Origin: a virus
Length of the DNA: 34,211 bases
IMG/VR virus record: IMGVR_UViG_3300034062_006947
Span: 1-34,211 of that record
Strand: one strand, 5' to 3'
How positions within the stretch are numbered: the first letter of the stretch is position 1; each line of letters starts with the position of its first letter. The translations under genes were made by a program, and so were the position numbers. Shown one piece after another: positions 1 to 34,211 of this stretch. The notes under the pieces were generated by a model. That model was not told where the DNA came from, made no database searches, and was given only the letters and a program-made list of their open reading frames with translations.

Positions 1-17
1 CGGAGGGATTCGCTCAT
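1..17 (-). CDS. 5' end of a further early gene, cut by the window edge
   Basis: An ATG at 17-15 overlaps the TGA stop of the preceding gene (ATGA) and has GGAGG about 7 nt upstream, so translation very likely restarts here. Only the residues MSESL are visible. If the two window ends are joined, the frame continues for 25 codons to a TAG at 34153-34151, which would make a very small protein. Without that join the gene is simply truncated. No function can be given. Confidence 0.4.
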
Positions 18-694
18 TCTCGCCCCTCCATGCGCCCAAGCACCTCAGTCTCCCCAATAGTGATTCCCCCCTGCCTCATCCCCCGCTTCACCGCCGCGCT
101 AATCTCATGCAGCGCATGGAGCATATTGCCCCGCTGGCGCGATAGCTCCCAATAGTTCTCGTTGGAACTGGCCTTGAGTTTGGCGATCTCTCGGTGCGCC
201 TCCTCAATCTCCCGCCTGATTTTGGTGTTGGTCGCGCAGGTTTGTTCGAGTGCTGCCAAAGCCTCGCCACGTTTGAGCTTTGCTTTTCGCAAATCCTCCG
301 CAAGCCCAGCGTTGGCGTTCCGCAGGTTTTCAACGTCCTTCGGTAGCATTCCTTCTGGCAAACCATCAGCCAGCTTGTCGGCGTAGGCTTTTAACTCATC
401 GCGCTCTTGCTTGGTGTCCTGCAACTCTTGGCCGAGGATTTTGTTATAGTCCTGCAGGATGTTGTTCTGTCTCGCCAAATCAAGGGAGCATCGTAGCTGC
501 TTTCGCAAGTCCTCCCGCAGTTCCATTAGCTCCTCGGCTTGGCTGAAACCCATGAGGGCTGGTCTTAGCCGCGCATTTTCTTTCAACGCATCGTTGAGTT
601 TCCGTTCAACCTTCCGCGCATCCTCAATGGGCACGAAGCCAGTTGGTCCATCGTAGTAAAGCTCTGCAGCGTCAATTTCGGGGGTGTCGCTCAT
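14..694 (-). CDS. Coiled-coil early phage protein, unknown function
   Basis: A 226-residue protein that I do not recognise. After a short N-terminal segment (MSDTPEIDAAELYYDG) almost all of it is charged, Lys/Glu/Arg/Leu-rich helix with heptad character, so a long coiled coil is likely. There is no signal peptide or membrane segment. The ATG at 694 overlaps the stop of the upstream gene (ATGA), which marks it as a member of the early minus-strand operon. Its helical character matches the neighbours at 1325 and 6205. Structural or scaffold-like roles are possible, but nothing in the sequence proves them. Confidence 0.6.
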   Translation of the reverse strand: MSDTPEIDAAELYYDGPTGFVPIEDARKVERKLNDALKENARLRPALMGFSQAEELMELREDLRKQLRCSLDLARQNNILQDYNKILGQELQDTKQERDELKAYADKLADGLPEGMLPKDVENLRNANAGLAEDLRKAKLKRGEALAALEQTCATNTKIRREIEEAHREIAKLKASSNENYWELSRQRGNMLHALHEISAAVKRGMRQGGITIGETEVLGRMEGRE

Positions 695-1026
695 TTGCTT
701 TCCTCCTGCAGCCGATCAAATTCGGCTAGTGCTTTTTTGAAATCTGCCTCGAACAATAGTGGTCGCAATTCGTCTTCACCGCGCACACACCTCACCAACC
801 CTTCCGCGAACTCCTGCCACTTATCCAACAAGGCTAATGCCTTGGAAAGTCGCTGCAGGTCTTGGGTGATTTGCGCCTCACGAATTGCCTCGTTCTTTGG
901 GCGCAATCTCCAGACTTTTGGCGAAGTTTTCAGACCGTTTTGAATGCCGCCGCACTCGACAAAGTGCAGACCGCTTTCCTCCACGATTGCCTCACAGGAC
1001 TGGCAAAGTTTTGGTGTCTCGCTCAT
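691..1026 (-). CDS. Small early phage protein with N-terminal CxxC
   Basis: A 111-residue protein of unknown function. The start at 1026 was chosen over longer in-frame options because GGAGG lies 5-6 nt upstream and the start overlaps the next gene's stop. The N-terminus (MSETPKLCQSCEAI) has a CxxC pair and a further Cys near residue 25, which could be half of a metal site. The C-terminal two-thirds is a charged helix. Translationally coupled on both sides within the early operon. Confidence 0.6.
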   Translation of the reverse strand: MSETPKLCQSCEAIVEESGLHFVECGGIQNGLKTSPKVWRLRPKNEAIREAQITQDLQRLSKALALLDKWQEFAEGLVRCVRGEDELRPLLFEADFKKALAEFDRLQEESK

Positions 1027-1328
1027 TGTGCCTCCTTCCATTTGCCGACAGTTCGCAGGAATGCCTTGGCTCGCGAAAAAGCACTCGAGTGCATCAACTT
1101 CCACGGCTCGCCAGTAATCGGCGCGACGATTTCGGACAGTTGATAAGCGCACTCTTCTTGCTGGTCGCGAGTTAAACATGCTTCTGCCGCCCACATGTCG
1201 TTGAGGTCGCCGCAATAGTTTGGAACTTCTGTCTGCCCATACATTAGCTTTCCACCCTCATTGACGATTTCGGTGTCCGTCCACCCACACGCTTGCGCGA
1301 TGGCGATGTTGATTTCTGCGCTGGTCAT
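1023..1328 (-). CDS. Phage ABA-sandwich domain protein
   Basis: A 101-residue protein. Its pattern of an initial helix ending in ACGW, a short variable region, then VPNYCGDLNDMWAAEACL resembles the phage ABA-sandwich family: an Ala-Cys-Gly-Trp near the N-terminus followed by P-x-Y, then DLN, then an Ala-Glu helix. This assignment comes from recalled family patterns, not from a search. The family is common in early regions of temperate phages and its role is not known to me. The start at 1328 has GGAGG 7 nt upstream. Confidence 0.6.
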   Translation of the reverse strand: MTSAEINIAIAQACGWTDTEIVNEGGKLMYGQTEVPNYCGDLNDMWAAEACLTRDQQEECAYQLSEIVAPITGEPWKLMHSSAFSRAKAFLRTVGKWKEAQ

Positions 1329-1960
1329 TTCGCCTCCTTTTGGATGTCTGCCAGAGCTTTGCGAGCTATCTGCAGTCCCGTCCAATTTATGCTGTCTCTG
1401 TCCTCGGTGACTCTACGGCTGATGGATTCAGCCCAAAAAACACACATCTGCAACGCCTCCTTGTAAGCATCCCTCTCCCTCCGCAACACACACATGGGGC
1501 GACTGCAGGAGTCCCCGCAACTGTGGATCGTGGAGGCTTGGAGGTCGTCGATAAGCCTGTTTCGCTCCCGCTTTAGTTCACAAACTTGTTTGTGTTTAAT
1601 TCTGGCGTTTTCACACGCATCTTTCCATTTGCTATGCCAATAATCCTGTGCAGCTTGGATCTCGCAAAGTCGTGTTTCGGTCTCTTTGCGAGAACGCTCC
1701 CGCTGATCGATGGCTTCGTTGGCGAAATCCAACTCGATCTGCAGTTCCTCGACCTTGCGCTGCAGGGTGTTAATTTCCTCTCTGACGAGGCATTTGTCTG
1801 ACCTGTAGACGAGTTGTTCTGGTTCGTCTGCGTAGCCGTAGCTCCCGCAGGTAAACCAAATACGCGCTGTGGTTCCGTCCAGTTCTGGTGATTCTTGCGG
1901 CGAACCGCATTTTGGGCAGGTGTTCATTTTGATCTCATTCGTTTTCATAAATTCACTCAC
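1325..1960 (-). CDS. Zinc-finger and coiled-coil early protein
   Basis: A 211-residue protein starting at GTG 1960, which overlaps the upstream TGA (GTGA) and has GGAGG 7 nt upstream. Internal ATGs at 1948 and 1927 lack a comparable site. Near residue 15 there is a CPKCG knuckle with another Cys about 20 residues later, suggesting a degenerate zinc ribbon. Residues 60 to about 180 are a charged coiled coil with a Cys cluster (CGDSC...C) in the second half. Unknown function. It resembles many phage proteins that combine a zinc knuckle with a helix, and I would not go further. Confidence 0.6.
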   Translation of the reverse strand: MSEFMKTNEIKMNTCPKCGSPQESPELDGTTARIWFTCGSYGYADEPEQLVYRSDKCLVREEINTLQRKVEELQIELDFANEAIDQRERSRKETETRLCEIQAAQDYWHSKWKDACENARIKHKQVCELKRERNRLIDDLQASTIHSCGDSCSRPMCVLRRERDAYKEALQMCVFWAESISRRVTEDRDSINWTGLQIARKALADIQKEAK

Positions 1961-2832
1961 GCCGCCACCTCCACTCCAGCCATGCGCTGCCGCATCTCGC
2001 TTATGCTGGCCTTAAGCGCCTTAACCTTGGCCATCGGCTCGGCCTTCAATCGCCTGTCGAAGCTATCCGGCACCTGCTCCTTGTTCGCAGGGTTCGCCTG
2101 GATGCGGTCAACCTCCTTCTGCGCGGCCTCGATCCTCTTCTCGAGGTGCCACACGCCCTCGGTTGGCTTCGGGCTGCCGTTGTGGCCGTTCTTGCCGTTG
2201 AAGGTCGACTCGTTGCTCTTGAACGCGCTGGCGTAGTTGGCAAGCGATGCCGCCCACTTGTCCATGTTCATGGGCTGGCCGTTCCGTAGCGTCCAGCCAC
2301 CGTCTTGCGTAAGCGGTCTTTCCTCGCAGGCGTTAAACCACCGCTGGCAGATGTCGGCGCTTATCTGGCGTTTGCGGCCCTCCTCAATTACCTCATCGAG
2401 GGAGGGCAGCGCCACCGCACTCGCACTCGCATACGAATACGCATCCGAATACGAATACGGGCGCATTTGCACGCAATTGCTATCATCTGCGCGCAATTGC
2501 TCGCAGACAGGTGGCGGTTTCGGGAATTTACTCTGTTGAGCGCGGGGCTTGCCTCCAAATTTTGCTATTTCAAGGCAATCGCGGCCCTCGACTTGATACA
2601 CGCGCAGCAATTTGGCCTGCTGGCACTGCTTGAGCCAATCCGCGACCTGTTTCGGCTCAATATCCCGCCGCATCGGGAACAGCATATTGGCGAGCATGGC
2701 CGGGTTGGCGTGGTAGCGGCCGAAGTCATCGGCGCGCAGCATGAGGCGCACAAAGAACCGCTCGGCCTCGGCATCGAGCAAGTCGATGGCAGGGGATTCG
2801 AGCAGCCCTTCGCGCAGGATTCTATTGGGCAT
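1957..2832 (-). CDS. Replisome organizer-like (DnaD-type N-terminal) phage protein
   Basis: A 291-residue protein. The start at 2832 has AAGGAGG 5 nt upstream; a longer frame upstream is low-quality Arg-rich sequence. The N-terminus (PNRILREGLLESPAIDLL, then AERFFVRLMLRADDFGRY and LANMLFP) matches the conserved N-terminal region of phage replication organizers: a winged-helix-like segment with the Asp-Asp-Phe-Gly-Arg signature. A repeated Tyr/Ser/Ala-rich linker (about residues 125-145) separates it from a C-terminal region with Trp-rich and helical segments. The likely role is origin binding or helicase loading. That is inference, because no helicase or DnaC-like loader is encoded in the window. 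Confidence 0.65.
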   Translation of the reverse strand: MPNRILREGLLESPAIDLLDAEAERFFVRLMLRADDFGRYHANPAMLANMLFPMRRDIEPKQVADWLKQCQQAKLLRVYQVEGRDCLEIAKFGGKPRAQQSKFPKPPPVCEQLRADDSNCVQMRPYSYSDAYSYASASAVALPSLDEVIEEGRKRQISADICQRWFNACEERPLTQDGGWTLRNGQPMNMDKWAASLANYASAFKSNESTFNGKNGHNGSPKPTEGVWHLEKRIEAAQKEVDRIQANPANKEQVPDSFDRRLKAEPMAKVKALKASISEMRQRMAGVEVAA

Positions 2833-3028
2833 GAGCCTCCTTCCGGTTCCAATTCCCCAAGACCTCATCCCGCTTGCGCCGGGCCTCCTCGAGGTCGGCC
2901 GTGCCCAGGCTGGCCGCCATGCGCGCCTGCTTGTAGACCGCATCGTAAGGCGTCCAACGCAGCCAGTAGGTGCCGTTGTTATTCCAGATGAACCGGTCAG
3001 GGTTCGGCTGCCAGCGGTTGCGTTTCAT
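2822..3028 (-). CDS. Small protein resembling an integrase arm-binding domain
   Basis: A 68-residue protein starting at 3028, with GGAGG about 7 nt upstream. It overlaps the next gene by 11 nt. The sequence reads like a three-stranded sheet followed by a helix: GTYWLRWT, then MAASLGTADLEEARRKRDEVL. That order of sheet, SLGT turn and Glu-Ala-Arg-rich helix is what the N-terminal arm-binding domain of tyrosine recombinases looks like, here as a free-standing protein. It could bind DNA, but this is a loose resemblance. Confidence 0.5.
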   Translation of the reverse strand: MKRNRWQPNPDRFIWNNNGTYWLRWTPYDAVYKQARMAASLGTADLEEARRKRDEVLGNWNRKEAHAQ

Positions 3029-3252
3029 TCCGGCACCTCCGGAAGCTCCATCCAATGCGTTATATGGCTGTCGGTTTCTTCGCCCGTGAATGCCTCATAC
3101 CACTTGCGGCCCATCAAGATGGTTCGGTTCGCCATCTCGCCTTCATGGTCGTAGACTGCGATAAAGTGCGCCTCGCCATCCGTAGCCAGCACGCAGCGCG
3201 GGTTGCCCGGCAATTCCTTGTCGGCGGGTATCCAGTTGCTCGGTGCGCTCAT
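3025..3252 (-). CDS. DUF551 domain protein
   Basis: A 75-residue protein. It opens with WIPADKELP and closes with ITHWMELPEVP, the two ends that define DUF551, a small phage and bacterial domain of unknown function. The ATG at 3252 overlaps the previous stop (ATGA). A weak GGAG lies about 10 nt upstream. Part of the early operon; nothing further can be said of its role. Confidence 0.75.
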   Translation of the reverse strand: MSAPSNWIPADKELPGNPRCVLATDGEAHFIAVYDHEGEMANRTILMGRKWYEAFTGEETDSHITHWMELPEVPE

Positions 3253-3491
3253 AGGTAATACTCCGCCACCCGTTTCCCGCTCCGCGTCTCCACGGTGCGC
3301 TCCTCGATCTGCCATCCCGCGTCGCGCAGCTCGTGGATGCGAGCAGCCAAGCGCAGGCACTGGAAACGCTCCAGCGCCTCGAGGGCCGTCAGTCGGTTGC
3401 CCGCTTCAAGGTATCGCAAAATGCGATTGGCCTGCGTCGGGCGGCGGTGGGTTTCGGGCGCGGCGAAACTTAGTTCGGGTTGCCACGTCAC
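3249..3491 (-). CDS. Helix-turn-helix protein (HTH_39-like)
   Basis: An 80-residue protein, most likely from GTG 3491, which overlaps the stop of the exonuclease gene (GTGA). An in-frame ATG exists further upstream but lies inside that gene. The core (RILRYLEAGNRLTALEAL, then RLAARIHELRDAGWQI) is the phage helix-turn-helix family in which a Leu-Thr-x-x-Glu-Ala helix precedes an Arg-Ile-x-x-Leu recognition helix and a GW-x-I wing. Probably binds DNA as a small regulator or replication accessory protein. Confidence 0.65.
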   Translation of the reverse strand: MTWQPELSFAAPETHRRPTQANRILRYLEAGNRLTALEALERFQCLRLAARIHELRDAGWQIEERTVETRSGKRVAEYYL

Positions 3492-4333
3492 GCCGCCACC
3501 GCCTTCCCGTAAGCCCACGCGGGCAGGTTCAGACACTGCGCCTCGGCCTGGTAGCCCGGCCAGTGGCCCTCATCCTCGCACTGAGCGATCAGTTCCAGCG
3601 CGTCATTCATCATGCCGACGCCAAGATCCAGCGCGTCCGGGTGGATCTCGTAAACGGCCACCGCGTAAGGCGCGGCAGTTTCCACCGCGATCCAGTAGAA
3701 GCGGCACGGCGGCAACCCATTCAGCCCCGCCAGATGGCAATACCATGCCGCGCTAACGTGGTAGTTGAGCGATGCCGCCTGCCGCGAGAAGGTGCCGTAG
3801 TCGGCCCCTGCCGACGTGGTCTTCACGTCCACGATGACGGCCTCGTTGTCGCTCTCCACTTTCAGCGCATCGACGCGGCCCTTGATCCAAAGCCCGGTGC
3901 GGTGCTGGGCAAACATCGCCACCTCGCTATCGCAGCCAGCCAAGAGCGCCTTCGCCGCACACGATGCGGCGATTGAGTCGCGGATTCCCCGCACGGCGCG
4001 GGCCTCGTCGGCGTCGAGGATCGGCGTGGTGCCCATCTTGGCTTTCCACTCCTTGCCCTCCTTGGTGCGGAAGTCGCCTTCCTTGCCCTCGGGTTTTTCG
4101 ACAAACGCCGCGTCGAGCTTGTTGGGCTCGAGCACAGCAACGTGGGCCATCGTTCCGAGAAGCATGGCCTTGCTCTGCTCGCGCTTGGTCTCCCCCGCCA
4201 TGTGCGCCGCGTAGTGACTCGGCGTTTTGGGCGGCAAGATGTGCTTCGCGTCACTGCCCGCGATGGCTTCGGCGGAACGGTAATCCGCTTCGGCCATGTC
4301 GTAAAAAATGCCTCCGTGTTTTTGCGGTTTCAT
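3488..4333 (-). CDS. PD-(D/E)XK phage exonuclease (RecE/exodeoxyribonuclease VIII-like)
   Basis: A 281-residue protein counted from ATG 4333; no strong ribosome-binding site is visible. Signatures run in order: LLGTMAHVAVLEP (residues 58-70), the early alpha motif of this exonuclease family; KGRVDAL with Asp155; VIVDVKTT with Asp169 and Lys171 forming the PD-(D/E)XK metal site; and LNYHVSAAWY (189-198). Family knowledge: such enzymes resect double-stranded ends 5' to 3' to expose single strands for an annealing partner. It lies 2 nt from the putative annealing protein at 4336, so the two should form a recombination pair. Confidence 0.8.
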   Translation of the reverse strand: MKPQKHGGIFYDMAEADYRSAEAIAGSDAKHILPPKTPSHYAAHMAGETKREQSKAMLLGTMAHVAVLEPNKLDAAFVEKPEGKEGDFRTKEGKEWKAKMGTTPILDADEARAVRGIRDSIAASCAAKALLAGCDSEVAMFAQHRTGLWIKGRVDALKVESDNEAVIVDVKTTSAGADYGTFSRQAASLNYHVSAAWYCHLAGLNGLPPCRFYWIAVETAAPYAVAVYEIHPDALDLGVGMMNDALELIAQCEDEGHWPGYQAEAQCLNLPAWAYGKAVAA

Positions 4334-4335
4334 GG

Positions 4336-5250
4336 TCAAAACGGAATATCGTCGTCCGCCATTTCCTGCGCGGGCGCCTTGTCCTCGTGCTTCGCCGGCA
4401 CATCCGCCGTGCGGATCGCCGCCAGCTTGCGCCCGTAGTCGTCCACCTTGACTTGCAGCAGCACGTTTTCGCCCGGCTCGAGCGCGTCCACAGTCGCGCC
4501 CAAGTCGCGGTCGATGGTGTTGAGCCATTCGGCCTTCTCGGCGCCGTCGATCTCCACGAACGCGCCCCACTGCGTGTAGCTCTTGCCGGCCTTGCTCGTC
4601 TTGTCCTGGCGGTTGCCTTTAATGAAGCAGGCCGTCTGCCAGTCGGCGCCGTCTTCCATCGCGGCCACGGGTTGTTTTTTGCGAGCGGGCGCCTTGGACT
4701 TCACGGGCTCGGGCACCACGTCGATCACGTCCTCGTCCGTGGCGCGTTGCGCGGGCGCGCTTGTCCCTTGGTAGCTGACTGGGTGCAACGCGGCAAAGCC
4801 CTCGTGCGGCACTTCCTCGGCCGGCGTGGTCTCAAGCCCAGCGTCCATCATGGTGACGACAAAGGCGAACGCCGAGCGGCAGGCCCGCGAGATAGCCCGC
4901 GTCTGCGCCATCGCCCTCTTGGCGTATTCGTCGCGCTCGGCCCAGGTGCGCTCGTCATCGCCGACGAAGCCCTCGGCCTCGCAGATCACGATGCCCGTGT
5001 CCATCTTGCGGACTTGGCCAATGGCGCGGAAGCCCGTGTCGGTGCGCTCCACGTCCTTGGCCGAGGCCACGCACCCGAAGGCGTTGGCAATGCTCTGCCA
5101 GCCCTCAACGCGGACGTAACGGCGGCCCTGAATGTTTTGCGCCGTGTTTGTGACAATGTCCTTGCACAGCTTGGCCACGTCGGTGGCTTGACGGTGCGGA
5201 CTGATTTGGTGTGATGTGCCGTTTGACACTACTAACTGGTTCGTATCCAT
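4336..5250 (-). CDS. Putative single-strand annealing protein with an SSB-type C-terminal tail
   Basis: A 304-residue protein. Residues 45-150 carry YVRVEGWQSIANAFG, then WAERDEYAKRAMAQTRAISR and TTPAEEVP, a pattern I associate with phage proteins encoded next to RecE-like exonucleases and thought to anneal single strands. Residues 150-200 are an acidic and Lys/Ala linker. Residues 203-285 look like a compact beta-rich domain that could be an OB fold. The protein ends in DDDIPF, the tip that bacterial SSB uses to recruit partner proteins. Annealase function is inferred from context. The start at 5250 lacks an SD and is preceded by a hairpin. Confidence 0.6.
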   Translation of the reverse strand: MDTNQLVVSNGTSHQISPHRQATDVAKLCKDIVTNTAQNIQGRRYVRVEGWQSIANAFGCVASAKDVERTDTGFRAIGQVRKMDTGIVICEAEGFVGDDERTWAERDEYAKRAMAQTRAISRACRSAFAFVVTMMDAGLETTPAEEVPHEGFAALHPVSYQGTSAPAQRATDEDVIDVVPEPVKSKAPARKKQPVAAMEDGADWQTACFIKGNRQDKTSKAGKSYTQWGAFVEIDGAEKAEWLNTIDRDLGATVDALEPGENVLLQVKVDDYGRKLAAIRTADVPAKHEDKAPAQEMADDDIPF

Positions 5251-5267
5251 TGGTGTGTGTTCTATGC

Positions 5268-5293
5268 GGGTCAGGTGTTAGCGCACCTGGCCC
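5268..5293. other. Hairpin between the resolvase and annealase genes
   Basis: GGGTCAGGTG and CACCTGGCCC pair around TTAGCG, giving ten pairs with one wobble. It lies in the only sizeable gap (56 nt) of the early operon, 18 nt upstream of the annealase start. There is no T run, so attenuation or mRNA stabilisation is more likely than simple termination. Confidence 0.5.
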
Positions 5294-5306
5294 GTCTTGG
5301 TTTTGG

Positions 5307-5876
5307 TTAAGCGGGCGGCCCTCCGTTAGTGGTTTGCCGTCCAAAAATCTGGTCCCACCCGTAAACCGCCACGGCCAACGCCGCCCACTCGTGCGACTTC
5401 ACGCCATACGTCGGGCCGGGAGCCTTCTTCGTTCCCTGCGGGCCAAGTCTGTCGATCAAGGCTTGGCGGACGTTGCCGTCCTTGGCCCGCGGCGAGTTGC
5501 ACAGGTGCAGCTTGATGTCGCGGCGGAACACGCGGAAAAACTGGCTTCCCGCCTGTTGCGAAACTTGCATGAAGCGACCGATCCAGACGCACGTTTCAAA
5601 GACGGATGCCCCCACGGCCATGCCATAGCTGGCAATGTGCTCACAATAGATTGGGACGCGGACGTGCAAGCCTCTGCCAAGACTCTCAAGGAGTTGATCG
5701 TTGGGCAAAATCTGCGCGACCGTTACGCGCAGACCATCAAACAAGACCCGCGCCGATTTCTCCGGGCCGGGGTCGATGCCGATCACGCCCACGATGCTCT
5801 CGACGCAATCGCCACACTCCGTCATGTCGTGGAAAATCGACTGACCGCATTTACAATAATGGATCTCGCGGCTCAT
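5307..5876 (-). CDS. RuvC-like Holliday junction resolvase with N-terminal zinc motif
   Basis: A 189-residue protein starting at 5876, with GGAGG 8 nt upstream and an ATGA overlap. Residues 7-25 contain C-x-C and C-x-x-C, a likely zinc knuckle. Then comes VIGIDPGPEKSA, the first strand of an RNase H/RuvC fold with the catalytic Asp. Later segments (CEHIASYGM, FETCVWIGRF, and a C-terminal GPTYGVKSHEWAALAVAV) match phage RuvC-type resolvases, including the late acidic residue. It would resolve branched DNA before packaging or after recombination. I am fairly confident of the fold and less certain of the exact substrate. Confidence 0.7.
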   Translation of the reverse strand: MSREIHYCKCGQSIFHDMTECGDCVESIVGVIGIDPGPEKSARVLFDGLRVTVAQILPNDQLLESLGRGLHVRVPIYCEHIASYGMAVGASVFETCVWIGRFMQVSQQAGSQFFRVFRRDIKLHLCNSPRAKDGNVRQALIDRLGPQGTKKAPGPTYGVKSHEWAALAVAVYGWDQIFGRQTTNGGPPA

Positions 5877-6208
5877 GTGTCCCGCCTCCATTGCTTCAAA
5901 AAGTCCTCGCGCAGTTCCTCGGTCGTGATGCCCGCTCGGGCCGCAAACCGCGCCTCGTCCCGCTCTTTGGCCAGCAACAGCATGGCCTCTTTGAGCATGG
6001 CCACCTCGGCCTCAAGCTCCGACTTCTCGCACTCCAGCCGCACGATGCTGGCCGCCATCGAGTCCTCCATGGTCCACGCAGGCCCGAAGCCCACCGCGCC
6101 GACCTGGTAATGAGGATGTGCGGGGCCGGCATGAGCGGCAGTCCCCAAACTGCCACCGGCCCCGCTGTCTCCCCCTTGGAAACGCCGCTTGTCCTCAGAC
6201 AAATTCAT
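5873..6208 (-). CDS. Early coiled-coil protein
   Basis: A 111-residue protein of unknown function. The first 45 residues are Gly/Ala-rich and probably disordered. From MEDSMAASIVRLECEKSELE on it is a continuous charged helix, likely a coiled coil. The start at 6208 forms ATGA with the previous stop, with GGAGG 10-11 nt upstream. It resembles its neighbour at 6205 in architecture but not in sequence. Confidence 0.5.
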   Translation of the reverse strand: MNLSEDKRRFQGGDSGAGGSLGTAAHAGPAHPHYQVGAVGFGPAWTMEDSMAASIVRLECEKSELEAEVAMLKEAMLLLAKERDEARFAARAGITTEELREDFLKQWRRDT

Positions 6209-6456
6209 AATTCCAACGCCTCCGCTTCGGCCCGTCGCTCGGCTTGATACAGGCGCACGATGCCCAGCGCCTCATCAAGCGAGAGGGTCATGCGATTTAG
6301 TCTTTCGAGCGTTTTATTTTGAAGATCCCTTAGTTCGGCAATGCGTCGATCCTTCTGGCAAAGCAAGGCCACCATGTTGTCCAGTTGCTCCTTAAGCGCG
6401 GCGTTCTCGGCGCGGCACTGCTGGTAGTAGTCCTCCATCTCCATTTCATGCGACAT
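6205..6456 (-). CDS. Small early coiled-coil protein
   Basis: An 83-residue protein from ATG 6456, with GGAGG 9 nt upstream; the longer in-frame N-terminus lies within the neighbouring gene. Starts MSHEMEMEDYYQQCRAENA and continues as one charged helix with regularly spaced Leu/Met, so a short coiled coil is probable. Overlaps the next gene by ATGA. Function unknown. Confidence 0.55.
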   Translation of the reverse strand: MSHEMEMEDYYQQCRAENAALKEQLDNMVALLCQKDRRIAELRDLQNKTLERLNRMTLSLDEALGIVRLYQAERRAEAEALEL

Positions 6457-6877
6457 TGTTGAGCCCTCCGTGATTCTTAATGGTCTTCCAAAAAATCTCC
6501 GCAGGCGGCAGGCGGCAGCCGATCCAATCGCAAAACTCAACCGCCTCGTCGGAAAGCAACCAAGCGCGCAACTCCTTGTGGTCGTTCGGCCCTTTGCAAG
6601 TGGCGATGTTCCGCGGAATCCGGTCCCAAGAATACTTTGGCCCGGTGCTCGTCCACTTCAGCCGGCGCTTGACCGTTGTCGGCCAAGGCAGGCACTTCCC
6701 CTCGGTCGTTATGATCCCATAGCGGCAAAACAGCACGAGATCATCGACGGACTGCTCAAGGATCGCCCAGGCAAGCAACTCCCACGGACTGCGCTCCGCG
6801 GACTTGCTCGAGGAACCGAGGCTAACACGGCCATTGTGGACCGTGCTGCCGTAGCTCTGGTCAACCTCGTAAATCAT
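6446..6877 (-). CDS. Early phage protein, unknown function
   Basis: A 143-residue protein from ATG 6877, which overlaps the stop of the 35-residue membrane protein gene (ATGA). It has many aromatic residues and Trp (SPWELLAWAILEQ, GKCLPWPTT, and a C-terminal DWIGCRLPPAEIFWKTIKNH). It is mixed alpha/beta in character with several Cys but no CxxC pair. I do not recognise a family. It overlaps the next gene by 11 nt. Confidence 0.55.
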   Translation of the reverse strand: MIYEVDQSYGSTVHNGRVSLGSSSKSAERSPWELLAWAILEQSVDDLVLFCRYGIITTEGKCLPWPTTVKRRLKWTSTGPKYSWDRIPRNIATCKGPNDHKELRAWLLSDEAVEFCDWIGCRLPPAEIFWKTIKNHGGLNNVA

Positions 6878-6981
6878 CTCAGTCCCTTGGCAATGCACTC
6901 GACAAACAGCACCAGCCCAATGGCGATCGCCGTCAGCAGCAGCATCGCGGCAATCGCGTTCTCCGGCGGGTCGGTTCTCAT
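6874..6981 (-). CDS. 35-residue single-pass membrane protein
   Basis: A very small gene. The ATG at 6981 has GGAGG 8 nt upstream and overlaps the preceding TGA; the stop overlaps the next start. The product starts MRTDPPENAI and continues with one strongly hydrophobic helix (about residues 11-28) and a basic C-terminus. Perfect tiling between two coupled genes and the good ribosome-binding site make it credible despite its size. A role in superinfection exclusion or inner-membrane modulation is possible but unsupported. Confidence 0.55.
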   Translation of the reverse strand: MRTDPPENAIAAMLLLTAIAIGLVLFVECIAKGLR

Positions 6982-7148
6982 TGCGCAAGCCTCCGGCGGA
7001 GGTTGGCCAGCGACTTGATGATGACGGCCCACAGCGTCGGCCCGCGGCCCTGGTCGAGCCGGTCGAGAGCACGGCCCAGCAACATGGGCGGCACGCACGG
7101 GTGATAGCCAAGGTTGTCGGAGACCTTGAAACGCGGGTCGATGCTCAT
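6978..7148 (-). CDS. 56-residue early protein, unknown function
   Basis: The frame from ATG 7148 to TGA 6978 starts MSIDPRFKVSDNLGYHPCVP and ends in a basic helix (SLANLRRRLAQ). GGAGG lies 8 nt upstream, the start overlaps the upstream TGA (ATGA) and its stop overlaps the next ATG. The other two minus-strand frames here read as low-quality Arg/Pro sequence. No family recognised. Confidence 0.6.
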   Translation of the reverse strand: MSIDPRFKVSDNLGYHPCVPPMLLGRALDRLDQGRGPTLWAVIIKSLANLRRRLAQ

Positions 7149-7357
7149 CGCCGCGCCCTCCGAAGGTCGCGGGCGTGCGTGGCGACGCGCGGTTTGAGCT
7201 TGTTGATCTCCTCAAGCAGCGCATTGACTCGCCGATTGGCCAAGGCGCGCTCCGAGTTGGTCGCGTCCGTGCTGCCGAACTCATAGCCCGACAGCCAGGC
7301 GAGGCCGACGAGGCCGGCTGTGGCAGCGGTGAGGAGGATTATCGTTAGTGTGTCCAT
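7145..7357 (-). CDS. Small membrane-anchored coiled-coil protein
   Basis: A 70-residue protein from ATG 7357; no clear ribosome-binding site. Residues 4-24 (LTIILLTAATAGLVGLAWL) form one membrane helix, followed by a charged helical tail (NSERALANRRVNALLEEINK and a basic end). It resembles small early-region phage proteins that place a cytoplasmic helix at the membrane. Function unknown; coupled to the downstream gene by ATGA. Confidence 0.55.
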   Translation of the reverse strand: MDTLTIILLTAATAGLVGLAWLSGYEFGSTDATNSERALANRRVNALLEEINKLKPRVATHARDLRRARR

Positions 7358-7365
7358 GGGTGGTT

Positions 7366-7569
7366 CTATTTTCTGTTTGCTGAGGAGGCGCGTTTGCTTT
7401 GCCACCACGCCTCGAAACTTGGTCTGGCGATTTCCCATCCGCCCCGCTTGCCCCGCGGCATACACGCCGCGAACTCTCCGCGGTGGGCAAAGCGCCGGAT
7501 CATGTAGACGCTGTAGCCCGTCATGGCTGCGGCCTGCTCCGGGCGGATGATGAAATCGGTCGTGCTCAC
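7366..7569 (-). CDS. MerR/excisionase-type DNA-binding protein
   Basis: A 67-residue protein from GTG 7569, overlapping the previous stop (GTGA), with GAGG 7 nt upstream. It reads as a compact winged helix: FIIRPEQAAAMTGYSVYMI, then RRFAHRGEF and GGWEIARPSFEAWW. The late Trp plus Phe-Glu-x-Trp-Trp helix is typical of HTH_17 excisionase-like proteins. As the second gene of the leftward operon, near the integrase, it is a candidate excisionase or directionality factor, though a general early regulator is equally possible. Confidence 0.65.
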   Translation of the reverse strand: MSTTDFIIRPEQAAAMTGYSVYMIRRFAHRGEFAACMPRGKRGGWEIARPSFEAWWQSKRASSANRK

Positions 7570-7733
7570 GCCGCTTCCTCGTTGAGTTTTTCCACCAGCA
7601 GCACGCGCACGTAGGACGAAAGGCTCATCCCTTTTTGAAACGCCGCCTTGCGCGCCGCGCGGATCAAATCGCTCGGCAGGGAAATGCCAGCAGCCTTTGC
7701 GCGCTTGTTTTCCGCAACAGGTTTTCTCGCCAT
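7566..7733 (-). CDS. Ribbon-helix-helix regulator, first leftward gene
   Basis: A 55-residue protein from ATG 7733. A basic N-terminus (MARKPVAENKRAKA) leads into AGISLPSDLIRAARKAA and SLSSYVRVLLVEKL, a ribbon-helix-helix fold of the Arc/CopG/MetJ type in which the beta strand contacts DNA. It is the first gene of the early operon and faces a related gene on the plus strand (7842) that shares AAGISLP-x-DL and the SLSS...V-R-x-LL helix. This placement suggests a Cro-like or autoregulatory role. No strong ribosome-binding site is visible. Confidence 0.65.
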   Translation of the reverse strand: MARKPVAENKRAKAAGISLPSDLIRAARKAAFQKGMSLSSYVRVLLVEKLNEEAA

Positions 7734-7750
7734 GCGCCAAGACTTAACAA

Positions 7751-7775
7751 GGCATGGCAAGACATGGCAAGGCAA
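7751..7775. repeat. Tandem 10-bp operator-like repeats
   Basis: GGCATGGCAA is followed directly by GACATGGCAA and then GGCAA, giving two and a half units with a 10-bp period, one helical turn. They lie 18 bp upstream of the leftward RHH start and between the two divergent RHH genes. RHH proteins typically bind tandem sites, so these are the obvious operator candidates. A weak leftward promoter (TTGCCA at 7770-7765, 16-bp spacer, GTTAAG at 7748-7743) would be overlapped by the repeats. Confidence 0.6.
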
Positions 7776-7806
7776 AAAATGGGGTGTTTTGCCCACCTCG
7801 CAAAAA

Positions 7807-7835
7807 TTGACAAGAATTGCTTTTGGCCCTACGTT
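7807..7835 (+). promoter_or_regulatory. Candidate rightward promoter of the plus-strand RHH gene
   Basis: A perfect TTGACA at 7807-7812 is followed after 17 bp by TACGTT at 7830-7835, a weak -10 box. Transcription would begin near 7842, where a GTG in the RHH frame lies, so the message could be leaderless, as is lambda cI from PRM. The same hexamer is also used as a start-associated motif elsewhere, so an alternative reading exists. Confidence 0.4.
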
Positions 7836-7841
7836 GTGGGC

Positions 7842-8072
7842 GTGGCTTACCCCAAGCAACAACCAGGCAAAGTCTCCCGAGCCGCAGGCATTAGTTTGCC
7901 CACGGACCTCAAAGAGGCCGCGTCACGCGTGGCCGCAACTCAAGACCGTTCTTTGAGCTCCGTGGTCCGTGGCCTGCTTAAGGAATGGCTACAAAAGACG
8001 GGCGAGGGCCTGGAGTCCGCGGCCAAGCCAAAGCTGACCAAGGCCAAAAGTTCCGTAAAAAAGCGCCGCTAA
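7842..8072 (+). CDS. Ribbon-helix-helix regulator, divergent (repressor candidate)
   Basis: About 76 residues from GTG 7842. Longer starts at ATG 7764 or 7779 are open but would add unnatural-looking sequence and cover the promoter and operators; GTG 7836 is also possible. RAAGISLPTDLKEAASRVAA and SLSSVVRGLLKEWL form a ribbon-helix-helix like that of the leftward gene. A Lys/Ser/Ala-rich basic tail (about 25 residues) is added at the C-terminus. It is the only plus-strand gene in this region and sits beside the integrase, as a lysogeny repressor would. That role is inferred. Confidence 0.6.
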   Translation: MAYPKQQPGKVSRAAGISLPTDLKEAASRVAATQDRSLSSVVRGLLKEWLQKTGEGLESAAKPKLTKAKSSVKKRR

Positions 8073-8139
8073 TAGGTGGTAGGTGTTTTTCATTGCTGGA
8101 GGTATTCATAGTTGGCGGCGTAGGACATCCGCGGTTTTA

Positions 8140-8152
8140 CCCCCCCCCCCCC
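8140..8152. repeat. Run of 13 cytosines
   Basis: A poly-C tract in the gap between the plus-strand RHH gene and the integrase stop (8073-8174). It lies in no gene. Such tracts slip during replication and sequencing, so its exact length is uncertain. The rest of this gap shows only a short palindrome, TTAAG-A-CTTAA, at 8168-8178 over the integrase stop. Confidence 0.8.
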
Positions 8153-8174
8153 GCAAGCAACAAGGTATTAAGAC

Positions 8175-9182
8175 TTAAATAGCCCACCACGCCCGCCAAT
8201 CGGCCCGCGCCGCCGGCACCGCATAAACCCGCTGCACCATCTTCGCGTCCGTGTGCCCCATCTGGAACGCGGTCAGCCCCGCGGACTTCGCCCTCCCCAG
8301 GTGGTAAGTGGCGAAACTATGCCTCAGACAGTTGTTCGGCCAAGTCTTGAGCACTGGCTTGCAGGCCCGCCGCTTGTGGTCGTGAAAAGTCTCCGAGGCC
8401 ATCGGCAGGATCGGCCCCTTTTGCTTCCGCAGCCAAGCGCGGCGGCGATTGAGCGGCTCAGTGAAATCCACAATGCGCTGGTCAAAGCCCCCGCTGTCCT
8501 TCATCGCCCCGGGCGGCACATGGATCTGCCCCCGCTTGATGTCGACGTTCTGCCAGGCCATCCGCAGCAACTCCTCGGTGCGGATGCCGCCAAAGCCGCC
8601 GAGCAGCAGAAACGCCCGCACCGGATCGGGTAGCTCGAGGTCGAGCAGTGCCTTCATCTGGGCAGGCGTCAGGATGTTGCGAGCCGGCGAAGTCTTCGGC
8701 GCCGGCACGGCCTGCATCGGGTCGTCGGGGATAAGCCGGTTGGCGCGGAGGTAGCCAAAGAAACTGGCTGCGTAGCGGTAATACATCGCCTGCGTGTTCC
8801 CATTGGCCGACCGTGCCTTGATCCACCGACGGAGCGCCCCCGCTTGGATGTCGGCCACCGGCCCGCGAAACGACTTGCCAAAGGCCCTCGTAAAGATGCC
8901 CACCTTCTCCTGGTGCGAATCGCTGCGCGGGTCCACGTCCACCGCCCAGACCCGCAGGCCCGCCAGCACCGTGATCCCGCCGTCCGGCTCCGTCAGCCCC
9001 TCGGTCCCCTTGTCCTCGACCACCTTGGAAAGCCGCGCGCCCTCGCTCCACGCCAACTCTTCACTTGCAAAGAACTTTCGAATGCGCTTGCCGTGGGCAA
9101 AGAAGTCGCAGCACCACGGGCTTTGTGGCTTGGTTTTCACGCGGCGCACGCGGTAGCGGACGGGTTTGTTGTTGCGCTTCAT
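8175..9182 (-). CDS. int: Tyrosine recombinase (phage integrase)
   Basis: A 335-residue protein. Residues 9-45 form an arm-binding-type sheet, 70-160 the SAM-like core-binding domain, and 170-330 the catalytic domain. The catalytic set is Arg201 (GGIRTEE), Arg287 (NCLRHSF), His310 (MGHTD) and Tyr320 (RVYAV). The usual first His of the HxxR box is Asn284 here, a change seen in some phage integrases. It catalyses site-specific recombination between attP and a tRNA-Ser attB. The gene points away from the attP that starts 130 bp upstream of it, and no ribosome-binding site is obvious at ATG 9182. Confidence 0.9.
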   Translation of the reverse strand: MKRNNKPVRYRVRRVKTKPQSPWCCDFFAHGKRIRKFFASEELAWSEGARLSKVVEDKGTEGLTEPDGGITVLAGLRVWAVDVDPRSDSHQEKVGIFTRAFGKSFRGPVADIQAGALRRWIKARSANGNTQAMYYRYAASFFGYLRANRLIPDDPMQAVPAPKTSPARNILTPAQMKALLDLELPDPVRAFLLLGGFGGIRTEELLRMAWQNVDIKRGQIHVPPGAMKDSGGFDQRIVDFTEPLNRRRAWLRKQKGPILPMASETFHDHKRRACKPVLKTWPNNCLRHSFATYHLGRAKSAGLTAFQMGHTDAKMVQRVYAVPAARADWRAWWAI

Positions 9183-9183
9183 T

Positions 9184-9213
9184 TCGGTGCCGGTGCCACA
9201 AGTGCCACTAATC
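9184..9213. repeat. attP arm repeat, integrase side
   Basis: Contains TCGGTGCC, a second GGTGCCA, and GTGCCACTAATC (9202-9213). The same elements in the same order recur at 9408-9432 on the other side of the tRNA-like core. Direct repeats flanking a core are the expected arrangement of arm-type integrase binding sites. Confidence 0.55.
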
Positions 9214-9312
9214 TCCTCCGTGCTTGCAACTTTGGCAAATTAAAAACAGCGACAAGCCAAGACACCGGAGCGGCGTAAGTGTCTGGTCCTGTGCAGCTTT
9301 TACAGAGAAAAA

Positions 9313-9368
9313 TGGCGGAAGGGGTGGGATTCGAACCCACGGTGGGTTTAACCCCACGCTCGATTTCG
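9313..9368 (-). other. attP core: 3' half of tRNA-Ser(CGA)
   Basis: Read on the minus strand this is an anticodon loop CTCGAAA and following stem, a long variable arm (GTGGG-GTTAAA-CCCAC), a perfect T arm (GTGGG-TTCGAAT-CCCAC), the acceptor 3' strand CCCTTCC, a G discriminator and encoded CCA. The long variable arm marks it as class II, and the CGA anticodon as serine. The 5' half is missing: upstream of the anticodon loop no D arm or acceptor 5' strand can be found. A 3' tRNA half beside an integrase gene is the classic attP core, which restores the tRNA after integration. Confidence 0.8.
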
Positions 9369-9407
9369 AGGTGAGGGTTCGTCGCTTGCGCTCAAGGGTT
9401 TAGAAAG

Positions 9408-9432
9408 TCGGTGCCGCCGGGTGCCAGTAATC
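9408..9432. repeat. attP arm repeat, far side
   Basis: TCGGTGCC at 9408-9415, GGTGCCA at 9420-9426, and GTGCCAGTAATC at 9421-9432. The last matches GTGCCACTAATC at 9202-9213 in 11 of 12 positions. Same orientation as the other arm, about 220 bp away. Confidence 0.55.
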
Positions 9433-9464
9433 GCTAAAACTGGCCTGCGTCTTCTCTGTAGCTT

Positions 9465-9470
9465 TTGACA
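9465..9470 (+). promoter_or_regulatory. TTGACA start-associated motif, plus strand
   Basis: TTGACA ends exactly 16 nt before GTG 9487 of the metallophosphoesterase gene, the same spacing as most minus-strand copies. No -10 box follows at a normal distance. Confidence 0.45.
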
Positions 9471-9486
9471 TAGCCGCCGCCCTTGC

Positions 9487-10221
9487 GTGGCGACTATCTC
9501 CCGAAAATGGCGCCGGTTTCTGGCGGTGTCCTGCACCCATGGCCACATGGCCGACCCCAAGGCGCTCGGCGCCATGCTCAAGATGCGGGAGAAGTGGAAG
9601 CCCGACACGGTAATTCACCTGGGCGACTTCACCGACATGGCCGCCCTGCGTTCCTCGGCCAAGCCCGACGATCCTGACCGCGCCGAGTCGATGGCCGACG
9701 ACCTCCTCGCCGGGCTGTCCTTCCTGCGCGATCTGGAACCGACCCACGTCCTCATGGGAAACCATGAGCACAGACTTGTGAGTCTCGCCCACAGCGGCAA
9801 CGCCGTGGTCAGCTACGCGGCCGGCAATGTCCTGGCGCGGATCTCCGACGCGGCCAAGGAAATGAAGGCCAAGTTGATCCCCTACGACGGCCTCCGTCCC
9901 TCGGCCTGCGTGCAGCTTGGTGACGCCCTATTCCTCCACGGCGTGATGTATAACGTCAGCGCGGCCCGCGATCATGCCGAGGCGCTCGGGATGTCCTGCG
10001 TTTTTGGCCACACGCACCGCGTTGCCCAGGAACAGGGCCGCACTCAGCGGCCGGTCATCGGCTACAACGTAGGCTGCGGCATCAAGCTCGATGTCGGCTA
10101 TGCCCAGACCCGCCGGCAGACGCTGGGTTGGGCACACGGCCTTTGCTGGGGCGAATACACCGACAACTTGGCCGTCATTCGCCTAGAGACCCTTTCCCCT
10201 CACTACCGCCTGCCCCTATGA
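9487..10221 (+). CDS. Calcineurin-like metallophosphoesterase
   Basis: A 244-residue protein. GTG 9487 is the only possible start, because an in-frame stop lies 21 nt upstream; no ribosome-binding site is visible. Metal-site motifs in order: SCTHGH (16-20, where the usual D-x-H has Cys16 in place of Asp), HLGDFTD (44-50), GNHEHR (91-96), His151 and GHTH (174-177). The fold hydrolyses phosphomonoesters or phosphodiesters using two metals. The substrate is unknown, and the Cys for Asp change may alter metal choice. It leads a coupled three-gene plus-strand cassette beside attP, a typical place for accessory genes. Confidence 0.8.
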   Translation: MATISRKWRRFLAVSCTHGHMADPKALGAMLKMREKWKPDTVIHLGDFTDMAALRSSAKPDDPDRAESMADDLLAGLSFLRDLEPTHVLMGNHEHRLVSLAHSGNAVVSYAAGNVLARISDAAKEMKAKLIPYDGLRPSACVQLGDALFLHGVMYNVSAARDHAEALGMSCVFGHTHRVAQEQGRTQRPVIGYNVGCGIKLDVGYAQTRRQTLGWAHGLCWGEYTDNLAVIRLETLSPHYRLPL

Positions 10222-10490
10222 GTCACAAAAAGTCCGCAAAGAATGTGACACCCGACACCGATCTCGCCGCATGGTGCGCGGTCCTCTCGGCCAGCAGCGT
10301 CGTGCCCGAGGTCGTGCCCCCCGGATGGTTCACGGTTTCCCAACTTGCGGCAAAATGGGGCCGCTCGGAGTGCACTACCGGCGAGCGGGTGAAGCGGCTG
10401 TTCCGCGCGGGGCAGATTGAGCGACAGGATTTTGTTGTGCAGCTTCAGCAAGTTGTCCGGCGCACGCCTCACTACCGACTCAAGCAATGA
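10218..10490 (+). CDS. Small helix-turn-helix-like protein
   Basis: A 90-residue protein starting at ATG 10218 (ATGA with the phosphoesterase stop). After a flexible Lys/Ser N-terminus, the stretch PPGWFTVSQLAAKWGRS, then TGERVKRLFRAGQIERQDF, looks like a winged helix: helix, turn, recognition helix, then a beta wing ending in YRLKQ. It could regulate the cassette or act with the phosphoesterase. No named family was recognised. Confidence 0.55.
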   Translation: MSHKKSAKNVTPDTDLAAWCAVLSASSVVPEVVPPGWFTVSQLAAKWGRSECTTGERVKRLFRAGQIERQDFVVQLQQVVRRTPHYRLKQ

Positions 10491-10918
10491 ACTACCGCAT
10501 CGCCCGCGAAGACACGCCGCTGGCGGTCCTCCCGCTGGACGCCGAGTGCTTCCCCAGCGACCACCGCCCAGTGCTGGAAAACTCGCTCTGGTGGGTCGTG
10601 TGGCGCGGCAAAGAGCCGGTCGGCTACGCGGGTCTGCGGGTGTGCGAGAACGCGCAGAATGCCGGACTTGGGTTTCTCTCGCGGGCGGGCGTAGTGCGCG
10701 CGCATCGCGGCCGAGGGTTGCAGCGTCGGCTGATCCGGGCGCGGGAGGCCGAGGCGCGGGCGTTGGGGTTGAGCGAGATCGTGACCTATGTGGCCCACTG
10801 GAACTGCCCGTCGATCAATTCGCTCGTAGCCTGCGGCTACCGCTTCTATCGGCCCGAGAACAAATGGGGCGGGGCGGCGTCGGTATATTTACGGAAGTCG
10901 CTGGCGGGTGTAAAGTAG
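10487..10918 (+). CDS. GNAT-family N-acetyltransferase
   Basis: A 143-residue protein starting at ATG 10487, overlapping the previous stop (ATGA). The acetyl-CoA loop is seen in AGVVRAHRGRGLQRRL (V-R-x-x-x-R-G-x-G-L). It is followed by the alpha helix with AREAEARALG, then a strand and the C-terminal NCPSINSLVACGYRFY, which closes the fold. It transfers an acetyl group to an unknown amine, perhaps a host or virion protein. Third gene of the plus-strand cassette. The unit ends near the hairpins at 10942-10998. Confidence 0.75.
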   Translation: MNYRIAREDTPLAVLPLDAECFPSDHRPVLENSLWWVVWRGKEPVGYAGLRVCENAQNAGLGFLSRAGVVRAHRGRGLQRRLIRAREAEARALGLSEIVTYVAHWNCPSINSLVACGYRFYRPENKWGGAASVYLRKSLAGVK

Positions 10919-10941
10919 ACCTGCATTATCGGCCTGCTAAT

Positions 10942-10998
10942 CTGTCGAAAAATGACAGGTTCTTGCACACGTCCCGCGAACGTGTCGATGGGATCGAC
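10942..10998. other. Three consecutive hairpins between convergent operons
   Basis: CTGTC-GAAAAAT-GACAG (10942-10958), ACACGT-CCCGCGA-ACGTGT (10967-10985) and GTCGAT-GGG-ATCGAC (10984-10998) follow the acetyltransferase stop. The 190-nt gap to the peptidase stop at 11109 has no convincing gene. The structures may end transcription from both sides, though none has a clear T run. The remainder holds a further GGTGC...GCACC pair near 11083-11100. Confidence 0.45.
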
Positions 10999-11108
10999 AA
11001 GTTCAACTCACAAGGATTGCTTGCAAGTTGGAGGCGGGGCCGGGTGTTGAATCCGCATCAGGCCGCGTCTGATGCACCATACGGTGCTCGCTACGGCACC
11101 CCGCCAAA

Positions 11109-11717
11109 TTAGCCCTGCCAGTCCGCGTTTTTGCCGCGGACATCGACGTGGACGAACGTGCGATACTTGCCGATGCCGCCACGGAATAGCCCCTCTCGCC
11201 GCATTTGCGTGAGGATCTTGTGCAAGGTGGCCGGTGAGCCCGAGAGATCGAGCGCGCCGCCGCGCATATGGATGCTGGCCGAGGCCCCGCCGATGGCCCG
11301 GTTGTAGGCCGCGTTGCGATACGCGCTGTTGATCTTGACCGCCTTGCCCAGCCGGTGCCGCGCCTCGTCGGCGACTTTGGTCACGGCCAGCAGGGATGGC
11401 CAGAGTGAGCGCGGCGGGTCGGTGTTGAGTTGCAGCTTGGCGTCCCGTGCGCCTCGGAAAAACACTTCGTCAGCCGTGAAGTAGCGCACGCCCGCGTCAT
11501 CGAGCAGCTTTTGGAAATCAGCCTTTGCGCCCGTGAGATTTTTTCCGGCGCTTGGCCGCTTCGGCTTGGAGGCGGTCGGTAGCGGCGACGAGCACTTCGG
11601 ACAAGTCTGTGGCTGAAAGTCGCTTGATAAGGGCAAGGGCGACTTCTCGCCTATCGTTTGCAGGCCAGCCAGAAAGGCCACGAATGAGTTCTTCCACCAT
11701 GTAGTTATTGCTTTCAC
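11109..11717 (-). CDS. M15-type peptidase (endolysin)
   Basis: A 202-residue protein if started at GTG 11717. Residues 62-202 form the peptidase M15 domain: DDAGVRYFTADEVFF, SAYRNAAYN, then SIHMRGGALDLS giving zinc ligands His150 and Asp157, and FVHVDV giving His190. It would cut peptide cross-links in peptidoglycan for lysis. The first 60 residues are Pro/Ser/Lys-rich with a CPKC pair and overlap another convincing frame (11518-11700). No start codon exists in this frame after that overlap begins to end, so either the overlap is real or a frameshift joins the two frames. Confidence 0.75.
   Translation of the reverse strand: MKAITTWWKNSFVAFLAGLQTIGEKSPLPLSSDFQPQTCPKCSSPLPTASKPKRPSAGKNLTGAKADFQKLLDDAGVRYFTADEVFFRGARDAKLQLNTDPPRSLWPSLLAVTKVADEARHRLGKAVKINSAYRNAAYNRAIGGASASIHMRGGALDLSGSPATLHKILTQMRREGLFRGGIGKYRTFVHVDVRGKNADWQG
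11518..11700 (-). CDS. 60-residue protein overlapping the endolysin gene
   Basis: Starts MVEELIRGLSGWPANDRREV, then LALIKRLSATDLSEVL and ATDRLQAEAAKRRKK. This is a regular amphipathic two- or three-helix protein with a basic tail, much more natural-looking than the endolysin frame over the same bases. The frame ends 21 nt after an A6 run (11544-11539 on the minus strand). It may be an independent small gene or the true N-terminal part of the peptidase reached by a frameshift. Neither start has a ribosome-binding site. Confidence 0.5.
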   Translation of the reverse strand: MVEELIRGLSGWPANDRREVALALIKRLSATDLSEVLVAATDRLQAEAAKRRKKSHGRKG

Positions 11718-11723
11718 GTTCAG

Positions 11724-11903
11724 TTAAAATTCCACCCGCCCCCGCACTCCGATGAACGACAGTCCCCGGCGACCAATGCGGATCACGGGCTGAATCGAAG
11801 CGAGCAAGCGCGTAAGCAGGGGGCGCGTGTCAGATGGGCGCGGGCGCGTGAAGATGGCGCGCAGCATATTCCCGTCGATTTCCACGGGTTTGCCCGGCTT
11901 CAT
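11724..11903 (-). CDS. 59-residue basic protein, unknown function
   Basis: An open frame from ATG 11903 to TAA 11724; the ATG overlaps the lipoprotein gene's stop (ATGA). It begins MKPGKPVEIDGNMLRAIFTR and ends VRGRVEF, is very Arg-rich, and has a central helix. It lies in the lysis region between the lipoprotein and the endolysin. I do not recognise it. Confidence 0.5.
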   Translation of the reverse strand: MKPGKPVEIDGNMLRAIFTRPRPSDTRPLLTRLLASIQPVIRIGRRGLSFIGVRGRVEF

Positions 11904-12121
11904 TCGGGCAGCACGATGCGGTCGGCGTCGATGACGGCATCACGCTCCTGCTTGCCCCAAGGCCGCCAGAACAAGACATACCAGATCTCTTTGTCGAAGT
12001 CGGCCCCGCCCGAAAGCTGCCACCCCGTCTTGGCCAGCGGCACCCCGCCATTGTCGAGGTCGAGCGGCATCGTGGCGCAGCCGGTGGCGAGCAGGGCCGC
12101 AATCGTGCAGGCGGCTCGCAC
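11900..12121 (-). CDS. Small lipoprotein in the lysis region (o-spanin candidate)
   Basis: A 73-residue protein from GTG 12121, which overlaps the holin's TAG by one base. The N-terminus (MRAACTIAALLATGC) is a short signal sequence ending in a lipobox-like ATGC with Cys15 as the lipid site. The mature part is short and Trp/Asp-rich (IWYVLFWRPWGKQ). It lies between holin and endolysin, where Gram-negative phages carry spanins. It lacks the Pro-rich character of classic Rz1, so the spanin role is only a suggestion. Confidence 0.55.
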   Translation of the reverse strand: MRAACTIAALLATGCATMPLDLDNGGVPLAKTGWQLSGGADFDKEIWYVLFWRPWGKQERDAVIDADRIVLPE

Positions 12122-12294
12122 TATTTGTCCCGGCGGAAGACTTCCCAAAGGCCGACAGCGGCGACCACGGTGGCGGCGATGGCCGACCACTGGTCAGGAT
12201 CGAGCTTCCATCCGGCCGCAGCGGCGAGGGCGGCGAGGCCCGCCCAAGTGGATTTCTCTTTGAGTTTGCCGAGGGCAGTCGAGAGCAGGTTCAT
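12121..12294 (-). CDS. Holin-like small membrane protein
   Basis: A 57-residue protein from ATG 12294. It starts MNLLSTALGKLKEKS, followed by two hydrophobic helices (WAGLAALAAAAGW, about 17-29, and WSAIAATVVAAVGLWEV, about 36-52) separated by a short polar turn, with a basic end FRRDK. Size, two membrane helices and basic C-terminus fit a class II holin that permeabilises the inner membrane. It is preceded by a TTGACA motif and two hairpins and followed by the lipoprotein and endolysin genes. Confidence 0.65.
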   Translation of the reverse strand: MNLLSTALGKLKEKSTWAGLAALAAAAGWKLDPDQWSAIAATVVAAVGLWEVFRRDK

Positions 12295-12307
12295 GCCCTC
12301 GCCGGGG

Positions 12308-12313
12308 TGTCAA
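12308..12313 (-). promoter_or_regulatory. TTGACA start-associated motif (holin)
   Basis: TTGACACC; the hexamer ends 13 nt upstream of ATG 12294. It directly follows the terminator-like hairpin at 12315-12335. Confidence 0.45.
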
Positions 12314-12314
12314 A

Positions 12315-12335
12315 AAGTATCGCTTAACGATACTT
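12315..12335 (-). terminator. Hairpin with T tail upstream of the holin gene
   Basis: A perfect 8-bp stem, AAGTATCG and CGATACTT, around a 5-nt loop. On the minus strand it is followed by TTTG, so it resembles a weak intrinsic terminator that would limit read-through from the tail operon into lysis genes. Confidence 0.55.
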
Positions 12336-12347
12336 GGCGGGTCAGTT

Positions 12348-12364
12348 GTAAAGTTTTCCTTTAC
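12348..12364 (-). other. Second small hairpin over the stop of the preceding gene
   Basis: GTAAAG and CTTTAC pair around a 5-nt loop and overlap the TAA at 12363-12361. With the hairpin 12 nt further on, it makes a double structure between the tail operon and the holin. Confidence 0.4.
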
Positions 12365-12522
12365 GACTGAAGCGAGGGCGCTTCTTCCGTCAACTGCCCC
12401 TCAATCGCCCGCGCCACCGGCAGGATCGCCGCCGCCGCGTTCAGCCCGCCGTGCTTGCAGGCCAGATCGAGACACTGCATGACCAACTTGGCCTGCTCTT
12501 CGGTAAGCGTGACGGTTCTCAT
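12361..12522 (-). CDS. 53-residue protein, unknown function
   Basis: An open frame from ATG 12522 (ATGA with the upstream stop) to TAA 12361. It starts MRTVTLTEEQAKLVMQCLDL, then ACKHGGLNAAAAILPVARAI. This is a short all-helical protein with a beta start, typical of small phage proteins encoded after the fibre genes. Its stop lies within a hairpin. No family recognised. Confidence 0.6.
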   Translation of the reverse strand: MRTVTLTEEQAKLVMQCLDLACKHGGLNAAAAILPVARAIEGQLTEEAPSLQS

Positions 12523-12860
12523 TGCAAAGTCACACTGCCGTCTTCATTGGCAACCATCGGTCGCAGGCCCGCGATCTCCTCCGGCTCAAGGAAGTCGGCA
12601 ACCGTCTTGCCCGCGAGCCGTGCCACCGCGTCAATGTGGCGGATGTTCTCCTCGGCGCTGCTCAAGAGGAGGTGGGCGTTGGTGCCCATGGCGGCGAGGA
12701 TTTCTTCGGGCGTGGCGTCGTTGTTGTTCCAGAAGTCGCTAAACATGCCCTTGTGCGCTTGCGCGCGGCTGTCGATCTGGGTGTTGAGTTGGCCGAGCAG
12801 TCCGAGCGCGATGCGCTGGGCGGCGGGCGGTTCCGTGGTTGGTAGGGTGATGAGGCTCAT
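12519..12860 (-). CDS. Phage protein downstream of the fibre genes, unknown function
   Basis: A 113-residue helical protein. It has an N-terminal Thr/Pro-rich lead, then GLLGQLNTQIDSRAQAHKGM, ATPEEILAAMG and ENIRHIDAVARLAG. No membrane segment or signal. The start at 12860 lies 5 nt after the fibre stop and lacks an SD. It could be a fibre-associated chaperone by position, which is only a guess. Confidence 0.5.
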   Translation of the reverse strand: MSLITLPTTEPPAAQRIALGLLGQLNTQIDSRAQAHKGMFSDFWNNNDATPEEILAAMGTNAHLLLSSAEENIRHIDAVARLAGKTVADFLEPEEIAGLRPMVANEDGSVTLQ

Positions 12861-12865
12861 AAAGT

Positions 12866-14170
12866 TTAGTCGGCTTCTCCGGCGAGGTAGTGAGCGACGA
12901 TGACAACGGCGCCGCCTGTAAAATTAGATCCAACAGCGGTCAGCGTGACTTCCTGCGCGGCGGTGAAGCACTCGATAGTGCCTGCCGTCCAGTCGCGATT
13001 GTCGCTGGATGTGTTGAGGGCAATGCCGATGTTGGCTCCCCAGCGGTCGGCGTCCGTGCCGTCACCGATGTCGTAGCCTGTGGCTCCAGTGATTGCAGTG
13101 GAGACGCGGGTGGTGAGGCCAACGAGGACCGCGCCGTCTGGGATCAAGCCTGTTGTGGTGGCGACAGACGCGCCGCTCAAGGCCGAGAGTGTGACGGCTT
13201 TGGTCTTGATCGCGAGGCGTTGATAATTTGTGCCGCTGGTGTAGGTGCCGTAGACGCGGTATTCTTGGGCGTTGGTGCCGTTGTATTGAGCAAAAACGCC
13301 AGCAGCATCACGGCGCAAATATACGTCTGCAGTAAATGCCGTAGTATCCGAGGAAATCCTAAACGAGCCAGACGAGCGGACGGCAAAGCCGTCATCACTG
13401 ATAAATGACGCTCCGCCGCCGCCTGCATTTGTTGAGTAGAAGTTGGCGTTAACTGCTCCATCGTCGCGGACGGCAAATATCTGTGTCGTGCCGCGGCGCA
13501 CTGTAAACACGTTCACAAAGTCCGTTGTGGTGGCGACTTTTCGCACGGTGAGGGTGGTGAAGGTGCCTGTAGTCCCGCTGATGGCGGCTGGCGTGGTGGA
13601 ACCGATGGCGGGCGGGGCGGCGAAGTCGGAGGTTAGGGCGATGGTGCCGCTGGCGTTGGGGATATTGATCACCTTGCTTGTCGTGATGTCCCCTTCCGGT
13701 CCTTTAAGCGTGATGCCGCCATTGATTGCGCCGAAGACGATTGAAGGAAAGCCGTCTCCCGTCACCCCGCCACCGAGGTCTACTGCATAAGTGTCGAGGT
13801 TCAGCTTGCCGCAGTTTACCACTCCTTCGCCGAAATAAATCTCATTTACGGGCGGTCCGTTTACGGTGACGCCTTGAAACGTCACTTGGTCGCTCGTGCC
13901 AAGGTCTTGATTGGCGTCCTGCGCCGCAGCGGTGCCCGCGTCGGTGATGGCAGAGAGGGTGTGGGTGTGGGAGGTTGAGGCCGCGCCCACATCTGCCGCC
14001 GCCAAGACAACCACGCCGGTCTGCCCATTAACGCTTTCGACATCGCCACCCCCGCCCTCGCCTGCCGGGCCTTGCGGGCCAGCGGGGCCGACGAGAGGGA
14101 TGGTGACCTCGACCTCGTTGCGGTGCGGGGTGCCGACGTAGGCTGTCGCGCTGTAGTATTGGCTGCTCAT
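12866..14170 (-). CDS. Tail fibre protein with collagen-like segment
   Basis: A 434-residue protein. Residues 27-37 carry Gly-x-y triplets (GPAGPQGPAG), followed by GGGGDVESVNGQTGVVVL, a motif common in phage fibres. Several HTHTLSAITDAG-like repeats and long Ser/Thr/Gly-rich beta regions follow. The C-terminal 110 residues (from GLIPDGAVLVGLTTRVSTAI to the end) form a compact domain with conserved GYDIGDGTDADRWG, likely a trimerising or receptor-binding tip. It should contact the host surface. Starts at ATG 14170 without an SD. Confidence 0.75.
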   Translation of the reverse strand: MSSQYYSATAYVGTPHRNEVEVTIPLVGPAGPQGPAGEGGGGDVESVNGQTGVVVLAAADVGAASTSHTHTLSAITDAGTAAAQDANQDLGTSDQVTFQGVTVNGPPVNEIYFGEGVVNCGKLNLDTYAVDLGGGVTGDGFPSIVFGAINGGITLKGPEGDITTSKVINIPNASGTIALTSDFAAPPAIGSTTPAAISGTTGTFTTLTVRKVATTTDFVNVFTVRRGTTQIFAVRDDGAVNANFYSTNAGGGGASFISDDGFAVRSSGSFRISSDTTAFTADVYLRRDAAGVFAQYNGTNAQEYRVYGTYTSGTNYQRLAIKTKAVTLSALSGASVATTTGLIPDGAVLVGLTTRVSTAITGATGYDIGDGTDADRWGANIGIALNTSSDNRDWTAGTIECFTAAQEVTLTAVGSNFTGGAVVIVAHYLAGEAD

Positions 14171-14174
14171 GGTT

Positions 14175-15677
14175 TTACGGATACCAGTCAGCCCATGCGC
14201 CGCGCAGGATGACTTCGTTGTTGCTTACCGATGAGGCGCGAAGATTCACATCAAATTGAACGCCAGAACCGTTGTTGAATGTCCAACGCGCCGTTTCCGT
14301 AAATCCCTCGCCTTTTAAAATGGCAAAGCCTTCGTGTGAATTTGTCGATGTGCCATAGACAATGGACTCCAAAATCCATTCGCCCGAATTGGTGGTTGAT
14401 AGGTCAATTTGGTTACCAGCCATATCCAACACAATGCGCTTTTCGTTTGTGTTGTTGGCTAAAGATCCGACGAAAGTGCCCTTCCATCGGGAGCCTGACG
14501 TTGCCAACAATCCACCAACAATATTAAGAGTCCGCAGGGTCATCAGGTTTGTTGTGTTGGTGTTGGCGTTGGCTGTTTGTTTTTGCTGAACGCTAACGGC
14601 ACCAATATTAAAAAACTGGTTGGTTCCAGATTTGCTTCGCACCAGTCCATTGACCAAAATGTTGCCGTCAAACCACGCTTTGCTATTGGTGGACAAATCA
14701 GAAATACGAGATTGCGGATTGGTAGAAACAATTAGCCTTGTGGAAAAATCGCCATAGCCACGAGAAAGTGCCGTGAGATTGTCGGAAATCGGCTGCGCGT
14801 GAAGGCTTTGCAGCGTAGGCGAGTTGGCCCACGCAGAAAACCAGCGATTGGTAAGTCCGCTGGCTAAATAAAAGTTTTCAATAGTGAAATAGTTTCCGAC
14901 CACATTGGTCATTTGGGGATGACTTCCAACGTATGTTTTGCCTCCAACATTAAGATGCAGGGTGTCGCCTTGAATTTGGCCCGTAATTGTTTGCTTGACG
15001 TTGGTTAAAAGCGGCTCAGTGCCAGAATAATTTACATCAATGATTGTGTTGCTTCCGCCGAAACCAGCAACTCCATTAGTGGAAACATCGACAACAACAT
15101 TCCACGGAGTAACAACAATGTGCAAAATTCGCCCGATCCACGCCGTATCTGGCTGGATTAAAAATACTGCTTGGTTGTTGACTGTGCTTTGCGAAAACTC
15201 AACAACTCCCCCAAAATTGTAAACAGGACGCGGCAATTCGGCTGTGAGGTAAAACGTGTTGGTGCTAATAAGTCCGCCTCCAGAAATAAACGGAGGATTG
15301 GTAGCACCAGCGGAAGCGCCGCTTAAAAAATACGCGGGGCCGACCAATGGCGCGATCCCAGTCGTAACGACTGTGCCATTAGTGTATCGGCCAAAGTCGT
15401 CGTAGAAGTCCGCGTGGAACTGCCCCGCAAACGTGTTACTGATGCCCAAGTTGCCGCGGGCCGTCTCGGCGTTGGTCGTGCCGACAAAGCCGGTGAGCCC
15501 GGCGGCCGAGCCGTTGGTGCCGAGCTTGCCCGCCAGCGCATTGGAAAGCCCGGAGACGTTGCTTTGCTGGATGGTCAAATTCGTTGGGCTGGTCACTACA
15601 CCGTTGGTGTGCATCACGGCAAACTGCGCGTGTGCAGAGGTGGCAGCGACGATCAGGATGGTGGCGAGGCGTTTCAT
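14175..15677 (-). CDS. Fibre-like protein with Sec signal peptide
   Basis: A 500-residue protein from ATG 15677 (ATGA overlap). The N-terminus (MKRLATILIVAATSAHAQF) is a textbook signal peptide with an AHA-Q cleavage site. The rest is Thr/Asn/Ser-rich: an SNALAGKLGTNGSA region typical of fibre shafts, then a jelly-roll-like central region and a C-terminus rich in NTNTTN. The bases here are visibly richer in A/T than neighbouring genes, suggesting separate acquisition. Position between fibre and baseplate genes suggests a tail or adhesion protein. The export signal on a virion protein is unexplained. Confidence 0.65.
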   Translation of the reverse strand: MKRLATILIVAATSAHAQFAVMHTNGVVTSPTNLTIQQSNVSGLSNALAGKLGTNGSAAGLTGFVGTTNAETARGNLGISNTFAGQFHADFYDDFGRYTNGTVVTTGIAPLVGPAYFLSGASAGATNPPFISGGGLISTNTFYLTAELPRPVYNFGGVVEFSQSTVNNQAVFLIQPDTAWIGRILHIVVTPWNVVVDVSTNGVAGFGGSNTIIDVNYSGTEPLLTNVKQTITGQIQGDTLHLNVGGKTYVGSHPQMTNVVGNYFTIENFYLASGLTNRWFSAWANSPTLQSLHAQPISDNLTALSRGYGDFSTRLIVSTNPQSRISDLSTNSKAWFDGNILVNGLVRSKSGTNQFFNIGAVSVQQKQTANANTNTTNLMTLRTLNIVGGLLATSGSRWKGTFVGSLANNTNEKRIVLDMAGNQIDLSTTNSGEWILESIVYGTSTNSHEGFAILKGEGFTETARWTFNNGSGVQFDVNLRASSVSNNEVILRGAWADWYP

Positions 15678-15895
15678 TGGTAAGAGGCTAACGGTGACCA
15701 TGCGCCGCCCGCGCGGACGTAAAGGGTTGTCGAGGCCGCGCCGTCGGTGCGGATGTAGAGGGTGCCGTTGCTGGCCTCGCCGCTCGGAGCACCGGGGCCG
15801 GTGAGGACGGGCTTTTGCAGGATGTTCTCCCACGAGACCGTGCCCGTGGCGGGGCCGATACTCGGGATAGAGACTTCAACGGTGTAATCGGCCAT
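15674..15895 (-). CDS. Small baseplate or fibre-associated protein
   Basis: A 73-residue protein. It starts MADYTVEVSIPSIGPATGTV, then SWENILQKPVL, GPGAPSG and a C-terminal LYIRTDGAASTTLYVRAGGAW. This last part is the small beta motif often found at the start of phage fibre shafts, here as a separate gene. Likely a linker between baseplate and fibre. The start at 15895 is 4 nt after the upstream stop. Confidence 0.55.
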   Translation of the reverse strand: MADYTVEVSIPSIGPATGTVSWENILQKPVLTGPGAPSGEASNGTLYIRTDGAASTTLYVRAGGAWSPLASYQ

Positions 15896-15899
15896 GACA

Positions 15900-16262
15900 T
15901 TAAAGCGGAGCCGTCCGCGCGGTCACATCGGCCAGCACCTTCCAGAGCCCGCCGAACAGGGTGTAAATTTTGGCGTCGCTCGTCTTGAGTTGCACATCGT
16001 AGTAGCGCGTCCCAGCGGTCGCGTTGTCGGTCGTCAGCAAATCGAAATGCGACAAGCCGCCCGCTGCGTTGTCGTGACTCGTCACCTCCTTGCGGATGAC
16101 GGCCGCGCTGTCGGCATCGGTGAGCGCGTTCTTGACCGTAAGGAACAACGTGGCTCCGGTGAGGTCATACGGTTCGCCATCCGCTTGCTTCACGACGACA
16201 TCGAGGCGGCCGGAGTCGCCGCGTGTCCAGGTCAGATCGGGTTGGGTGGAGGTGCAGCTCAT
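15900..16262 (-). CDS. Baseplate upper protein-like (BppU N-terminal-like)
   Basis: A 120-residue protein. LTWTRGDSGRLDVVVKQADG, then YDLTGATLFLTVK and a closing YYDVQLKTSDAKIYTLFGGLW resemble the N-terminal beta-sandwich domain of baseplate upper proteins. That domain attaches fibres to the tail tip. The family call comes from recalled pattern, and the short length means only this domain is present. It overlaps the next gene by ATGA. Confidence 0.6.
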   Translation of the reverse strand: MSCTSTQPDLTWTRGDSGRLDVVVKQADGEPYDLTGATLFLTVKNALTDADSAAVIRKEVTSHDNAAGGLSHFDLLTTDNATAGTRYYDVQLKTSDAKIYTLFGGLWKVLADVTARTAPL

Positions 16263-16444
16263 TTGTTTCGTTCGCGCCAGGACTTGCGGAGGGCGAGCAG
16301 GCCGATGAGTAAACCGCAGCCGAGGGTGCCAAGGCGCATACCGGATTCGAGGTGCGGGAGAAGGGAGATGACGACCGAACTGAGCGTGGCCGATGAGGCG
16401 ACGAGCGGGCGGGCGAGGAAGTCGGTGGCGGCGTGGAGGCTCAT
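16259..16444 (-). CDS. Small two-helix membrane protein (alternative holin candidate)
   Basis: A 61-residue protein from ATG 16444, one nt after the upstream stop. Residues 13-32 and 37-52 are hydrophobic (LVASSATLSSVVISLL and LGTLGCGLLIGLLAL), and the C-terminus is basic (RKSWRERNK). This is holin-like in size and topology but lies inside the tail genes, 4 kb from the endolysin. It may be an antiholin or a membrane partner for DNA injection. Confidence 0.5.
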   Translation of the reverse strand: MSLHAATDFLARPLVASSATLSSVVISLLPHLESGMRLGTLGCGLLIGLLALRKSWRERNK

Positions 16445-16445
16445 A

Positions 16446-17402
16446 CTAAATGATGTCGGCGGAAAGGGTGGCGGTGGATTGGAACGTCTGGCGTTTGGTC
16501 GCGTTGCTGATTTCGACTTCCATGTAGACGTCCGTGGTGCCTGCCGCGACGAGGGCGGTGATCGCGGCAGTGTTGAGGTTGAGCGTGCCGAGGAGGCCGG
16601 GAGCTCCGAGGATGGTCGAGGCGGTGATGGCAACCGTGGGCATGTCGGCCCCGGCGTAGGCTCCGCCGTAGGTGAGCCGGTAGTCGTCGGGGGTGCCGAT
16701 GACGGTGATTTCTTGCGTGCTTGATCCGGCGGCCGAGGCCAAAGCGGCGGCGATCTCGGCAGGGCCGGTGCCCGCCTCCAGCGGGGATGTGATGTAGGCG
16801 GGGACGACGGCGGTGCCGCCGCCGGAGGCGACGGAGGCAGTCAATGCGGTGCCGCCTGCGGCGGAGGCGATCTTGAAACCGTCGCGCGAGCGGTCGCGGA
16901 CGAAGTAGACCGATCCGTTGCTGAAGCCGGAGGGCGTGGAAAATCCGGTGAGGGTCACGCTTTGGCCGTCGAGCAGGGCGTGGTAGGCGGCGGAAAACAC
17001 GCTGGCCGTGATGCTGCTCACGGTGATGTTGCGCGTCGGAAGGGAAAGCGAGTAGTAGCCGGTCGCCGGAGCGGGCGACATGTGGATGCGCTGGATTTCT
17101 GTCACGCCGGAGCCGCCGGTGATGGCAACCGAGGCGGTGATCGTGACGGTCGTCGTGAGGGCCGTGAAGGAGGTCACGGTCGTGGCCGGGGTCGTGGTGC
17201 CGAGGGCGAAATTCGCGGTGAGCGTGCTGTAATTGAGGTAGCGGTAGGGCGCGGAGAAATCTCCGGTCGGCTCCAAGAAGTAAAGTTCAATGTCCTCAAC
17301 ATCCTCGCGGAACACGGTCAGCCCGGCGGCGGGCAGCGTGCTGGTGGGCTCGGCGACGAATGTGCGACTGCCGGTGTCGAGGTAAAGTTTGCGGGCCTGC
17401 AT
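16446..17402 (-). CDS. Tail tip/baseplate structural protein
   Basis: A 318-residue protein, Thr/Ala/Ser/Gly-rich and almost all beta. It begins MQARKLYLDTGSRTFVAEP and contains an FREDVEDIELYFLEP segment and a later DDYRLTYGGAYAGADMP. No catalytic motif. Located among baseplate genes, so a structural tail role is likely. The ATG at 17402 follows a GCAGG and a TTGACA motif 16 nt upstream. Confidence 0.6.
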   Translation of the reverse strand: MQARKLYLDTGSRTFVAEPTSTLPAAGLTVFREDVEDIELYFLEPTGDFSAPYRYLNYSTLTANFALGTTTPATTVTSFTALTTTVTITASVAITGGSGVTEIQRIHMSPAPATGYYSLSLPTRNITVSSITASVFSAAYHALLDGQSVTLTGFSTPSGFSNGSVYFVRDRSRDGFKIASAAGGTALTASVASGGGTAVVPAYITSPLEAGTGPAEIAAALASAAGSSTQEITVIGTPDDYRLTYGGAYAGADMPTVAITASTILGAPGLLGTLNLNTAAITALVAAGTTDVYMEVEISNATKRQTFQSTATLSADII

Positions 17403-17418
17403 CCTGCGAGATGACAGG

Positions 17419-17424
17419 TGTCAA
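17419..17424 (-). promoter_or_regulatory. TTGACA start-associated motif (tail tip gene)
   Basis: TTGACACC in the 26-nt gap between two genes; the hexamer ends 16 nt upstream of ATG 17402. Confidence 0.45.
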
Positions 17425-17428
17425 AGGG

Positions 17429-17653
17429 TCACGCTTGGTCGGCCCGGTCGCAGCAGCCGGAGAGGCGCGGACGGTTGGCGGGATGGGCGCGCGAGGCAAG
17501 AGAATCTGCGGCGACTTTGGCCTCGGGCGTATTATCTCCTGCCCGCATACAGGCGGCGCAGTTGCCAATCCACGGACGGCCGCCATACCAGCCGAGCGCG
17601 CAGGTGAATTGGCCTCGGTCGCGGGTGCGGGATTGATGCGGGCACGGGGGCAT
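17429..17653 (-). CDS. Small cysteine-rich protein, probable metal binder
   Basis: A 74-residue protein with eight Cys/His candidates: CPHQ, TCALGWYGGRPW, NCAACMRAGDNTPE and SGCCDRADQA. The regular GWYGG-x-P then NCxxC then CC pattern looks like a conserved metal-binding tail-associated protein I have seen in phage genomes without an assigned role. The ATG at 17653 is 2 nt after the upstream stop. The opposite-strand frames look like Arg-rich shadows. Confidence 0.6.
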   Translation of the reverse strand: MPPCPHQSRTRDRGQFTCALGWYGGRPWIGNCAACMRAGDNTPEAKVAADSLASRAHPANRPRLSGCCDRADQA

Positions 17654-17655
17654 GG

Positions 17656-18381
17656 CTAAAAAACGGTGATTTCAACAGCATCATTGAAGACGTAATTATA
17701 CAGTGGCGTGCTGTTGTCGTTGAATTCTTTGAATCCGCCAAATGCTCCTGAGTCTTGCGCGTCTGGGAAGTCGTAACTAATAGACGCTTCAAAGCGTTGC
17801 CACCTATCAGTGTCAGTCGGATTATCCCCGTGAAAAACAATGAGACCACTGACAGTTCCGGTTATGCCTCCAATGCCGTAGGGGTAATTGTTATCAGTAA
17901 ATTCCCATCGGCAAGGGCCTGTTCTATAAACAGTTAGTTCAAAACCGCCGCCACTCATTCCTAAAATGTCTGGAAAATCATCAGTCAGAAAATTGTTGAG
18001 GCATGTGCCGAGCGACACGGGAGCGAAGTCAATGGCAGTTGACCATTGAGTGTTGGTCGAGTCGTAGATTCCGATATAGCCCATGTTTCCAAAGACAAAA
18101 TTGGGGTCGGTATAGTAAGCCGTAAACCCGTCATACCATCCGTCTGGATTGTCGCCAATCTGCGGGGCGGTAAGCGGGGGATCGAGTTTGGTAAATTCGC
18201 CCTCGTTCCACGTTTCGGGCAAGTCTTCGTATTGCAGAAATTCTGTCTCGTAAAGAGTGTTGGCATCGTAGAGGCAGCAAGCCTCGGACACGCAGCAGGT
18301 GCAAGAGACGAGCCGCTCGCCTTCGACGATCTTGGTGATGGCGCGGCGGGTGCCGGATTCGTCAACGGTGGTGGCGATCAT
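17656..18381 (-). CDS. Tail structural protein with Cys cluster
   Basis: A 241-residue protein. The N-terminal beta segment (IATTVDESGTRRAITKIVEG) is followed by a CTCCVSEACC cluster near residues 28-37. The rest is Asp/Tyr/Gly-rich (YDGFTAYYTDPNFVFG), possibly a carbohydrate-binding-like beta sandwich. Precedes the other Cys-rich gene; together they may form a disulfide- or metal-stabilised tail tip. No known family was recognised. Confidence 0.5.
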   Translation of the reverse strand: MIATTVDESGTRRAITKIVEGERLVSCTCCVSEACCLYDANTLYETEFLQYEDLPETWNEGEFTKLDPPLTAPQIGDNPDGWYDGFTAYYTDPNFVFGNMGYIGIYDSTNTQWSTAIDFAPVSLGTCLNNFLTDDFPDILGMSGGGFELTVYRTGPCRWEFTDNNYPYGIGGITGTVSGLIVFHGDNPTDTDRWQRFEASISYDFPDAQDSGAFGGFKEFNDNSTPLYNYVFNDAVEITVF

Positions 18382-18761
18382 GCCGGGCAGTCTTGCGTTT
18401 CAACCCACTGGAGCACGCCGTCTTTGATGCCCAAAATGTGCAGGGTGTCGTCCTCGACGGCGGGAAGCACCAACCACTTCTCCGTATCCTTGTGCCAATA
18501 AAGCAGATCGCCGTCGCGGGTGCCTTTAGGCAGGATGCGGGTGATGTAAGTGCCGTCGTCTTCGTAGGCCACCTCGTAGAGAGCGTCGGCCGGGTCAACG
18601 TCCTTCGGTTGCTTGAGAGTGGTTCGCTTCCAGTTCTCGTCGAGGTGAATGGCCTTGATCGCAATCGGGTAGTCGTTGCTGCCCTTGGCTGGCTTGTTGT
18701 TGACCAACTCGGAGAACAGCCAAACTTTTGTTATGATGTCTTTGCTGTCTTTGGCGCTCAC
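18378..18761 (-). CDS. Tail-associated protein, unknown function
   Basis: A 127-residue protein from GTG 18761, 2 nt after the upstream stop. It starts MSAKDSKDIITKVWLFSELV and contains SNDYPIAIKAIHLDENWK, YEVAYEDDGTYITRILPKG and YWHKDTEKWLVLP. Its short beta repeats look like a baseplate component. It overlaps the next gene by ATGA. No SD is visible. Confidence 0.5.
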   Translation of the reverse strand: MSAKDSKDIITKVWLFSELVNNKPAKGSNDYPIAIKAIHLDENWKRTTLKQPKDVDPADALYEVAYEDDGTYITRILPKGTRDGDLLYWHKDTEKWLVLPAVEDDTLHILGIKDGVLQWVETQDCPA

Positions 18762-18763
18762 GG

Positions 18764-19486
18764 CTATTGGCTCAATCGGTAGCTCAAGCTGATCGCTTGA
18801 ACGGTCGGCGTGATGTAAGTGCTTCCTTCGGTCGGCGTGATCGGGGTGGTTTTCTCGAAAGAAAGGAAGCCTTCAACCTTCGCATCGCTTGGGCCGGTGA
18901 CGGTCCAGAGATCGGCTGCGGCTGCTGCTGCGGCGTTCTTGGCCACGGATGCCATGTCGGCGCGGGAGAAAGTGGGCGGGCTGACGGCTTGAGCGCGGCC
19001 GATGCGGACGAACTCGACGACCTTGAGCCGCTCGTCGTAGATGACGATCTTGGGCACGGTGACGCGGCGCAGCGCGCCGGTCGGGTCGTATTGGCTGACG
19101 AGGCTGGCGGTGTTTGTGTAGTTGTAGGAGAGCGCCCGGCGGCGGGGTTCGACTTGCTCGCGCAAATAGTAGCCCTTAAATCCTGCCCGTTGAAGCGCGC
19201 CAACGTAGTTGGCTTGGATCGTCAACAATCCGTTGGCCCGCTCGATGGTGCGGTCCACGAGGTAGAGGTTGTTGGTGACGAGTTCGCTGCGGAGGACGAC
19301 GGTCGGCCAGATCGGCGGCGGGGCGTCGGTGTAGAATTTGGCCGAGACTTGCGACTGCTTGGTGACGGGGGCGACGTAGGTGACTTGGACGTTGACCAAG
19401 CCGGTAACTTGCTCCTGCGCGGATTGGGCGGAGAGAACGAGGCCGGTGGAGTTCCAGGTGGCGTTGCCGATGACGGTGGAGGGCAT
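18764..19486 (-). CDS. Distal tail-type structural protein
   Basis: A 240-residue protein placed directly after the tape measure, where siphoviruses usually encode the distal tail protein. It opens MPSTVIGNATWNSTGLVLSA, with beta segments (VTGLVNVQVTYVAPV and VVLRSELVTNNLYLVDRTI) and a C-terminal TEGSTYITPTVQAISLSYRL. The distal-tail role comes from position, not motif. Confidence 0.55.
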   Translation of the reverse strand: MPSTVIGNATWNSTGLVLSAQSAQEQVTGLVNVQVTYVAPVTKQSQVSAKFYTDAPPPIWPTVVLRSELVTNNLYLVDRTIERANGLLTIQANYVGALQRAGFKGYYLREQVEPRRRALSYNYTNTASLVSQYDPTGALRRVTVPKIVIYDERLKVVEFVRIGRAQAVSPPTFSRADMASVAKNAAAAAAADLWTVTGPSDAKVEGFLSFEKTTPITPTEGSTYITPTVQAISLSYRLSQ

Positions 19487-19489
19487 GGG

Positions 19490-21517
19490 TTAGGAGTAGA
19501 CGAGGGCGGTTTGCGGGAGCTTCTCGTCGATCTTGGGAAGGTGTTTTTCAATTTTTTCCAAGATGTCGGCAATGTCCTTTGCCATGTCGGATTTGCCGCC
19601 TTTTGCGCCGTGCTTGGCGCGCGCTTCTTCTTCGGCGCGGGCGCGTTCCTCGGGGGTCTTGGCCATGTCCTGCACGTCCAAGTTGTATTTCTCGGCCAGG
19701 CGCTTTTCTTCCTCGGCCACGCGGCGCTCGATGCGTCCGCGAAGACGCTCGGCTGCTCCGAATTGTCCGGCTTGCTCGAAGCGGTCAGCACGTTCGGCGG
19801 CTGAACGGTTGCGGTTCTCCATGCGGGCCAGATCGGCGCGGATGTTGGCGGCCGTCTTGTCCACGCTGAAGCGTTCTTTGGTTCGCTCGATGGCGAGGCC
19901 GGTGCTGCTAAGGCGTGAGGTGGCAGGGTCAAAGTTGACTGCTTGGCTGCCGCGTTCTCGGAGCGCGGCGCCGAAGCCGGTGACGGGGTCAAAGGGTTTG
20001 TTTGAGCCACCACCTCCACCACCGCGAGTTCCCGCCTTGGCGCGGGCCTCGGCTTCCTGGCGGGCGATGCGTTCGGCAGGGGTTTCGGCGGCGGCCGCAG
20101 CGGCAGTTCCGGCCACGCGGGGATTGACCGTGGCCGCCGCTTGTCCGGCCCCGGAAAGTTCTGCTTTTAGGCGCGCTGCTTGGTCGGCCGTGTTCTTGAC
20201 CCCCTGCTCCATGGCAAAGAGAGGATTTTGCATGTTTTCCTCGTATGCCGCTTTGAACTCCTGCGGGATGCCGGCGAAAACTTCTTTGGCTTGGTCGCCA
20301 ACAAGGGCGACTTGCGCGCCGATGCCATAGGTCAACATTTCAATAGATCGCGCCGCGGTCTCGGCCTCGTAGCGGAACGTGTCGGCCATACCAGAACGGC
20401 CGATGGCGTCCATGAAATCGGCCAGTGCGCCGTAAAGGACTTCCCGAAAATAGTTGGCGGCAATCGTAAAGCTGCTCTTCAGCAAATGCAGCAAGGCCCC
20501 GTCACTGCTAAACATTTTGCCGACAGACGCTGAGACGGTTTCAATAGCGGCCGATGCCGCGGCGACGATGGTGTTGATCGCATTGAGCGCCGTGTCTTTG
20601 GCCGTGGCAAACATGAGTGACAGCCCTTCGCCGAATTCGCCTTCGGTAATCGCCTTAATGGCGGTCTCGATTTGACTGAGCGCCGTGCTGAGTTTGAAGG
20701 TCTCGGTGAACCATGCCAGGGTGGATGCCGCGTATTCGGAGAGCTTGGCCCCGAAGCCGGCGGCGTCGATGTTGGCCAAGCGGGTGGTCACGTCGACCAG
20801 GGCCGGGGCGATCTGCTCGAGCAGGCCCGCGGCGAACTCTTTGCCCTTTTCGCCGATGGCGGCGAAGTTGTCGCCGATCGTGTCGAAGGACGCCGTGACG
20901 CGGTCCATGACTTGCGGCGTGCTGCCCAGTTGTTTGCGCGCAATATCCAGTTCCACGCCCATGGCGCGGAGCAGTGGCAGGAGTTCGCCGCCGCTGCGGC
21001 CGAGCAGCTGCATGGCAATGGCACTGCGGTCGGAGTCGTTGCCGACTTTTTGCAAAGCGGCAGCGACAGCCTGAAGTTGCTCGGTCGGGGTAAGTTCTTT
21101 GAGCCGCTCGAGGTTGAGCCCGAGTTTGCCAAAGGCTTCGGCCTGCTCCTTGCCGCCCTCGCCTGCTTCGACGATGGCCCGCTGGAGGCGGTTGATGGTC
21201 TGGCCGACCGCGTCGGCTCCGGCGCCAGCGTTCTCGAAAGCGCGCTGGAGGATAGCCAAGTTGCCGGCCGTCTCGCCGGTGCGGGCCGAGAGGTCGTTAA
21301 GCTGTCCGCCCATGGCGATGGCGGCGTTGAAAGATTGGACGGCGGCACGGACGCCGAGGAAAGCCGCGCCGATTCCGACCACGGCCATGGCGATCTTGCC
21401 GAAGTGGCGGGAGATGCCGGCGGCCGCGCCTTGCGCGATGTTCTGGAGGTTCTTCGCGCCGCTGCTGAAGCCAACGGTGTTGAGCGAGGCGTTAAACCTG
21501 ATGGATTCTCCGGCCAT
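19490..21517 (-). CDS. Tape measure protein
   Basis: A 675-residue protein. After SLNTVGFSSGAKNLQN there is a hydrophobic segment (AMAVVGIGAAFLGVRAAV, about 42-60) and a long helical region with ARTGETAGNLAILQRAFENA and QLLGRSGGELLPLLRAMG, characteristic of phage tape measures. Helices with Ala-rich hydrophobic stretches follow, then a Gly-rich linker near 500 and a charged coiled-coil C-terminus. It sets tail length and is ejected with DNA. At about 0.15 nm per residue, the tail would be near 100 nm. Preceded by TTGACA with 16-nt spacing. Confidence 0.8.
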   Translation of the reverse strand: MAGESIRFNASLNTVGFSSGAKNLQNIAQGAAAGISRHFGKIAMAVVGIGAAFLGVRAAVQSFNAAIAMGGQLNDLSARTGETAGNLAILQRAFENAGAGADAVGQTINRLQRAIVEAGEGGKEQAEAFGKLGLNLERLKELTPTEQLQAVAAALQKVGNDSDRSAIAMQLLGRSGGELLPLLRAMGVELDIARKQLGSTPQVMDRVTASFDTIGDNFAAIGEKGKEFAAGLLEQIAPALVDVTTRLANIDAAGFGAKLSEYAASTLAWFTETFKLSTALSQIETAIKAITEGEFGEGLSLMFATAKDTALNAINTIVAAASAAIETVSASVGKMFSSDGALLHLLKSSFTIAANYFREVLYGALADFMDAIGRSGMADTFRYEAETAARSIEMLTYGIGAQVALVGDQAKEVFAGIPQEFKAAYEENMQNPLFAMEQGVKNTADQAARLKAELSGAGQAAATVNPRVAGTAAAAAAETPAERIARQEAEARAKAGTRGGGGGGSNKPFDPVTGFGAALRERGSQAVNFDPATSRLSSTGLAIERTKERFSVDKTAANIRADLARMENRNRSAAERADRFEQAGQFGAAERLRGRIERRVAEEEKRLAEKYNLDVQDMAKTPEERARAEEEARAKHGAKGGKSDMAKDIADILEKIEKHLPKIDEKLPQTALVYS

Positions 21518-21533
21518 TTGTTTCGCTTCGTAG

Positions 21534-21539
21534 TGTCAA
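21534..21539 (-). promoter_or_regulatory. TTGACA start-associated motif (tape measure)
   Basis: The hexamer ends 16 nt upstream of ATG 21517, in the 25-nt gap after the preceding stop. No GGAGG is present. Confidence 0.45.
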
Positions 21540-21542
21540 GGA

Positions 21543-22442
21543 TTAGACGTATTTCTTGTATTGCCGTCCGCTGGCCGAAGTTCTCATCTCGAAAACGCCT
21601 CCACGGCGGCCGGTGTTGAACGAGGGCCCCGCGGATGCGCCGGCGCTGACCGAGGCTTGTGATTGCTGACTTGATGCCGCGGATGAACCAACCGTGGCCA
21701 GCCCTGGGTAACGGTCCAACGTCTTTTTGATCTTGCCCTCTGCCGCCAATTTGACCGCGCGGCTGAAGTAATTGGCGCGGGCATTGAGCGCCTTTCGGAA
21801 AGCGGCGCCCGCCTGCGCCCAGCGGTTGAGGTAGCTGAGGTTGTTGACAAAGCCGACCTCGTATTTGTCGCCGCTTCCTTTGCTTGTGACTTCAATGAGT
21901 TCCCGCATCTGGCCTTTTTTGTGGTGGGCTGCGGTGCGGAGGTAGCCAGGCGCTTTGACCGGGATGCCCAGCCCTTCGCCGATCTTGACGAACATCGAGG
22001 CGGCGAGGCCGCGGGCCTTTTGTTTGTTGACCAGGGATTTGGCGCGCTGCTCTTGGATCTGGCGCCACAGCCAGGAGGGATACGCTTTGGGCTCGTTGGC
22101 GCGGGCGAAGTAGTAGACGAGCCGGCCGTTCTTGCCCTTGGCCCGACGCTGGGCGGCGCGGGTCTGGGCGCGGGCCACGTCGGCTGCCGAGTAGGTCTTG
22201 CCGCTGCGGCTCTCGGGGCCGGCGTAGTTGAAGGTGTATTGGGCGCCGGGGCGTTTGTCGTGGCTGGCTTGAATGCTTTTGACCGTGGCCTTCTTGGTCA
22301 TCTTGACCGCACTGGTTAGCATGGCCGAGAGCTCCGCTTTCATTACGGTCTCGAAGTCCTTGCCGCTGAGTTTGCGGAGGTCTTGGATCGCGAAATGAAA
22401 GCGGCGGGCGGCTTTCTCGTCGGGCGTAACCTTGACTTGCAC
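21543..22442 (-). CDS. Basic tail-assembly-region protein
   Basis: A 299-residue, strongly basic protein between the tail chaperones and the tape measure. It starts at GTG 22442, one nt after the chaperone stop. Contains FHFAIQDLRKLSGKDFETVM, an AQTRAAQRRAKGKNGR stretch, LVNKQKARGLAASMFVKIG and a Ser/Gln/Ala-rich tail ending GRQYKKYV. By position it may be a minor tail or tail-completion protein. No motif decides. Confidence 0.5.
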   Translation of the reverse strand: MQVKVTPDEKAARRFHFAIQDLRKLSGKDFETVMKAELSAMLTSAVKMTKKATVKSIQASHDKRPGAQYTFNYAGPESRSGKTYSAADVARAQTRAAQRRAKGKNGRLVYYFARANEPKAYPSWLWRQIQEQRAKSLVNKQKARGLAASMFVKIGEGLGIPVKAPGYLRTAAHHKKGQMRELIEVTSKGSGDKYEVGFVNNLSYLNRWAQAGAAFRKALNARANYFSRAVKLAAEGKIKKTLDRYPGLATVGSSAASSQQSQASVSAGASAGPSFNTGRRGGVFEMRTSASGRQYKKYV

Positions 22443-22443
22443 A

Positions 22444-22677
22444 CTACACGCCGCCTGTCAGCGCCTCGGCCAGCAGGGCGTCGATGTTGCGCGCGCCGGT
22501 CTCGCCGCTGTCGGACCACCGGGGCTTGCGGCCGCCGACGATGTCGTCCCAGAGCAGGAGCTGGTTAAGTGCCGCCAAAGGCAAATGCCAGATGGCCTGC
22601 TCGAGGGAGATGCCGTATTTGGCCACGCGGGCGGCGAGGCACAGTTGCCACGCCGGGCGGGCCGTCAGGCTTTTGGG
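22444..22677 (-). CDS. Tail assembly chaperone, frameshift extension (gpT-like)
   Basis: The -1 frame relative to the upstream chaperone, joined at the CCCAAAA site. The extension adds 75 residues (SLTARPAWQLCLAARVAKYG, then LEQAIWHLPLAALNQL, WDDIVGGRKPRW) for a fused product of 207. The fused form binds the tape measure while the short form coats it, as in lambda gpG/gpGT. No good independent start codon and SD are present at the head of this frame, which supports frameshifting. Its stop lies one nt before the next gene. Confidence 0.7.
   Translation of the reverse strand, partial: PKSLTARPAWQLCLAARVAKYGISLEQAIWHLPLAALNQLLLWDDIVGGRKPRWSDSGETGARNIDALLAEALTGGV
22456..22461 (-). promoter_or_regulatory. 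CTGACA variant of the start-associated motif
   Basis: CTGACA ends 13 nt upstream of GTG 22442 and lies inside the end of the chaperone extension. First base differs from the main motif. Confidence 0.3.
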
Positions 22678-23066
22678 CCGTCGCCCTCCGCGGGTTCCAC
22701 CGAGGCGCTTTGGGTGATGGTTGCGGCGACGCGCTCCATCTGGCCGGTGATCCACGGCGTGAAGGCGAACATGTCGGCCGGTGCCTGCTTGTCCATCCAC
22801 TCGTAAATGTCTGCCTTGAGGTCGTCGATGGTGGCGATGCGGCGGCGGATGTCCATGATCGGCAGCGAGTGCAGATACACGAATGAGTAGACCGCGAAGG
22901 CGTAGTCGCCGTCGGGCTCGCCGGTGACAAAGCTGTTTTTCAGCCGCACCAGCAGGCTCCAAGTGGCGGCCGTGACAGGCCGCAGGGTGATGCCGTTGAC
23001 TTGTTCTTCGCTTGCTAAGGCCGAGACCTCAAGCAGCGACTCTCTTTTTTCTGGGTCGATGTCCAT
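22665..23066 (-). CDS. Tail assembly chaperone (gpG-like)
   Basis: A 133-residue protein, mostly helical: ESLLEVSALASEEQV, VTAATWSLLVRLKNSF, YAFAVYSFVYLHSLP and TIDDLKADIYEWMD. It lies two genes upstream of the tape measure and one after the tail-tube region, the standard site for tail chaperones. Ends DGPKA just after a CCCAAAA slippery heptamer. The ATG at 23066 is preceded by TTGACA at 16 nt spacing. Confidence 0.7.
   Translation of the reverse strand: MDIDPEKRESLLEVSALASEEQVNGITLRPVTAATWSLLVRLKNSFVTGEPDGDYAFAVYSFVYLHSLPIMDIRRRIATIDDLKADIYEWMDKQAPADMFAFTPWITGQMERVAATITQSASVEPAEGDGPKA
22671..22677 (-). other. -1 ribosomal frameshift site CCCAAAA
   Basis: Read in the zero frame as C-CCA-AAA-GCC-TGA: a canonical X-XXY-YYZ heptamer, 4 nt before the chaperone stop. 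Slipping back one base gives CCC-AAA-AGC and opens the 75-codon extension. Tail chaperone genes of long-tailed phages commonly use such sites. Confidence 0.75.
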
Positions 23067-23082
23067 ATCGACCCGAGGCGGC

Positions 23083-23088
23083 TGTCAA
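23083..23088 (-). promoter_or_regulatory. TTGACA start-associated motif (tail chaperone)
   Basis: The hexamer ends 16 nt upstream of ATG 23066. Its internal TGA is the stop codon of the preceding gene. Confidence 0.45.
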
Positions 23089-23483
23089 ATCATCTGGGCG
23101 ACCTGGCGCTTTACTTCGGGGGCGAGCTTTTCGTCGGCCAGCATCACGCCGCCCTGCGGAAGGTTGACCATGACGAGGCGGCGGGTGCGCTTGAAGATGA
23201 CGTCGAGCAGGAGCTCGCGGTTGTAGAGGGCGGCGCGGGCGCCGGGGAGATCGGGCAAGGTGTCGCGCAGGGCTTCGCAGGCTTCCTGGCTCTCGAGGAT
23301 GGCTTCGGCGATCTGGCCGGTGGTGAGGCCGGCGGCGCCTTCGCAGCTAAACCAGTAGTGAACGGTCTCGCGTCCTTTCTGGACAACGCGGCTGATGGGG
23401 TCTTGCTGGCGGAGGGTGACGCCGACGGTGCAGAGCACGGCGGCGAGTTTTGTGTCCGTTGTTGCCCAGTATGATGCTTGCAT
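23085..23483 (-). CDS. Tail-region protein, unknown function
   Basis: A 132-residue protein between the tail tube and the tail chaperone. It starts MQASYWATTDTKLAAVLCTV and contains a helical EAILESQEACEALRDTLPDL and RELLLDVIFKRTRRLVMVNL. No motif recognised. A hairpin lies between it and the tube gene, so its expression may be lower than the tube's. The ATG at 23483 lacks an SD. Confidence 0.55.
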   Translation of the reverse strand: MQASYWATTDTKLAAVLCTVGVTLRQQDPISRVVQKGRETVHYWFSCEGAAGLTTGQIAEAILESQEACEALRDTLPDLPGARAALYNRELLLDVIFKRTRRLVMVNLPQGGVMLADEKLAPEVKRQVAQMI

Positions 23484-23498
23484 AATCTCGAATGTCTG

Positions 23499-23515
23499 GG
23501 GGCGCTATGCGCCCC
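23499..23515 (-). other. GC-rich hairpin after the tail tube gene
   Basis: GGGGCGC-TAT-GCGCCCC, a perfect 7-bp stem, 4 nt past the tube stop codon. There is no T run after it, so mRNA stabilisation or partial attenuation is likelier than full termination. Similar placement to the hairpin after the capsid gene. Confidence 0.5.
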
Positions 23516-23518
23516 GGG

Positions 23519-23866
23519 TTAGAAGGCGTGGTTGGTCGCGCCGATGGTGACTTGCTGGAAGTCGTTCGGGGCGCGGCTGACGGCAACGCTGTCGACGTAG
23601 AAAGTGCCGGTGACGCCGGCGAGGCCCGCGGTGGCGTTGGCCAGGGAAATGGACGCGCCGATCGTGGGGATGGTGCCTTTGAGGTAGCCGCTCATCGAGG
23701 CGACCGATTTCTTGCCGTGGTAGGCCGCGGCGACCATGTCGCCGTCTTCGTCGACGACAATGGTTTTGTCGCTGTCGGAGGTCTGCGAGAAGCTGGTGAA
23801 AACGGCGACGGTTTCCGAAGATCCGCCGAAGGTGATGCTGGTGAGTCCGATGACGGTGGCTGCCAT
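23519..23866 (-). CDS. Major tail (tube) protein candidate
   Basis: A 115-residue, Thr/Ser/Ala/Gly-rich, all-beta protein: TVIGLTSITFGGSSETVAVF, KTIVVDEDGDMVAAAY, KGTIPTIGASISLANATAG and VSRAPNDFQQVTIGATNH. The small size and beta character fit phage tail-tube monomers, and it lies upstream of the chaperones with a hairpin behind it, as abundant structural genes often do. The identification is inference from position and composition. TTGACA lies 16 nt upstream of ATG 23866. Confidence 0.6.
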   Translation of the reverse strand: MAATVIGLTSITFGGSSETVAVFTSFSQTSDSDKTIVVDEDGDMVAAAYHGKKSVASMSGYLKGTIPTIGASISLANATAGLAGVTGTFYVDSVAVSRAPNDFQQVTIGATNHAF

Positions 23867-23882
23867 AATACTTCGGCCGCGT

Positions 23883-23888
23883 TGTCAA
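23883..23888 (-). promoter_or_regulatory. TTGACA start-associated motif (tail tube)
   Basis: The hexamer ends 16 nt upstream of ATG 23866, in the 27-nt gap after the preceding TAG. Confidence 0.45.
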
Positions 23889-23893
23889 CCTCG

Positions 23894-24100
23894 CTACACG
23901 CGATAGATGCCGCTCTTGGCCCCCTGCTCTTGCTCGTAGCCTTCGTAGACGGCGTCCTTGATGGCGGCGACGACGTCTTTGTCTGCCAGGCACTCGGGCC
24001 AGCCGGGGACGCGGAGTCGGCCGTCAGGCTGCGGGATAAGCCTCGTTGCACCAGAGGCGGGCGTTGAGGGATCGGCGGAAGCTGCGGGGTTCGTTTTCAT
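23894..24100 (-). CDS. Small neck/tail-region protein
   Basis: A 68-residue protein if started at ATG 24100, overlapping the upstream gene by 77 nt. No other ATG or GTG is well placed, so the first 20 residues are doubtful. The C-terminal part (GRLRVPGWPECLADKDVV, then YEGYEQEQGAKSGIYRV) looks natural. Unknown function; it sits between the tail terminator candidate and the tube gene. Confidence 0.45.
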   Translation of the reverse strand: MKTNPAASADPSTPASGATRLIPQPDGRLRVPGWPECLADKDVVAAIKDAVYEGYEQEQGAKSGIYRV

Positions 24101-24509
24101 AGGTGACAGGGTCGAACTCGAGGCCCCAGACTTTGACCAGGTCTTCGTCGTTCAAGTCGGTGAGGAACTGGTCGGCGTCGACCAGGTCGGACAGGGTTTT
24201 CCAGAGGGACTTAAATCCCGGAGCGCCTTCGTCGGTGTCGTCGGGGTCGGGTAGGCGGCGTTCGTTGCGCTCGGCGTCGGGCGTTTCGTCGGCCGCGGTG
24301 ACCAGGGTAATCGTCAGGCGACAGTTCCAGGTCTGCATCCCGCGCACCACCTCATCGAGCTTCTCGGCGCGCACGGTGATCTGCGGCAGGGTGTCTTCGT
24401 CGGATTCGTCGGCGCTGACTATGCGCACGTCATCAAGGGCCGCGGCGTTTTCGAGGACGGCAACTGTGGCCCGCTCGAGGGACTCTTCGATAGAATAGAC
24501 GGTGCTCAT
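24024..24509 (-). CDS. Tail completion/terminator-like protein
   Basis: A 161-residue acidic protein placed between a head-completion candidate and the tube, the usual place for a tail terminator. It begins MSTVYSIEESLERATVAVLE and has a beta-rich middle (QITVRAEKLDEVVR, CRLTITLVTAADE) and an Asp-rich loop near the centre. A tail terminator fold is helix plus sheet like this, but sequence alone does not prove it. The start at 24509 is ATGA-coupled. Confidence 0.5.
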   Translation of the reverse strand: MSTVYSIEESLERATVAVLENAAALDDVRIVSADESDEDTLPQITVRAEKLDEVVRGMQTWNCRLTITLVTAADETPDAERNERRLPDPDDTDEGAPGFKSLWKTLSDLVDADQFLTDLNDEDLVKVWGLEFDPVTYENEPRSFRRSLNARLWCNEAYPAA

Positions 24510-24811
24510 CGTTGCTCGGGGCTTTGCAGGGTTAGGTCAATGGAGGCAACGTCGGTGTCGATTCCGACGATGCGGTAGCGGCGGCCGCAGTATTTGACCA
24601 CGCCGCCCATGCGGAACTCGGGGGCACCGGCTTTCAAGACGGTGGCGGTGAGGCTGCGTTGGGCCTCGAAGCCGCCCTCACCCAAGGCGTTGGCGTAGGT
24701 TTCCTCGCCGACCACGGCGTCGTAGCATCGCTCGCGGTATTCGATCTGGTCGGCGATGGTGCCGACGGCCTCGGTGCAGCCGGCGGTGTAGGCTTGGGCG
24801 AACTGGGACAT
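24506..24811 (-). CDS. Head-tail connector/completion protein candidate
   Basis: A 101-residue protein. A helical N-terminus (FAQAYTAGCTEAVGTIADQI) is followed by beta strands (AQRSLTATVLKAG, MGGVVKYCGRRYRIVGIDTD, ASIDLTLQSP). The strand-rich end with G-x-x-Y-R-I-x-G resembles head closure proteins. The role is inferred from position between head and tail genes. CTGACA lies 14 nt upstream of ATG 24811. Confidence 0.5.
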   Translation of the reverse strand: MSQFAQAYTAGCTEAVGTIADQIEYRERCYDAVVGEETYANALGEGGFEAQRSLTATVLKAGAPEFRMGGVVKYCGRRYRIVGIDTDVASIDLTLQSPEQR

Positions 24812-25741
24812 TTATCCGAGGGCGGTGTCAGCGGCGGCGAAGATGTCGGCCCAGACGGCTTCGGGGGTCATGGTGGAGCGGACGAGGTTTTGCGCGGCGC
24901 TGGCCATTTTCTGGTGGGCGGTGAAATCAAAGCCGCGGGCCCAGGCGGTGAGGGTTTCGGCGGGGATGCCGGGGCGCATGGCAATGCGGTGGATTTGGTC
25001 GATGAACCAGTTGTTGCCGGGGTCAAGCGGCTGGCCGACTTCAACCAGCAGCGCGCCGGTGGCGGCGGCTTCGTAGAGGCGGATGCTGTGGCCGCGGCCA
25101 TTGGCGGGCGGGCAGAGGACGGCGGCGTAGCGGGCGTAGGCGTCGGCGACTTCTTGCACGGTGTCGACGGAGCGCGGGATGTTGAGGATGTCGAGGGCGC
25201 CGGCGTCGCAGAAGGCTTCGAGGACACGGCGTCGCTCGGCATACATGCCGGGGACATAGTCGCGGGTGTGGCCGATGAAGCAGAATTTCTGGATGCGCTC
25301 GGCCAGCGGTTTGCCCGGAATGAAAACATCGTCGGCAACCCACATGCGCGAGGTGAATGCTGGCCAGCCCATGGCGCGGAAGGCTTGGGTGTCGCAATCT
25401 TGGGTGCAGACGTAGAGGTCGGCCCAGCGGCGCTCTTGCTCGAAGGCGGCGTAGCCGGGGAACGGGTTGCCGAAAGTGTGCTCGCTGATGCAAGCGATGA
25501 TGGGTTTGCCGAGGGCGCGGATCTGGTCGTGGTGCTGGCGCAGGAAGCCTTGGAATTGGAAGGGAGAGATGAGGCAGATGGCGTCGGAGTCGCTTTCGCG
25601 CAGCATTTGCATGACGGCGGCGTGGTCTTGATCCATGGGGATGACGCGGCGGGCCGTGCCGGTGAGGCGAAGCTGCGACATGGCGGCCCAGGCGAAGGAT
25701 GCGGGCTCGGCGGCGAGGAAAAGGAAGTCGCCGGTCCTCAT
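24812..25741 (-). CDS. GT4-like glycosyltransferase
   Basis: A 309-residue protein from ATG 25741 (ATGA). The first half is a Rossmann-like donor domain (MRTGDFLFLAAEPASFAWAA, CLISPFQFQGFL). The second carries QKFCFIGHTRDYVPGMYAER, then RLYEAAATGALLVEVGQ, the conserved region of GT-B enzymes related to Glyco_trans_1_2 in which the Glu of RLYEAAA contacts the sugar nucleotide. No signal or membrane segment. It is coupled to a two-domain glycosyltransferase upstream, and the pair sits between the capsid and connector genes. Substrate unknown. Confidence 0.7.
   Translation of the reverse strand: MRTGDFLFLAAEPASFAWAAMSQLRLTGTARRVIPMDQDHAAVMQMLRESDSDAICLISPFQFQGFLRQHHDQIRALGKPIIACISEHTFGNPFPGYAAFEQERRWADLYVCTQDCDTQAFRAMGWPAFTSRMWVADDVFIPGKPLAERIQKFCFIGHTRDYVPGMYAERRRVLEAFCDAGALDILNIPRSVDTVQEVADAYARYAAVLCPPANGRGHSIRLYEAAATGALLVEVGQPLDPGNNWFIDQIHRIAMRPGIPAETLTAWARGFDFTAHQKMASAAQNLVRSTMTPEAVWADIFAAADTALG
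24826..24831 (-). promoter_or_regulatory. CTGACA variant of the start-associated motif (connector gene)
   Basis: CTGACACC lies inside the end of the glycosyltransferase gene; the hexamer ends 14 nt upstream of ATG 24811. Confidence 0.3.
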
Positions 25742-27522
25742 GCGTGCTCGGCAAATTTGGCCTCGATCTCGGGGGCAAACTCCGGGTTGGCCTCGAGGTA
25801 GTCGGGGTTGCGCTGGCAGAAGAGGTCGAAGCCTTGGCGGTAATTCTCCAGGCTGTTGCTGCGGCGGGTGGTCTCGTGGCCTTCGGGATCGTGGAGGTGC
25901 GGGATGACGAGGTCGGAGCAGACGAGCCATTTGTTTTTCATGGCACGCCAACTCAACTCGGTATCGGCGAACATGCTGCGGTAGCCGTCGTGGTAGAGGC
26001 CGCCATCGTAGCCGAGCGCGGTCACCGCGGCGCGGGTGAGGCAGGGCGTGCAGATGAGGCCGTCTTGGCGGCGGCTGTCGCCGATCTGGAGCATGGCGGG
26101 GCGGTCAAGGCGGGAACCGAAGGCGTCGATGATGCGTTGGTCCCAGTGGAGCGGCGGCGCGGCGAGGTCGTCTTGGATGTAAAGCAGGATCTGGCCGGCG
26201 CTGGCGCGGGCGGCGGCATTGGTGGCGGCGGCGCAGTTGGTCTGGTCGAGGCGGCCGGCGGGGGATGTAGCGTGGCGGAAGCGTCCGAGGATGGGAAGGT
26301 CGGGGCTGTCGGCTTCCAGGCCGAAGATGTGCTCGATGCGTTCGGCGTTTTTGGCTGTGTCGAGGAAGGTCTTGCGGACGCGGGCGGCTTGCTCGGGGCG
26401 GCCGCGGGTCGGGTGGATGAGGCTGATGCTGGGGGCGGTCTGTGCGGCGAGGCGGGCGGTTTCGATGCCGTCGGCCTCGGCGGTGCGGCCGGTCATGCGG
26501 AGGAGTTGGGTCCAAAGGGTCTCGCCGGCCCAGCCGTAGAGGCCGTCGCGGTGGGTCCAAGGTTTGTCGATGGGACGCGGGAGGGCCATCATGCTGCGGA
26601 GGTAGGCTTCGGCGCGGACGATGTCTCCGAGGTCGAGGTGGAGGGCGCCGAGCAGGGCCAGGGCTTCGCGGCGGTTGGGCGCGGTGCGGTAGGCGCTATG
26701 TAGCGCGGTCATCATAGCGGTGTGCTCGGCGGTGCCGGTCTCGATGATGTCGGGGCGGGCCATCTCGGCGATGTTGAGGCAGAGCTCGTAGCGTTCGGTC
26801 GGCTCGAGGCGCGGATGGGCCAGGGCCTTCTTGGCCATGGCCATGGCGTCGTTCTTGCGGCCGGCGCCCATATACTCGCCATGCAGATGATAAATTTCGC
26901 TCAGGGTGCGGTCGGCTTCGGGGATGCTTTCGAGGATGGTCAGGTTGCGGTTGCTGCCTTGCTTGGGCTCGTCGTCGGGGAGGTGGACGACGACGGGGGC
27001 GTCGGACTTGGCGACTTTGGCGCCGGGGACGAGTTGGAAGTTCTCGTGGATCTTGTTGATCCATTTGCCGCGGTCGCGACGGACGAGGCGCTCGCGGAGG
27101 TTGTGGGCGATGCCGCGCCCGGCAACGTCGTGGTAGAGGGCGAAGGCGTCGAAGTCGGCGGCGAACTTGGTGAAGAGCTCGTGGAGGGCGGGCGCGAAGT
27201 TGTCGCCGGGGACGTCGTCGGCGTCGATCCAGAGGGCCCAGGGTTTGCTGGCCAGGTCGAAGGACCGCTGGCGGGCGGCGCCGAAGTCGTCGACGTGGGG
27301 CCAATCGTTGCCCGGAGCGTTGGCGTAGACATCGTAGGTGGCGCCGTGCTTCTGGCAGACCTCGGCGACTTTGAGGCTCTTGGCCTCGGCTCCGGTGGCG
27401 TGGACGACGCACATCTCGCTGACGGCGGGGGCGAACTGGGTGAGCGCGCGGTCGAGGCGCTTGGGCTCGTTGCCGACGATGACGCAAAGCGCGATCTGCT
27501 CGCGCGGGCTGATAATCTCCAT
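25738..27522 (-). CDS. Two-domain GT2 glycosyltransferase with helical repeat middle
   Basis: A 594-residue protein from ATG 27522. Residues 8-200 are a GT-A domain: ALCVIVGNEPKRLDRAL, and ALWIDADDVP with the metal-binding D100-x-D102. Residues 205-350 are helix pairs resembling TPR repeats (AMAMAKKALAHP, ALALLGALHLDLGDIVRAEAYL). Residues 365-545 are a second GT2 domain (ISLIHPTRGRPEQA, LLYIQDDL with Asp451-452, and ADTELSW). Such bifunctional enzymes transfer two sugars in sequence. Target may be a virion protein or host surface glycan. The gene starts just past a terminator and has TTGACA 17 nt upstream. Confidence 0.75.
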   Translation of the reverse strand: MEIISPREQIALCVIVGNEPKRLDRALTQFAPAVSEMCVVHATGAEAKSLKVAEVCQKHGATYDVYANAPGNDWPHVDDFGAARQRSFDLASKPWALWIDADDVPGDNFAPALHELFTKFAADFDAFALYHDVAGRGIAHNLRERLVRRDRGKWINKIHENFQLVPGAKVAKSDAPVVVHLPDDEPKQGSNRNLTILESIPEADRTLSEIYHLHGEYMGAGRKNDAMAMAKKALAHPRLEPTERYELCLNIAEMARPDIIETGTAEHTAMMTALHSAYRTAPNRREALALLGALHLDLGDIVRAEAYLRSMMALPRPIDKPWTHRDGLYGWAGETLWTQLLRMTGRTAEADGIETARLAAQTAPSISLIHPTRGRPEQAARVRKTFLDTAKNAERIEHIFGLEADSPDLPILGRFRHATSPAGRLDQTNCAAATNAAARASAGQILLYIQDDLAAPPLHWDQRIIDAFGSRLDRPAMLQIGDSRRQDGLICTPCLTRAAVTALGYDGGLYHDGYRSMFADTELSWRAMKNKWLVCSDLVIPHLHDPEGHETTRRSNSLENYRQGFDLFCQRNPDYLEANPEFAPEIEAKFAEHA

Positions 27523-27539
27523 CTCGGGCGGTGGAGGTT

Positions 27540-27545
27540 TGTCAA
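27540..27545 (-). promoter_or_regulatory. TTGACA start-associated motif (glycosyltransferase)
   Basis: The hexamer ends 17 nt upstream of ATG 27522. It lies 10 nt beyond the capsid terminator hairpin, so this is the only visible initiation signal for the two-gene cassette. Confidence 0.45.
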
Positions 27546-27555
27546 CAAAGCAGAA

Positions 27556-27575
27556 CCCCCGGCGGTGGCCGGGGG
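27556..27575 (-). terminator. Hairpin terminator after the capsid gene
   Basis: CCCCCGGC-loop-GCCGGGGG, an 8-bp all-GC stem, followed on the minus strand by a T-rich TTCTGCTTTG. It starts 29 nt past the capsid stop. It would separate heavy capsid transcription from the glycosyltransferase genes. Confidence 0.7.
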
Positions 27576-27604
27576 CTTGCTGTTGCGGCTGAGGCTGGGA
27601 CGAA

Positions 27605-28498
27605 TTAGCCCGTGATGAGTTTCGCGGCGCCGGTGAGCGCGCGGCTGTGTCCGAAGACACACTCATATGAAACGAAATGACGTCCCGAAGCGGGCGAATA
27701 GTGCCTTCTGTACCCGAGCGAAATTCCGCTCTGCGGATCGGTGACCACGGTGGCGGCCAGGTATTCGCTGGGCGCTTGCGGCTCGAGGGCGCGGATGGCA
27801 ACGGCGGCGGCGTTCGGGTGGATGGCCAGACCCTTCAGCGTGATGCTGTTGGAGGGCAGGATGACCGACTCGTAGACGTTCATGCCGAGGAGGCGCGGGA
27901 CGCGGCCTTCGACGATGGTGTCGCGGGCGCCGAACTGCGAGGCATCCAACAGGTTGCTCTGGGACAGGAGGCTGTCGTAGAGGGCGCTGTCGAGGATGAG
28001 CGCGCGCTCGGTCATGGGCACCTTCTCGTCGGTGAGCGCCTTGCGGAGCGTGCGGGCGTTGGTGATGGTGAAGGCCGAGGCGCCGGTGACCGACGCGGTG
28101 TATTGCGCGGCCGAGCTGGCGGTGGTGACGAAGAGGTTGAGCACCGAGGTCAACACGGCTTGCGCCAAAGCGCGACCCTGCTGGACGGCGAACTTCTGGA
28201 TCTCGGCGATGGAGGACTTGCTGTATTCCGTGTCGCTGAGGCTGACGGTGACGATCTGGTGCTTGTCGACCGAGATCGAGACGTTATTCATCGTGCCGCC
28301 GGTGGACTCGTAGGAGTTGTCGAAGGTGGTCGCGGTGAGGTTGGCGATGAGCGGGACTTCAACCGTTGCGCCGCGGCGGACAACTTCGCTGGAATAGGAA
28401 GTGGTCAGCACGGACAAGGGCATGAGGTCCGCCGTGAATGCTTCCAGCGCGGTCTGCGCCAGGAGCTTGTCGTTCAGACTGCTGCTAATTGTGGCCAT
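27605..28498 (-). CDS. Major capsid protein
   Basis: A 297-residue protein. ATISSSLNDKLLAQTALEAF, VVRRGATVEVPLIANLTAT and VTVSLSDTEYSKSSIAEIQK read as the N-terminal region, and SLGYRRHYSPASGRHFVSYE as the last strands, of an HK97-fold coat protein of the P22-like coat branch. It follows the protease and scaffold gene and is followed by a strong hairpin, as a highly expressed gene would be. No prohead delta domain is seen at the N-terminus, consistent with the separate scaffold. The start at ATG 28498 has no SD. Confidence 0.8.
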   Translation of the reverse strand: MATISSSLNDKLLAQTALEAFTADLMPLSVLTTSYSSEVVRRGATVEVPLIANLTATTFDNSYESTGGTMNNVSISVDKHQIVTVSLSDTEYSKSSIAEIQKFAVQQGRALAQAVLTSVLNLFVTTASSAAQYTASVTGASAFTITNARTLRKALTDEKVPMTERALILDSALYDSLLSQSNLLDASQFGARDTIVEGRVPRLLGMNVYESVILPSNSITLKGLAIHPNAAAVAIRALEPQAPSEYLAATVVTDPQSGISLGYRRHYSPASGRHFVSYECVFGHSRALTGAAKLITG

Positions 28499-28516
28499 AA
28501 GAGTGGTTGGTGAGGG

Positions 28517-28888
28517 TTAGGAGTAAAAGGTCTTGAGGATCTCCGCTTTGTTGGCGCGGAAGAACTGGGTGGCTTCGGGGCCGTCGAGGGCGGCGAATTT
28601 CTGCGCGGCGGTCAACTCGGGCACGACCGGGGTGGCGGCGGTGTCGATGCCGACGGAGGCGACGATGGCGGCGGCTTGTTCGCCGGCGCTTTTCTGCTCG
28701 GCGCGGAGGGTGGCGATCTCCTCGTCTTTGCTGGCGCTCTCGGCGGCGAGGCGCTCAACTTCGGCTTTGAGGGTTTCGAGTTCCTTGGCGAGGTCTTCGG
28801 CGGCTTGGGCCTGGACGGCTTCGGCGGCGTTCTTGGCGTCGAGGTCGGCCTGGAGGGCGTCGACTTTGGCCTGGAGTTCGGAGTTCAT
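28517..28888 (-). CDS. Nested scaffold protein (internal start)
   Basis: ATG 28888 (Met224 of the protease) has GGAGG 5 nt upstream, one of the few good ribosome-binding sites in the late region, and TTGACA at 17 nt. It would make a 123-residue protein that is just the helical scaffold and its C-terminal capsid-binding part. The arrangement is the same as lambda C with nested Nu3. Confidence 0.65.
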   Translation of the reverse strand: MNSELQAKVDALQADLDAKNAAEAVQAQAAEDLAKELETLKAEVERLAAESASKDEEIATLRAEQKSAGEQAAAIVASVGIDTAATPVVPELTAAQKFAALDGPEATQFFRANKAEILKTFYS

Positions 28889-29557
28889 GTTATCCTCCGC
28901 GGCGGTGTCAACCGGGGCGGCGGGCTCGGGTGCGGGTTTGCTGGCCATAGTGTTTTGAAATTGGGCGAAGCGTGCGCGGGCCTGCTCGGGGGTGACGGAG
29001 GCGGCGGCGGCGATGGGGGCGTCGATCTCGTCAACGAAGCCGTGCTCGAGGGCTTCGGTGGCGTCCATCCAGGTCTCGTCGTCCATCATTTGCTCGATGG
29101 CGGCGCGGGGCTGGCCGGTCTTGCGGACGTAGGCGTTGACGAGGGTGGCCTTGAGTTTGTCGAGGACGTCGGCTTCTTTGCGGAGGTCGTCGGCGTCGCC
29201 CATGGTCATGCTCCAGGGATTGTGGATCATTAGGAGGGCGTTCTCGGCGATGCGGGTCTCTTCGCCGGCCATGGCAATGACGGAGGCCATGGAGGCGGCG
29301 AGGCCGTCGATGTGGACGGTCAGTCCGCCTTTGTGGCGCTTGAGGGCATTGAAGATGGCCGCTCCTTCGATGACGCTGCCGCCGACGGAGTTGATGCGGA
29401 GGTCGATGTGCTGGCCTTTGAGCTTTTTGAGATCCGCGGCGAATTGCTTGGCAGTGACTCCTCCGAAGCCGATCTCATCGTAAATAGAAACCTCAACGCT
29501 TTCGTCGGTGTCGCGGTCGTCGGTCGGAGAAATTGCATACCAGCTGCGCGGGTTCAT
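28517..29557 (-). CDS. ClpP-type prohead protease fused to scaffold domain
   Basis: A 346-residue protein. Residues 20-185 are a ClpP/S14-type serine protease: INSVGGSVIEGAAIFNAL, then GLAASMAS with Ser89, LLMIHNPW with His112, and an acidic residue near 160. Residues 190-225 are an Ala/Pro linker. Residues 225-346 are a charged helix (SELQAKVDALQADLDAKNAA) and a compact tail ending FFRANKAEILKTFYS, typical of scaffold. The protease processes the prohead while the scaffold guides shell assembly. The ATG at 29557 overlaps the portal stop (ATGA). Confidence 0.8.
   Translation of the reverse strand: MNPRSWYAISPTDDRDTDESVEVSIYDEIGFGGVTAKQFAADLKKLKGQHIDLRINSVGGSVIEGAAIFNALKRHKGGLTVHIDGLAASMASVIAMAGEETRIAENALLMIHNPWSMTMGDADDLRKEADVLDKLKATLVNAYVRKTGQPRAAIEQMMDDETWMDATEALEHGFVDEIDAPIAAAASVTPEQARARFAQFQNTMASKPAPEPAAPVDTAAEDNMNSELQAKVDALQADLDAKNAAEAVQAQAAEDLAKELETLKAEVERLAAESASKDEEIATLRAEQKSAGEQAAAIVASVGIDTAATPVVPELTAAQKFAALDGPEATQFFRANKAEILKTFYS
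28906..28911 (-). promoter_or_regulatory. TTGACA start-associated motif (nested scaffold)
   Basis: TTGACACC inside the protease coding region, ending 17 nt upstream of the internal ATG 28888. Its presence at an internal start strengthens both the motif and the nested gene. Confidence 0.5.
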
Positions 29558-31272
29558 TGCTCGGGGGTTGGTGTCAATTCGTCCGCGTCGTTGTCGTTGG
29601 AGTCGTCGCCACTGGCGTCGCCAGCATTGGGATCGGCTTGCAGTCCGCTTGAAAGAGTGATCGGGCTACGGACAGGATTCTCTACCCACTCCTGCTCAAC
29701 TTGCGGCGGCACTTGAGGCAGGCGCATTTGTTCGCGGACAGCGCGCTCGTCTTCAACGTTTGGCGTAATGACGCCAGCGCGGACGGCCACGCCGTAGGTG
29801 TCGAGTGTGTCTTTCACGGGATTGCTGGAAGGATTCGGATTGAAAGTTGCGATTTGGTCAGGGTGGAGTTGGTATTCGGCGGCGAGCTCGGCGAGGAACT
29901 TGGCTTCGACGGCGCGCTGGCGGAGTTGGTCTTTCCACTCGAAGCCTCGCTCGGAGTAATCTTCGGCGTAGGTGCGGAGGCCGGCGCGGACGTCGTTCAA
30001 GTTGGCGGCGGCTTCGCGGCCGTAGTCGACGGAAGCGGCGGCGGGGCGTTGCCATTCGACCTTCCACCAGTTCGGGTTCTGCGGGAGCAGGCCGCGTTGC
30101 ATGGCGATGGTGATGACATGGGCCCAGACGCGGGAGCAGAGGCGGTCGATAAGCAGGGCTTGGCGTTGCTCGAAGGTGCGTTGGGCGCGGACCAAGACGG
30201 CGCGGAGGGCGGCGCCGCCGGCGTCGGCGGGACGGGCGGCGAATTCCCAGGGGACGCCGAGGTTCAAGCAGACTTCGCGGAGGAGGACGTCACAAAACTC
30301 GCGGAAGTTTTGTGACGGGCGGTTTGAGGTCCACGAGATGAGATCCTCGCCCATGGAGAGGCGTGGGATGGCGCCGCCGGCATTGCCGAGGCTTTCGACG
30401 GTGATCTCGTTGGTGCCTTCGGTGTTGATGCTGGTGCTGCCTTCGCCGAAAAAATCGGCGCCTTGGGGGTTGGACGATTTGATCGCCAGGGCGATATAGC
30501 TGGAGATCTTGAGGGCCATCTTCTCGAACGAAACGGCGTCGCCGACATCGCGGAGGTGGTTGACCGAGGGGGCGAGCGGGGTGACGTAACGTAGCTCGTC
30601 GCCCTGGCTGGCTTCGCCGACGTGGATGAGTTGCTGGGCGGGAATGTCCTCGAAGCGTTGCGCGGGATCGACGCCGTCGCCGATGAGGTGGCGGTAGAAG
30701 ATGGGGCGCATCTGGGCGTTGACGACCACGCCGTCGATGATGTTCTGGCCGCCTTCGCGAGCGGTGGGGTTCGACGGCTCGTAGACGGAGGAGCGGGCGT
30801 CGCCGATGCGGTGGGCGAGGATGAGCTGGAGCGCGGGGTAGCCGGTGGTCTGGACGGCGGTGCGGAAGAAGACTTCTCCGTCGCGGTCGATGGCGACGCT
30901 GGCGATGCGTTGCATTTCGCGCCAGGTGTAGCGGCCTTGCACGTCGGCCACGCGGCTCCATTGCTCGAAAAAGGTCTCGGCCGCGGTGTCCCAAGCTTCG
31001 TCGCCGCTGCGGGCTTGGGGGCGGATGCCGGAGCCGACGGAGTAGCGGGCTTTCTCGTTGACGAGTCCGCGGAGAAAGGGGGCGTTGTTGTAGAGCCAGC
31101 GCGAGAGTTTCATCAGGCGCTCGCGGTCGGCGCCGCTGACGTCGATGTGGCTGTCGACGGCGACGGCGTTATAGGGAAAGCGGCGCTGGATCGAAGGCCG
31201 GGCGGCTTCGTAGCTTTGGGCCTTGGGGTTGAAGGCTTTGGTCAAAAGTTTCCAGCGGTCGGCAATCTTCAT
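29554..31272 (-). CDS. Portal protein (lambda gpB-type)
   Basis: A 572-residue protein. SRWLYNNAPFLRGLVNEKAR, SGIRPQARSGDEAWDTAAE and FEQWSRVADVQGRYTWREMQ are the N-terminal signature of lambda-type portals. DGVVVNAQMRPIFYRH and a C-terminal region with CLNLGVPWEFAARPADAGGA, the conserved stem segment, follow. It forms the dodecameric DNA channel at one capsid vertex. The acidic C-terminus (residues 545-572) may be flexible. ATG 31272 overlaps the upstream stop. Confidence 0.85.
   Translation of the reverse strand: MKIADRWKLLTKAFNPKAQSYEAARPSIQRRFPYNAVAVDSHIDVSGADRERLMKLSRWLYNNAPFLRGLVNEKARYSVGSGIRPQARSGDEAWDTAAETFFEQWSRVADVQGRYTWREMQRIASVAIDRDGEVFFRTAVQTTGYPALQLILAHRIGDARSSVYEPSNPTAREGGQNIIDGVVVNAQMRPIFYRHLIGDGVDPAQRFEDIPAQQLIHVGEASQGDELRYVTPLAPSVNHLRDVGDAVSFEKMALKISSYIALAIKSSNPQGADFFGEGSTSINTEGTNEITVESLGNAGGAIPRLSMGEDLISWTSNRPSQNFREFCDVLLREVCLNLGVPWEFAARPADAGGAALRAVLVRAQRTFEQRQALLIDRLCSRVWAHVITIAMQRGLLPQNPNWWKVEWQRPAAASVDYGREAAANLNDVRAGLRTYAEDYSERGFEWKDQLRQRAVEAKFLAELAAEYQLHPDQIATFNPNPSSNPVKDTLDTYGVAVRAGVITPNVEDERAVREQMRLPQVPPQVEQEWVENPVRSPITLSSGLQADPNAGDASGDDSNDNDADELTPTPEQ
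29572..29577 (-). promoter_or_regulatory. TTGACA start-associated motif (protease)
   Basis: TTGACACC lies in the last codons of the portal gene; the hexamer ends 14 nt upstream of ATG 29557. Confidence 0.45.
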
Positions 31273-31589
31273 GTCATCGGGTAGTTGAAAGCGGCGATCA
31301 TCGTTTTCTGCGGCTTGCGGGTCAGATACGCCTCAAGCTGCGTGTCGGTCATGTCTTTGATGAGGGCCCAGCAGGACAGGGCTAACTCGGCGACGGTTGA
31401 GGCCGTCATGTCGGGCGGCAGGGAGTAGGAGAAGGATTTGCCGCCCATGCTGGCGGAAACGAGGAGGCGGCCGCCTTCTTTGGACGCGCTGTATTGGTTG
31501 GCGCCGATGGTTTCGAGGGCGGTGATGGTTTTCGCTGCTGACTTTCCGGAGGCTAACCAAGCTGAGAAAATGAACGCGCGCGGAGACAC
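31269..31589 (-). CDS. Small protein between terminase and portal (head-tail joining candidate)
   Basis: A 106-residue protein from GTG 31589. It starts MSPRAFIFSAWLASGKSAAK and ends TRKPQKTMIAAFNYPMT. The middle is beta-rich (GRLLVSASMGGKSFSYSLPP) followed by a helix. Lambda-type phages encode the joining protein gpW exactly here, but this protein is longer and does not show the gpW sequence. A joining function is possible by place only. TTGACA lies 13 nt upstream. Confidence 0.55.
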   Translation of the reverse strand: MSPRAFIFSAWLASGKSAAKTITALETIGANQYSASKEGGRLLVSASMGGKSFSYSLPPDMTASTVAELALSCWALIKDMTDTQLEAYLTRKPQKTMIAAFNYPMT

Positions 31590-31602
31590 GCGCTTTGGTC
31601 GG

Positions 31603-31608
31603 TGTCAA
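31603..31608 (-). promoter_or_regulatory. TTGACA start-associated motif (joining protein gene)
   Basis: TTGACACC; the hexamer ends 13 nt upstream of GTG 31589. Its TGA is the stop codon of the large terminase gene. Confidence 0.45.
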
Positions 31609-33380
31609 TTATTCTGGGTCGACTGCGGCTTCTGGGCCTGCATCTTGAAAACGCCGCCGAAATCGGCGAGGGCCGTGATCATGCTTTCGCAGTCGAGCAA
31701 GTGGTCGTCGCGTTTGCCGATCCGAGTCCAGAAGGCCGTCTCGCGGCCGGTCAGGTGGTTGCGTTTGACGATTTTCTTGTGCGCGTTGATCTGGCGCTTG
31801 TAGCTGTCGGAGACGTCGGCGGCCACGGTCCACTCGGGGCCGGCGCCGGATCGCAGCCATTCCAAGATGTCCTGAGTAAGTTGCGATGACCAAAGCATAT
31901 GAATCCATCCTTTGCGGAATGGGCGCACGATGGACGCGGCGCGGCGGACGTCTTGGCCAAGTTTGATCGGATAGTGGGCGCGCTCCTCGCCTTTGCAGGG
32001 AATCCAGCGGTTATGCATGCAGCGGTCGTAGACCTCTTGCGCGCGAAAGCCGTAATCGACGGCGACCAGCTTGGCGCGCATCGGCCCGACCGCGCGCGGC
32101 ACATCGAGGCCGAGCTCGGACACCTTGGCTTCCACGTCTTCCCAAAGTTGCAGGCGGCCCTCGTCGACGAGTCGGCTGGACCCGTCGCGGGCAAAGGCCC
32201 GGCAGACAAACCAGTAGTGATCCATCTGAACGTCGACGCCCATCATCCGCACTTCGCCGTCTTTAAGCGGATCGCGCAGGCCATACTCGCCAAAGGGGAT
32301 GACGCGCTCTTCTTCGTTCATCGATTCCTCCCACGGCTCGGCAAGCTGGGACTGGATGAAGTCCATAAGTCCAAGCAGGCCGGCTTTGGCCGTAAGAAAT
32401 TGCGCGGCCAGTTCGCCAAAGTCGCAAGATCGCCAAGGCGCATACAGGGAATTGAGGTGGTAGCTGCGGCGGTTGATTGGTGCGCCGGGATTGGTTGCGC
32501 GCCATTCTCCGTGGCGGATCATCTCCATCTTTTGCCCACTGCTAATCGGTTGGTCGCAGGACTCGCAATAATAGGCCGCCGTTTCTTTGACTCGCTCAAG
32601 GTTCCAGCTTTTGCCGTCTTCCATTTTTGCATCATCGGCCCAGCGCACGCGCGGCCAGGCCAGCCGTTGCTTGTGGCCGCAGTGCGGACACGGCACAAAA
32701 TAATACCGCTGGTCGCCTGCCAAAAACGCTTTCCATATCTGGCCTTCAGCGGTGGTCGGCGTGCTGACTTTGACGGTCAGGGAATTGGCAAAGGTCTTGG
32801 TTCGGTTCTGCGCCAGTGCCACTGCGTCGGCTTCTTTCGTCGATTCGCCGGCCAGCTTGTCCACCTCATCAAGCAGCAGCAGGCCGGCGGGGCGTGAACT
32901 AAGTGAAGAGGGCGAGTTGGACCCGACGAAATTCAAGACACACTGGTTGAAGGTTTGCTGAAGGTGCTTGAAGGCGTTGCGGTTTTTGTCGACTTGCGAT
33001 TTTAGAACCGGCGACTCTTCGACGATCGGCTGCCAGCGGACCTCGGAAAAGCTACGGGCCAGGGCTTCGTTGGGCATGACCCAGACCACCGGCTGCGGAC
33101 GGTTGACGATTCGCCAGGCGGTTCCCATCTGGAGCAAGGTCGTCTTGCCCGTCTGCGTGCCAAAGACCATGGCAATCTCGCTGACGTCCACGTCGCCAAA
33201 GGTTTCCAAGGGCTCGCGCATGTAGGGCGTCATGGCCGTGGAGAATCGCCCGGGCATGGCAGTGCCGGTGCGCTCGCTTAACCAGATTTCATCCTCGCAC
33301 CACTCAAGAACGGTGCGGTCGTCGCTGACGCCATAGACCGCCCTCAAGTCCTCGCGCAGTTGGTCGGCGGCCGGGCTCAT
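31605..33380 (-). CDS. Large terminase subunit (GpA-type)
   Basis: A 591-residue protein. Walker A is GTQTGKT (residues 74-80), Walker B LLLLDEVD (167-174), a coupling motif KVSTPTT follows near 204-210, and CPHC (231-234) with CESC (272-275) forms the zinc site typical of lambda gpA-type terminases. The nuclease part has GVDVQMDHYW and a later VAVDYG, giving RNase H-like catalytic acids. It packages DNA and cuts at genome ends. Lambda-type terminases often cut at cos sites, so a cos site may lie upstream of the small subunit. The start at ATG 33380 overlaps the small terminase stop. Confidence 0.9.
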   Translation of the reverse strand: MSPAADQLREDLRAVYGVSDDRTVLEWCEDEIWLSERTGTAMPGRFSTAMTPYMREPLETFGDVDVSEIAMVFGTQTGKTTLLQMGTAWRIVNRPQPVVWVMPNEALARSFSEVRWQPIVEESPVLKSQVDKNRNAFKHLQQTFNQCVLNFVGSNSPSSLSSRPAGLLLLDEVDKLAGESTKEADAVALAQNRTKTFANSLTVKVSTPTTAEGQIWKAFLAGDQRYYFVPCPHCGHKQRLAWPRVRWADDAKMEDGKSWNLERVKETAAYYCESCDQPISSGQKMEMIRHGEWRATNPGAPINRRSYHLNSLYAPWRSCDFGELAAQFLTAKAGLLGLMDFIQSQLAEPWEESMNEEERVIPFGEYGLRDPLKDGEVRMMGVDVQMDHYWFVCRAFARDGSSRLVDEGRLQLWEDVEAKVSELGLDVPRAVGPMRAKLVAVDYGFRAQEVYDRCMHNRWIPCKGEERAHYPIKLGQDVRRAASIVRPFRKGWIHMLWSSQLTQDILEWLRSGAGPEWTVAADVSDSYKRQINAHKKIVKRNHLTGRETAFWTRIGKRDDHLLDCESMITALADFGGVFKMQAQKPQSTQNN

Positions 33381-33997
33381 ATCTCGAAGCGCACGCCCTC
33401 TTTGAGCTTCTCAAAGAACATCTTCAGTTCGACTTCGATCTCTTTCTTTGGAAGTCCGTGCAGCCGGGCGGCCAAAGTCTTGGGTGCGGCGTCGAGTTGG
33501 CGGCGGATAGAGTTGTGCGGCCGCAGGAAGATGTCGCGGGCCTCGGAGTAGTATAGGGTGATTTTCTTTTCGCGCAGATAGTCGCGGCGGAACTGGTCAG
33601 CGCGCTGGCGCACATTGGAAGCCAGGGCAAAATTGGCGTTGGCCTTGCGATATTCTTCATGCGTGGCACCGCTTTTGGCCGCGTGTTGCAGGCGGTCGTA
33701 GGCAATTTTCTCGGCGCGCTTCGCCCGGCGGCTGTGCTCGATCGGATCGCTGTTTTCTTCCTCGGCAATCAGCGCCTCGGCGTCGACTACCTCTTCCTCG
33801 GGCAGTTCGTCGACAAAGGCCGGCTCGCTAATCGTCACGGGATCTGGGGCTTTGCGCTGGCGGTTGCGCGGCTTGACGTGGTTTTTCCGCCACGCGTTCA
33901 TTTCTTCGGTCGTGGTTTCCGGCATCCCCGCTTTGAGCAGATTGGCGGCTTGGCTTTTGCTGATGCCAAGCTGATCGGCTATGCTGCGAACGCTCAT
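33377..33997 (-). CDS. Small terminase subunit
   Basis: A 206-residue protein. Residues 3-28 are a helix-turn-helix (VRSIADQLGISKSQAANLLK), the DNA-recognition part of small terminases. A charged linker follows, an acidic segment (DELPEEEVVDAEALIAEEE), and a long coiled helix from HSRRAKRAEKIAYDRLQHAA to near the C-terminus, probably for oligomerisation. Adjacent to and coupled with the large subunit. The ATG at 33997 has no SD. Confidence 0.75.
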   Translation of the reverse strand: MSVRSIADQLGISKSQAANLLKAGMPETTTEEMNAWRKNHVKPRNRQRKAPDPVTISEPAFVDELPEEEVVDAEALIAEEENSDPIEHSRRAKRAEKIAYDRLQHAAKSGATHEEYRKANANFALASNVRQRADQFRRDYLREKKITLYYSEARDIFLRPHNSIRRQLDAAPKTLAARLHGLPKKEIEVELKMFFEKLKEGVRFEI

Positions 33998-34017
33998 TGT
34001 TTAGTAGTCGAGTAAAG

Positions 34018-34068
34018 TTAAAGGGGGTCTATGTGGGCCAATTTGGTCAAATATCGGCATACCGTCAT
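34018..34068 (-). CDS. Possible 16-residue peptide upstream of the small terminase
   Basis: ATG 34068 overlaps the stop of another tiny frame (ATGA) and ends in TAA at 34018, 20 nt before the terminase start. The product starts MTVCRYLTKLAHIDPL. Too short to judge by composition; listed because of the tidy tiling. Confidence 0.2.
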   Translation of the reverse strand: MTVCRYLTKLAHIDPL

Positions 34069-34127
34069 TTGCGCCACAATCGACCACAGGCGCGTTTTTT
34101 TGGAATTGGCTGTGGCGGCAGGCCCAT
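34065..34127 (-). CDS. Possible 20-residue basic peptide
   Basis: ATG 34127 follows a CTGACA motif (34149-34144) at exactly 16 nt, the preferred spacing elsewhere in the genome. The product is a Pro/Lys/Arg-rich 20-mer (MGLPPQPIPKKRACGRL...). It may be a leader peptide or a chance frame. Confidence 0.25.
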   Translation of the reverse strand: MGLPPQPIPKKRACGRLWRK

Positions 34128-34143
34128 CTCGTCATCTCGCCGC

Positions 34144-34149
34144 TGTCAG
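34144..34149 (-). promoter_or_regulatory. CTGACA variant of the start-associated motif near the window end
   Basis: The hexamer ends 16 nt before ATG 34127, in the 214-nt stretch upstream of the terminase genes. No strong promoter is otherwise visible in 33998-34211. Confidence 0.25.
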
Positions 34150-34150
34150 C

Positions 34151-34179
34151 CTATTGGACGTTTTGTGGGCTATTGGACG
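34151..34179. repeat. Direct repeat CTATTGGACG, 19-bp period
   Basis: Two perfect 10-bp copies at 34151-34160 and 34170-34179 separated by 9 bp, upstream of the terminase genes. Position fits an operator, a terminase-binding (cosB/pac-like) site or part of an origin. Which of these cannot be decided here. Confidence 0.4.
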
Positions 34180-34211
34180 CGCTAACAATCTCCGCGCTTG
34201 GTTCGGGCACT

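Follow-up and report, generated by a model that had tools for sequence, protein, structure and literature searches.

The Question

What does TTGACA, the consensus of the sigma70 -35 box, do in a viral genome where it stands so close to start codons that no ordinary promoter would fit behind it? The window, by which we mean the whole stretch of 34,211 nucleotides that was analysed, is the 34.2-kb virus record IMGVR_UViG_3300034062_006947. Its head genes encode a GpA-type terminase, a lambda-type portal, a ClpP-type protease and a major head protein; a tape measure gene, an integrase gene, recombination and replication genes, and a lysis region with a peptidase M15 endolysin and small lysis genes complete the picture, and this content (integrase, head, tail, lysis, replication) marks the virus as a temperate tailed phage. 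We take the phage and its relatives to be of freshwater-lake origin, to judge from their IMG sample numbers. When the first 25 kb of the window were compared with 50,697 phage records, no close relative was found.

Placement of TTGACA in the Window

The preliminary description had listed nine minus-strand copies of TTGACA, all ending 13–17 nt before a start codon and four of them at exactly 16. Counting on both strands, with shuffled sequence for comparison, confirmed every one of these copies and their spacings and found no further copy on the minus strand, so that the strand holds none away from an ATG or GTG. Beginning at the high-numbered end, the copy at 31603..31608 stands 13 nt before the GTG of a 106-aa gene (31269-31589), a gpW-like head-tail joining candidate named solely from its position and size. 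The copy at 29572..29577 lies within the 3′ end of the portal gene, 14 nt before the ATG of the ClpP-type head protease gene (28517-29557), inside which the copy at 28906..28911 precedes by 17 nt an in-frame internal ATG that would open a nested 123-aa scaffold candidate (28517-28888). A terminator-like hairpin directly precedes the copy at 27540..27545, which is 17 nt before the ATG of a glycosyltransferase gene (25738-27522). Four copies share the spacing of 16 nt before an ATG: 23883..23888, at a 115-aa late gene (23519-23866); 23083..23088, at a 133-aa gene (22665-23066), where the TGA of the motif is the stop codon of the upstream gene; 21534..21539, at the tape measure gene (19490-21517); and 17419..17424, at a 318-aa late gene (16446-17402). 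The last copy, at 12308..12313, follows a terminator-like hairpin and is 13 nt before the ATG of a 57-aa lysis-cassette gene (12121-12294), a gene that lies upstream of the one for the peptidase M15 endolysin. Five of the nine extend as TTGACACC, as had been reported.

A random minus-strand position has a probability of 0.058 of lying 13–17 nt before an ATG or GTG that opens at least 57 codons, which gives p ~7e-12 for nine out of nine and puts TTGACA at rank 1, far ahead of any other hexamer on that strand; measured against called gene starts only, eight of the nine copies fit (p = 1.5e-17). The total on both strands is ordinary (13 copies, with 11.7 ± 3.5 expected from shuffles), and it is placement, not copy number, that is the non-random property of TTGACA.

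Two other parts of the preliminary description needed correction. The plus strand was credited with a single copy, at 9465..9470, and this copy does fit, 16 nt before the GTG of a 244-codon metallophosphoesterase gene (9487-10221) on the opposite strand to the late genes; the strand in fact holds four, and those at 5223, 7807 and 21844 do not match the start spacing. Three CTGACA variants had also been placed at starts, two of which precede real genes on the minus strand: 24826..24831, 14 nt before the ATG of a 101-aa gene (24506-24811), and 22456..22461, 13 nt before the GTG of a 299-aa gene (21543-22442). The third, at 34144, is doubtful, lying ahead of open reading frames of only 20-44 codons, and the five CTGACA on the minus strand include two, at 17811 and 11828, that are away from starts. 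The broader statement, that the motif occurs before head, tail, lysis and accessory genes and before one internal start, holds, with the accessory gene on the other strand.

Conservation across Related Phages

Relatives were gathered by terminase as 80 IMG/VR contigs, from which 747 non-redundant gene starts were picked without regard to the motif. TTGACA lay 13–17 nt upstream of 82 of these starts against 0.5 expected, and in 11 larger contigs 104 of the 154 copies on both strands stood at this distance before starts (log10 p = -98). One-base variants at the same distance were at about chance level, with the exception of CTGACA (7 vs 0.5 expected) and a weak excess of TTGAAA, TTGACG and TTGACT (3-4 each among the 747 starts). 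When sites were aligned, a T preceded the hexamer in 71% and few other positions were conserved, so that the consensus is TTTGACA; in a profile of pairwise divergence, where the hexamer cannot vary because the sites were chosen by it, divergence is back at background two bases upstream of TTTGACA.

Retention was followed gene by gene, with orthologues looked up by protein and then checked for the motif. The preliminary description had let its proposal hang on whether related phages keep the motif at orthologous genes, and they do: TTGACA was present at all orthologues of the gpW-like gene (22/22), the nested scaffold candidate (9/9), the 318-aa late gene (10/10), the 57-aa lysis gene (14/14), the metallophosphoesterase gene (16/16) and the 115-aa late gene (7/7), at 32 of 34 for the protease and 3 of 4 for the 133-aa gene, at half of those for the glycosyltransferase (12/24), and at one of three for the tape measure. 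The CTGACA form is likewise kept, by 4/4 orthologues of the gene behind 24826 and 3/3 of that behind 22456. Genes that lack the motif in the window also lack it elsewhere, as in the orthologues of the terminase (0/64), capsid (0/9), exonuclease (0/10) and integrase (0/4), with exceptions at the portal (7/29) and small terminase (2/10). Retention at individual genes extends to orthologues of about 42% identity. All phages found via the integrase, or via a metallophosphoesterase of at least 69% identity, carry TTGACA, and in those whose metallophosphoesterase is at most 51% identical it occurs at about chance level; such a sharp edge is what would be expected of one host lineage, and a trait of a phage lineage would look similar. 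To judge from these sequences, a large group of lake phages carries TTGACA about 15 bases before the starts of a fixed, mostly late set of genes.

Starts Nested in the Protease Gene

In nearly all protease homologues, TTGACA is followed 14, 15 or 17 nt downstream by an in-frame internal ATG. In one frame the motif is translated as Phe/Val/Ile-Asp-x; in two homologues, L048 and L049, it lies in another frame, reads as Leu-Thr-Ala, and has its spacing shifted to 15. Conservation of the protein does not explain a motif kept across two reading frames with adjusted spacing, and selection here is on nucleotides. In several relatives there are two such nested starts, and a separate TTGACA precedes each. 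From the position of the gene, the shorter product would be a scaffold candidate. The idea that the TGA within the motif serves as a stop for reinitiation was considered and rejected: it holds at a few sites (23083, 31603), but the TGA is out of frame at the nested sites and at the portal/protease site.

Start Context and Promoter Geometry

Starts were classed as uncoupled when they lay at least 10 nt past the previous stop codon and as coupled when they overlapped or closely followed it. TTGACA was found at 80 of 298 uncoupled vs 9 of 273 coupled starts (p = 4e-16), a bias opposite to that of Shine-Dalgarno (SD)-like sites, which lean toward coupled starts; coding constraint on overlapping genes may be the source of part of it. 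The TTGACA sites themselves seldom have an SD core, since in only 25 of 134 does GGAG, GAGG or AGGA occur between the motif and the start codon. Where an uncoupled start lacks TTGACA, its leader is often A/C-rich, for example GAACACAGAAC-ATG at early genes, and these phages appear to draw on three start devices: coupling, whether or not an SD is present, leaders rich in A and C, and TTTGACA.

The evolution of the codons just downstream bears on where the RNA begins. In codons 2-10 after TTGACA starts, differences fall mainly at third positions (0.42 vs 0.15 and 0.11 at the other two), and from this coding-type change it follows that the start codon is in use and that the mRNA includes it. From the geometry of sigma70, TTGACA would set the RNA start 13–17 nt inside the gene, which conflicts with codons that evolve as coding sequence. 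A search for a -10 box at a spacer of 17 gave a mean of 1.05 of 6 matches to TATAAT and no site with at least 5, no -10-like hexamer was enriched at any spacing from the motif, and the bases at -12 to -7 before the start, where a leaderless promoter needs its -10, are GC-rich (1.9 of 6 A/T). On these grounds both a sigma70 promoter and a leaderless promoter were rejected, and the earlier view that this is not an ordinary promoter of the gene it precedes is supported. In many phages the motif of the glycosyltransferase gene directly follows a terminator-like hairpin, as does that of the window's lysis gene, an arrangement that could suit a new transcription unit or a role at the level of transcription. 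In some relatives the TTGACA ahead of the gene that opens the late block sits within an inverted repeat, GTTCACC...GGTGAAC or GTTAACC...GGTTAAC.

Host and Control Phages

Among isolates, the marine Verrucomicrobia phage P8625, which infects a Puniceicoccales strain, gives the best match to both the capsid (E 1e-16) and the portal (E 6e-37), and some Verrucomicrobia have been reported to be SD-scarce (PMC10783764). Because of these two points a freshwater verrucomicrobium is a plausible, if weakly indicated, host. The terminase has better matches outside P8625, whose counterpart is only 22% identical. Scans of genome contigs for the host yielded no relative, and scans of viral contigs for 16S signatures yielded no verrucomicrobial host DNA. 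P8625 itself scores 0/20 for TTGACA at 13–17 nt; there the hexamer stands exactly 30 nt ahead of four starts and 35 nt ahead of one more, the distances that ordinary -35 boxes of leaderless or near-leaderless promoters would have. Taken with 39 relatives, P8625 shows enrichment of TTGACA at about 28-34 nt from the start and A-rich leaders, and the idea of a motif general to all Verrucomicrobia phages was dropped because of this other distance and these leaders. Nor does the motif accompany related head genes wherever they occur, since control phages that have such genes and infect other hosts showed few or none at 13–17 nt (Roseobacter CRP-811, 0/14; Synechococcus S-CBS3, 1/3; Acidithiobacillus AcaML1, 0/7).

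A Probable Translation-Start Element and Its Alternatives

The analysis shows where the motif lies, on which strand and in which orientation, which genes have it, that selection acts on its nucleotides, that it favours uncoupled starts and that promoter geometry is lacking; from these we infer action on RNA and recruitment of the ribosome at initiation. The preliminary description had left the choice open among translation initiation, mRNA processing and binding of a regulator. The evidence favours initiation, given how the motif is divided between coupled and uncoupled starts, its presence at in-frame starts nested in a gene, the lack of a -10 and the coding-type change just after the start, and TTTGACA is probably an mRNA-level, sequence-specific, non-Shine-Dalgarno translation-start element. 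That the opposite-strand metallophosphoesterase gene is preceded by TTGACA just as well also speaks for this. Several findings count against it: early genes rarely carry the motif; the capsid gene, whose expression is presumably the highest, lacks it in all nine orthologues and has a C/A-rich leader instead; terminator-like hairpins precede the motif at some genes, and an inverted repeat surrounds it at the first late gene of some relatives; and the GC-rich motif region is predicted to be no more open than controls of the same composition, so that unusually open RNA at the motif was discarded as an explanation. On the favoured reading, TTTGACA would lie on a polycistronic phage mRNA 13–17 nt ahead of start codons, at genes that mostly cannot count on a ribosome coming from the preceding gene, including those that start within the protease gene, and would recruit or position the initiating 30S subunit at starts that as a rule have neither a Shine-Dalgarno site nor an open leader. 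Candidate partners would be a part of the 16S rRNA other than the classic anti-SD, a ribosomal protein (such as bS1 or bS21), or an RNA-binding protein of phage or host. The more specific proposal, of a ribosome-recruitment signal unlike SD, a hexamer of strict sequence some 15 nt ahead of the start that is lineage-wide in these freshwater phages and perhaps in their host, read by another part of the 16S rRNA or by an RNA-binding protein, we hold tentatively, at slightly under an even chance.

Most of the facts that support initiation are also compatible with mRNA processing, in which a host or phage endoribonuclease would cleave UUGACA to leave downstream mRNAs with short leaders or nearly none. 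Phages and toxins do use sequence-specific RNases, such as T4 RegB at GGAG and MazF at ACA, and the strict sequence, the restriction to the sense strand, and the occurrence inside coding sequence and before nested starts would all suit one, as would the irrelevance of leader structure once the RNA is cut. Cleavage would, however, wreck the mRNAs of the protease and the portal, in which the motif lies, and a cut site has no obvious need for a spacing of 13–17 nt or for avoidance of coupled starts; we regard processing as unlikely. We give a similarly small probability to a transcription element, by which an unusual polymerase or sigma factor would act on TTGACA to begin a leaderless mRNA at or near the start codon. 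The identity with the sigma70 -35 consensus, the hairpins ahead of the motif at the glycosyltransferase and lysis genes, and the four P8625 copies at 30 nt, which fit leaderless sigma70 promoters, lend it something, but it must contend with an RNA start that canonical spacing puts within coding-type codons, with the GC-rich -12 to -7 region and lack of any enriched -10-like hexamer, and with the failure to recognise a phage RNA polymerase among the proteins scanned.

Strict orientation and spacing relative to start codons are hardly explained by an operator, and most sites have no conserved flank beyond the T at -1, which makes the DNA-binding site of a late phage regulator, or a DNA-structural signal, very unlikely despite the inverted repeat around the first late-block TTGACA in some relatives. 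Chance or composition, for which only the ordinary total copy number speaks, is rejected on positional statistics (p = 7e-12 in the window and 1e-98 in the 11 contigs); with the motif retained gene by gene by orthologues and missing from the control phages, its probability is negligible.

Comparison with Known Systems

How starts are found independently of SD is an open question in several phyla, and the known alternatives are mostly loose biases of composition. A strict hexamer at the same genes across divergent phages is by comparison a defined element that can be mutated and tested; it would aid start calling and host assignment for a large group of lake phages known without cultures, in which nested scaffold genes otherwise go unnoticed. 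In open-access full text, no description of a TTTGACA start element was found.

The sigma70 -35 box is the same hexamer; what differs here is that there is no -10 box and that the RNA would begin inside the gene. The phages share with lambda C/Nu3 an in-frame internal start in a head protease gene that would yield a scaffold-like protein, and differ from it in that their internal starts are marked by TTGACA. Bacteroidota have non-SD signals, A-rich at -14..-11 and Kozak-like at A-3/A-6 (PMC6847099), and TTTGACA resembles them in replacing SD in an SD-scarce setting and in its similar upstream position; theirs are loose A-rich biases, whereas TTTGACA is strict in sequence and has GC-rich surroundings. 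Like a Shine-Dalgarno site, it has a fixed distance to the start, is read in mRNA sense and is used gene by gene; unlike one, it is not complementary to the CCUCC anti-SD core, lies further upstream and is strict in sequence.

The closest parallel is with the SAS/ESAS of cluster K mycobacteriophages, which have the consensus GGGATAGGAGCCC with at most two mismatches near start codons, occur mostly outside the structural module, have inverted repeats at some sites and are of unproven function (PMC12699233). The resemblance to mycobacteriophage sequences drawn in the preliminary description stands for position and patterning, in that both are short conserved motifs at many starts of one phage group with inverted repeats at some sites. 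It does not extend to membership of the family: when the consensuses are compared, the conserved core here is TTTGACA with no further conserved flank and without an SD core, its distance from the start is 13–17 nt, and it stands mainly before genes for the head, the tail and lysis. By position and pattern, then, TTTGACA would be grouped with start-associated sequences, as neither a cluster K SAS nor a Shine-Dalgarno site.

Sequence features associated with TTGACA leaders

On the minus strand of the window, a strong terminator-like hairpin at 27546-27580 (arms CCCCCGGC and GCCGGGGG, followed by a T-rich tail) lies between the capsid gene, on its 5′ side, and a TTGACA that comes directly next; equivalents of this hairpin are found in six related phage contigs (L006, L010, L035, L040, G005 and G024). 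In six others (L011, L014, L018, L056, L075 and L053), the TTGACA of the first late gene is itself enclosed by an inverted repeat, of the form GTTCACC...GGTGAAC or GTTAACC-TTTGACA-GGTTAAC. Tandem TTGACA copies spaced 15 nt apart precede a single gene in G006 (31994/32009), G007 (22791/22806) and G008 (19395/19410).

A second leader type is A/C-rich, with GAACACAGAAC as the last bases ahead of the ATG; it includes the 4336-5250 leader of the window and leaders in L029, L030, L041, L060 and other contigs, and the genes that carry it are uncoupled and often early.

tRNA-like sequences

Immediately upstream of the integrase, window positions 9313-9381 (minus strand) look like a serine tRNA's 3′ half, with T-arm GTGGGTTCGAATCCCAC and acceptor end CCTTCCGCCA; this is likely an attP core. 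Upstream of the protease gene in L027, L029 and L043, a GGGGGTTCAAACCCCCCGCCTCCACC-like sequence, similar to a tRNA T-arm and acceptor end, immediately precedes TTGACA.

Comparison with Verrucomicrobia phage P8625

At 5412, 10736, 15558 and 22406 in P8625 (L084), TTGACA lies exactly 30 nt ahead of an ATG, and at some of these four sites a TATCCA...TGGATA-like inverted repeat follows; the P8625 sites are probably promoters of a regulated, near-leaderless kind.

Follow-up and report, generated by a model that had tools for sequence, protein, structure and literature searches.

A capsid-linked glycosyltransferase gene with a variable second slot in the head operon of an environmental tailed phage, and its possible role in virion glycosylation

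Described systems resembling the locus

Virion glycosylation by phage-encoded enzymes has been reported for mycobacteriophages (Che8, Corndog, Myrna; Freeman et al. 2023, as cited in PMC12619734, PMC12363180 and PMC11256854), which resemble the phage considered here in having glycosyltransferases of their own, although capsid modification has been demonstrated there and is proposed here. In the related mycobacteriophage Maravista, the glycosyltransferase genes are found near the 3' end of the genome and thus away from the capsid gene. Working models for a cytoplasmic glycosylation of proteins in which the substrate is bound by a module of its own are GmaR, the Listeria flagellin GlcNAc transferase, which acts on a protein substrate and for whose TPR a role in recognising flagellin has been proposed (PMC9638930), and FlmG, where a separate N-terminal domain confers flagellin specificity (PMC7591256). 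GmaR, just like the first of the two genes described below (gene 1), has an N-terminal glycosyltransferase domain followed by a TPR, but carries an antirepressor domain in place of a second glycosyltransferase domain and has a flagellar role. The succession of a GT-A and a helical domain, along with the same DxD, HE and RN motifs, is also seen in the peptide S-glycosyltransferases SunS and ThuS (7msn, 7msp, 7msk), which, however, are ~15% identical to gene 1 and have neither its extra GT-A domain nor its tie to a capsid gene, SunS acting on a bacteriocin peptide. The TerL-gpW-portal-Clp protease-capsid order of the locus is shared by the Verrucomicrobia phage P8625, the gp11 of which is a homologue of the capsid protein discussed here (28% identical), but which is devoid of a glycosyltransferase gene behind it. 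Searches of the open-licence literature found no description of a GT2-TPR enzyme encoded next to the capsid gene in phages of this group, and it is such an enzyme, and not virion glycosylation itself, already known in mycobacteriophages, that is likely new.

Gene order and domain make-up

The material was a virus record of 34,211 bases (IMGVR_UViG_3300034062_006947), the whole of which is referred to as the window; its features of interest are collected in Table 1. An earlier note on this DNA had claimed that a two-domain GT2 enzyme and a GT4-like enzyme are encoded between the capsid and connector genes, behind a terminator ending the capsid gene and with a start motif of their own, all of which was borne out: its coordinates (24812-27522) are correct as plus-strand positions, both reading frames are intact and lie on the minus strand, gene 1 contains two GT2-type domains with a TPR-like helical domain between them, gene 2 is of a GT4-like fold, and both the hairpin and the motif are in place.

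Table 1. Coordinates of the features discussed (positions in the window)
Feature	Position	Strand	Description or basis
Major capsid protein gene (P22-coat-like / HK97-type family)	27605..28498	-	phrog_267 / phrog_283 major head protein, E 1e-23
Intrinsic terminator hairpin, capsid gene / gene 1 gap	27554..27577	-	10 bp, 8 G-C pairs, z -2.4
TTGACA start motif	27540..27545	-	23 nt upstream of the gene 1 ATG
Gene 1	27522-25738	-	intact ORF, 594 aa
Gene 1 residues 1-185, GT-A / GT2 domain, SunS/GmaR type (by sequence and fold)	26968..27522	-	PF00535, profiles, fold
Gene 1 residues 186-360, TPR-like helical domain	26443..26967	-	matches to engineered TPR proteins; helical model
Gene 1 residues 361-594, second GT-A/GT2-like domain	25741..26442	-	phrog_14945 glycosyltransferase, 1.5e-9; fold
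Gene 2, variable slot	25741-24812	-	intact ORF, 309 aa; GT-B, GT4/PF13524-like glycosyltransferase
Head-tail connection gene, first conserved gene past the cassette	24506..24811	-	weak PF05354 Phage_attach match

The late genes of the minus strand run as small terminase, TerL (gpA type), gpW-like gene, lambda-type portal, ClpP-like protease, capsid, gene 1, gene 2, head-tail gene and tail genes, the small terminase being called by position and the gpW-like gene by position and homology to its P8625 counterpart. Genes 1 and 2 share an ATGA overlap, and the head-tail gene begins right after the gene 2 stop with no gap (or directly after gene 1 in the relatives without gene 2). The small and large terminases (31605-33997, minus strand) are 89% and 94% identical to those of the relative L008, but the TerL is only ~50% identical to that of most other close relatives, which points to an exchange of packaging genes separate from that of the head genes. 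Within the ClpP-like protease gene, an in-frame internal ATG at 28888 (28517-28888, minus strand), with a TTGACA upstream at 28911, would yield a coiled-coil product of 123 aa that is probably the scaffold protein; in phage lambda, the scaffold Nu3 likewise stems from an internal start in the protease gene C. Elsewhere in the window, a calcineurin-like phosphoesterase gene (9487-10221) and a GNAT acetyltransferase gene (10487-10918), both on the plus strand, adjoin an M15 peptidase gene, a probable endolysin (11109-11717, minus strand).

Each of the 32 intergenic stretches compared between capsid gene and gene 1 contains a GC-rich hairpin. The TTGACA motif ahead of gene 1 is common to other late genes, all nine minus-strand occurrences in the window (31608, 29577, 28911, 27545, 23888, 23088, 21539, 17424 and 12313) sitting 13-17 nt before an ATG/GTG, with a background of about 8% for an ATG in that slot. 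The same spacing is kept in close relatives (e.g., 9/9 in L008 and in L012); in MAG genomes it is hardly enriched overall, and many of the instances there fall in phage-like contigs (G003:C1, G001:C61). By these sequence patterns, TTGACA looks like a phage-specific start signal, and not a promoter.

The first part of gene 1 matches PF00535 above the cut-off (E 1e-5), and two PHROG glycosyltransferase families are matched by residues 10-331 and 365-548. A profile of gene 1 relatives compared with the PDB retrieved GmaR as the best match (2e-21), followed by SunS (8e-17) and ThuS (3e-12), with the alignment spanning the glycosyltransferase domain and the DxD, HE and RN motifs agreeing with those of SunS/GmaR; D100/D102/D103, H159/E160 and R192/N193 are invariant across 34 sequences, R143 and R145 being likewise listed as conserved in this domain. 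The middle region matches engineered TPR proteins in the profile search, and in the AlphaFold model (pLDDT 92) it is mostly helical and mostly above 90, so that a GT2 domain of the GT-A kind with DxD and nucleotide-binding motifs is directly followed by a helical TPR-type domain, as in the SunS/GmaR type. In the fold search, residues 1-302 matched SunS (Z 22.1 over residues 1-295; 2.9 A, 273 residues) and ThuS (Z 20.7), and SunS, ThuS and GmaR outranked all other glycosyltransferases for this part by profile and fold, whereas residues 358-594 matched GT-A enzymes, with human ppGalNAc-T2 (Z 16.9) and the fucosyltransferase WrtF (Z 16.2) tied. These matches put the first half of gene 1 among protein/peptide glycosyltransferases and identify the second as GT-A only. 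Judged by sequence and modelled fold, the N-module seems well placed with the protein/peptide glycosyltransferases, and the TPR-like domain is a probable protein-substrate binding module.

A two-domain polysaccharide synthase of the chondroitin-polymerase type was considered and dismissed, as K4CP (2z86), although present in the fold list, covers both domains only at an rmsd of ~21 A, the resemblance thus being limited to single domains. No membrane segments were detected in either protein (highest 19-residue hydropathy 1.04 for gene 1 and 1.13 for gene 2), and Gtr-type serotype conversion (membrane-bound GtrA flippase, GtrB/GtrC) was rejected on account of this and of the flanking genes being head genes. 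Purifying selection acts on the N-terminal and TPR parts of gene 1 (dN/dS 0.06-0.47 in the pairs compared), which, together with the retention of the gene in >100 relatives, argues against a chance occurrence. Tandem large GT2-type ORFs matching the N-module only were seen in bacterial/archaeal genome contigs (L054, L055 and L058, from uncultured bacteria and a methanogen), and such cellular ORFs are a possible source of the phage enzyme.

The protein encoded by gene 2 scores 17.1 bits against PF13524, below the cut-off of 25 that is exceeded by its relatives in L003 (25.3) and L068 (32.7). Its AF2 model (pLDDT 86.6) has a GT-B fold matching PimA, BshA and other GT4 enzymes at Z 19-20 over ~285 residues, and it shares with PF13524/GT4 enzymes the C-terminal YEAxxxGAL motif, but differs in having Arg or Lys instead of the first Glu of the classical EX7E motif. 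A single-sequence PDB search with P0002 returned chance matches only.

A constant gene behind the capsid gene and a variable slot after it

Relatives were gathered by pattern-based scans with gene 1, the capsid protein, profiles of each and a divergent gene 1, "distinct" denoting a non-identical 700-base or 600-base stretch, and all counts refer to samples of the loci listed and are hence lower bounds. At least 125 distinct ORFs with the N-module were found, at least 111 of which follow a capsid gene of the same family as that in the window, the other 14 of the 125 being 12 generic GT2 ORFs in bacterial/archaeal genomes, L077 (at a contig edge) and L099. Among the distinct capsid loci listed that had enough downstream sequence, gene 1 is present in 100 out of 101, the exception being P8625. 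The gap between the capsid gene and gene 1, across the terminator, is 54-145 nt in 31 of 36 measurable non-redundant loci (37 gene 1 proteins were left after the removal of close copies). In L099, the capsid protein is an unrelated one (phrog_1005, 3e-29), and gene 1 again lies downstream past a terminator, as it does behind the capsid gene in all 46 testable loci listed for this second capsid family. Four of these 46 have an extra gene in between, which in L213, the one inspected, is HNH-like (L213:3446-4129); a DNA methyltransferase gene takes the same place in L034 (L034:10604-11845), and the two cases indicate that genes can be accommodated immediately past the terminator. Gene 1 is a constant core gene of the head module of this phage group.

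Among the loci collected, the full three-domain protein was found in phage-like contigs only, and no full cassette had host polysaccharide genes next to it, an arrangement that the earlier note had named as contrary to its reading, nor was gene 1 found beside tail genes without a capsid gene. A tblastn search with P0001 and P0002 against 50,697 phage records gave no match, and the gene 1 of L099 matched Streptomyces and Pelagibacter phages across the second glycosyltransferase domain only, which leaves the full cassette without a match among isolates. The idea of a rare dedicated two-gene cassette inserted into the head operon does not hold for gene 1, which is constitutive in the phage group; in a modified form, it applies to gene 2, as only the second slot varies.

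As to absence from close relatives, likewise raised in that note, the close ones keep gene 1, and it is the distant P8625 and 13 contigs of its clade, along with two Verrucomicrobiota MAG contigs with capsid homologues, that have no glycosyltransferase behind the capsid gene (a fourteenth contig of the clade, L312, was left out, having only 380 bases downstream). The existence of such cassette-free clades implies that gain or loss of the cassette concerned entire lineages, and that those possessing it have retained it. A scan of viral contigs for relatives of the cassette-free capsid L274 found none. The MAG contigs that do carry the cassette bear the labels Verrucomicrobiota (two), Armatimonadota and Burkholderiaceae, but could be phage contigs that were misbinned; P8625 and the two MAG labels are what suggests a Verrucomicrobiota host.

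Between gene 1 and the head-tail gene, the second slot is empty in L005, L012, L034, L036 and L146, holds a gene 2 homologue in the window, L002, L003, L007, L014, L040 and L142, and a small GT2 gene in L016, L018, L024, L099 and others, with L068 having both a small GT2 gene and gene 2, and L107 another GT2 gene; in addition, a Methyltransf_24 domain, which is related to sugar O-methyltransferases, is fused to the end of many gene 1 proteins. Gene 2 homologues are 42-52% identical, with an nt identity of about 57-66%, and are flanked by better-conserved neighbours: between the window and L003, DNA identity is 91% for the protease gene, 92% for the N-terminal and TPR domains of gene 1 and 91% for the head-tail gene, compared with 61% for what little of the second glycosyltransferase domain could still be aligned and 58-64% for gene 2. 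The second domain is truncated in L003, L007 and L014, and appears less constrained in L003 and L007 (dN/dS 0.42-0.75 vs. 0.08-0.47 in the first two domains). By these sequence comparisons, the operon is a conserved one with a mosaic hot spot at the second slot.

Probable target and competing readings

Best supported by the sequence data is virion glycosylation: a phage-encoded glycosyltransferase of a seemingly protein-modifying type is located in the late region, and the family of the N-module, together with its place downstream of capsid genes of two unrelated families, favours a virion protein as the target. The locus would then be a late modular protein-glycosylation locus tied to the capsid, in which gene 1 starts and variable enzymes extend the glycan, the target most likely being the major capsid protein, a reading to which we assign a probability of roughly 0.62. 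Homology, position and conservation suggest the reaction, its target, the sugar, the linkage site and the expression levels to be as follows. Gene 1 would be a soluble cytoplasmic enzyme, expressed late from the head operon, with the terminator behind the capsid gene holding its levels below those of the capsid protein; the adjoining TPR domain would recognise the capsid protein, onto which, as the likeliest virion protein, the N-terminal GT2 domain would put a first sugar drawn from the host nucleotide-sugar pool. Extension or capping of this sugar would fall to the second GT2-like domain and to gene 2, and in other members to a small extra GT2, to the fused methyltransferase or to nothing at all.

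A candidate acceptor site is Thr289 (codon 27634-27632), the ninth residue from the capsid C-terminus: in the alignment, this column holds Ser or Thr in all 37 cassette-bearing proteins and in none of the 17 cassette-free ones, and no other Ser/Thr column fully separates the two. As these capsids form largely separate clades, the contrast may be inherited and not functional, which makes Thr289 a prediction and not a test. A C-terminal Ser/Thr tail on the capsid, looked for by analogy with the mycobacteriophages, was discarded, no consistent tail being seen besides Thr289. Apart from the possible inheritance of the Thr289 contrast, it counts against capsid glycosylation that the place by the capsid gene could be a tolerated late-gene slot (as the genes found there in L034 and L213 suggest), that two unrelated capsid families would have to serve as substrates of one enzyme family, and that the likeness of the second GT2-like domain extends to generic GT-A enzymes as well as peptide GalNAc-transferases.

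The tolerance of that slot, along with the mycobacteriophage glycans known from the tail tube as well as the capsid (PMC12619734), also speaks for the same chemistry being directed at another virion target (a tail tube, head-tail or fibre protein), the capsid-side position being merely convenient for late expression. This seems rather unlikely, given that, among the loci collected, gene 1 was not found next to tail genes in the absence of the capsid gene and still follows the capsid gene in L099 (second capsid family), in which none of the window's head or tail genes was recognised. Of the two possibilities that the earlier note had left side by side, virion proteins gain from the protein-glycosyltransferase N-module and the capsid linkage, and the host surface loses ground. 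Temperate phages commonly carry surface-modifying glycosyltransferases, an integrase is encoded in the window, and teichoic-acid and polysaccharide enzymes are as similar to the second domain and gene 2 as any others, so lipopolysaccharide or another surface glycan might be altered late or in lysogens, blocking superinfection or aiding release; with neither protein membrane-bound by prediction, the N-module grouping as it does and host polysaccharide genes not adjoining the three-domain protein in any of the loci collected, this is an improbable explanation.

A host protein (pilin, flagellin or a regulator) as the substrate would have its precedents in the flagellin-modifying GmaR and FlmG (PMC9638930, PMC7591256). 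It would not explain why, in phages that have diverged, the cassette has stayed linked to the capsid gene, and can be given little credence. Phage DNA glycosyltransferases exist too, and the T4 alpha-glucosyltransferase does appear in the gene 2 fold list, albeit far below many close GT-B folds; still, DNA glycosylation as an anti-restriction measure is hardly credible for a cassette in the head operon that includes a protein-glycosyltransferase module, with no base-hydroxylation/hypermodification gene recognised among the window proteins scanned (a subset of the ORFs).

Returning to the capsid as the target, one may tentatively, and at somewhat less than even odds, go further and picture a large environmental tailed-phage group with two unrelated capsid types that obligately glycosylates its major capsid protein by means of the SunS/GmaR-type enzyme whose gene comes right after that of the capsid, and that diversifies its outer sugars by swapping the second-slot enzymes (GT4, GT2, methyltransferase), a phage counterpart of the antigenic variation of surface glycans. 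If true, a glycosylated capsid would be the norm throughout a widespread environmental phage group, some members of which probably infect Verrucomicrobiota, a phylum with, to our knowledge, few isolated phages, whereas sugar-coated particles have so far been documented in a few mycobacteriophages. The locus offers an enzyme and a putative substrate that can be tested together, a candidate residue for the acceptor and, in its swapped sugar-extending modules, a series provided by nature, and raises the question of which environmental selection might favour a variable sugar coat on a phage head.
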